From contig CANTAL010000095.1 in the NCBI GenBank assembly GCA_947650365.1, forward strand, positions 868,001-932,000: a stretch of 64,000 nt of DNA. The letters run 5' to 3'. This document shows, piece by piece, positions 1 through 64,000 of the stretch; within the stretch, counting starts at the first letter, position 1, and each line of letters opens with the position of its first letter. The position numbers and the translations under genes are program-made. The notes below the pieces were generated by a model that made no database searches, was not told where the DNA came from, and was given only the letters and a program-made list of their open reading frames with translations. This DNA is from Chamaelirium japonicum (Eukaryota > Streptophyta > Magnoliopsida > Liliales > Melanthiaceae).

Positions 1-4
1 GTAA

Positions 5-27
5 GATCCATTCTAATTCATTCGTAC
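5..27 (+). repeat. Type 23-bp unit (exact consensus example)
   Basis: This is the first perfect copy of the majority unit: GATCCATTCTAATTCATTC then GTAC. It holds three ATTC tetramers (CATTC-TA-ATTC-ATTC), which suggests growth from a shorter ATTC-rich motif (inference). The last bases of one unit and the first of the next form ATTCGTACGAT around the 6-bp palindrome CGTACG. Both G residues of the forward strand lie in CpG: one in TTCGTA, one across the unit boundary in TACGAT. Frequent variants are CATACG, GTATGA, GTACAA, GCACGA, ATTCCTTCG, CTTACTCATT and ATTCTTTCACACG. Confidence 0.95.
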
Positions 28-839
28 GATCCATTCTAATTCATTTGTACGATCCATTCTAATTCATTCGCACGAATGTATCCATTCTAGTTCATTCGTA
101 CGATCCATTCTAATTCATTCGTACGATCCATTCTAATTCCTTCGTACGATCCATTCTAATTCATTCGTACGATCTATTCTAATTCATTCGTACGATCCAT
201 TCTAATTCATTCGTACGATCCTTTCTAATTCCTTCGTACAATCCATTCTAATTCATTCGTACGATCCATTCTAATTCCTTCGTATCCATTCTAATTCACT
301 CATACGATCCATTCTAATTCATTCGTACGATCCATTCTAATTCATTCATACAATCCATTCTAATTCAATCGCACGAATGTATCCATTCTAATTCATTCGT
401 ACGATCAGTTCTAATTCATTCACAAAATCTATTCTAATTCATTTATACGATCCATTCTAATTCATTCACACGAATGTATCCATTCTAATTCATTCATACG
501 ATCCATTATAATTCATTCGTACGATCCATTCTAATTCACTCATACGATCCATTCTAATACATTCACACGATCCATTCTAATTCATTTGCACGAATATATC
601 CATTCTAATTCATTCGTACGATCCATTCTAATTCCTTCGTACGATCCATTCTAATTCATTCGTACGATCTATTCTAATTCATTCATACGATCCATTCTAA
701 TTCATTCGTACGATCCATTCTAATTCCTTCGTACGATCCATTCTAATTCATTCGTATGATCCATTCTAATTCATTCATACAATCCATTCTAATTCTTTCA
801 CACGATCCATTCTAATTCATTCGTACGGTCCATTCTAAT

Positions 840-960
840 TCATTCGTGCAGTCCATTCTATTTCATTCGTACGAACCATTCTTACTCATTCGTACGATCC
901 ATTCTAATTCATTCACACGAATATATCCATTCGTACGAATGAATTAGAATAGATTGTACG
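840..960. other. Recurrent forward-to-reverse junction, family J1 (eight sites)
   Basis: The junction core is CATTCGTACGAATG. It is preceded by TTCTATTTCATTCG, CTTACTCATTCG and CACACGAATGTATC and followed by GAATTAGAATAGATTGTACG. The centres are 934, 4937, 7723, 18457, 29194, 39281, 50584 and 61516. Sharing many private variants on both sides means one inversion join copied eight times, not eight independent inversions. 29194 and 50584 share an extra variant (GCATCCACTCG). Confidence 0.88.
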
Positions 961-1506
961 AATGAATTAGAATGGATCGTACGAATGAATTAGAATGGAT
1001 CGTACGAAGGAATTAGAATGAATTGTAAGAATGAATTAGAATGGATCGTATGAATGAATTAGAATAGATCGTACGAATGAATTAGAATGGATCGTACGAA
1101 GGAATTAGAATGGATCGTATGAATGAATTAGAATGGATATATTCGTGCAAATGAATTAGAATGGATCGTAGGAATGTATTAGAATGGATCGTATGAGTGA
1201 ATTAGAATGGATCGTACGAATGAATTAGAATGGACCGTACGAATGAATTAGACGTACGAATGAATTAGAATGGATACATTCGTGCGAATAAATTAGAATG
1301 GATCATACGAATGAGTAAGAATGGATCGTCATTCTAATTCATTCGTATGATCCATTCTAATTCATTTTTATCCATTCTATTTCATTCGCAAGATCCATTC
1401 TAATTCATTCGCGCAATCTATTCTAATTCATTCGTATGATCCATTCTAATTCATTCGTACGATCCATTCTAATTCATTCATACAATCCATTCTAATTTAT
1501 TCGCAC

Positions 1507-1534
1507 GAATGTATCCATTCTAATTCATTCGTAC
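1507..1534 (+). repeat. Type 28-bp variant unit
   Basis: In this unit GATCC is replaced by GAATGTATCC, adding five bases, and the rest matches the 23-mer. The unit before it nearly always ends GCAC instead of GTAC, so the usual context is TTCGCACGAATGTATCC. It is often followed by AGTT in place of AATT (CCATTCTAGTTCATTCG). The change makes a small inverted repeat, GAATG-TATC-CATTC (5-bp stem, 4-base loop). Further examples in forward blocks begin near 2104, 11286, 24952 and 60193. In reverse blocks the same unit reads GGATACATTCGTGCG (for example near 4390, 6580 and 16862). It is scattered at irregular intervals among the 23-mers. Confidence 0.9.
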
Positions 1535-3149
1535 GATCCATTCTAATTCATTCGCACAATCTATTCTAATTCATTCATACGATCCATTCTAATTCATTCG
1601 CACGAATGTATCCATTCTAATTCATTCATACGATCCATTCTACTTCATTCGTACTATCCGTTCTAATTCACTCATACGATCCATTCTAATTCATTCATAC
1701 GATCCATTCTAATTCATTTGCATGAATATATCCATTCTAATTCATTCGTACAATCCATTCTAATTCCTTCGTACGATCCATTCTAATTCCTTCGTACGAT
1801 CCATTCTATTTCATTCGTATGATCCATTCTAATTCCTTACGATCCATTCTAATTCCTTCGTATCCATTCTAATTCACTCATACGATCCATTCTAATTCAT
1901 TCGTACGATCTACTCTAATTCATTCATACAATCCATTCTAATTCATTCGCACGAATGTATCCATTCTAATCCATTCGTACGATCCATTCTAATTCATTCG
2001 TACGATCCATTCTAATTCATTCGCATGAATGTAACCATTCTAATTCATTCATTTGATCCATTCTTATTCATTCGTACGATCCATCCTAATTCATTCGTAC
2101 GATCCATTCTAATTCATTCGCACGAATGTACCCATTCTAGTTCATTCGTACGATCCATTCTAATTCATTCGTACGATCCATTCTAATTCATTCGCACGAT
2201 CCATTCTAATTCATTCGTACGATCAATTCTAATTCATTCTTACGATCTATTCTTATTCATTCGTATGATCCATTCTAATTCATTCGCACAAATGTATCCA
2301 TTCTAATTCATTCGTACGATCCATTCTAATTCATTCGCACGATCCGTTCTGATTCATTCTAATTCATTCGTACGATCCATTCTAATTCATTCGTACGATC
2401 CATTCTTACTCATTCGTATGATCCATTCTAATTCATTCGTACGATCCATTCTAATTCATTCGCACGAATGTAACCATTCTAATTCGCTCGTACGATCCAT
2501 TCTAATTCATTCGCACAAATGTATCCATTCTAATTCATTCGTACGATCCATTCTAATTCATTCGTACGATCCATTCTAATTCTTTCACACGATCCATTCT
2601 AATTCATTCGTACGATCCATTCTAATTCATTCGCAAGATCCATTCTAATTCATTCATAGGATCCATTCTAATTCATTCATACGATCTATTCTTATTCTTT
2701 TGCACGAATGTATCCATTCTAGTTCATTCGCACGAATGTATCCATTCTAATTCATTCGTACGATCCATTCTATTTCATTCGTACGATCCATTCTAGTTCA
2801 TTCGTACCATCCATTCTAATTCATTCGTACGATCCATTCTAATTCATTCGTATGATCCATTCTAATTAATTTGTATGATCCATACTAATTCATTCGTACG
2901 ATCCATTCTAATTCATTCATACAATCCATTCTAATTCATTCGCACGAATGTATCCATTCTAATTAATTCGTACGATCCATTCTAATTCATTCGTATGATC
3001 CATTCTTATTCATTCGCACGATCCAGTCTAATGGATTCGCACGATCCATTCTAATTCATTCGCACGAATGTATCCATTCTAATTCATTCGTACGATCCAT
3101 TCTAATTCATTAATATGATCCATTCTAATTCATTCGTACGATCCATTCT

Positions 3150-3190
3150 AATTCATATGCACAAAGGTATCCATTTGTAGGATCCATTCT
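3150..3190 (+). repeat. Marker variant: CACAAAGGTATCC
   Basis: ATATGCACAAAGGTATCC. This is a rare 28-mer derivative in which GAATGT became AAAGGT. Forward examples lie near 17341, 38166, 57705 and 60634. The inverted form GGATACCTTTGTGCAT occurs in reverse blocks near 14399, 20087, 28239, 35134, 41454, 49604, 58847 and 60406. It is usually next to TAATATGATCC or its inverse. Confidence 0.85.
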
Positions 3191-4144
3191 AATCCATTCG
3201 TACGATCCATTCTAATTCATTCGTACGATCCATTCTAATTCATTCGTACGATCCATTCTAATTCATTCGTAAGATCCATTCTAATTCATTCGTACGATCC
3301 ATTCTAATTCATTCGTACGATCCATTCTAATTCATTCGCACGAATGTATCCATTCTAGTTCATTCGTACGATCCATTCTAATTCATTCGTACGATCCAGT
3401 CTAATTCATTCGTACGATCCATTCTCATTCATTCGTATGATCCATTCTAATTAATTCGTATGATCCATTCTAATTCATTCGTACGATCCATTCTAATTCA
3501 ATCATACAATCCATTCTAATTCATTCGTACGATCCATTCTAATTCACTCATACGATCCATTCTAATACATTCATACGATCCATTCTAATTCATTTGCACG
3601 AATATATCCATTCTAATTCATTTGCACGAATATATCCATTCTAATTCATTCGTACGATCCATTCTAATTCCTTCGTACGATCCATTCTAATTCATTCGTA
3701 CGATCTATTCTAATTCATTCGTACGATCCATTCTAATTCATTCGTACGATCCATTCTAATTCCTTCGTACGATCCATTCTAATTCATTCGTACGATCCAT
3801 TCTAATTCATTAGTACGATCCATTCTAATTCATTCGTAGGATCCATTCTAATTCATTCGTACAATCTATTCTATTTCATTCGTACGATCCATTCTTACTC
3901 ATTCGTATGATCCATTCTAATTCATTCGGACGAATGTATCCATTCTAATTTATTCGTATGATCCATTCTAATTCATTCGTACGATCCATTCTAATTCATT
4001 CGTACGATCCATTCTAATTCATTCGTCCGATCCATTCTAATTCATTCGCACGAATGTATCTATTCTAATTCATTCGTACGGTCCATTCTAATTCATTCGC
4101 ACAATCCATTCTATTTCATTCGTACGATCCATTCTTACTCATTC

Positions 4145-5000
4145 GTATGATCCATTATGGATACATTCGTGCGAATGAATTAGAATGGATCATAGGAATG
4201 AGTAAGAATGGATCGTACGAATGAAATAGAATGGATTGTGTAAATGAATTAGAATGGATCGTACGAATGAATTAGAATGGACCGTGTGAAAGAATTAGAA
4301 TGGATTGTATGAATGAATTAGAATAGATCGTATGAATGAATTAGAATGGATCGTACGAATGAATTAGAATGGATCGTACGAATGAACTAGAATGGATACA
4401 TTCGTGCGAATGAATTAGAATGGATTGTACGAATGAATTAGAATGGATCGTACGAATAAATTAGAATGAATCTTACGAATGAATTAGAATGGATCGTACG
4501 AATGCACGATCCATGCTAATTCATTCGTTCGATCAATTCTAATTCATTAGCACAATCCATTCTAATTCATTCGTACGATCCATTCTTATTCATTCGCACG
4601 ATCCATTCTAATTCATTCGTACGATCAATTCTAATTCTTTCACACGATCCATTCTAATTCATTCGTACGATCCATTCTAATTCATTCGTACGATCTATTC
4701 TAATTCATTCGTACGATCCATTCTAATTCATTCATACGATCCATTCTAATTCCTTCGTACGATCCATTCTAATTCATTCATACAATCCATTCTAATTCTT
4801 TCACACGATCCATTCTAATTCATTCGTACGATCCATTCTAATTCATTCGTGCAATCCATTCTATTTCATTCGTACGATCCATTCTTACTCATTCGTACGA
4901 TCCATTCTAATTCATTCACACGAATGTATCTATTCGTACGAATGAATTAGAATAGATTGTACGAATGAATTAGAATGGATCGTACGAATGAATTAGAATG
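4145..5000. repeat. Left-flank segment duplication, member A
   Basis: This segment matches 6931-7786 at a constant shift of 2,786 bp. It includes two polarity switches (4157/4505 and 4937) with the same flanking variants: GAGTAAGAATGG, then GTGTGAAAGAATTAG, then AATGCACGATCCATGC, then CTATTCGTACGAATG. Left and right limits are approximate because the neighbouring units are near-identical consensus. Confidence 0.7.
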
Positions 5001-5714
5001 GATCGTATGAATGAATTAGAATGGATCGTACGAATGAATTAGAATGGATCGTGCGAATGAATTAGAATGGATCGTACGAATGAATTAGAATGGATCGTAC
5101 GAATGAACTAGAATGGATACATTCGTGCGAATGAATTAGAATGGATCGTACGAATGAATTAGAATGGATCGTACGAATGAATTAGAATGGATCGTACGAA
5201 TGAATTAGATTGGACCATACGAATGAGTAAGAATGGATCGTACGAATGAAATAGAATGGATTGTACGAATGAATTATAATGGATCGTACGAATGAATTAG
5301 ATTGGATCGTGTGAAAGAATTAGAATGGATTGTATGAATGAATTAGAATGGATCCTATGAATGAATTATAATGGATCGTGCGAATGAATTCGAATGGATC
5401 GTACGAATGAATTAGAATGGATCGTACGAATGAATTAGAATGGATACATTCGTGCGAATGAATTAGAATCGATACATTCGTGCGAAAGAATTAGAATAGA
5501 TCGTATGAATGAATTAGAATGGATCCTATGAATGAATTAGAATGGATCGTGCGAATGAATTAGAATGGATCGTACGAATGAATTAGAATGGATCGTGCTA
5601 ATGAATTAGAATTGATCGAACGAATGAATTAGCATGGATCGTGCTAATGAATTAAAATGGAACGTACGAATGAATTAGAATGGATCGTGTGAAAGAATTA
5701 GAATGGATTGTATG

Positions 5715-5760
5715 AATGAATTAGAATAAATTCGTATGATCCATTCGAATTCATTCGCAC
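5715..5760. other. Recurrent reverse-to-forward junction, family J2 (four sites)
   Basis: GAATAAATTCGTATGATCC here and GAATGAATTCGTACGATCC elsewhere are followed in each case by CATTCGAATTCATTCGCACG. The joins are near 5730, 11069, 58196 and 63094. All four are preceded by the marker run GTGCTAATG, GGAACGTACG, GTGTGAAAG. Confidence 0.85.
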
Positions 5761-6842
5761 GATCAATTCTAATTCATTCATACGATCCATTCTAATTCAT
5801 TCATACAATCCATTCTAATTCTTTCACACGATCCATTCTAATTCATTCGTAGTATCCATTCTAATTTATTCGTACAATCTATTCTATTTCATTCGTACGA
5901 TCCATTCTTACTCATTCGTATGATCCATTCTAATTCATTCGGACGAATGTATCCATTTTAATTCATTCGTACGATCCATTCTAATTCATTAATATTATCC
6001 ATTCTAATTCATTCGTACGAAATAGAATAGATTGTACGAATGAATTAGAATGGATTCTACGAATGAATTAGAATGGATCGTGTGAAAGAATTAGAATGGA
6101 TAGTACAAATGAATTAGAATGGATTGTACGAATGAATTAGAATGGATCATACGAATGAGTAAGAATGGATCGTACAAATGAAATAGAATGGATTGTGTGA
6201 ATGAATTATAGTGGATCGTACGAAAAAATTAGAATGGATCATGTGAAAGAATTGAATGCATTGTATGAATGAATTAGAATGGATCGTATGAATGAATTAG
6301 AATGGATCGTGCGAATGAATTAGAATGGATCGTATGAATGAATTAGAATGGATCGTGTGAAAGAATTAGAATGGATCGTACGAATGAATTAGAATGGATC
6401 GTGCGAGTGAATTAGAATGGATCGTACGAATGAATTAGAATGGATACATTTGTGCGAATGAATTAGAATGGATCATACGAATGAATTAGAATGGATCGTA
6501 CGAATGAATTAGAATGGATCGTGCGAATGAATTAGAAAGGATCGTACGAATGAATTAGAATGGATCGTACGAATGAACTAGAATGGATACATTCGTGCGA
6601 ATGAATTAGAATGGATCGTACGAATGAATTAGAATGGATCTTACGAATGAATTAGAATGGATCGTACGAATGTACTAGAATGGATCGTACGAATGAATTA
6701 GAATGGATCTTACGAATGAATTAGAATGGATCGTACGAATAAATTAGAATGGATCGTATGAATGGTTTAGAATGGATACATTCGTGTGAATGAATTAGAA
6801 TGGATCGGACGAATGAATTAGAATGGATCGTACGAATGAATT

Positions 6843-6884
6843 AGAATGGATCAAATGAATGAATTAGAATGGTTACATTCATGC
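6843..6884 (-). repeat. Marker variant: TTTGATCC / GTAACC pair
   Basis: In reverse blocks this reads GGATCAAATGAATGAATTAG then AATGGTTACATTC (6843, with relatives near 14207, 19734, 19904, 34942, 41092 and 41265). In forward blocks the exact complement, GTAACCATTC followed by CATTCATTTGATCC, is common (near 2033, 8485, 12007, 17524, 27086, 32740, 38347, 48454, 60832 and 63408). It shows that forward and reverse blocks are inverted copies of the same variant strings. Confidence 0.85.
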
Positions 6885-6930
6885 GAATGAATTAGAATGG
6901 ATCATACGAATGGATTAGAATGGATCGTAC

Positions 6931-7786
6931 GAATGGATTAGAATGGATACATTCGTGCGAATGAATTAGAATGGATCATACGAATGAGTAAGAATGGATC
7001 GTACGAATGAAATAGAATGGATTGTGCGAATGAATTAGAATGGATCGTACGAATGAATTAGAATGGATCGTGTGAAAGAATTAGAATGGATTGTATGAAT
7101 GAATTAGAATAGATCGTATGAATGAATTAGAATGGATCGTACGAATGAATTAGAATGGATCGTACGAATGAACTAGAATGGATACATTCGTGCGAATGAA
7201 TTAGAATGGATCGTACGAATGAATTAGAATGGATCGTACGAATGAATTAGAATGGATCTTACGAATGAATTAGAATGGATCGTACGAATGCACGATCCAT
7301 GCTAATTCATTCGTTTGATCAATTCTAATTCATTAGCATGATCCATTCTAATTCATTCGTACGATCCATTCTAATTCATTCGCACGATCCATTCTAATTC
7401 ATTCTTACGATCCATTCTAATTCTTTCACACGATCCATTCTAATTCATTCGTACGATCCATTCTAATTCATTCGTACGATCTATTCTAATTCATTCATTC
7501 GATCCATTCTAATTCATTCGTACGATCTATTCTAATTCCTTCGTACGATCCATTCTAATTCATTCATACAATCCATTCTAATTCTTTCACACGATCCATT
7601 CAAATTCATTCGTACGATCCATTCTAATTCATTCGTGCAATCTATTCTATTTCGTTCATACGATCCATTCTTACTCATTCGTACGATCCATTCTAATTCA
7701 TTCACACGAATGTATCCATTCGTACGAATGAATTAGAATAGATTGTACGAATGAATTAGAATGGATCGTACGAAGGAATTAGAATG
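6931..7786. repeat. Left-flank segment duplication, member B
   Basis: This is the second copy of 4145-5000. Matching points: AATGCACGATCC at 4501 and 7287, and the centre of CGTACG at 4937/4938 and 7723/7724, both 2,786 apart. It differs at scattered single bases such as CGTTTGATC here against CGTTCGATC in member A. The junction at 7723 belongs to the eight-member junction family described separately. Confidence 0.7.
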
Positions 7787-8346
7787 GATCGTACGAAGGA
7801 ATTAGAATGGATCGTACGAATGAATTAGAATGGATCGTACGAAGGAATTAGAATAGATCGTACGAATGAATTAGAATAGATCGTACGAAGAAATTAGAAT
7901 GGATCGTACGAATGAATTAGAATGGATATTTTCGTGCAAATGAATTAGAATGGATCGTATGAGTGAATTAGAATGGATTGTACGAATGAATTAGAATGGA
8001 TTGTATGAATGAATTAGAATGGATCGTACGAATGAATTAGAATGGATCGTGCGAATGAATTAGAATGGATCGTACGAATGAATTAGAATGGATGGATCGT
8101 GCGAATGAATTAAATGGATCGTACGAATAAATTAGAATAGATACATTCGTCCGAATGAATTAGAATGGATCATACGAATGAGTAAGAATGGATCGTACGA
8201 ATGAAATAGAATAGATTGTACGAATGCATTAGAATGGATCCTATGAATGAATTAGAATGGATCTTGTGAAAGAATTAGAATGGATTGTATGAATGAATTA
8301 GAATGGATCGTATGAATGAATTAGAATGGATCGTGCGAATGAATTC

Positions 8347-8368
8347 GAATGGATCGTACGATCCATTC
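8347..8368. repeat. 22-bp perfect palindrome at a reverse-to-forward switch
   Basis: The sequence is GAATGGATCGT followed by its exact reverse complement ACGATCCATTC, with the centre inside GTAC (8357/8358) and no spacer. It joins reverse block 7724-8357 to forward block 8358-10209. Confidence 0.9.
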
Positions 8369-9528
8369 TAATTCATTCATACAATCTATTCTAATTCATT
8401 CGCACGAATGTATCCATTCTAATCCATTCATACGATCCATTCTAATCCATTCGTACGATCCATTCTAATTCATTCGCGTGAATGTAACCATTCTAATTCA
8501 TTCATTTGATCCATTCTAATTTATTCGTACGATCCATTCTAATTCATTCATCCGATCCATTTTAATTCATTCGCACGAATGTATCCATTCTAATTCATTC
8601 GTACGATCCATTCTAATTCATTCGTACGATCCATTCTAATTCATTCGTAAGATCCATTCTAATTCATTCCCACGATCCATTCTAATTTATTCGTACGATC
8701 CATTCTAATTCATTCGTACGATCTATTCTAAATCATTTCACGAATGTAACCATTCTAATTCATTCATACGATTCATTCTAATTCATTCGTATGAGCTATT
8801 CTAATTCATTCGTACGATCCATTCTAATTCATTCGTACGATCTATTATAATTCATTCATTCAATCTATTTAGATTCATTCACACAAATGTATCCATTCAA
8901 ATTCATTCGTACGATCCAGTCTAATTCATTCGTACGATCCATTCTAATTCATTCGCACGAATATATCCATTCTAATTCTTTCGTACGATGCATTCTAATT
9001 CATTCGTACGATCCATTCTAATTCATTCTCACAAATGTATCCATTCTAATTCATTCATACGATCCATTCTAATTCATTCCTACAATCTATTCTAATTCAT
9101 TCGCTCGAATGTATCCATTTTAATTCATTCGTACAATCCATTCTAATTCATTCGTACGATCTAATTCATTCGTACGATCCATTCTAATTCATTCGTACGA
9201 TCGATTCTTATTCATTCGCACTATCCATTCTAATTCATTCGTACGATCCATTCTAATTCATTCGTATGATCCATTCTAATTTATTCGTTCAAATATATCC
9301 ATTGTAATTCATTCGTACGATCCATTCTAATTCATTCGCACGATCCATTCTAATTCATTCGCACGAATGTATCCATTCTAATTCATTTGCACGATCCATT
9401 CTAATTCATTCCTATGATCTATTCTAATTCATTCGTACGATCCATTCTAATTCATTCTAATTCATTCATACGATCCATTCTAATTCATTCATATATTCCA
9501 TTCTAATTCATTAGCACGATCCATGCTA

Positions 9529-9547
9529 ATGAATTAGAATGGATCGT
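9529..9547 (-). repeat. 19-bp reverse island inside a forward block
   Basis: Within forward units the text reads CCATGCTAATGAATTAGAAT followed by GGATCGTACGATCC. About one unit (AATGAATTAGAATGGATCG) is therefore inverted, bounded on the right by the palindrome ATCGTACGAT. The same island recurs at 22977-22995 and 44344-44362. Confidence 0.8.
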
Positions 9548-10194
9548 ACGATCCAATCTAATTCATTCCGATCCATTCTTACTCATTCGTATGATCCATT
9601 CTAATTCAATCGTACGATCAATTCTAATTCATTCGTACGATCCATTCTAATTCATTCGTAAGATCCATTCTAATTCATTCGTACGATCCACTCTAATTCA
9701 TTCGTATGATCCATTCTAATTTATTCATTCAAATATATCCATTCTAATTCATTCATACGATCCATTCTAATTCATTCGCACGATCCATTCTAATTCATTC
9801 GCACGAATGTATCAATTCTAATTCACTTGCACGATCCATTCTAATTCATTCCTATGATCTATTCTAATTCCTTCGTACGATCCATTATAATTCCTTCGTA
9901 CGATCCATTCTAATTCCTTCGTACGATCCATTCTATTTCATTCGTATGATCCATTCTAATTCCTTCGTACGATCCATTCTAATTCCTTCGTATCCATTCT
10001 AATTCACTCATACGATCCATTCTAATTCATTCGTACGATCCATTCTAATTCATTCATACAATCCATTCTAATTCTTTCACATGATCCATTCTAATTCATT
10101 CGTATGATCCATTCTAATTCATTCGCACAATCCATTCTATTTCATTCGTACGATCCATTCTTACTCATTCGTATGATCCATTCTAATTCATTCG

Positions 10195-10230
10195 CACGAA
10201 TGTATCCATAATGGATCATACGAATGAGTA
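10195..10230. other. Recurrent forward-to-reverse junction, family J8 (two or three sites)
   Basis: GTATCCATAATGGATCATAC followed by GAATGAGTAAG. The joins are near 10210 and 62536. 4157 is a close relative, with CCATTATGGATAC. The short core CCATAATGG or CCATTATGG is itself nearly palindromic. Confidence 0.78.
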
Positions 10231-10925
10231 AGAATGGATCGTACGAATGAAATAGAATAGATTGTGCGAATGAATTAGAATGGCCGTACGAATGAATTAG
10301 AATGGATACATTCGTGCGAATGAATTAGAATGGATCGGACGAATGAATTTGAATGGATCGTACGAATGAATTAGAATGGATCGTATGAATGAATTAGAAT
10401 GGATCGTACGAATAAATTAGAATGGATACATTCGTCCGAATGAATTAGAATGGATCATACGAATGAGTAAAAATGGATCGTACGAATGAAATAGAATAGA
10501 TTGTACGAATGAATTAGAATAGATTCGTACGAATGAATTATAATGGATACATTCGTGCGAATGAATTATAATGGATCGTACCAATGAGTAAGAATGGATC
10601 GTACGAATGAAATAGAATGGATTGTGCGAATAAATTAGAATGGATCGTACGAATGAATTAGAATGGATCGTGTGAAAGAATTAGAATGAATTGTATGAAT
10701 GAATTAGAATAGATCGTATGATTGAATTAGAATGGATCATACGAATGAATTAGGATGGATCGTACGAATGAATTAGAATGGATACATTTGTGCGAATGAA
10801 TTAGAATGGATACATTCATGTGAAAGAATTAGAATAGATCGTATGGATGAATTAGAATGGATCCTATGAATGAATTAGAATGGATCGTGCGAGTGAATTA
10901 GAATGGATCGTACGAATGAATTAGA

Positions 10926-11006
10926 ATGGATCGTGCTAATGAATTAGAATTGATCGAACGAATGAATTAGCATGGATTGTGCTAATGAATTAGAATGGAA
11001 CGTACG
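10926..11006 (-). repeat. Marker variant: GTGCTAATG / GATCGAACG run
   Basis: GGATCGTGCTAATGAATTAG, then GAATTGATCGAACGAATG, then AATTAGCATGGAT, then GTGCTAATG. It is found in reverse blocks near 5580, 10926, 32062, 53416, 58060, 59466, 62955 and 63915. The exact inverted form (TTAGCACGATCCATGC then CGTTCGATCAATTC) is found in forward blocks near 7288, 15870, 21658, 36706, 43026, 55630 and 56448. It is a useful anchor for aligning modules. Confidence 0.85.
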
Positions 11007-13284
11007 AATGAATTAGAATGGATCGTGTGAAAGAATTAGAATGGATTGTATGAATGAATTAGAATGAATTCGTACGATCCATTCGAATTCATTCGCACGA
11101 TCCATTCTAATTCATTCATACGATCCATTCTAATTCATTCATACGATCCATTCTAATTCATTCGCACAAATATATCCATTCTAGTTCATTCGTACGATCC
11201 ATTCGAATTCATTCGCACGATCCATTCTAATTCATTCATACGATCCATTCTAATTCATTCATACAATCCATTCTAATTCTTTCGCACGAATGTATCCATT
11301 CTAATTCATTCGCACGAATGTATCCATTCTAATTCATTCGTACGATCCATTCCAATTCATTCGTACGATCCATTCTAATTCATTCGTACGATCCATTCTA
11401 ATTCATTCATACGATCTATTCTAATTCATTCATACAATCCATTCTAATTCTTTCACATGATCCATTCTAATTCATTCGTACGATCCATTCTAATTCATTC
11501 GTATGATCCATTCTTACTCATTGGTACGTTCCATTCTAATTCATTCGCACGAATGTATCCATTCTAATTCATTCGTACGAATCCATTCTAATTCAGTCGT
11601 ACAATCCATTCTATTTCATTCGTACGATCCATTCTTACTCATTCGTATGATCCATTTTAATTCATTCGCACGAATGTATCCATTCTAAATCATTCGTACG
11701 ATCCATTCTAATTCATTCGTACGATCCATTCTAAATAATTCGTACAATCCATTCTATTTCATTCGTACGATCAATTCTAATTCATTAGCACGATCCATTC
11801 TAATTCATTCGTACGATCCATTCAAATTCATTCGCATGATCCATTCTAATTCATTCATACAATCCATTCTATTTTATTTGTATGATCCATTCTTACTCAT
11901 TCGTATGATCCATTCTAATTCATTCGCACGAATGTATCCATTCTAATCCATTCGTACGATCCATTCCAATCCATTCGTACGATCCATTCTAATTCATTCG
12001 CATGAATGTAACCATTCTAATTCATTCATTTGATCCATTCTAATTCATTCGTACGATCCATTCTAATTCATTAGTCCGATCCATTCTAATTCATTCGCAC
12101 AAATGTATCCATTCTAAACCATTCATATGATCCATTCTAATTTATTCGTACGATCCATTCTAATTCATTCGTAAGATCCATTCTAATTCATTCGTACGAT
12201 CCATTCTAATTCATTCGTACGATCCATTCTAATTCATTCGTAAGATCCATTCGAATTCATTCGTACGATCCATTCTAATTCATTCGTTTGATTCATAGTA
12301 ATTCATTAGCACGAATGTATCCATTCTAGTTCATTCGTACGATCCATTCTAATTCATTCGTACGATCCATTCTAATTCATTTGCACGATCCATTCTAATT
12401 CATTCGTACGATCCATTCTAATTCATTCATACGATCCATTCTAATTCATTCGTACGATCCATTCTAATTCATTCGCACAAATGTATCCATTCTAATTCAT
12501 TCGTACGATCCATTCTAATTCATTCGCACGATCCATTCTAATTCATTCGTACGATCCATTCTAATTCTTTCACACGATCCATTCTAATTCATTCGTACGA
12601 TCCATTCTAATTCATTCGCACGATCCATTCTAATTCATTCGTACGATCCATTCTAATTCATTCATACGATCCATTCTAATTCATTCGTACGATCCATTCT
12701 AATTCATTCGCACAAATGTATCCATTCTAATTCATTCGTACGATCCATTCTAATTCATTCGCACGATCCATTCTAAACATTCGTACGATCCATTCTAATT
12801 CATTCGCACGATCTGTTCTTATTCATTCGCACAGTCCATTCTAATTCATTCGCATGAATATATCCATTCTAATTCATTCGTACGATCCATTCTAATTCAT
12901 TCGTACGATCCTTTCTAATTCATTCGTATGATCCATTCTAATTAATTCGTATGATCCATTCTAATTCATTCGTACGATCCATTCTAATTCATTCATACAA
13001 TCTATTCTAATTCATTCGTACGATCCATTCTAATTCACTCATACGATCCATTCTAATACATTCATATGATCCATTCTAATTCATTTGCACGAATATATCC
13101 ATTCTAATTCATTTGTACGATCCATTCTAATTCCTTCGTACGATCCATTCTAATTCATTCGTACGATCAATTCTAATTCATTCGTACGATCCATTCTAAT
13201 TCATTCGTACGATCCATTCTAATTCCTTCGTACGATCCATTCTAATTCATTCGTACGATCCATTCTAATTCATTCGTACAATCT

Positions 13285-13345
13285 ATTCTAATTCATTCGT
13301 ACGAATGGATACATTCGTGTGAATGAATTAGAATGGATCGTACGA
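13285..13345. other. Recurrent forward-to-reverse junction, family J4 (six sites)
   Basis: TTCATTCGTACGAATGGATAC, split at the central GTAC, is followed by ATTCGTGTGAATG and GAGTAAGAATGG. The centres are 13300, 22192, 26277, 34034, 43559 and 47644. The perfect palindrome is only 14 bp because the right arm begins with the 28-mer variant GGATAC. Confidence 0.87.
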
Positions 13346-15144
13346 ATGAGTAAGAATGGATCGTACAAATGAAATAAAATGGATTGCTCGAATGAATTAG
13401 AATGGATCGTACAAATGAATTAGAATGGATTGTGTGAAAGAATTAGAATGGATCGTACGAATGAATTAGAATGGATCGTGCGAATGAATTAGAATAGATC
13501 GTACGAATGAATTAGAATGGATCGTCTGAAGGAATTCGAATGGATCGTACGAATGAATTAGAATGGATATATTCGTGCAAATGAATTAGAATGGATCATA
13601 CGAATAAGTAAGAATGGATCATACGAATGAAATAGAATAGATTGTACGAATGAATTAGAATGGATCCTACGAATGAATTAGAATAGATCGTGTGAAAGAA
13701 TTAGAATGGATTGTATGAATGAATTAGAATGGATCGTACGAATGAATTAGAATGGATCGTACGAAGGAATTAGAATGGATCGTGCGAATGAATTAGAATG
13801 GATCGTACGAATGAATCAGAATAGATCGTACGAATGAATTAGAATGGATCGTACGAAGGAATTAGAATGGATCGTACGAATGAATTAGAATGGATATATT
13901 CGTGCAAATGAATTAGAATGGATCGTATGAATGTATTAGAATGGATCGTACGAATGAATTAGAATGGATCGTGTGAAAGAATTAGAATGGATCATACGAA
14001 TGAATTAGAACGGATCGTGCGAATGAATTAGAATGGATCGTACGAATGAATTAGAATGGATACATTTGTGCGAATGAATTAGAATGGATCGTACGGATGA
14101 ATTAGAAAGGATCGTATGAATGAATTAGAATGGATACATTCGTGCGAATGAATTAGAATGGATCGGACGAATGAATTAGAATGGATCATACGAACAAATT
14201 AGAATGGATCAAATGAATAAATTAGAATGGTTACATTCATGCGAATGAATTAGAACGGATCGTACGAATGGATTAGAATGGATCGTACGAATGGATTAGA
14301 ATGGAGACATTCGAGCGAATGAATTAAAATGGATCGTACGAATGAATTAGAATGGATCGTACGAATGGATTAGAATGGATCCTACGAATGGATTAGAATG
14401 GATACCTTTGTGCATTTGAATTAGAATGGATCGTACGAATGAATTAGAATGGATCATATTAATGAATTAGAATGGATCGTACGAATGAATTAGAATGGAT
14501 ACATTCGTGCACGATCCATTCTAATTCATTCCTACGAATGTATCCATTCTAATTCATTCGTACGATCCATTCTAATTCATTCGTACGATCCATTCTAATT
14601 TATTCGTAAGATCCATTCTAATTCATTCGTACGATCCATTCTAATTCATTCATACAATCTATTCTAATTCTTTCGGACGATCCATTCTAATTCATTCGCA
14701 CGATCCATTCTAATTCATTCGTACGATCCATTCTAATTCATTTGTAAGATCCATTCTAATTCATTCGTACGATCCATTCTAATTCATTCGTACGATCCAT
14801 TCTAATTCATTCGCACGAATGTATCCATTCTAGTTCATTCGTACGATCTATTCTAATTCATTCGTACGATCCATTCTAATTCATTCGCACGATCCATTCT
14901 AATTCATTCGTACGATCCATTCTAATTCATTCATACGATCCATTCTAATTCATTCGTATGATCCATTCTAATTCATTCACACAATTGTATCCATTCTAAT
15001 TCATTCGTACGATCCATTCTTATTCATTCGCACGATCCAATCTTACTCATTCGTATGATCCATTCTAATTCATTCGGACGAATGTATACATTCTAATTTA
15101 TTCGTACGATCCATTCTAATTCATTCGTACGATCCATTCTAATT

Positions 15145-15180
15145 CATTCGTAAGATCGAATGGATCGTACGAATTAATTA
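15145..15180. other. Recurrent forward-to-reverse junction, family J5 (four sites)
   Basis: ATTCGTAAGATCGAATGG, then ATCGTACGAATTAATTAG. The joins are near 15156, 20964, 36011 and 42331. There is no palindrome at the centre: a forward unit is cut after GATC and joined to a reverse unit cut before GAATGG. Confidence 0.85.
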
Positions 15181-15743
15181 GAATGGATCGTACGAATGAA
15201 TTAGAATGGAGCGTACGAATGAATTAGAATGGATACATTCGTGCAAATGAATTAGAATGGATACATTCGTGCGAAAGAATTAGAATAGATCGTATGAATG
15301 AATTAGAATGGATCCTATGAATGAATTAGAATGGATCGTGCGAATGAATTAGAATGGATCGTACGAATGAATTAGAATGGATCGTGTGAAAGAATTAGAA
15401 TGGATCGTACGAATGAATTAGAATGGATCGTGCGAATAAATTAGAATGGATCGTACGAATGAATTAGAATGGAGACATTTGTGCGAATGAATTAGAATGG
15501 ATCGTACGAATGAATTAGAATGGATCGTGCTAATGAATTAGAATTGATTGAACGAATGAATTAGCATGGATCGGGCTAATGAATTAGAATAGATCGTACG
15601 AATGAATTAGAATGGATCGTACGAATGAATTAGAATGGATCGTATGAATGAATTAGAATGGATACATTTGTGCGAATGAATAAGAATGGATCGTACGAAT
15701 GAATTAGAATGGATCGTATGAATGAATTAGAATGGATCGTGCG

Positions 15744-15800
15744 AATGAATTCGAATGGATCGTATGAATTCATTCTAATTCATTCATACAATCCATTCTA
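15744..15800. other. Recurrent reverse-to-forward junction, family J3 (six sites)
   Basis: GAATTCGAATGGATCGTACG then AATTCATTCTAATTCATTC, followed by ATACAATCC and CTTTCACACG. The joins are near 15770, 21577, 36620, 42944, 55550 and 62083. The text contains two GAATTC sites about 17 bases apart. The 22-bp palindrome at 8347 shares the left half of this join but not the right. Confidence 0.85.
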
Positions 15801-17234
15801 ATTCTTTCACACGATCCATTCTAATTCATTCATACGTTCCATTCTAATTCATTAGCACGATCCATGCTAATTCATTCGTTCGATCAATTCTAATTCATTA
15901 GCACGATCCATTCTAATTCATTCGTACGATCAATTCTAATTCATTCGCACGATCCATTCTAATTCATTCATAGGATCCATTCTAATTCATTCGTACGATC
16001 CATTCTTATTCATTCGCACAAATGTATCCATTGTAATTCATTCATACGATCCATTCTAATTCATTCGTACGATCCATTCTAATTCATTCGTACGATCTAT
16101 TCTAATTCATTAGCACGATCCATGCTAATTCATTCGTTCAATCAATTCTAATTCATTAGCACGATCCATTCTAATTCATTCGTACGATCCATTCTAATTC
16201 ATTCGCACAAATGTATCCATTCTAATTCATTCGTACGATCCATTCTAATTTATTCGCACGATCCATTCTAATTCATTCGTACGATCCATTCTAATTCTTT
16301 CACACGATCCATTCTAATTCATTCGTACGATCCATTCTAATTCATTCGCACGATCCATTCTAATTCATTCATAGGATCCATTCTAATTTATTCATACGAT
16401 CTATTCTAATTCTTTCGCACGAATGTATCCATTCTAATTCATTTGCACGAATGTATCCATTCTAATTCATTCGTACGCTCCATTCTAATTCATTCGTACG
16501 ATCCATTCTAATTAATTCGTACGATCCATTCGATCTTACAAATGAATTAGAATGGATCGTACGAATGAATTAGAATGGATCGTACGAATAAATTAGAATG
16601 TATACATTCGTCCGAATGAATTAGAATGGATCATACGAATGAGTAAGATTGGATCGTGCGAATGAATTAGAATGGATCGTACGAATGAATTAGAATGGAT
16701 ACAATTGTGTGAATGAATTAGAATGGATCATACGAATGAATTAGAATGGATCGTATGAATGAATTAGAATGGATCGTACGAATGAATTAGAATGGATCGT
16801 GCGAATGAATTAGAATGGATCGTACGAATGAATTAGAATAGATCGTACGAATGAACTAGAATGGATACATTCGTGCGAATGAATTAGAATGGATCGTACG
16901 AATGAATTAGAATGGATCGTACGAATGAATTAGAATGGATCTTACAAATGAATTAGAATGGATGGTACGAATGAATTAGAATGGATCGTACGAATGATTT
17001 AGAATGGATACATTCGTGCGAATGAATTAGAATGGATCGGATGAATGAATTAGAATGGATCGTACGAATGAATTAGAATGGATCGTACGAATGAATTAGA
17101 ATTGATCGTGCGAATGAATTAGAATGGATCGTGCGAAAGAATTAGAATAGATTGTATGAATGAATTAGAATGGATCGTACGAATGAATTAGAATGGATCT
17201 TACGAATAAATTAGAATGGATCGTACGAATGAAT

Positions 17235-17270
17235 TAGAATGGATCGTGCATGAATGTATCCATTCTAATT
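17235..17270. other. Recurrent reverse-to-forward junction, family J6 (three sites)
   Basis: GGATCGTGCA(C/T)GAATGTATCC. The joins are near 17250, 38073 and 60538. All are followed by the rare variants TAATATGATCC and CACAAAGGTATCC within 150 bases, so the join and its neighbourhood moved together. Confidence 0.83.
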
Positions 17271-19816
17271 CATTCGTACGATCCATTCTAATTCATTAAT
17301 ATGATCCATTCTAATTCATTCGTACGATCCATTCTAATTCAAATGCACAAAGGTATCCATTCTAATCCATTCGTAGGATCCATTCTAATCCATTCGTACG
17401 ATCCATTCTAATTCATTCGTACGATCCATTTTAATTCATTCGCTCGAATGTCTCCATTCTAATCCATTCGTACGATCCATTCTAATCTATTCGTACGATC
17501 CGTTCTAATTCATTCGCATGAATGTAACCATTCTAATTCATTCATTTGATCCATTCTAATTTATTCGTATGATCCATTCTAATTCATTCGTCCGATCCAT
17601 TCTAATTCATTCGCACGAATGTATCCATTCTAATTCATTCATACGATCCTTTCTAATTCATCCATACGATCCATTCTAATTCATTCGCACAAATGTATCC
17701 ATTCTAATTCATTCGTACGATCCATTCTAATTCATTCGCACGATCCGTTCTAATTCATTCGTATGATCCATTCTAATTCTTTCACACGATCCATTCTAAT
17801 TCATTCGTACGATCCATTCTAATACATTCATACGATCCATTCTAATTCATTTGCACGAATATATCCATTCTAATTCATTCGTACGATCCATTCTAATTCC
17901 TTCGTACGATCCATTCTAATTCATTCGTACGATCTATTCTGATTCATTCGTACGATCCATTCTAATTCATTCGCACGATCCATTCTAATTCCTTCGTACG
18001 ATCCATTCTAATTCATTCGTACGATCCATTCTAATTCATTCATACAATCCATTCTAATTCTTTCACACGATCTATTCTAATTCATTCGTAGGATCCATTC
18101 TAATTCATTCGTACAATCTATTCTATTTCATTCGTATGATCCATTCTTACTCATTCGTATGATCCATTCTAATTCATTTGCACGAATATATCCATTCTAA
18201 TTCATTCGTACGATCCATTCGAATTCCTTCAGACGATCCATTCTAATTCATTCGTGCGATCTATTCTAATTCATTCGCACGATCCATTCTAATTCATTCG
18301 TACGATCCATTCTAATTCTTTCACACAATCCATTCTAATTCATTTGTACGATCCATTCTAATTCATTCGGGCAATCCATTTTATTTCATTTTTACGATCC
18401 ATTCTTACTCATTCGTACGATCCATTCTAATTCATTCACACGAATGTATCCATTCGTACGAATGAATTAGAATAGATTGTACGAATGAATTAGAATGGAT
18501 CGTACGAATGAATTAGAATGGATCGTACGAAGGAATTAGAATGGATCGTACGAATGAATTAGAATGGATCGTACGAATGAATTAGAATTGATCGTACGAA
18601 TGAATTAGAATGGATCGTACGAAGGAATTAGAATGGATCGTACAAATGAATTAGAATGGATATATTCGTGCAAATGAATTAGAATGGATCGTATGAATGT
18701 ATTAGAATGGATCGTATGAGTGAATTAGAATGGATCGTACGAATGAATTAGAATAGATTGTATGAATGAATTAGAATGGATCGTACGAATGAATTAGAAT
18801 GGCTCATACGAATTAATTAGAATGGATCATACGAATGAATTTGAATGGATCGTACGAATGAATTAGAATGGATCGTACGAACGAATTAGAATGGATATAT
18901 TCATGCGAATGAATTAGAATGGACTGTGCGAATGAATAAGAACAGATCGTGCGAATGAATTAGAATGGATCGTACGAATGTTTAGAATGGATCGTGCGAA
19001 TGAATTAGAATGGATCGTACGAATGAATTAGAATGGATACATTTGTGCGAATGAATTAGAATGGATCGTACGAATGAATTAGAATGGATCGTATGAATGA
19101 ATTAGAATGGATCGTACGAATGAATTAGAATGGATCGTGCGAATGAATTAGAATGGATCGTACGAATGAATTAGAATGGATCGTGTGAAAGAATTAGAAT
19201 GGATCGTACGAATGAATTAGAATGGATCGTGCGAATGAATTAGAATGGATCGTACGAATGAATTAGAATGGATACATTTGTGCGAATGAATTAGAATGGA
19301 TCGTACGAATGAATTAGAATGGATCGTATGAATGAATTAGAATGGATCGTACGAATGAATCAAAATGGATCGTGCAAATGAATTAGAATGGATCGTACGA
19401 ATGAATTAGAATGGATCGTACGAATGAACTAGAATGGATACATTCGTGCGAATGAATTACAATGGATCAAACGAATGAATTAGAATGGATCGTACGAATG
19501 AATTCGAATGGATCTTACGAATGAATTAGAATGGATCGTACGAATGAATTAGAATGGATCGTACGAATGAATTAGAATGGATCTTACGAATGAATTAGAA
19601 TGGATCGTACGAATAAATTAGAATGGATCATATGAATGGTTTAGAATGGATACATTCGTGCGAATGAATTAGAATGGATCGGACTAATGAATTAGAATGG
19701 ATCGTACGAATGAATTAGAATGGATCAAATGAATGAATTAGAATGGTTACATTCATGCGAATGAATTAGAATGGATCGTACGAATGGATTAGAATGGATC
19801 GTACGAATGAATTAGA

Positions 19817-21737
19817 ATGGATACATTCGTGCGAATGAATTAGAATGGATCGGACGAATGAATTAGAATGGATCATACGAATAAATTAGAATGGATCAAA
19901 TGAATGAATTAGAATGGTTACATTCATGCGAATGAATTAGAACGGATCGTACGAATGGATTAGAATGGATCGTACGAATGGATTAGAATGGAGACATTCG
20001 AGCGAATGAATTAAAATAGATCGTACGAATGAATTAGAATGGATCGTACGAATGGATTAGAATGGATCCTACGAATGGATTAGAATGGATACCTTTGTGC
20101 ATTTGAATTAGAATGGATCATACGAATGAATTAGAATGGATCATATTAATGAATTAGAATGGATCATACGAATGAATTAGAATGGATACATTCGTGCACG
20201 ATCCATTCTAATTCATTCCTACGAATGTATCCATTCTAATTCATTCGTACGATCCATTCTAATTCATTCGTATGATCCATTCTAATTTATTCGTAAGATC
20301 CATTCTAATTCATTCGTACGATCCATTCTAATTTATTCATACAATCTATTCTAATTCTTTCGCACGATCCATTCTAATTCATTCGCACGATCAATTCTAA
20401 TTCATTCGTACGATCCATTCTAATTCATTCGTACGATCCATTCTAATTCATTCGTCCGATCCATTCTAATTCATTCGCACGAATGTATCCATTCTAAATC
20501 ATTCGTACGATCCATTCTAATTCGTTCGTACGATCCATTCTAATTCATTTGTAAGATCCATTCTAATTCATTCGTACGATCCATTCTAATTCATTCGTAC
20601 GATCCATTCTAATTCATTCGCACGAATGTATCCATTCTACTTCATTCGTACGATCTATTCTAATTCATTCGTACGATCCATTCTAATTCATTCGCACGAT
20701 CCATTCTAATTCATTCGTACGATCCATTCTAATTCATTCATACGATCCATTCTAATTCATTCGTATGATCCATTCTAATTCATTCACACAATTGTATCCA
20801 TTCTAATTCATTCGTACGATCCATTCTAATTCATTCGCACGATCCAATCTTACTCATTCGTATGATCCATTCTAATTCATTCGGACGAATGTATACATTC
20901 TAATTTATTCGTACGATCCATTCTAATTCATTCGTACGATCCATTCTAATTCATTCGTAAGATCGAATGGATCGTACGAATTAATTAGAATGGATCGTAC
21001 GAATGAATTAGAATGGAGCGTACGAATGAATTAGAATGGATACATTCGTGCAAATGAATTAGAATGGATACATTCGTGCGAAAGAATTAGAATAGATCGT
21101 ATGAATGAATTAGAATGGATCCTATGAATGAATTAGAATGGATCGTGCGAATGAATTAGAATGGATCGTACGAATGAATTAGAATGGATCATGTGAAAGA
21201 ATTAGAATGGATCGTACGAATGAATTAGAATGGATCGTGCGAATAAATTAGAATGGATCGTACGAATGAATTAGAATGGATACATTTGTGCGAATGAATT
21301 AGAATGGATCGTACGAATGAATTAGAATGGATCGTGCTAATGAATTAGACTTGATTGAACGAATGAATTAGCATGGATCGTGCTAATGAATTCGAATAGA
21401 TCGTACGAATGAATTAGAATGGATCGTACGAATGAATTAGAATGGATCGTATGAATGAATTAGAATGGATACATTTGTGCGAATGAATAAGAATGGATCG
21501 TACGAATGAATTAGAATGGATCGTATGAATGAATTAGAATGGATCGTGCGAATGAATTCGAATGGATCGTACGAATTCATTCTAATTCATTCATACAATC
21601 CATTCAAATTCTTTCACACGATCCATTCTAATTCATTCATACGTTCCATTCTAATTCATTAGCACGATCCATGCTAATTCATTCGTTCGATCAATTCTAA
21701 TTCATTAGCACAATCCATTCTAATTCATTCGTACGAT
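19817..21737. repeat. 1.8-kb composite module, copy 1b
   Basis: This is the second member within copy 1, carrying the full 120-bp stretch that includes CGTCCGATCC, a 28-mer and CTAAATCATTCG. Its counterpart in copy 2 (41184-43104) aligns at a constant shift of 21,367. The limits are where the marker variants stop agreeing with 14130-15930 and are good to about 30 bp. Confidence 0.8.
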
Positions 21738-22976
21738 CCATTCTAATTCATTCGTACGATCCATTCTAATTCATTATTACGATCTATTCTAATTCATTCG
21801 TACGATGTATTCTAATTCATTCGTACGATCCATTCTAATTCATTCATACAATCTATTCTAATTCATTCATACAATCCATTCAAATTCTTTCACACGATCC
21901 ATTCTAATTCCTTCGTACGATCCATTCTAATTCATTCGTACGATCCATTCTAATTCATTCATACAATCCATTCTAATTCTTTCACACGATCTATTCTAAT
22001 TCATTCGTACGATCCATTCTAATTCCTTTGTACGATCCATTCTAATTCATTCGTACGATCTATTCTAATTCATTCTTACGATCCATTCTAATTCATTCGT
22101 ACGATCCATTCTAATTCCCTCGTACGATCCATTCTAATTCATTCGTACGATCCATTCTAATTCATTTGTACAATCTATTCTAATTCATTCGTACGAATGG
22201 ATACATTCGTGTGAATGAATTAGAATGGATCGTACGAATGAGTAAGAATGGATCGTACGAATGAAATAGAATGGATTGCACGAATGAATTAGAATGGATC
22301 GTACGAATGAATTAGAATGGATCCTGTGAAAGAATTAGAATGGATTGTATGAATGAATTAGAATGGATCGTACGAATGAATTAGAATGGATCGTACTAGG
22401 ATCCATTCTAATTCATTCGTACAATCTATTCTATTTCATTCGTACGATCCATTCTTACTCATTCGTATGATCCAGTCTAATTTATTCGGACGAATGTATC
22501 CATTCTATTTTATTCGTACGATCCATTCTAATTCATTCGTACGATCCATTCTAATTCATTCATATGATCCATTCTTACTCATTCGTGTGATCCATTCTAA
22601 TTCATTCGTACGATCCATTCTAATTCATTCGTACGATCGATTCTAATTCATTCGCACTATCCATTCTATTTCATTCGTACGATCCATTCTAATCCATTCG
22701 TATGATCCATTCTAATTTATTCGTTCAAATATATCCATTCTAATTCATTCGTACGATCCATTCTAATTTATTCGCACGATCCATTCTAATTCATTCGCAC
22801 GAATGTATCCATTCTAATTCATTTGCACGATCCATTCTAATTCATTCCTATGATCTATTCTAATTCATTCGTACGATCCATTCTAATTCATTCTAATTCA
22901 TTCGTACGATCCATTCTATGATCCATTCTAATTCATTCGTATATTCCATTCTAATTCATTAGCATGATCCATGCTA

Positions 22977-22995
22977 ATGAATTAGAATGGATCGT
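22977..22995 (-). repeat. 19-bp reverse island, copy 1
   Basis: Same structure and flanks as at 9529 (AGCATGATCCATGCTAATG on the left, GTACGATCCAATC on the right). The unusual right-hand CCAATC supports a single origin for all three islands. Confidence 0.8.
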
Positions 22996-25900
22996 ACGAT
23001 CCAATCTAATTCATTCATACGATCCATTCTTACTCATTCGTATGATCCATTCTAATTCAATCGTACGATCCATTCTAATTCATTCGTACGATCCATTCTA
23101 ATTTATTCGTACGATCCATTCTAATTCATTCGTACGATCCATTCTAATTCCTTCGTACAATCCATTCTAATTCATTCGTACGATCCATTCTAATTCATTT
23201 GCGCAATCTATTCTAATTCATTCGTACGATCCATTCTAATTCATTCGTACGATCCATTCTAATTCATTCATACAATCCATTCTAATTTATTCGCACGAAT
23301 GTATCCATTCTAATTCATTCGTACGATCCATTCTAATTCATTCGCACAATCTATTCTAATTCCTTCATACGATCCATTCTAATTCATTCGCACGAATGTA
23401 TCCATTCTAATTCATTCATACGATCCATTCTACTTCATTCATACTATCCGTTCTAATTCACTCATAAGATCCATTCTAATTCATTCATACGATCCATTCT
23501 AATTCATTTGCACGAATATATCCATTCTAATTCATTCGTACGATCCATTCTAATTCCTTCGTACGATCCATTCTAATTCCTTCGTACGATCCATTCTATT
23601 TCATTCGTATGATCCATTCTAATTCCTTCGTACGATCCATTCTAATTCCTTCGTATCCATTCTAATTCACTCATACGATCCATTCTAATTCATTCGTACG
23701 ATCCATTCTAATTCATTCATACAATCCATTCTAATTCATTCGCACGAATGTATCCATTCTAATTCATTCGTACGATCAGTTCTAATTCATTCACAAAATC
23801 TATTTTAATTCATTCATACGATCCATTCTAATTCATTCACATGAATGTATCCATTCTAATTCATTCATACGATCCATTCTAATTCATTCGTACGATCCAT
23901 TCTAATTCACTCATACGATCCATTCTAATGCATTCATATGATCCATTCTAATTCATTTGCACAAATATATCCATTCTAATTCATTCGTACGATCCATTCT
24001 AATTCCTTCGTACGATCCATTCTAATTCATTCGTACGATCCATTCTAATTCATTCGTACGATCCATTCTAATTCATTCGTACGAATGGATTAGAATGAAT
24101 TAGAATGGATCGTACGAATGAATAAGAATGGATCGTATGAGTGAATTAGAATGGATACGAAGGAATTAGAATGGATCGTACGAAGGAATTAGAATGGATC
24201 ATACGAATGAAATAGAATGGATCGTACGAAGGAATTAGAATGGATCGTACGAAGGAATTAGAATGGATCGTACGAAGGAATTAGAATGGATCGTACGAAT
24301 GAATTAGAATGGATATATTCGTGCAAATGAATTAGAATGGATCGTTTGAATGAATTAGAATGGATCGTATGAGTGAATTAGAACGGATAGTACGAATGAA
24401 GTAGAATGGATCGTATGAATGAATTAGAATGGATACATTCGTGCGAATGAAATAGAATGGATCGTATGAATGAATTAGAATAGATTTTGTGAATGAATTA
24501 GAATGGATCGTATGAATGAATTAGAATGGATACATTCGTGCGAAAGAATTAGAATGGATTGTATGAATGAATTAGAATGGATCGTACGAATGAACTAGAA
24601 TGGATACATTCGTGCGAATGAATTAGAATGGATCGTACGAATGAATTAGAATAGATTGCGCGAATGAATTAGAATGGATCGTGCGAATGAAATAGAATGG
24701 GTACAAATGAATTAGAATGGATCATACGAATGAATTAGAATGACGATCCATTCTTACTCATTCGTATGATACATTCAAATTTATTCGCACGAATGTATCC
24801 ATTCTAATTCATTCGTACGTCTAATTCATTCGTACGGTCCATTCTAATTCATTCGCACAATCCATTCTATTTTATTTGTACGATCCATTCTAATTCATTC
24901 GTACGATCCATTCTAATTCATTCGTACGATCCATTCTAATTCATTCGCACGAATGTATCCATGCTAGTTCATTCATACGATCCATTCTAATTCATTCGTA
25001 CGATCCATTCTAATTCATTTGCACGATCCATTCTAATTCATTCGTACAATCCATTCTAATTCATTCTCACGAATGTATCCATTCTAATTCATTCGTACAT
25101 ACGATCCATTCTAATTCATTCGCACGAATGTATCCATTCTAATTCATTTGTATAATCCATTCTATTTCATTCGAACGATCCATTCTTACTCATTTGTATG
25201 ATCCATTCTAATTCATTCGCATGAATGTACCCATTCTAATTCATTCGTACGATCCATTCTAATTCATTCGTATGATCCATTCTAATTTATTCGTTCAAAT
25301 ATATCCATTCTAATTCATTCGTACGATCCATTCTAATTCATTCGCACGATCCATTCTAATTCATTCGCACGAATGTATCCATTCTAATTCATTTGCACGA
25401 TCCATTCTAATTCATTCCTATGATCTATTCTAATTCATTCGTACGATCCATTCTAATTCATTCGCTCGAATGTATCCATTCTAATTCATTCGTATGATCC
25501 ATTCTAATTCGTTCATTTGATCAATTCTAATTCGTTCGTACGATCCATTCTAATTCATTCGTACGATCCATTCTAAATCCTTCGTATGATCCATTCTAAT
25601 TCATTCCTACGATCTATTCTAATTCATTCGCTCGAATATATCCATTCTAATTCATTCATTCGATCCATTCTAATTCATTCGTACGATCCATTCTAATTCA
25701 TTCGTATGATCCATTCTAATCAATTCGTACGATCCATTCTAATTCATTCGTACGATCCATTCTAATTCATTCGCACGAATGTATCCATTCTAGTTCATTC
25801 GTACGATCCATTCTAATTCATTCATACGATCCATTCTAATTCATTCGTACGATCCATTCTAATTCATTCGCACAAATGTATCCATTCTAATTCATTCGTA

Positions 25901-28900
25901 CGATCCATTCTAATTCATTCGCACGATCCATTCTAATTCATTCGTACGATCCATTCTAATTCATTCGCACGAATGTATCCATTCTAGTTCATTCATACGA
26001 TCCATTCTAATTCATTCGTACGATCCATTCTAATTCATTCGCACGATCCATTCTAATTCATTCGTACGATCCATTCTAATTCATTCGCACGAATGTATCC
26101 ATTCTAGTTCATTCGTACCATCCATTCTAATTCATTCGTACGATCCATTCTAATTCATTTGCACGATCCATTCTAATTCATTCGTACGATCCATTCTAAT
26201 TCATTCATACGATCCATTCTAATTCATTCGTACGATCCATTCTAATTCATTTGCACAATCTATTCTAATTCATTCGTACGAATGGATACAATTGTGTGAA
26301 TGAATTAGAATGGATCGTACGAACGAGTAAGAATGGATCGTACGAATGAAATAGAATGGATTACACGAATGAATTAGAATGGATCGTACGAATGAATTAG
26401 AATGGATCGTGTGAAAGAATTAGAATGGATTGTATGAATGAATTAGAATGGATCGTACGAATGAATTAGAATGGATCGTACGCATTCGTACGATCCATTC
26501 TAATTCCTTCGTAAGATCCATTCTAATTCATTCGTACGATCCATTCTAATTCATTAGCGCAATCTATTCTAATTCATTCGTACGATCCATTCTAATTCAT
26601 TCGTACAATCCATTCTAATTCATTCATACAATCCATTCTAATTTATTCGCACGAATGTATCCATTCTAATTCATTCGTACGATCCATTCTAATTCATTCG
26701 CACAATCTATTCTAATTCATTCATACGATCCATTCTAATTCATTCGCACGAATGTATCCATTCTAGTTCATTCGTACGATCCATTCAAATTCATTCATAC
26801 GATCCATTCTAATTCATTCATACGATCTATTCTAATTCATTCATACAATCCATTCTAATTCTTTCACACGATCCATTACAATTCATTCGTAAGATCCATT
26901 CTAATTCATTCGTACGATCCATTCTAATTCATTCGTACGATCCATTCTAATTCATTCGCACAAATGTATCCATTTTAATTCGTTCGTACGATTCATTCTT
27001 ATTCATTCGTATGGTCCATTCTAATTCATTCGTACGATCCATTCTAATCCATTCGTACGATCCATTCTAATTCATTCGCATGAATGTAACCATTCTAATT
27101 CATTCATTTGATCCATTCTAATTCATTCGTACGATCCGTTCTAATTCATTCGTTCGATCCATTCTAATTCATTCGCACGAATGTATCCATTCTAATTCAT
27201 TCATACGATCCATTCTAATTCATTCGTACGGTCTATTCTAATTCATTCGCACAATCCATTCTAATTCATTCGTACGATCCATTCTAATTCATTCTAATTC
27301 TTTCACACGATCCATTCTAATCCATTCTAATTCTTTCACACGATCAATTCTAATTCATTCGTACGTTCCATTCTAATTCATTAGCACGATCCATGTTAAT
27401 TTATTCGTTCGATCAATTCTAATTCATTAGCACGATCCATTCTAATTCATTCGTACGATCCATTCTAATTCATTCGTACGATCTATTCGAATTCATTCGC
27501 ACGATCCATTCTAATTCATTCATAGGATCCATTCTAATTCATTCATACGATCTATTCTAATTCTTTCGCACGAATGTATCCATTCTAATTCATTCGCACG
27601 AATGTATCCATTCTAATTCATTCGTACGATCCATTCTAATTCATTCGCATGAATGTAACCATTCTAATTCATTCATTTGATCCATTCTAATTCATTCGTA
27701 CGATCCATTCTAATTCATTCGTCCGATCCATTCTAATTCATTCGCACGAATGTATCCATTCTAATTCATTCGTACGATCCATTCTAATTCTTTCGTACGA
27801 TCCATTCTAATTCATTCATAAGATCCATTCTAATTCATTCGTACGATCCATTCTAATTCATTCGTACGATCCATTCTAATTCATTCGCACGAATGTATCC
27901 ATTCTAGTTAATTCGTACGATCCATTCTAATTCATTCGTACGATCCATTCTAATTCATTCGCACGATCCATTCTAATACATTCGTACGATCAATTCTAAT
28001 TCATTCGCACGAATGTATCCATTCTATTTCATTCATACGATCCATTCTAATTCATTCGTACGATCCATTCTACTTCATGCGAATGAATTAGAATGGATCG
28101 TACGAATGGATTAGAATGGATCGTATGAATGGATTAGAATGGATACATTCGAGCGAATGAATTAGAATGGATCGTACGAATGAATTAGAATGGATCGTAC
28201 GAATGGATTAGAATGGATCCTACGAATGGATTAGAATGGATACCTTTGTGCATATGAATTAGAATGGATCGTACGAATGAATTAGTATGTATCATATTAA
28301 TGAATTAGAATGGATCGTACGAATGAATTAGAATGGATACATTCGTGCGAATGAATTAGAATGGATCGTGCGAATCAATTAGACTGGATCGTGCGAATGA
28401 ATAAGAATAGATCATACGAATGAATTAGAATGGATCGTACGAAGGAATTATAATGGATCATATGAATGAAATAGAATGGATCGTACGAAGGAATTAGAAT
28501 GGATCGTACGAAGGAATTAGAATTGATCGTACGAAGGAATTAGAATGGATCGTACGAAGGAATTAGAATGGATATATTCGTGCAAATGAATTAGAATGGA
28601 TCGTATGAATGAATTAGAATAGATCGTATGAGTGAATTAGAACGGATAGTACGAATGAAGTAGAATGGATCGTATGAATGAATTAGAATGGATACATTCG
28701 TGCGAATAAATTAGAATGGATCTTATGAATGAATTAGAATAGATTGTGCGAATGAATTAGAATGGATCGTACGAATGAATTAGAATGGTTACATTTGTGC
28801 GAATAAATTAGAATGGATTGTATGAATGAATTAGAATGGATCGTACGAATGAATTAGAATGGATCGTACGAATAAATTAGAATAGATTGCGCGAATGAAT

Positions 28901-31900
28901 TAGAATGGATCGTACGAATGAATTAGAATGGATCGTACGAAGGAATTAGAATGGATCGTACGAATGCGTACGATCCATTCTAATTCCTTCGTACGATCCA
29001 TTCTAATTCATTCGTACGATCCATTCTAATTCATTCATACAATCCAATCTAATTCTTTCACACGATCCATTCTAATTCATTCGTACGATCCATTCTAATT
29101 CATTCGTGCAATCCATTCTATTTCATTCGTACGATCCATTCTTACTCATTCGTACGATCCATTCTAATTCATTCACACGAATGCATCCACTCGTACGAAT
29201 GAATTAGAATAGATTGTACGAATGAATTAGAATGGATTGTACGAATGAATTAGAATGGATCATACGAAGGAATTAGAATAGATCATACGAATTAATTAGA
29301 ATGGATCGTACGAATGAATTAGAATAGATCGTACGAATGAATTAGAATGGATCGTACAAAGGAATTAGAATGGATCGTACGAATGAATTAGAATGGATAT
29401 ATTCGTGCAAATGAATTAGAATGATCGTATGAATGTATTAGAATGGATCGTATGAGTGAATTAGAATGGATCGCATGAATGAATTAGAATGGATCGTATG
29501 AATGAATTAGAATGGACACATTCGTGCGAATGAATTAGAATTGATCGTACGAATGAATTAGAATGGATCGTGCCAATGAATTAGAATGGATCGTACGAAT
29601 GAATTAGAATGGATCGTACGAATGAACTAGAATGGATACATTCGTGCGAATGAATTAGAATGGATCGTACGAATGAATTAGAATGGATCGTACGAATGAA
29701 TAAATTAGAATGGATTGTGGGAATGAATTAGAATGGATTGTACGAATGAATTAGAATGAATTAGCACAAATGAATTAGAATGGATACATTTGTACGATCC
29801 ATTCTAATTCATTCGTACAATCCATTCTATTTCATTAGTACGATCCATTCTTACTCATTCGTATGATCCATTCTAATTCATTCGCACGAATGTATCCATT
29901 CTTATTCATTCATACAATCCATTCTAATTCATTCCGTACCATCCATTCTAATTCATTCGCATGAATGTAACCATTCTAATTCATTCATTTGATCCATTCT
30001 AATTCATTCGTACGATCCATTCTAATTCATTCGTCCGAACCATTCTAATTCATTCGCTCGAATGTATCCATTCTAATTCATTCGTACGATCCATTCTAAT
30101 TCATTTGTACGATCCATTCTAATTCATTCGTAAGATCCATTCTAATTCAATCGTACGATCCATTCTAATTCATTCGTACGATCCATTCTAATCCATTCGT
30201 ACGATCCATTCTAATTCATTCGCATGAATGTAACCATTCTAATTCATTCATTTGATCCAATCTAATTCATTTGTACAATCTATTCTAATTCATTCGTACA
30301 TTCCATTCTAATTCATTCGTACGATCCATTCTAATTCATTCATCCGATCCATTCTAATTCATTCGCACGAATGTATCCATTCTAATACATTCGTACGATC
30401 CATTCTAATCCATTCTAATTCTTTCACAAAATCTATTCTAATTCATTCATACGATCCATTCTAATTCATTCACACGAATGTATCTATTCTAATTCATTCA
30501 TACGATCCATTCTATTCATTCGTACGATTCATTCTTACTCATTGGTACGATCCATTCTAATTCATTCGCACGATCCATTCTAATTCATTCGTACGATCCA
30601 TTCTAATTCATTCGTACGATCCATTCTAATTCATTCGTACGATCCATTCTAATTCATTCGTACGATCCATTCTAATTCATACGATTCAATCTAATTCATT
30701 CTAATTCGTACGATCCATTCTAATTCATTCGCATGAATGTAACCATTCTAATTCATTCATTTGATCCATTCTAATTCATTCGTATGATCCATTCTAATTC
30801 ATTCGTCCAATCCATTCTAATCCATTCACACGAATGTAACAATTCTAATTCATTCGTACGATTCATTCTAAATCATTCGTACGATCCATTATAATTCATT
30901 CGTAAGATCCATTCTAATTCATTCGTACGATCCATTCTAATTCATTCGTACGATCCATTCTAATTCATTCGCACGAATGTATCCATTCTAGTTCATTCGT
31001 ACGATCCATTCTAATTTATTCGTCCGATCCATTCTAATTCATTCGCACGAATGTATCCATTCTAATTCATTCGTACGATCCATTCTAATTCATTCGTACG
31101 ATCCATTCTAATTCATTCGTACGATCCATTCTAATTCATTCGTACGATCCATTCTTACTCATTCGTACGATCCATTCTTACTCATTCGTATGATCCATTC
31201 TAATTCATTCGCACGAATGTATCCATTCTAATTCATTCATACAATCTATTCTAATTCATTCCGTACGATCCATTCTAATTCATTTGTACGATCGTACGAA
31301 TGAATTAGAATGGATCGGATGAATGAATTAGAATGGATCATACAAATGAGTAAGAATGGATCGTACGAATGAAATAGAATGGATTGTACGAATGAATTAG
31401 AATGGATCGTGCGAATGAATTTGAATGGTTCGTACGAATGAATTAGAACGGATCGTGCTAATGAATTAGAATTGATCGTACGAATGAAATAGAATGGATT
31501 GTACGAATGATTTAGAATGGGTCGTACGAATGAATTAGAATGGATCGTACGAATGATTTAGAATGGATACATTCGTGCGAATGAATTAGAATGGATCATA
31601 CGAATGAGTAAGAATGGATCGTACGAATGAAATAGAATGGATTGTACGAATGAATTAGAATGGATTCGTACGAATGAATTAGAATGGATACATTCGTGCG
31701 AATGAATTAGAATGGATCGTACCAATGAGTAAGAATGGATCGTACGAATGAAATAGAATGGATTGTGCGAATGAATTAGAATGGATCGTACGAATGAATT
31801 AGAATGGATCGTGTGAAAGAATTAGAATGGATTGTATGAATGAATTAGAAAAGATCGTATGAATGAATTAGAATGGATCGTACGAATGAATTAGAATGGA

Positions 31901-32134
31901 TCGTACGAATGAATTAGAATGGATACATTCGTGCGAATGAATTAGAATGGATACATTCATGGGAAAGAATTAGAATAGATCGTATGAATGAATTAGAATG
32001 GATCCTATGAATGAATTAGATTGGATCGTGCGAATGAATTAGAATGGATCGTACGAATGAATTAGAATGGATCGTGCTAATGAATTAGAATTGATCGAAC
32101 GAATGAATTAGCATGGATCGTGCAAATGAATTAG

Positions 32135-32155
32135 AATGGAACGTACGATCTATTC
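32135..32155. other. Breakpoint of the 20.7-kb tandem duplication
   Basis: The end of copy 1 (GGAACGTACGA) is fused to the start of copy 2 (TACGATCTATTC). The five bases TACGA at 32144-32148 belong to both sides, matching 11410-11414 at the left end and 53488-53492 at the right end. A direct duplication with a short shared sequence explains this best. Because TACGA occurs in nearly every unit, its presence at the break is weak evidence on mechanism. Confidence 0.8.
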
Positions 32156-34863
32156 TAATTCATTCATACAATCCATTCTAATTCTTTCACATGATCCATT
32201 CTAATTCATTCGTACGATCCATTCTAATTCATTCGTACGATCCATTCTTACTCATTGGTACGTTCCATTCTAATTCATTCGCACGAATGTATCCATTCTA
32301 ATTCATTCGTACGAATCCATTCTAATTCAGTCGTACAATCCATTCTATTTCATTCGTACGATCCATTCTTACTCATTCGTATGATCCATTTTAATTCATT
32401 CGCACGAATGTATCCATTCTAAATCATTCGTACGATCCATTCTAATTCATTCGTACGATCCATTCTAAATAATTCGTACAATCCATTCTATTTCATTCGT
32501 ACGATCAATTCTAATTCATTAGCACGATCCATTCTAATTCATTCGTACGATCCATTCAAATTCATTCGCATGATCTATTCTAATTCATTCATACAATCTA
32601 TTCTATTTTATTTGTATGATCCATTCTTACTCATTCGTATGATCCATTCTAATTCATTCGCACGAATGTATCCATTCTAATCCATTCGTACGATCCATTC
32701 CAATCCATTCGTACGATCCATTCTAATTCATTCGCATGAATGTAACCATTCTAATTCATTCATTTGATCCATTCTAATTCATTCGTACGATCCATTCTAA
32801 TTCATTAGTCCGATCCATTCTAATTCATTCGCACAAATGTATCCATTCTAAACCATTCATATGATCCATTCTAATTTATTCGTACGATCCATTCTAATTC
32901 ATTCGTAAGATCCATTCTAATTCATTCGTACGATCCATTCTAATTCATTCGTACGATCCATTCTAATTCATTCGTAAGATCCATTCGAATTCATTCGTAC
33001 GATCCATTCTAATTCATTCGTTTGATCCATTGTAATTCATTCGCACGAATGTATCCATTCTAGTTCATTCGTACGATCCATTCTAATTCATTCGTACGAT
33101 CCATTCTAATTCATTTGCACGATCCATTCTAATTCATTCGTACGATCCATTCTAATTCATTCATACGATCCATTCTAATTCATTCGTACGATCCATTCTA
33201 ATTCATTCGCACAAATGTATCCATTCTAATTCATTCGTACGATCCATTCTAATTCATTCGCACGATCCATTCTAATTCATTCGTACGATCCATTCTAATT
33301 CTTTCACACGATCCATTCTAATTCATTCGTACGATCCATTCTAATTCATTCGCACGATCCATTCTAATTCATTCGTACGATCCATTCTAATTCATTCATA
33401 CGATCCATTCTAATTCATTCGTACGATCCATTCTAATTCATTCGCACAAATGTATCCATTCTAATTCATTCGTACGATCCATTCTAATTCATTCGCACGA
33501 TCCATTCTAAACATTCGTACGATCCATTCTAATTCATTCGCACGATCTGTTCTTATTCATTCGCACAGTCCATTCTAATTCATTCGCATGAATATATCCA
33601 TTCTAATTCGTTCGTATGATCCATTCTAATTCATTCGTACGATCCATTCTAATTCATTCGTATGATCCATTCTAATTAATTCGTATGATCCTTTCTAATT
33701 CATTCGTACGATCCATTCTAATTCATTCATACAATCTATTCTAATTCATTCGTACGATCCATTCTAATTCACTCATACGATCCATTCTAATACATTCATA
33801 TGATCCATTCTAATTCATTTGCACGAATATATCCATTCTAATTCATTTGTACGATCCATTCTAATTCCTTCGTACGATCCATTCTAATTCATTCGTACGA
33901 TCAATTCTAATTCATTCGTACGATCCATTCTAATTCATTCGTACGATCCATTCTAATTCCTTCGTACGATCCATTCTAATTCATTCGTACGATCCATTCT
34001 AATTCATTCGTACAATCTATTCTAATTCATTCGTACGAATGGATACATTCGTGTGAATGAATTAGAATGGATCGTACGAATGAGTAAGAATGGATCGTAC
34101 AAATGAAATAAAATGGATTGCCCGAATGAATTAGAATGGATCGTACAAATGAATTAGAATGGATTGTGTGAAAGAATTAGAATGGATCGTACGAATGAAT
34201 TAGAATGGATCGTGCGAATGAATTAGAATAGATCGTACGAATGAATTAGAATGGATCGTCTGAAGGAATTCGAATGGATCGTACGAATGAATTAGAATGG
34301 ATATATTCGTGCAAATGAATTAGAATGGATCATACGAATGAGTAAGAATGGATCATATGAATGAAATAGAATAGATTGTACGAATGAATTAGAATGGATC
34401 CTACGAATGAATTAGAATAGATCGTGTGAAAGAATTAGAATGGATTGTATGAATGAATTAGAATGGATCGTACGAATGAATTAGAATGGATCGTACGAAG
34501 GAATTAGAATGGATCGTGCGAATGAATTAGAATGGATCGTACGAATGAATCAGAATAGATCGTACGAATGAATTAGAATGGATCGTACGAAGGAATTAGA
34601 ATGGATCGTACAAATGAATTAGAATGGATATATTCGTGCAAATGAATTAGAATGGATCGTATGAATGTATTAGAATGGATCGTACGAATGAATTAGAATG
34701 GATCGTGTGAAAGAATTAGAATGGATCATACGAATGAATTAGAACGGATCGTGCGAATGAATTAGAATGGATCGTACGAATGAATTAGAATGGATACATT
34801 TGTGCGAATGAATTAGAATGGATCGTACGGATGAATTAGAAAGGATCGTATGAATGAATTAGA

Positions 34864-36784
34864 ATGGATACATTCGTGCGAATGAATTAGAATGGATCGG
34901 ACGAATGAATTAGAATGGATCATACGAATAAATTAGAATGGATCAAATGAATGAATTAGAATGGTTACATTCATGCGAATGAATTAGAACGGATCGTACG
35001 AATGGATTAGAATGGATCGTACGAATGGATTAGAATGGAGACATTCGAGCGAATGAATTAAAATGGATCGTACGAATGAATTAGAATGGATCGTACGAAT
35101 GGATTAGAATGGATCCTACGAATGGATTAGAATTGATACCTTTGTGCATTTGAATTAGAATGGATCGTACGAATGAATTAGAATGGATCATATTAATGAA
35201 TTAGAATGGATCGTACGAATGAATTAGAATGGATACATTCGTGCACGATCCATTCTAATTCATTCCTACGAATGTATCCATTCTAATTCATTCGTACGAT
35301 CCATTCTAATTCATTCGTACGATCCATTCTAATTTATTCGTAAGATCCATTCTAATTCATTCGTACGATCCATTCTAATTCATTCATACAATCTATTCTA
35401 ATTCTTTCGGACGATCCATTCTAATTCATTCGCACGATCAATTCTAATTCATTCGTACGATCCATTCTAATTCATTCGTACGATCCATTCTAATTCATTC
35501 GTCCGATCCATTCTAATTCATTCGCACGAATGTATCCATTCTAAATCATTCGTACGATCCATTCTAATTCATTCGTACGATCCATTCTAATTCATTTGTA
35601 AGATCCATTCTAATTCATTCGTACGATCCATTCTAATTCATTCGTACGATCCATTCTAATTCATTCGCACGAATGTATCCATTCTAGTTCATTCGTACGA
35701 TCTATTCTAATTCATTCGTACGATCCATTCTAATTCATTCGCACGATCCATTCTAATTCATTCGTACGATCCATTCTAATTCATTCATACGATCCATTCT
35801 AATTCATTCGTATGATCCATTCTAATTCATTCACACAATTGTATCCATTCTAATTCATTCGTACGATCCATTCTTATTCATTCGCACGATCCAATCTTAC
35901 TCATTCGTATGATCCATTCTAATTCATTCGGACGAATGTATACATTCTAATTTATTCGTACGATCCATTCTAATTCATTCGTACGATCCATTCTAATTCA
36001 TTCGTAAGATCGAATGGATCGTACGAATTAATTAGAATGGATCGTACGAATGAATTAGAATGGAGCGTACGAATGAATTAGAATGGATACATTCGTGCAA
36101 ATGAATTAGAATGGATACATTCGTGCGAAAGAATTAGAATAGATAGTATGAATGAATTAGAATGGATCCTATAAATGAATTAGAATGGATCGTGCGAATG
36201 AATTAGAATGGATCATACGAATGAATTAGAATGGATCGTGTGAAAGAATTAGAATGGATCGTACGAATGAATTAGAATGGATCGTGCGAATAAATTAGAA
36301 TGGATCGCACGAATGAATTAGAATGGATACATTTGTGCGAATGAATTAAAATGGATCGTACGAATGAATTAGAATGGATCGTGCTAATGAATTAGAATTG
36401 ATTGAACGAATGAATTAGCATGGATCGGGCTAATGAATTAGAATAGATCGTACGAATGAATTAGAATGGATCGTACGAATGAATTAGAATGGATCGTATG
36501 AATGAATTAGAATGGATACATTTGTGCGAATGAATAAGAATGGATCGTACGAATGAATTAGAATGGATCGTATGAATGAATTAGAATGGATCGTGCGAAT
36601 GAATTCGAATGGATCGTACGAATTCATTCTAATTCATTCATACAATCCATTCTAATTCTTTCACACGATCCATTCTAATTCATTCATACGTTCCATTCTA
36701 ATTCATTAGCACGATCCATGCTAATTCATTCGTTCGATCAATTCTAATTCATTAGCAAGATCCATTCTAATTCATTCGTACGAT
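34864..36784. repeat. 1.8-kb composite module, copy 2a
   Basis: This is the copy-2 counterpart of 14130-15930. It keeps the 120-bp stretch missing there, so the loss happened in copy 1 after the 20-kb duplication, or the stretch was restored here by exchange with another member (inference). The forward-to-reverse switch TAAGATCGAATGG is at 36005. Confidence 0.8.
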
Positions 36785-39599
36785 CCATTCTAATTCATTC
36801 GCACGATCCATTCTAATTCATTCATAGGATCCATTCTAATTCATTCGTACGATCCATTCTTATTCATTCGCACAAATGTATCCATTGTAATTCATTCATA
36901 CGATAATTCATTCGTACGATCCATTCTAATTCATTCGTACGATCTATTCTAATTCATTAGCACGATCCATGCTAATTCATTCGTTCAATCAATTCTAATT
37001 CATTAGCACGATCCATTCTAATTCATTCGTACGATCCATTCTAATTCATTCGCACAAATGTATCCATTCTAATTCATTCGTACGATCCATTCTAATTTAT
37101 TCGCATGATCCATTCTAATTCATTCGTACGATCCATTCTAATTCTTTCCCACGATCCATTCTAATTCATTCGTACGATCCATTCTAATTCATTCGCACGA
37201 TCCATTCTAATTCATTCATAGGATCCATTCTAATTTATTCATACGATCTATTCTAATTCTTTCGCACGAATGTATCCATTCTAATTCATTTGCACGAATG
37301 TATCCATTCTAATTCATTCGTACGCTCCATTCTAATTCATTCGTACGATCCATTCTAATTAATTCGTACGATCCATTCGATCTTACGAATGAATTAGAAT
37401 GGATCGTACGAATGAATTAGAATGGATCGTACGAATAAATTAGAATGTATACATTCGTCCGAATGAATTAGAATGGATCATACGAATGAGTAAGATTGGA
37501 TCGTGCGAATGAATTAGAATGGATCGTACGAATGAATTAGAATGGATACAATTGTGTGATTGAATTAGAATGGATCATACGAATGAATTAGAATGGATCG
37601 TATGAATGAATTAGAATGGATCGTACGAATGAATTAGAATGGATCGTGCGAATGAATTAGAATGGATCGTACGAATGAATTAGAATAGATCGTACGAATG
37701 AACTAGAATGGATACATTCATGCGAATGAATTAGAATGGATCGTACGAATGAATTAGAATGGATCGTACGAATGAATTAGAATGGATCTTACAAATGAAT
37801 TAGAATGGATCGTACGAATGATTTAGAATGTATACATTCGTGCGAATGAATTAGAATGGATCGGATGAATGAATTAGAATGGATCGTACGAATGAATTAG
37901 AATGGATCGTACGAATGAATTAGAATTGATCGTGCGAATGAATTAGAATGGATCGTGCGAAAGAATTAGAATAGATTGTATGAATGAATTAGAATGGATC
38001 GTACGAATGAATTAGAATGGATCTTACGAATAAATTAGAATGGATCGTACGAATGAATTAGAATGGATCGTGCACGAATGTATCCATTCTAATTCATTCG
38101 TACGATCCATTCTAATTCATTAATATGATCCATTCTAATTCATTCGTACGATCCATTCTAATTCAAATGCACAAAGGTATCCATTCTAATCCATTCGTAG
38201 GATCCATTCTAATCCATTCGTACGATCCATTCTAATTCATTCGTACGATCCATTTTAATTCATTCGCTCGAATGTCTCCATTCTAATCCATTCGTACGAT
38301 CCATTCTAATCTATTCGTACGATCCGTTCTAATTCATTCGCATGAATGTAACCATTCTAATTCATTCATTTGATCCATTCTAATTTATTCGTATGATCCA
38401 TTCTAATTCATTCGTCCGATCCATTCTAATTCATTCGCACGAATGTATCCATTCTAATTCATTCATACGATCCTTTCTAATTCATCCGTACGATCCATTC
38501 TAATTCATTCGCACAAATGTATCCATTCTAATTCATTCGTACGATCCATTCTAATTCATTCGCACGATCCGTTCTAATTCATTCGTATGATCCATTCTAA
38601 TTCTTTCACACGATCCATTCTAATTCATTCGTACGATCCATTCTAATACATTCATACGATCCATTCTAATTCATTTGCACGAATATATCCATTCTAATTC
38701 ATTCGTACGATCCATTCTAATTCCTTCGTACGATCCATTCTAATTCATTCGTACGATCTATTCTGATTCATTCGTACGATCCATTCTAATTCATTCGCAC
38801 GATCCATTATAATTCCTTCGTACGATCCATTCTAATTCATTCGTACGATCCATTCTAATTCATTCATACAATCCATTCTAATTCTTTCACACGATCTATT
38901 CTAATTCATTCGTAGGATCCATTCTAATTCATTCGTACAATCTATTCTATTTCATTCGTATGATCCATTCTTACTCATTCGTATGATCCATTCTAATTCA
39001 TTTGCACGAATATATCCATTCTAATTCATTCGTACGATCCATTCGAATTCCTTCAGACGATCCATTCTAATTCATTCGTGCGATCTATTCTAATTCATTC
39101 GCACGATCCATTCTAATTCATTCGTACGATCCATTCTAATTCTTTCACACAATCCATTCTAATTCATTTGTACGATCCATTCTAATTCATTCGGGCAATC
39201 CATTTTATTTCATTTGTACGATCCATTCTTACTCATTCGTACGATCCATTCTAATTCATTCACACGAATGTATCCATTCGTACGAATGAATTATTATAGA
39301 TTGTACGAATGAATTAGAATGGATCGTACGAATGAATTAGAATGGATCGTACGAAGGAATTAGAATGGATCGTACGAATGAATTAGAATGGATCGTACGA
39401 ATGAATTAGAATTGATCGTACGAATGAATTAGAATGGATCGTACGAAGGAATTAGAATGGATCGTACAAATGAATTAGAATGGATATATTCTCGCAAATG
39501 AATTAGAATGGATCGTATGAATGTATTAGAATGGATCGTATGAGTGAATTAGAATGGATCGTACGAATGAATTAGAATGGATCGTACGAACGAATTAGA

Positions 39600-40211
39600 A
39601 TGGATCGTACGAATGAATTAGAATGGATCGTACGAACGAATTAGAATGGATATATTCATGCGAATGAATTAGAATGGACTGTGCGAATGAATAAGAACAG
39701 ATCGTGCGAATGAATTAGAATGGATCGTACGAATGTTTAGAATGGATCGTGCGAATGAATTAGAATGGATCGTACGAATGAATTAGAATGGATACATTTG
39801 TGCGAATGAATTAGAATGGATCGTACGAATGAATTAGAATGGATCGTATGAATGAATTAGAATGGATCGTACGAATGAATTAGAATGGATCGTGCGAATG
39901 AATTAGAATGGATCGTACGAATGAATTAGAATGGATCGTGTGAAAGAATTAGAATGGATCGTACGAATGAATTAGAATGGATCGTGCGAATGAATTAGAA
40001 TGGATCGTACGAATGAATTAGAATGGATACATTTGTGCGAATGAATTAGAATGGGTCGTACGAATGAATTAGAATGGATCGTATGAATGAATTAGAATGG
40101 ATCGTACGAATAAATTAGAATAGATTGTATGAATGAATTAGAATGGATCGTACGAATGAATTAGAATGGCTCATACGAATTAATTAGAATGGATCATACG
40201 AATGAATTAGA
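39600..40211 (-). repeat. 612-bp tandem duplication, first member (copy 2 only)
   Basis: The marker TATATTCATGCG lies at 39651 and again at 40263, exactly 612 bases apart, while copy 1 has it once (18896). The unit also holds the shortened repeat GAATGTTTAGAATGG (one base missing), which appears twice here and once in copy 1 (near 18978). The length equals 23 x 23 + 3 x 28 - 1, consistent with a duplication of whole units containing that one-base-short unit. Exact ends cannot be fixed within the repeat. Confidence 0.85.
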
Positions 40212-40823
40212 ATGGATCGTACGAATGAATTAGAATGGATCGTACGAACGAATTAGAATGGATATATTCATGCGAATGAATTAGAATGGACTGTGCGAAT
40301 GAATAAGAACAGATCGTGCGAATGAATTAGAATGGATCGTACGAATGTTTAGAATGGATCGTGCGAATGAATTAGAATGGATCGTACGAATGAATTAGAA
40401 TGGATACATTTGTGCGAATGAATTAGAATGGATCGTACGAATGAATTAGAATGGATCGTATGAATGAATTAGAATGGATCGTACGAATGAATTAGAATGG
40501 ATCGTGCGAATGAATTAGAATGGATCGTACGAATGAATTAGAATGGATCGTGTGAAAGAATTAGAATGGATCGTACGAATGAATTAGAATGGATCGTGCG
40601 AATGAATTAGAATGGATCGTACGAATGAATTAGAATGGATACATTTGTGCGAATGAATTAGAATGGGTCGTACGAATGAATTAGAATGGATCGTATGAAT
40701 GAATTAGAATGGATCGTACGAATGAATCAAAATGGATCGTGCAAATGAATTAGAATGGATCGTACGAATGAATTAGAATGGATCGTACGAATGAACTAGA
40801 ATGGATACATTCGTGCGAATGAA
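40212..40823 (-). repeat. 612-bp tandem duplication, second member
   Basis: Upstream of its TATATTCATG marker this member keeps the copy-1-like units GGCTCATACGAATTAATTAG, which the first member lacks. From here rightwards copy 2 is shifted 21,367 relative to copy 1, against 20,755 before the duplication. Confidence 0.82.
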
Positions 40824-41183
40824 TTACAATGGATCAAACGAATGAATTAGAATGGATCGTACGAATGAATTCGAATGGATCTTACGAATGAATTAGAATG
40901 GATCGTACGAATGAATTAGAATGGATCGTACGAATGAATTAGAATGGATCTTACGAATGAATTAGAATGGATCGTACGAATAAATTAGAATGGATCATAT
41001 GAATGGTTTAGAATGGATACATTCGTGCGAATGAATTAGAATGGATCGGACTAATGAATTAGAATGGATCGTACGAATGAATTAGAATGGATCAAATGAA
41101 TGAATTAGAATAGTTACATTCATGCGAATGAATTAGAATGGATCGTAAGAATGGATTAGAATGGATCGTACGAATGAATTAGA

Positions 41184-43104
41184 ATGGATACATTCGTGCG
41201 AATGAATTAGAATGGATCGGACGAATGAATTAGAATGGATCATACGAATAAATTAGAATGGATCAAATGAATGAATTAGAATGGTTACATTCATGCGAAT
41301 GAATTAGAACGGATCGTACGAATGGATTAGAATGGATCGTACGAATGGATTAGAATGGAGACATTCGAGCGAATGAATTAAAATGGATCGTACGAATGAA
41401 TTAGAATGGATCGTACGAATGGATTAGAATGGATCCTACGAATGGATTAGAATGGATACCTTTGTGCATTTGAATTAGAATGGATCATACGAATGAATTA
41501 GAATGGATCATATTAATGAATTAGAATGGATCATACGAATGAATTAGAATGGATACATTCATGCACGATCCATTCTAATTCATTCCTACGAATGTATCCA
41601 TTCTAATTCATTCGTACGATCCATTCTAATTCATTCGTATGATCCATTCTAATTTATTCGTAAGATCCATTCTAATTCATTCGTACGATCCATTCTAATT
41701 TATTCATACAATCTATTCTAATTCTTTCGCACGATCCATTCTAATTCATTCGCATGATCAATTCTAATTCATTCGTACGATCCATTCTAATTCATTCGTA
41801 CGATCCATTCTAATTCATTCGTCCGATCCATTCTAATTCATTCGCACGAATGTATCCATTCTAAATCATTCGTACGATCCATTCTAATTCATTCGTCCGA
41901 TCCATTCTAATTCATTTGTAAGATCCATTCTAATTCATTCGTACGATCCATTCTAATTCATTCGTACGATCCATTCTAATTCATTCGCACGAATGTATCC
42001 ATTCTAGTTCATTCGTACGATCTATTCTAATTCATTCGTACGATCCATTCTAATTCATTCGCACGATCCATTCTAATTCATTCGTACGATCCATTCTAAT
42101 TCATTCATACGATCCATTCTAATTCATTCGTATGATCCATTCTAATTCATTCACACAATTGTATCCATTCTAATTCATTCGTACGATCCATTCTAATTCA
42201 TTCGCACGATCCAATCTTACTCATTCGTATGATCCATTCTAATTCATTCGGACGAATGTATACATTCTAATTTATTCGTACGATCCATTCTAATTCATTC
42301 GTACGATCCATTCTAATTCATTCGTAAGATCGAATGGATCGTACGAATTAATTAGAATGGATCGTACGAATGAATTAGAATGGAGCGTACGAATGAATTA
42401 GAATGGATACATTCGTGCAAATGAATTAGAATGGATACATTCGTGTGAAAGAATTAGAATAGATCGTATGAATGAATTAGAATGGATCCTATGAATGAAT
42501 TAGAATGGATCGTGCGAATGAATTAGAATGGATCGTACGAATGAATTAGAATGGATCATGTGAAAGAATTAGAATGGATCATATGAATGAATTAGAATGG
42601 ATCGTGCGAATAAATTAGAATGGATCGTACGAATGAATTAGAATGGATACATTTGTGCGAATGAATTAGAATGGATCGTACGAATGAATTAGAATGGATC
42701 GTGCTAATGAATTAGACTTGATTGAACGAATGAATTAGCATGGATCGTGCTAATGAATTCGAATAGATCGTACGAATGAATTAGAATGGATCGTACGAAT
42801 GAATTAGAATGGATCGTATGAATGAATTAGAATGGATACATTTGTGCGAATGAATAAGAATGGATCGTACGAATGAATTAGAATGGATCGTATGAATGAA
42901 TTAGAATGGATCGTGCGAATGAATTCGAATGGATCGTACGAATTCATTCTAATTCATTCATACAATCCATTCTAATTCTTTCACACGATCCATTCTAATT
43001 CATTCATACGTTCCATTCTAATTCATTAGCACGATCCATGCTAATTCATTCGTTCAATCAATTCTAATTCATTAGCACGATCCATTCTAATTCATTCGTA
43101 CGAT
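41184..43104. repeat. 1.8-kb composite module, copy 2b
   Basis: This is the copy-2 counterpart of 19817-21737, with the reverse-to-forward switch at 41565 and the forward-to-reverse switch near 42331. It agrees with copy 1b at private variants such as the CTTGATTGAACG unit near 42716 (21349 in copy 1b). Confidence 0.8.
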
Positions 43105-44343
43105 CCATTCTAATTCATTCGTACGATCCATTCTAATTCATTATTACGATCTATTCTAATTCATTCGTACGATGTATTCTAATTCATTCGTACGATCCAT
43201 TCTAATTCATTAATACAATCTATTCTAATTCATTCATACAATCCATTCAAATTCTTTCACACGATCCATTCTAATTCCTTCGTACGATCCATTCTAATTC
43301 ATTCGTACGATCCATTCTAATTCATTCATACAATCCATTCTAATTCTTTCACACGATCTATTCTAATTCATTCGTACGATCCATTCTAATTCCTTTGTAC
43401 GATCCATTCTAATTCATTCGTACGATCTATTCTAATTCATTCTTACGATCCATTCTAATTCATTCGTACGATCCATTCTAATTCCCTCGTACGATCCATT
43501 CTAATTCATTCGTACGATCCATTCTAATTCATTCGTACAATCTATTCTAATTCATTCGTACGAATGGATATATTCGTGTGAATGAATTAGAATGGATCGT
43601 ACGAATGAGTAAGAATGGATCGTACGAATGAAATAGAATGGATTGCACGAATGAATTAGAATGGATCGTACGAATGAATTAGAATGGATCCTGTGAAAGA
43701 ATTAGAATGGATTGTATGAATGAATTAGAATGGATCGTACGAATGAATTAGAATTGATCGTACTAGGATCCATTCTAATTCATTCGTACAATCTATTCTA
43801 TTTCATTCGTACGATCCATTCTTACTCATTCGTATGATCCAGTCTAATTCATTCGGACGAATGTATCCATTCTATTTTATTCGTACGATCCATTCTAATT
43901 CATTCGTACGATCCATTCTAATTCATTCATATGATCCATTCTTACTCATTCGTGTGATCCATTCTAATTCATTCGTACGATCCATTCTAATTCATTCGTA
44001 CGATCGATTCTAATTCATTCGCACTATCCATTCTAATTCATTCGTACGATCCATTCTAATTCATTCGTATGATCCATTCTAATTTATTCGTTCAAATATA
44101 TCCATTCTAATTCATTCGTACGATCCATTCTAATTTATTCGCACGATCCATTCTAATTCATTCGCACGAATGTATCCATTCTAATTCATTTGCACGATCC
44201 ATTCTAATTCATTCCTATGATCTATTCTAATTCATTCGTACGATCCATTCTAATTCATTCTAATTCATTCGTACGATCCATTCTACGATCCATTCTAATT
44301 CATTCGTATATTCCATTCTAATTCATTAGCATGATCCATGCTA

Positions 44344-44362
44344 ATGAATTAGAATGGATCGT
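44344..44362 (-). repeat. 19-bp reverse island, copy 2
   Basis: Counterpart of 22977-22995 at a shift of 21,367, with identical flanking variants. Confidence 0.8.
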
Positions 44363-47300
44363 ACGATCCAATCTAATTCATTCATACGATCCATTCTTAC
44401 TCATTCGTATGATCCATTCTAATTCAATCGTACGATCCATTCTAATTCATTCGTACGATCCATTCTAATTTATTCGTACGATCCATTCTAATTCATTCGT
44501 ACGATCCATTCTAATTCCTTCGTACAATCCATTCTAATTCATTCGTACGATCCATTCTAATTCATTTGCGCAATCTATTCTAATTCATTCGTACGATCCA
44601 TTCTAATTCAGTCGTACGATCCATTCTAATTCATTCATACAATCCATTCTAATTTATTCGCACGAATGTATCCATTCTAATTCATTCGTACGATCCATTC
44701 TAATTCATTCGCACAATCTATTCTAATTCCTTCATACGATCCATTCTAATTCATTCGCACGAATGTATCCATTCTAATTCATTCATACGATCCATTCTAC
44801 TTCATTCATACTATCCGTTCTAATTCACTCATAAGATCCATTCTAATTCATTCATACGATCCATTCTAATTCATTTGCACGAATATATCCATTCTAATTC
44901 ATTCGTACGATCCATTCTAATTCCTTCGTACGATCCATTCTAATTCCTTCGTACGATCCATTCTATTTCATTCGTATGATCCATTCTAATTCCTTCGTAC
45001 GATCCATTCTAATTCCTTCGTATCCATTCTAATTCACTCATACGATCCATTCTAATTCATTCGTACGATCCATTCTAATTCATTCATACAATCCATTCTA
45101 ATTCATTCGCACGAATGTATCCATTCTAATTCATTCGTACGATCAGTTCTAATTCATTCACAAAATCTATTTTAATTCACTCATACGATCCATTCTAATT
45201 CATTCACACGAATGTATCCATTCTAATTCATTCATACGATCCATTCTAATTCATTCGTACGATCCATTCTAATTCACTCATACGATCCATTCTAATGCAT
45301 TCATATGATCCATTCTAATTCATTTGCACAAATATATCCATTCTAATTCATTCGTACGATCCATTCTAATTCCTTCGTATGATCCATTCTAATTCATTCG
45401 TACGAGCCATTCTAATTCATTCGTACGATCCATTCTAATTCATTCGTACGAATGGATTAGAATGAATTAGAATGGATCGTACGAATGAATAAGAATGGAT
45501 CGTATGAGTGAATTAGAATGGATACGAAGGAATTAGAATGGATCGTACGAAGGAATTAGAATGGATCATACGAATGAAATAGAATGGATCGTACGAAGGA
45601 ATTAGAATGGATCGTACGAAGGAATTAGAATGGATCGTACGAAGGAATTAGAATGGATCGTACGAATGAATTAGAATGGATATATTCGTGCAAATGAATT
45701 AGAATGGATCGTTTGAATGAATTAGAATGGATCGTATGACTGAATTAGAACGGATAGTACGAATGAAGTAGAATGGATCGTATGAATGAATTAGAATGGA
45801 TACATTCGTGTGAATGAATTAGAATGGATCGTATGAATGAATTAGAATAGATTTTGTGAATGAATTAGAATGGATCGTATGAATGAATTAGAATGGATAC
45901 ATTCGTGCGAAAGAATTAGAATGGATTGTATGAATGAATTAGAATGGATCGTACGAATGAACTAGAATGGATACATTCGTGCGAATGAATTAGAATGGAT
46001 CGTACGAATGAATTAGAATAGATTGCGCGAATGAATTAGAATGGATCGTGCGAATGAAATAGAATGGGTACAAATGAATTAGAATGGATCATACGAATGA
46101 ATTAGAATGACGATCCATTCTTACTCATTCGTATGATCCATTCAAATTTATTCGCACGAATGTATCCATTCTAATTCATTCGTACGTCTAATTCATTCGT
46201 ACGGTCCATTCTAATTCATTCGCACAATCCATTCTATTTCATTTGTACGATCCATTCTAATTCATTGAAACGATCCATTCTAATTCATTCGTACGATCCA
46301 TTCTAATTCATTCGCACGAATGTATCCATGCTAGTTCATTCATACGATCCATTCTAATTCATTCGTACGATCCATTCTAATTCATTTGCACGATCCATTC
46401 TAATTCATTCGTACAATCCATTCTAATTCATTCACACGAATGTATCCATTCTAATTCATTCGTACATACGATCCATTCTAATTCATTCGTACGAATGTAT
46501 CCATTCTAATTCATTTGTATAATCCATTCTATTTCATTCGAACGATCCATTCTTACTCATTTGTATGATCCATTCTAATTCATTCGCACGAATGTACCCA
46601 TTCTAATTCATTCGTACGATCCATTCTAATTCATTCGTATGATCCATTCTAATTTATTCGTTCAAATATATCCATTCTAATTCATTCGTACGATCCATTC
46701 TAATTCATTCGCACGATCCATTCTAATTCATTCGCACGAATGTATCCATTCTAATTCATTTGCACGATCCATTCTAATTCATTCCTATGATCTATTCTAA
46801 TTCATTCGTACGATCCATTCTAATTCATTCGCTCGAATGTATCCATTCTAATTCATTCGTATGATCCATTCTAATTCGTTCATTTGATCAATTCTAATTC
46901 GTTCGTACGATCCATTCTAATTCTTTCGTACGATCCATTCTAAATCCTTCGTATGATCCATTCTAATTCATTCCTACGATCTATTCTAATTCATTCGCTC
47001 GAATATATCCATCCTAATTCATTCATTCGATCCATTCTAATTCATTCGTACGATCCATTCTAATTCATTCGTATGATCCATTCTAATCCATTCGTACGAT
47101 CCATTCTAATTCATTCGTACGATCCATTCTAATTCATTCGCACGAATGTATCCATTCTAGTTCATTCGTACGATCCATTCTATTTCATTCATACAATCCA
47201 TTCTAATTCATTCGTACGATCCATTCTAATTCATTCGCACAAATGTATCCATTCTAATTCATTCGTACGATCCATTCTAATTCATTCGCACGATCCATTC

Positions 47301-50300
47301 TAATTCATTCGTACGATCCATTCTAATTCATTCGCACGAATGTATCCATTCTAGTTCATTCGTACGATCGATTCTAATTCATTCGTACGATCCATTCTAA
47401 TTCATTCGCACGATCCATTCTAATTCATTCGTACGATCCATTCTAATTCATTCGCACGAATGTATCCATTCTAGTTCATTCGTACGATCCATTCTAATTC
47501 ATTCGTACGATCCATTCTAATTCATTTGCACGATCCATTCTAATTCATTCGTACGATCCATTCTAATTCATTCATACGATCCATTCTAATTCATTCGTAC
47601 GATCCATTCTAATTCATTTGCACAATCTATTCTAATTCATTCGTACGAATGGATACAATTGTGTGAATGAATTAGAATGGATCGTACGAACGAGTAAGAA
47701 TGGATCGTACGAATGAAATAGAATGGATTACACGAATGAATTAGAATGGATCGTACGAATGAATTAGAATGGATCGTGTGAAAGAATTAGAATGGATTGT
47801 ATGAATGAATTAGAATGGATCGTACGAATGAATTAGAATGGATCGTACGCATTCGTACGATCCATTCTAATTCCTTCGTAAGATCCATTCTAATTCATTC
47901 GTACGATCCATTCTAATTCATTCGCGCAATCTATTCTAATTCATTCGTACGATCCATTCTAATTCATTCGTACAATCCATTCTAATTCATTCATACAATC
48001 CATTCTAATTTATTCGCACGAATGTATCCATTCTAATTCATTCGTACGATCCATTCTAATTCATTCACACAATCTATTCTAATTCATTCATACGATCCAT
48101 TCTAATTCATTCGCACGAATGTATCCATTCTAGTTCATTCGTACCATCCATTCAAATTCATTCGTACGATCCATTCTAATTCATTCATACGATCTATTCT
48201 AATTCATTCATACAATCCATTCTAATTCTTTCACACGATCCATTACAATTCATTCGTAAGATCCATTCTAATTCATTCGTACGATCCATTCTAATTCATT
48301 CGTACGATCCATTCTAATTCATTCGCACAAATGTATCCATTCTAATTCATTCGTACGATTCATTCTTATTCATTCGTATGATCCATTCTAATTCATTCGT
48401 ACGATCCATTCTAATCCATTCGTACGATCCATTCTAATTCATTCGCATGAATGTAACCATTCTAATTCATTCATTTGATCCATTCTAATTCATTCATACG
48501 ATCCGTTCTAATTCATTCGTTCGATCCATTCTAATTCATTCGCACGAATGTATCCATTCTAATTCATTCATACGATCCATTCTAATTCATTCGTACGGTC
48601 TATTCTAATTCATTCGCACAATCCATTCTAATTCATTCGTACGATCCATTCTAATTCATTCTAATTCTTTCACACGATCCATTCTAATCCATTCTAATTC
48701 TTTCACACGATCCATTCTAATTCATTCGTACGTTCCATTCTAATTCATTAGCACGATCCATGTTAATTTATTCGTTCGATCAATTCTAATTCATTAGCAC
48801 GATCCATTCTAATTCATTCGTACGATCCATTCTAATTCATTCGTACGATCTATTCGAATTCATTCGCACGATCCATTCTAATTCATTCATAGGATCCATT
48901 CTATTTCATTCATACGATCTATTCTAATTCTTTCGCACGAATATATCCATTCTAATTCATTCGCATGAATGTATCCATTCTAATTCATTCGTACGATCCA
49001 TTCTAATTCATTCGCATGAATGTAACCACTCTAATTCATTCATTTGATCCATTCTAATTCATTCGTACGATCCATTCTAATTCATTCGTCCGATCCATTC
49101 TAATTCATTCGCACGAATGTATCCATTCTAATTCATTCGTATGATCCATTCTAATTCTTTCGTACGATCCATTCTAATTCATTCATAAGATCCATTCTAA
49201 TTCATTCGTACGATCCATTCTAATTCATTTGTACGATCCATTCTAATTCATTCGCACGAATGTATCCATTCTAGTTAATTCGTACGATCCATTCTAATTC
49301 ATTCGTACGATCCATTCTAATTCATTCGCACGATCCATTCTAATACATTCGTACGGTCAATTCTAATTCATTCGCACGAATGTATCCATTCTATTTCATT
49401 CATACGATCCATTCTAATTCATTCGTACGATCCATTCTACTTCATGCGAATGAATTAGAATGGATCGTACGAATGGATTAGAATGGATCGTATGAATGTA
49501 TTAGAATGGATACATTCGAGCGAATGAATTAGAATGGATCGTACGAATGAATTAGAATGGATCGTACGAATGGATTAGAATGGATCCTACGAATGGATTA
49601 GAATGGATACCTTTGTGCATATGAATTAGAATGGATCGTACGAATGAATTAGAATGTATCATATTAATGAATTAGAATGGATCGTACGAATGAATTAGAA
49701 TGGATACATTCGTGCGAATGAATTAGAATGGATCGTGCGAATCAATTAGACTGGATCGTGCGAATGAATAAGAATAGATCATACGAATGAATTAGAATGG
49801 ATCGTACGAAGGAATTAGAATGGATCATATGAATGAAATAGAATGGATCGTACGAAGGAATTAGAATGGATCGTACGAAGGAATTAGAATTGATCGTACG
49901 AAGGAATTAGAATGGATCGTACGAAGGAATTAGAATGGATCGTACGAAGGAATTAGAATGGATATATTCGTGCAAATGAATTAGAATGGATCGTATGAAT
50001 GAATTAGAATGGATCGTATGAGTGAATTAGAACGGATAGTACGAATGAAGTAGAATGGATCGTATGAATGAATTAGAATGGATACATTCGTGCGAATGAA
50101 TTAGAATGGATCTTATGAATGAATTAGAATAGATTGTGCGAATGAATTAGAATGGATCGTACGAATGAATTAGAATGGTTACATTCGTGCGAATAAATTA
50201 GAATGGATTGTATGAATGAATTAGAATGGATCGTACGAATGAATTAGAATGGATCGTACGAATAAATTAGAATAGATTGCGCGAATGAATTAGAATGGAT

Positions 50301-52632
50301 CGTACGAATGAATTAGAATGGATCGTACGAAGGAATTAGAATGGATCGTACGAATGCGTACGATCCATTCTAATTCCTTCGTACGATCCATTCTAATTCA
50401 TTCGTACGATCCATTCTAATTCATTCATACAATCCATTCTAATTCTTTCACACGATCCATTCTAATTCATTCGTACGATCCATTCTAATTCATTCGTGCA
50501 ATCCATTCTATTTCATTCGTACGATCCATTCTTACTCATTCGTACGATCCATTCTAATTCATTCACACGAATGCATCCACTCGTACGAATGAATTAGAAT
50601 AGATTGTACGAATGAATTAGAATGGATCGTACGAATGAATTAGAATGGATCATACGAAGGAATTAGAATAGATCGTACGAATTAATTAGAATGGATCGTA
50701 CGAATGAATTAGAATAGATCGTACGAATGAATTAGAATGGATCGTACAAAGGAATTAGAATGGATCGTACGAATGAATTAGAATGGATATATTCGTGCAA
50801 ATGAATTAGAATGATCGTATGAATGTATTAGAATGGATCGTATGAGTGAATTAGAATGGATCGCATGAATGAATTAGAATGGATCATATGAATGAATTAG
50901 AATGGATACATTCGTGCGAATGAATTAGAATTGATCGTACGAATGAATTAGAATGGATCGTGCCAATGAATTAGAATGGATCGTACGAATGAATTAGAAT
51001 GGATCGTACGAATGAACTAGAATGGATACATTCGTGCGAATGAATTAGAATGGATCGTACGAATGAATTAGAATGGATCGTACGAATGAATAAATTAGAA
51101 TGGATTGTGGGAATGAATTAGAATGGATTGTACGAATGAATTAGAATGAATTAGCACAAATGAATTAGAATGGATACATTTGTACGATCCATTCTAATTC
51201 ATTCGTACAATCCATTCTATTTCATTAGTACGATCCATTCTTACTCATTCGTATGATCCATTCTAATTCATTCGCACGAATGTATCCATTCTTATTCATT
51301 CATACAATCCATTCTAATTCATTCCGTACCATCCATTCTAATTCATTCGCATGAATGTAACCATTCTAATTCATTCATTTGATCCATTCTAATTCATTCG
51401 TACGATCCATTCTAATTCATTCGTCCGAACCATTCTAATTCATTCGCTCGAATGTATCCATTCTAATTCATTCGTACGATCCATTCTAATTCATTTGTAC
51501 GATCCATTCTAATTCATTCGTAAGATCCATTCTAATTCAATCGTACGATCCATTCTAATTCATTCGTACGATCCATTCTAATCCATTCGTACGATCCATT
51601 CTAATTCATTCGCATGAATGTAACCATTCTAATTCATTCATTTGATCCAATCTAATTCATTCGTACAATCTATTCTAATTCATTCGTACATTCCATTCTA
51701 ATTCATTCGTACGATCCATTCTAATTCATTCATCCGATCCATTCTAATTCATTCGCACGAATGTATCCATTCTAATACATTCGTACGATCCATTCTAATC
51801 CATTCTAATTCTTTCACAAAATCTATTCTAATTCATTCATACGATCCATTCTAATTCATTCACACGAATGTATCTATTCTAATTCATTCATACGATCCAT
51901 TCTATTCATTCGTACGATTCATTCTTACTCATTGGTACGATCCATTCTAATTCATTCGCACGATCCATTCTAATTCATTCGTACGATCCATTCTAATTCA
52001 TTCGTACGATCCATTCTAATTCATTCGTACGATCCATTCTAATTCATACGATTCAATCTAATTCATTCTAATTCGTACGATCCATTCTAATTCATTCGCA
52101 TGAATGTAACCATTCTAATTCATTCATTTGATCCATTCTAATTCATTCGTATGATCCATTCTAATTCATTCGTCCGATCCATTCTAATCCATTCACACGA
52201 ATGTAACATTTCTAATTCATTCGTACGATTCATTCTAAATCATTCGTACGATCCATTCTAATTCATTCGTAAGATCCATTCTAATTCATTCGTACGATCC
52301 ATTCTAATTCATTCGTACGATCCATTCTAATTCATTCGCACGAATGTATCCATTCTAGTTCATTCGTACGATCCATTCTAATTTATTCGTCCGATCCATT
52401 CTAATTCATTCGCACGAATGTATCCATTCTAATTCATTCGTACGATCCATTCTAATTCATTCGTACGATCCATTCTAATTCATTCGTACGATCTATTCTA
52501 ATTCATTCGTACGATCCATTCTTACTCATTCGTACGATCCATTCTTACTCATTCGTATGATCCATTCTAATTCATTCGCACGAATGTATCCATTCTAATT
52601 CATTCATACAATCTATTCTAATTCATTCCGTA

Positions 52633-52684
52633 CGATCCATTCTAATTCATTCGTACGATCGTACGAATGAATTAGAATGGATCG
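52633..52684. repeat. 52-bp perfect palindrome at a forward-to-reverse switch
   Basis: The left arm CGATCCATTCTAATTCATTC+GTACGA is mirrored exactly by the right arm, centred on CGATCG (52658/52659), with no spacer. The matching site in copy 1 (centre 31291/31292) has TTTGTACG instead of TTCGTACG, so its perfect core is only 12 bp. Beyond the perfect core, forward units on the left face reverse units on the right for over a kilobase. Confidence 0.92.
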
Positions 52685-53839
52685 GATGAATGAATTAGAA
52701 TGGATCATACAAATGAGTAAGAATGGATCGTACGAATGAAATAGAATGGATTATACGAATGAATTAGAATGGATCGTGCGAATGAATTTGAATGGTTCAT
52801 ACGAATGAATTAGAACGGATCGTGCTAATGAATTAGAATTGATCGTACGAATGAAATAGAATGGATTATACGAATGATTTAGAATGGATCGTACGAATGA
52901 ATTAGAATGGATCGTACGAATGATTTAGAATGGATACATTCGTGCGAATGAATTAGAATGGATCATACGAATGAGTAAGAATGGATCGTACGAATGAAAT
53001 AGAATGGATTGTACGAATGAATTAGAATGGATTCGTATGAATGAATTAGAATGGATACATTCGTGCGAATGAATTAGAATGGATCGTACCAATGAGTAAG
53101 AATGGATCGTACGAATGAAATAGAATGGATTGTGCGAATGAATTAGAATGGATCGTACGAATGAATTAGAATGGATCGTGTGAAAGAATTAGAATGGATT
53201 GTATGAATAAATTAGAAAAGATCGTATGAATGAATTAGAATGGATCGTACGAATGAATTAGAATGGATACATTCGTGCGAATGAATTAGAATGGATACAT
53301 TCATGCGAAAGAATTAGAATAGATCGTATGAATGAATTAGAATGGATCCTATGAATGAATTAGATTGGATCGTGCGAATGAATTAGAATGGATCGTACGA
53401 ATGAATTAGAATGGATCGTGCTAATGAATTAGAATTGATCGAACGAATGAATTAGCATGGATCGTGCAAATGAATTAGAATGGAACGTACGAATGAATTA
53501 GAATGGATCGTGTGAAAGAATTAGAATGGATTGTATGAATGAATTAGAATGGATCGTACGAATGAATTAGAATGGATCGTGTGAAAGAATTTGAATGGAT
53601 TGTATGAATGAATTAGAATAGATTGTATGAATGAATTAGAATGGATCGTACGAATGAATTAGAATAGATCGTAATAATGAATTAGAATGGATCGTACGAA
53701 TGAATTAGAATGGATCGTGTGAAAGAATTAGAATGGATCGTAAGAATGAATTAGAATGGATCGTGCGAATGAATTAGAATGGATCATACGAATGAATTAG
53801 AATGGATCGTGCTAATGAATTAGAATTGATCGAACAAAT

Positions 53840-53880
53840 GAATTAGCATGGATCGTGCATTCGTACGATCCATTCTAATT
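53840..53880. other. Recurrent reverse-to-forward junction, family J7 (three sites)
   Basis: GCATGGATCGTGCATTCGTA then CGATCC. The joins are near 53858, 57391 and 59521, all in the right flank. They are preceded by the GAATTGATCGAAC marker and followed by CGTAAGATCC. Confidence 0.83.
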
Positions 53881-54286
53881 CATTCGTAAGATCCATTCTA
53901 ATTCATTCGTACGATCCATTCTAATTCATTCGTACGATCCATTCTAATTCATTCGCATGAATGTATCCATTCTAGTTCATTCGTACGATCCATTCTAATT
54001 CATTCGTACGATCCATTGTAATTCATTCATACGATCTATTCTAATTTATTCATACAATCCATTCTAATTCTTTCACACGATCCATTCTAATTCATTCGTA
54101 TGATCCATTCTAATTCATTCGTACGATCCATTCCAATTCATTTGTACGATCCATTCTAATTCATTCGTACAATCCATTCTATTTCATTCGTACGATCCAT
54201 TCTTACTCATTCGTATGATCCATTCTAATTCATTCACACGAATGTATCCATTCTAATTCATTCATACAATCCATTCTAATTCATTC

Positions 54287-54346
54287 CGTACGATCCATTC
54301 TAATTCATTCGTACGATCGTACGAATGAATTAGAATGGATCGTACG
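54287..54346. repeat. 60-bp perfect palindrome at a forward-to-reverse switch
   Basis: This is the longest perfect palindrome I found. It is centred on CGATCG (54316/54317), and each 30-base arm runs from CGTACGATCC through TAATTCATTC to GTACGA at the centre. It uses the same CGATCG junction type as 52658 and 31291. The CCGTACGATCC on the outer left side is also shared by all three, so they are copies of one event. Confidence 0.92.
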
Positions 54347-54665
54347 AATGAATTAGAATAGATTGTACGAATTAATTAGAATGGATCCAACGAATGAATT
54401 AGAATGGATCGTGTGAAAGAATTAGAATGGATCGTACAAATGAATTAGAATGAATCGTACGAATGAATTAGAATGGATCATACGAATGAGAAAGAATGGA
54501 TCGTACAAATGAAATAGAATGGATTGTACGAATGAATTAGAATGGATCGTACGAATGAATTAGAATGGATCGTGTGAAAGAATTAGAATGCATTGTATGA
54601 ATGAATTAGAATGGATCGTATGAATGAATTAGAATGGATCGTGCGAATGAATTCGAATGGATCGC

Positions 54666-54678
54666 ATGATCCATTCGA
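54666..54678 (+). repeat. 13-bp forward island inside a reverse block
   Basis: The text reads GGATCGCATGATCCATTCG then AATAGAATGGTTCG. A partial forward unit (ATGATCCATTCGA) sits between reverse units. It is too short to contain a whole 23-mer. Confidence 0.65.
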
Positions 54679-56642
54679 ATAGAATGGTTCGTATGAATGA
54701 ATTAGAATGGATCGGGCGAATAAATTAGAATGGATTGTAGGAATGAATTAGAATGGATCGTATGAATGAATTAGAATGGATCGTACGAATGAATTAGAAT
54801 GGATACATTTGTGCGAATGAATTAGAATAGATCGTACGAATGAATTAGAATGGATCGTATGAATGAATTAGAATGGATCGTACGAATGAACTAGAATGGA
54901 TACAGTCGTGCGAATGAATTAGAATGGATCGTACGAATGAATTAGAATGGATCGTACGAATGGATTAGAATGGATCATACGAATGAATTAGAATGGATCG
55001 TGCGAATGAATTAGAATGGATCAAACGAATGAATTAGAATGGATATATTCGAGCGAATGAATTAGAATAGATCGTAGGAATGAATTAGAATGGATCATAC
55101 GAATGAGTAAGAATGGATCGTACGAATGAAATAGAATGGATTGTACGAATGAATTAGAATGGATACATTCGTGCGAATGAATTAGAATGGATCGTACGAA
55201 TGAATTAGAATGGATCGTACGAATGAATTAGAATGGATCTTACGAATGAATTAGAATGGATCGTACGAATGGATTAGAATGGATACATTCGTGCGAATGA
55301 TTAGAATAGATTGTATGAATGCATTAGAATGGATCGTACGAATGAATTAGAATGGATCGTACGAATGAATTAGAATGGATCGTACGAATGGATTAGAATG
55401 GATTGTACGAATGAATTAGAATGGATCCTACGAATGAATTATAATGGATCGTGTGAAAGAATTAGAATGGATTGTATGAATGAATTAGAATGGATCGTAT
55501 GAATGAATTAGAATGGATCGTGCGAATGAATTCGAATGGATCGTACGAATTCATTCTTATTCATTCATAAAATCCATTCTAATTCTTTCACACGATCCAT
55601 TCTAATTCATTCGTACGTTCCATTCTAATTCATTAGCACGATCCATGCTAATTCATTTCTTCGATCAATTCTAATTCATTTGCACGATCCATTCTAATTC
55701 ATTCATACGATCCATTCTAATTCATTCATACAATCCATTCTAATTCTTTCACACGATCCATTCTAATTCATTCGTACGATCCATTCTAATTCATTCATAC
55801 AATCTATTCTAATCCATTCGTACGATCCATTCTAATTCATTCGTACGATCCATTCTAATTCATTCATACGATCCATTCTAATTCATTCATACAATCCATT
55901 CTAATTCATTCGCACGAATGTATCCATTCTAATCCATTCGTACGATCCATTCTAATTCATTCGTACGATCTATTCTAATTCATTCGTCTGATCCATTCTA
56001 ATTTATTCGCACGAATGTATCCATTCTAATTCATTCGTACGATCCATTCTAATTCATTCGTACGATCCATTCTAATTAATTCGTATGATACATTCTAATT
56101 CATTTGTACGATCCATTCTAATTCATTCGTACGAATCCATTCTAATTCATTCGTACAATCTGTTCAATTTCATTCGTACGATCCATTCTTACTCATTCGT
56201 ATGATCCATTCTAATTCATTCGGACAAATGTATCCATTCTAATTTATTCGTACGATCCATTCTAATTCATTCGTACGATCCATTCTAATTCATTCGCTCG
56301 AATGTATCCATTCTAATCCATTCATACGATCCATTCTAATCCATTCGTACGATCCATTCTAATTCATTCACATGAATGTAACCATTCAAATTCATTCATT
56401 TGATCCATTCTAATTCATTCGTATGATCCATTCTAATTAATTAGCGCGATCCATGCTAATTCATTCGTTCGATCAATTCTAATTCATTAGCACGATCCAT
56501 TCTAATTCATTCGTACGATCCATTCTAATTCATTCACACGATCCATTCTAATTCATTCATAGGATCCATTCTAATTCATTTATACGATCTATTCTAATTC
56601 ATTCGCACGAATGTATCCATTCTAATTCATTCGCATGAATGT

Positions 56643-56682
56643 ATCCATTCTAATTCATTCGTACGAATGAATTAGAATGGAT
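56643..56682. repeat. 40-bp perfect palindrome at a forward-to-reverse switch
   Basis: The left arm ATCCATTCTAATTCATTC+GT is mirrored exactly around the centre of GTAC (56662/56663). This junction uses CATTCGTACGAATG as its core, a different join from the CGATCG type. Confidence 0.92.
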
Positions 56683-59600
56683 CGTACGAATGAATTAGAA
56701 TAGATCGTACGAATGAATTAGAATGGATCGTACGAAGGAATTAGAATTGATCGTACGAATGAATTAGAATGGATATATTCGTGCAAATGAATTAGAATGG
56801 ATCATACAAATTAATTAGAATGGATCATACGAATGAATTAGAATGGATCGTACGAATGAATTAGAATCAATCGTACGAATGAATTAGAAGGGATACATTC
56901 GTGCGATCCATTCTAATTCATTCGCACAATCCATTCTATTTCATTCGTACGATCCATTCTTACTCATTGGTACGATCCATTCTAATTCATTCGCACGAAT
57001 GTATCCATTCTAATTCATTTGTACGAATCCATTCTAATTCATTCGCACGATCTATTCTAATTCATTCGCATGAATGTAACCATTCTAATTCATTCGTACG
57101 ATCCATTCTAATTCATTCGTACGATCCATTCTAATTCTTTCACACGATCCATTCTAATTCATTCACACGAATGTATCCATTTGTACGAATGAATTAGAAT
57201 AGATTGCGAATGAATTAGAATGGATCGTACGAATGAATTAGAATGGATCGTGTGAAAGAATTAGAATGGATCGTACGAATGAATTAGAATAGATCGTGCG
57301 AATGAATTAGAATGGATCGTACGAATGAATTAGAATGGATCGTGCTAATGAATTAGAATTGATCGAACGAATCAATTAGCATGGATCGTGCATTCGTACG
57401 ATCCATTCTAATTTATTCGTAAGATCCATTCTAATTCATTCGTACGATCCATTCTAATTCATTCGTACGATCCATTCTAATTCATTCGCACGAATATATC
57501 CATTCTAGTTCATTCGTACGATCCATTCTAATTCATTCGTAAGATCCATTCTAATTCATTCGTACGATCCAGTTTAATTGATTCGCAAGATCCATTCTAA
57601 TTCATTCGCACGAATGTATCCATTCTAATTCATTCGTACGATCCATTCTAATTCATTAATATGATCCATTATAATTCAATCGTACGATCCATTCTAATTC
57701 ATATGCACAAAGGTATCCATTCTAATCCATTCATAGGATCCATTCTAATCCATTCGTACGATCCGTTCTAATTCATTCGTACGATCCATTCTAATTCATT
57801 CGCTCGAATGTATCCATTCTAATCCATTCGTACAATCCATTCTAATCCATTCGTACGATCCATTCTAATTCATTCGCATGAAGTAGATTGGATCGTACGA
57901 ATGAATTAGAATGCATCGTATGAATGAATTAGAATGAATACATTCGTGCGAAAGAATTAGAATAGATCGTATGAATGAATTAGAATGGATCCTTTGAATG
58001 AATTAGAATGGATCGTTAGAATGAATTAGAATGGATCATACGAATGAATTAGAATGGATCGTTCTAATGAATTAGAATTGATCGAACGAATGAATTAGCA
58101 TGGATCGTGCTAATGAATTAGAATGGAACGTACGAATGAATTAGAATGGATCGTGTGAAAGAATTAGAAAGGATTGTATGAATGAATTAGAATGAATTCG
58201 TACGATCCATTCGAATTCATTCGCACGATCCATTCTAATTCATTCATACGATCCATTCTAATTCATTCGTACGATCCATTCTAATTCATTCGCACAAATG
58301 TATCCATTCTAATTCATTCGTACGATTCATTCTTACTCATTCGTATGATCCATTCTAATTCATTCATACGATCCATTCTAATTCATTCATACGATCCATT
58401 CTAATTCATTCGTACGATCCATTCTAATTCATTCGCACAAATGTATCCATTCTAATTCATTCGTACGATTCATTCTTACTCATTCGTATGATCCATTCTA
58501 ATTCATTCGTACGATTCATTCTTACTCATTCGTATGATCCATTCTAATTCATTCGTACGATCCATTCTAATCCATTCGTACAATCCATTCTAATTCATTC
58601 GCATGAATGTAACCATTCTAATTCATTCATTTGATCCATTCTAATTCATTCGTACGATCCATTCTAATTCATTCGTCCGATCCATTCTAATTCATTCGCA
58701 CGAATGTATCTATTCTACTTCATTCATACGATCCATTCTAATTCATTCGTACGGTCCATTCTAATTCATTCGCACAATCCATTCTAATTCATTCGTACGA
58801 TCCATTCTAATTCATTCTAATTCTTTCACACTACGAATGGATTAGAATGGATACCTTTGTGCATATGAATTAGAATGGATCGGACGAATGAATTAGAATG
58901 GATCATATTAATGAATTTGAATGGATCGTACGAATGAATTAGAATGGATACATTCGTGCGAATGAATTAGAATGGATCGTGCGAATCAATTAGACTGGAT
59001 CGTGCGAATGAATAAGAATAGATCATACGAATGAATTAGAATGGATCGTACGAATTAATTAGAATGGATACATTTGTGCGAATGAATTAGAATGGATTGT
59101 ATGAATGAATTAGAATGGATCGTACGAATGAATTAGAATGGATTACACGAATTAATTAGAATGGATCATACGAATGAATTAGAATGGATCGTACGAATGA
59201 ATTAGAATGGATCGTACGAATGAATTAGAATGGATACATTCGTGCGAATGAATTAGAATGGATTGTGCAAATGAATTAGAATGGATCGTGTGAAAGAATT
59301 AGAATGGATCGTACGAATGAATTAGAATGGATCGTGCGAATGAATTAGAATGGATCATACGAATGAATTAGAATGGATCATGTGAAAGAATTAGAATGGA
59401 TCGTACGAATGAATTAGAATGGATCGTGCGAATGAATTAGAATGGATCGTACGAATGAATTAGAATGGATCGTGCTAATGAATTAGAATTGATCGAACGA
59501 ATGAATTAGCATGGATCGTGCATTCGTACGATCCATTCTAATTCATTCGTAAGATCCATTCTAATTCATTCGTACGATCCATTCTAACTCATTCGTACGA

Positions 59601-62600
59601 TCCATTCTAATTCATTCGCACGAATGTATCCATTCTAGTTCATTCGTACGATCCATTCTAATTCATTCGTACGATCCATTCTAATTTGTTCATACGATCT
59701 TTTCTAATTCATTCATACAACCATTCTAATTCTTTCACACGATCCATTCTAATTCATTCGTATGATCCATTCTAATTCATTCGTACGATCCATTCTAATT
59801 CTTTTGTACGATCCATTCTAATTCATTCGTACAATCCATTCTATTTCATTCGTACGATCCATTCTTACTCATTCGTATGATCCATTCTAATTCATTCGCA
59901 CGAATGTATCCATTCTAATTAATTCATACAATCCATTCTAATTCATTCCGTATGATCCATTCTAATTCATTCGCATGAATGTAACCATTCTAATTCATTC
60001 ATTTGATCCATTCTAATTCATTCGTACCATCCATTCTAATTCATTCGTCTGATCCATTCTAATTCATTCGCACGAATGTATCCATTCTAATTCATTCGTA
60101 CTATCCATTCTAATTCATTCATACGAATCCATTCTAATTCATTCGTAAGATCCATTCTAATTCATTCGTATGATCCATTCTAATTCATTCGTACGATCCA
60201 TTCTAATTCATTCGCACGAATGTATCCATTCTAGTTCATTCGTACGATCCATTCTAATTCATTTGTACGATCCATTCTAATTCATTCGCACGATCCATTC
60301 TAATTCATTCGTACGATCAATTCTAATTCATTCGCACGAATGTATCCATTCTAATTCATTCGTACGATCCTGAATTAGAATTGATCGTACGAATGAATTA
60401 GAATGGATACCTTTGTGCATATGAATTAGAATGGATCATACGAATGAATTAGAATGGATCATATTAATGAATTAGAATGGATCGTACGAATAAATTAGAA
60501 TGGATACATTCGTGCGAATGAATTAGAATGGATCGTGCACGAATGTATCCATTCTAATTCATTCGTACGATCCATTCTAATTCATTAATATGATCCATTC
60601 TAATTCATTCGTACGATCCATTCTAATTCATATGCACAAAGGTATCCATTTTAATCCGTTCGTAGGATCCATTCTAATCCATTCGTACGATCCATTCTAA
60701 TTCATTCGTACGATCCATTCTAATTCATTCGCTCGAATGTATCCATTTTAATCCATTCGTACGATCCATTCTAATCCATTCGTATGATCCATTCTAATTC
60801 ATTTGCATGAATGTAACCATTCTAATTCATTCATTTGATCCATTCTAATTCATTCGTACGATCCATTCTAATTCATTCGTCCGATCAATTCTAATTCATT
60901 CGCACGAATGTATCCATTCTAATTCATTCGTACGATCCATTCTAATTCATTCGTACGATCCATTCTAATTTATTCATAAGATCCATTCTAATTCATTCGT
61001 ACGATCCATTCTAATTCATTCGTACGATCCATTCTAATTCATTCGCACGAATGTATCCATTCTAGTTCATTCGTACGATCCATTCTAATTCATTCGTACG
61101 ATGCATTCTAATTCATTCACACGATCCATTCTAATTCATTCGTACGATCAATTCTAATTCATTCGCACGAATGTATCCATTCTAATTCATTCATATGATC
61201 CATTCTAATTCATTCGTACGATCCATTCTAATTCATTCGCACGAATGTATCCATTCTAATTCATTCGTACGATCCATTCTAATTCATTCGTACGATCCAT
61301 TATAATTCCTTCGTACGATCCATTCTAATTCATTCGTACGATCCATTCTAACTCATTCATACAATCCATTCAAATTCTTTCACACGATCCATTCTAATTC
61401 ATTCGTACGATCCATTCTAATTCATTCGTGCAATCCATTCTATTTCATTCGTACGATCCATTCTTATTCATTCGTACGATCCATTCTAATTCATTCACAC
61501 GAATGTATCCATTCGTACGAATGAATTAGAATAGGTTGTACGATTTAATTAGAATGGATCGTACGAATGAATTAGAATGGATCGTACGAAGGATTTAGAA
61601 TGGATCGTACGAATAAATTAGAATGGATCGTACGAATGAATTAGAATAGATCATACGAATGAATTAGAATGGATTGTACGAAGAAATTAGAATGGATCGT
61701 ACGAATGAATTAGAATGGATCGTACGAATGAATTAGAATGGATCATATGAATGAATTAGAATGGATCGTACGAATGAACTAGAATGGATACATTCGTGCG
61801 AATGAATTAGAATGGATCGTACGAATGAATTAGAATGGATCGTACGAAAAAATTAGAATGGATACATTCGTCCGAATGAATTAGAATGGATCATATGAAT
61901 GAGTAAGAATGGATCGTACGAATAAAATAGAATAGATTGTACGAATGAATTAGAGTGGATCCTACGAATGAATTAGAATGGATCGTGTGAAAGAATTAGA
62001 ATGGATTGTATGAATGAATTAGAATGGATCGTATGAATGAATTAGAATGGATCGTGCGAATGAATTCGAATGGATCGTACGAATTCATTCTAATTCATTC
62101 ATACAATCCATTCTAATTCTTTCACACGATCTATTCTAATTCATTCGTAGGATCCATTCTAATTCATTCGTACAATCCATTCTAATTCATTCGTACGATC
62201 CATTTTAATTCATTCGTACGATCCATTCTAATTCATTCGTAAGATCCATTCTAATTCATTCGTACGATCCATTCTAATTCATTCGTACGATCCATTCTAA
62301 TTCATTCGCATGAATGTATCCATTCTAGTTCATTCGTACGATCCATTCTAATTCATTCGTATGATCCATTCTAATTCATTCGCACGATCCATTCTAATTC
62401 ATTCGTACGATCCATTCTAATTCATTCATACGATCCATTCTAATTCATTTGTACGATCCATTCTAATTCATTCGCACGATCCATTCTTAGTCATTCGTAT
62501 GATCCATTCTAATTCATTCGCACGAATGTATCCATAATGGATCATACGAATGAGTAAGAATGGATCGTACGAATGAAATAGAATCGATTGTGCGATGGAT

Positions 62601-64000
62601 CATACGAATGAGTAAGAATGGATCGTACGAATGAAATAGAATGGATTGTACGAATGAATTTGAATGGATCGTGTGAATGAATTTGAATGGATCGTACGAA
62701 TAAATTAGAATGGATCGTGCTAATGAATTAGAATTGATCGTACGAATGAAATAGAATGGATTGTACGAATGATTTAGAATGGATCGTACGAATGAATTAG
62801 AATGGATACATTCGTGCGAATGAATTAGAATGGATACATTCATGCGAAAGAATTAGAATAGATCGTATGAATGAATTAGAATGGATCCTATGAATGAATT
62901 AGAATGGATCGTGCGAATGAATTAGAATGGATCGTACGAATGAATTAGAATGGATCGTGCTAATGAATTAGAATTGATCGAACGAATGAATTAGCATGGA
63001 TCGTGCTAATGAATTAGAATGGAACGTACGAATGAATTAGAATGGATCGTGTGAAAGAATTAGAATGGATTGTATGATTGAAATAGAATGAATTCGTACG
63101 ATCCATTCGAATTCATTCGCACGATCCATTCTAATTCATTCATACGATCCATTGTAATTCATTCATACAATCCATTCTAATTCTTTCACACGATCCATTC
63201 TAATCATTCGTAGGATCCATTCTAATTCATTCGTACGATCCATTCTAATTCATTCGTAAGATCCATTCTAATTCATTCGTACGATCCATTCTAATTCATT
63301 CGTACGATCCATTCTAATTCATTCGCACGAATGTATCCATTCTAGTTCATTCGTATGATCCATTCTAATCCATTCGTACGATCCATTATAATTCATTCGC
63401 ATGAATGTAACCATTCTAATTCATTCATTTGATCCATTCTAATTTATTCGTACGATCCATTCTAAGTCATTCGTCCGATACATTCTAATTCATTCGCACG
63501 AATATATCAATTCTAATTCATTCGCACGATCCATTCTAATTCATTCGTACGATCCATTCTAATTCATTCGTACGATCCATTCTAATTCATTCATAGGATC
63601 TTAGAATGGAATATACGAATGAATTAGAATGGATCGTATGAATGAATTAGAATGGATCGTACGAATGAATTAGAATGGATCGTGCTAATGAATTAGAATT
63701 GATCGTACGAATGAAATTGAATGGATTGTACGAATGATTTAGAATGGATCGTACGAATGAATTAGAATGGATACATTCGTGCGAAAGAATTAGAATAGAT
63801 CGTATGAATGAATTAGAATGGATCCTATGAATGAATTAGAATGGATCGTGCGAATGAATTAGAATGGATCAAACGAATGAATTAGAATGGATCGTACGAA
63901 TGAATTAGAATGGATCGTGCTAATGAATTAGAATTGATCGAACTAATGAATTAGCATGGATCATGCTAATGAATTAGAATGGAATGTATGAATGAATTAG

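Follow-up and report, generated by a model that had tools for sequence, protein, structure and literature searches.

The holocentromere satellite of Chionographis japonica, Chio1/Chio2, is a CENH3-associated repeat of 23 bp for which the 9-mer TTCGTACGA has been named (PMC12722358), and it is accompanied by a published variant of 28 bp that differs by 5 bp and one substitution. In the available parts of the 2023 report (PMC10264360), the CENH3 enrichment of the two Chio clusters is given as 11.1- and 11.7-fold, the mean interval between centromere units as 9.97 Mb, and the primary assembly as 1,526,137,861 bp in 3,786 contigs, obtained from 58.5x HiFi reads. Alternating orientation of the satellite was published there and again in 2025, when it was worded as "frequently alternating orientation" (PMC12722358).

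Two further systems bear comparison. The Chama satellite of Chamaelirium luteum, from the sister genus, is centromeric and has the 9-mer TTCGTACGA in common with the array described below, but its unit measures 60 bp and its arrays are oriented consistently and show higher-order structure on a scale of several hundred kilobases (PMC12722358, available parts). In Tribolium madens, the putative (peri)centromeric satellites TmSat1/TmSat2 switch orientation at conserved inversion sites, although their unit is built from an element of ~110 bp and, in the accessible portion of PMC13081366, mostly two subarrays per array and few named inversion types are described.

Orientation Blocks in a Chio1/Chio2 Array

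The stretch of DNA analyzed here, referred to as the window, is the 64-kb interval C107:868001-932000, and searches covered an assembly of similar size, with 1,518,659,071 bases in 3,253 contigs. Throughout the window, GTACGATCCATTCTAATTCATTC and its reverse complement are repeated in tandem, with a period of 23 by TRF and a consensus that includes TTCGTACGA; as the published full consensus takes the form of a figure, the comparison rests on the 9-mer. The 28-bp variant is also present. Specifically, an ATGTA insert is entered 386 times, and 206 of the 380 monomers with the insert carry C at phase 6, versus 509 of 2,299 others, which amounts to a partial link between the insert and the substitution of the 28-bp variant. 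By virtue of its period, the 9-mer and the ATGTA variant, the repeat matches Chio1/Chio2 as judged from sequence, and the window is almost certainly part of a C. japonica centromere. Part of C1 is also roughly in line with the published spacing of large arrays: a 52-mer spanning a junction, for which all 100 matches listed are on contig C1, forms four clusters there (~1.4-3.3, 10.4-10.5, 17.2-18.3 and 27.4-28.5 Mb), and these start 7 to 10 Mb apart in the first 28.5 Mb of C1, among the matches listed and with units that lack the 52-mer invisible. Telomere arrays of the plant (Arabidopsis-type) motif TTTAGGG are present in the genome. We found no feature that separates the window from Chio1/Chio2 as described in the available parts of PMC10264360 and PMC12722358. 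This includes the mixture of forward and reverse arrays, which is already known and not new.

A phase-resolved HMM divided the window into 80 orientation blocks of 20 to 2,827 bp (median 660), with 37,786 bp in forward (F) and 26,214 bp in reverse (R) orientation. A simple 8-mer Viterbi segmentation, which has the same underlying consensus, likewise returned 80 blocks (F 37,708 bp, R 26,285 bp). Three of the blocks are 20-bp micro-inversions (Table 1), and merging these into their neighbors leaves 74 blocks of 166 to 2,827 bp and 73 flips. These are the block and flip counts of an earlier sequence-only reading of this DNA, whose strand sums (~37.8 kb forward, 26.2 kb reverse) match ours as well. 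That reading had further described the switches as free of spacer, which is borne out by the insertion states of the HMM, since these take only 41 of the 64,000 bases; it had also proposed GC skew as a check, and the sign of the skew indeed changes along the window in 2-kb bins. With respect to decoder performance, three simulated 64-kb one-orientation arrays with the base frequencies of the window gave 0 flips each, and 599 flips were called for 599 planted, 98.8% of them no more than 5 bp from a planted one. Chance and decoder noise are ruled out by these controls as the source of the flips. The mosaic is therefore real and, as had been claimed, the dominant structure of the window, and we agree that unit-by-unit slippage is insufficient to explain it, as slippage cannot turn a unit round.

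Table 1. Coordinates of the array, its duplicated segments and selected junctions (positions within the window; F>R, forward to reverse; R>F, reverse to forward)
Feature	Position	Strand	Details
Chio1/Chio2 satellite array	1-64000	.	~2,711 monomers (1,598 F, 1,113 R), 80 orientation blocks, phase-resolved decoder
Inverted 20-bp micro-block between two forward blocks	9528-9547	-	Also 22976-22995 and 44343-44362; exact 52-mer across both junctions, 2,721 genome-wide
3.7-kb segment	11410-15150	+	Direct repeat at 32144-35884, offset 20,734, 97.8%
Inverted copy of 11581-15150	16613-20187	-	3.6-kb arms, 95.4%, ~1.5 kb between arms
F>R junction after base 18455	18440-18470	.	Exact 51-mer, 6,342 copies genome-wide; family of 15 members (identity 0.90), also at 932, 4935, 7721, 39279 and 61514, inverted at 13302, 22194, 34036 and 43561, and others
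Copy A of 13.7-kb duplicated stretch, many flips	18454-32140	+	blastn HSP of 13,755 columns, 97.0%
Direct copy of 11410-15150	32144-35884	+	97.8%
Copy B of 13.7-kb stretch	39821-53507	+	Offset 21,367 from copy A
R>F junction after base 42943	42930-42956	.	Exact 47-mer, 10,904 copies genome-wide; family also at 21576, 36623, 55550 and 62084, among others
F>R junction after base 56664, seamless	56655-56674	.	On axis of 8-bp dyad TCGTACGA
F>R junction after base 58831	58820-58843	.	Exact 40-mer, 1 in window, 61 genome-wide
F>R junction after base 63600	63588-63612	.	Exact 41-mer, 1 in window, 21 genome-wide

To the left of the window, C107 contains two non-satellite insertions. The insertion at ~793-799.5 kb (from ~L007:4900; bounds estimated from 2-kb bins) includes an ORF matching Retrotrans_gag PF03732 (E 1.1e-07), so that a retrotransposon has probably entered the Chio array here. 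The insertion at ~809-818 kb (at least L009:962-9479) has direct repeats 7.6 kb apart with 97-98% identity, like an LTR element, and contains no ORF of at least 120 aa. Called flips over 768-828 kb number 33, 52 and 61 per 20 kb versus 21, 24 and 27 in the first three 20-kb bins of the window, where the second and third of the former bins include both insertions, in which calls are meaningless.

Junction Families and Their Copies

Junctions were clustered on the 60 bp either side of each flip, and their pairwise identities are bimodal. The 79 junctions of the window fall into 23 families (22-25 at thresholds of 0.91-0.94); another clustering yielded 20 to 26 families at 0.92-0.95 and 14 at 0.90, a level at which unlike junctions get chained. 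The flips are thus not 73 separate events, as the sequence-only reading had taken them to be: the 79 junctions reduce to 22-25 families, and a flip-rich stretch of 13.7 kb is present twice. This duplication had gone unnoted in the sequence-only reading; its two copies, compared over 11,931 aligned bases (twelve 1-kb stretches), agree at 99.35%, with 138 gap bases besides. On C1, at ~2.51-2.83 Mb, the same distances between junction matches keep reappearing (1,706 bp, for instance, is seen four times), which suggests that modules tens of kilobases long recur along the array.

In total, 384 flips were called on C107, of which the 279 flanked on either side by 100 bp of clear satellite were kept, including all 79 of the window, and 130 of the 200 junctions outside the window match a window family. 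The full set of 326 junctions, which adds 47 from seven far loci, forms 83 families with 47 singletons. As 35 families were reached at 80 junctions, the curve is still rising, and new flips or diverged junction copies keep appearing. Five of these loci (L022-L026) were chosen at, or close to, matches of window junctions, which biases the figure of 30 of 34 junctions matching window families there; in the less biased loci, 1 of 4 (L027, C20) and 0 of 9 junctions (L029, C150:200001-205000) match window families. The Chio stretch L029, on an unplaced contig, is perhaps a diverged subfamily. Among 11 one-kb stretches located 18 to 580 kb from matches of rare junctions, three are without a flip, and the others contain 12 junctions, 6 of which match a window junction at an identity of at least 0.925 and 9 of which match any catalogued junction. 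Of the 12 far stretches first taken, five (L028, L030-L033) were non-satellite and were left out.

Family members also resemble each other beyond the sequence used to define them. Specifically, same-family identity is 0.911 versus 0.892 across families at 240 bp, and 0.902 versus 0.893 at 360 bp (2,533 pairs, non-independent), so that the excess reaches ~250-350 bp from the junction, past the 60 bp that were clustered on. Such similarity, a few hundred bases past the junction, is more easily explained by copying than by a hot spot at which orientation switched many times independently. Moreover, all five junction sequences that were searched are multi-copy genome-wide (6,342, 10,904, 2,721, 61 and 21 copies), with strand counts, in the same order, near 50:50 (3191/3151, 5425/5479, 1366/1355, 31/30 and 10/11). 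Both orientations are also mixed inside scaffold C1, where the arbitrary orientation of unplaced contigs plays no part. The two rare junctions (61 and 21 copies, full listings) are both found on C1, C2 and C7, and one of them is found on each of C3 and C9, in addition to smaller contigs. What is added here to the published picture is that most orientation switches seem to be copies drawn from a limited stock of old switches common to several chromosomes. The accessible portions of the Chio1/Chio2 papers (PMC10264360, PMC12722358) contain no junction families, dyad-favored breakpoints or inversion and fold-back tests, and no earlier junction analysis of Chio was found in the literature searched, which included the available text of these papers and of PMC13081366.

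Junctions and the 8-bp Dyad

In terms of where within the monomer the junctions fall, axes were counted for 77 of the 83 families, namely those with the junction in main-cycle phases. The axis of the 8-bp dyad TCGTACGA accounts for 16 of the 77 versus 3.3 expected, a count that could be inflated by split families, as families are defined by similarity. An excess on the dyad axis is also seen in five other clusterings, from 6/39 to 21/93 (binomial p 6e-3 to 4e-10, families taken as independent), and the decoder is unbiased on this axis (25 of 569 in the control, 24.7 expected). Junctions of the R>F type on the dyad axis follow bases 8357, 9547, 22995, 29793, 44362, 51183 and 56903 of the window. 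This site would be the easiest for short-homology joining or template switching, because both orientations read alike there. Axis 12 of the R>F type is over-used as well: it holds 7 of the 37 R>F families, and consensus homology there amounts to 1 bp at most. Consensus homology is absent altogether from 33 of the 77 families (14 of the 40 F>R and 19 of the 37 R>F). The dyad is a favored but not the sole junction axis, and many families lie off it.

The dyad occupies monomer phases 3-10, and both CpGs of the 23-bp consensus sit within it. Of 2,618 near-full monomers, 37% carry it unchanged, which makes it the second least intact of the 23 8-mers of the monomer and argues against a strictly conserved dyad element. 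Changes are mostly CpG-type transitions together with a T-to-C variant, such that 81% of near-full monomers are either intact or carry only changes of these kinds, and this variation would fit DNA methylation of the array. A fixed binding site at the dyad would be without support from sequence conservation; CpG decay could mask one.

Origin of the Orientation Changes

We favor, at a probability of roughly 70%, an explanation in which rare orientation-blind joins, favored at the palindrome, were later copied, turned around and dispersed together with the satellite, so that the mosaic is mainly an inherited and shuffled library of old flips. Array breaks or stalled forks would now and then be re-joined without regard to orientation, either by end joining or by short-homology template switching. 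The dyad TCGTACGA would be the favored join site, both strands reading the same, and each join would leave a founder forward/reverse junction. Multi-kilobase modules bearing these junctions, which are observed in multiple copies, may subsequently have been amplified by unequal exchange, break-induced copying or re-insertion of circular DNA. Finally, recombination between opposite-facing copies would invert modules, which predicts the observed near equality of the two orientations for the searched junction types on several chromosomes. Phase breaks that keep the orientation show about the same variety as flips (74 families for breaks of at least 5 bp and 110 for those of at least 3 bp, versus 83 flip families), as expected if ends join regardless of orientation; some of these breaks may be plain small indels, which makes the comparison weaker.

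Another origin, in which every reverse block is a simple inversion in place or the flips stem from palindromic (fold-back) duplication of the block next to them, appears improbable. An in-place inversion would link the monomer phases at both ends of the reverse block, and no such signal was seen: 14 of 260 adjacent pairs fit (4.8% expected), and among 115 unique family pairs 8 do, where a uniform distribution would give 5.0. A fold-back would render the two arms of a junction more alike than the arms of other junctions. There is no general signal of this kind either, as own-arm identity averages 0.909 (37 F>R families) and 0.907 (36 R>F families) versus 0.906 for other-family arms, and own arms beat 95% of other-family arms in just 5% of the F>R families and 8% of the R>F families. 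Nonetheless, own arms reach an identity of at least 0.95 in five of the 73 families tested (best 0.984), among which a few fold-backs are possible, and the multi-kilobase inverted copies within the window (Table 1) do show inversion or inverted copying at the scale of modules. Old inversions could also have lost their paired signature by later shuffling. The notion that the flips are assembly errors draws on the difficulty of assembling large satellites and on at least two contigs of round size (2,670,000 and 55,000). Against this, identical junctions recur 21 to 10,904 times, those fully listed are on many scaffolds, and the published assembly was built on 58.5x HiFi reads (PMC10264360). The 13.7-kb copies, moreover, differ at ~0.65% of aligned bases and so are not one sequence laid down twice. 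On these sequence comparisons, the mosaic is very unlikely to be an assembly artifact.

More weight, though still that of an unlikely alternative, can be given to the idea that alternating orientation is selected, with opposing arms forming hairpins or cruciforms (macro-dyad symmetry) that would specify or organize the centromere, as proposed for Tribolium beetles. The Tribolium work is the nearest parallel that we found, and it supplies the principal argument that flips play a structural role. The satellites of T. madens are reported to have a comparable layout in which inversion sites are conserved (PMC13081366, available parts); here too, inversion-site sequences are conserved across arrays, all five that were searched being kept in multiple copies, up to thousands. 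Two opposing subarrays do not predominate in the window, however, which holds 80 blocks of 20 to 2,827 bp and ~23 junction families in 64 kb. Single strands of 120 nt at three junction sites fold at -32.1, -39.2 and -21.1 kcal/mol, compared with -9.7 and -5.2 kcal/mol for two junction-free stretches, but almost any forward/reverse junction would fold in this way, and these energies are therefore no test of selection. The low conservation of the dyad described above also speaks against selection, as do the consistently oriented centromeric arrays of the sister species C. luteum (PMC12722358, available parts). Given this ready folding and the arrays of the sister species, the flips are probably a by-product rather than something that the centromere requires, and CENH3 loading would be independent of monomer direction.

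Implications for Holocentromere Evolution

Returning to copied and shuffled orientation-blind joins, it is an evenly balanced proposition that the holocentromere satellite constitutes a shuffled library of old orientation junctions common to many centromere units, which would act as heritable marks able to trace satellite spread, and that the 8-bp palindrome, in print proposed as a hairpin former, is a favored site of orientation change. How the satellite spread to ~100 centromere units was left open in the available parts of the 2023 report, with interlocus conversion, inversions and circular DNA as options (PMC10264360). Junctions are specific marks that are far easier to trace than 23-bp monomers, and a full junction catalogue could reveal between which units sequence has been exchanged and whether the appearance of new units goes along with changes of orientation.
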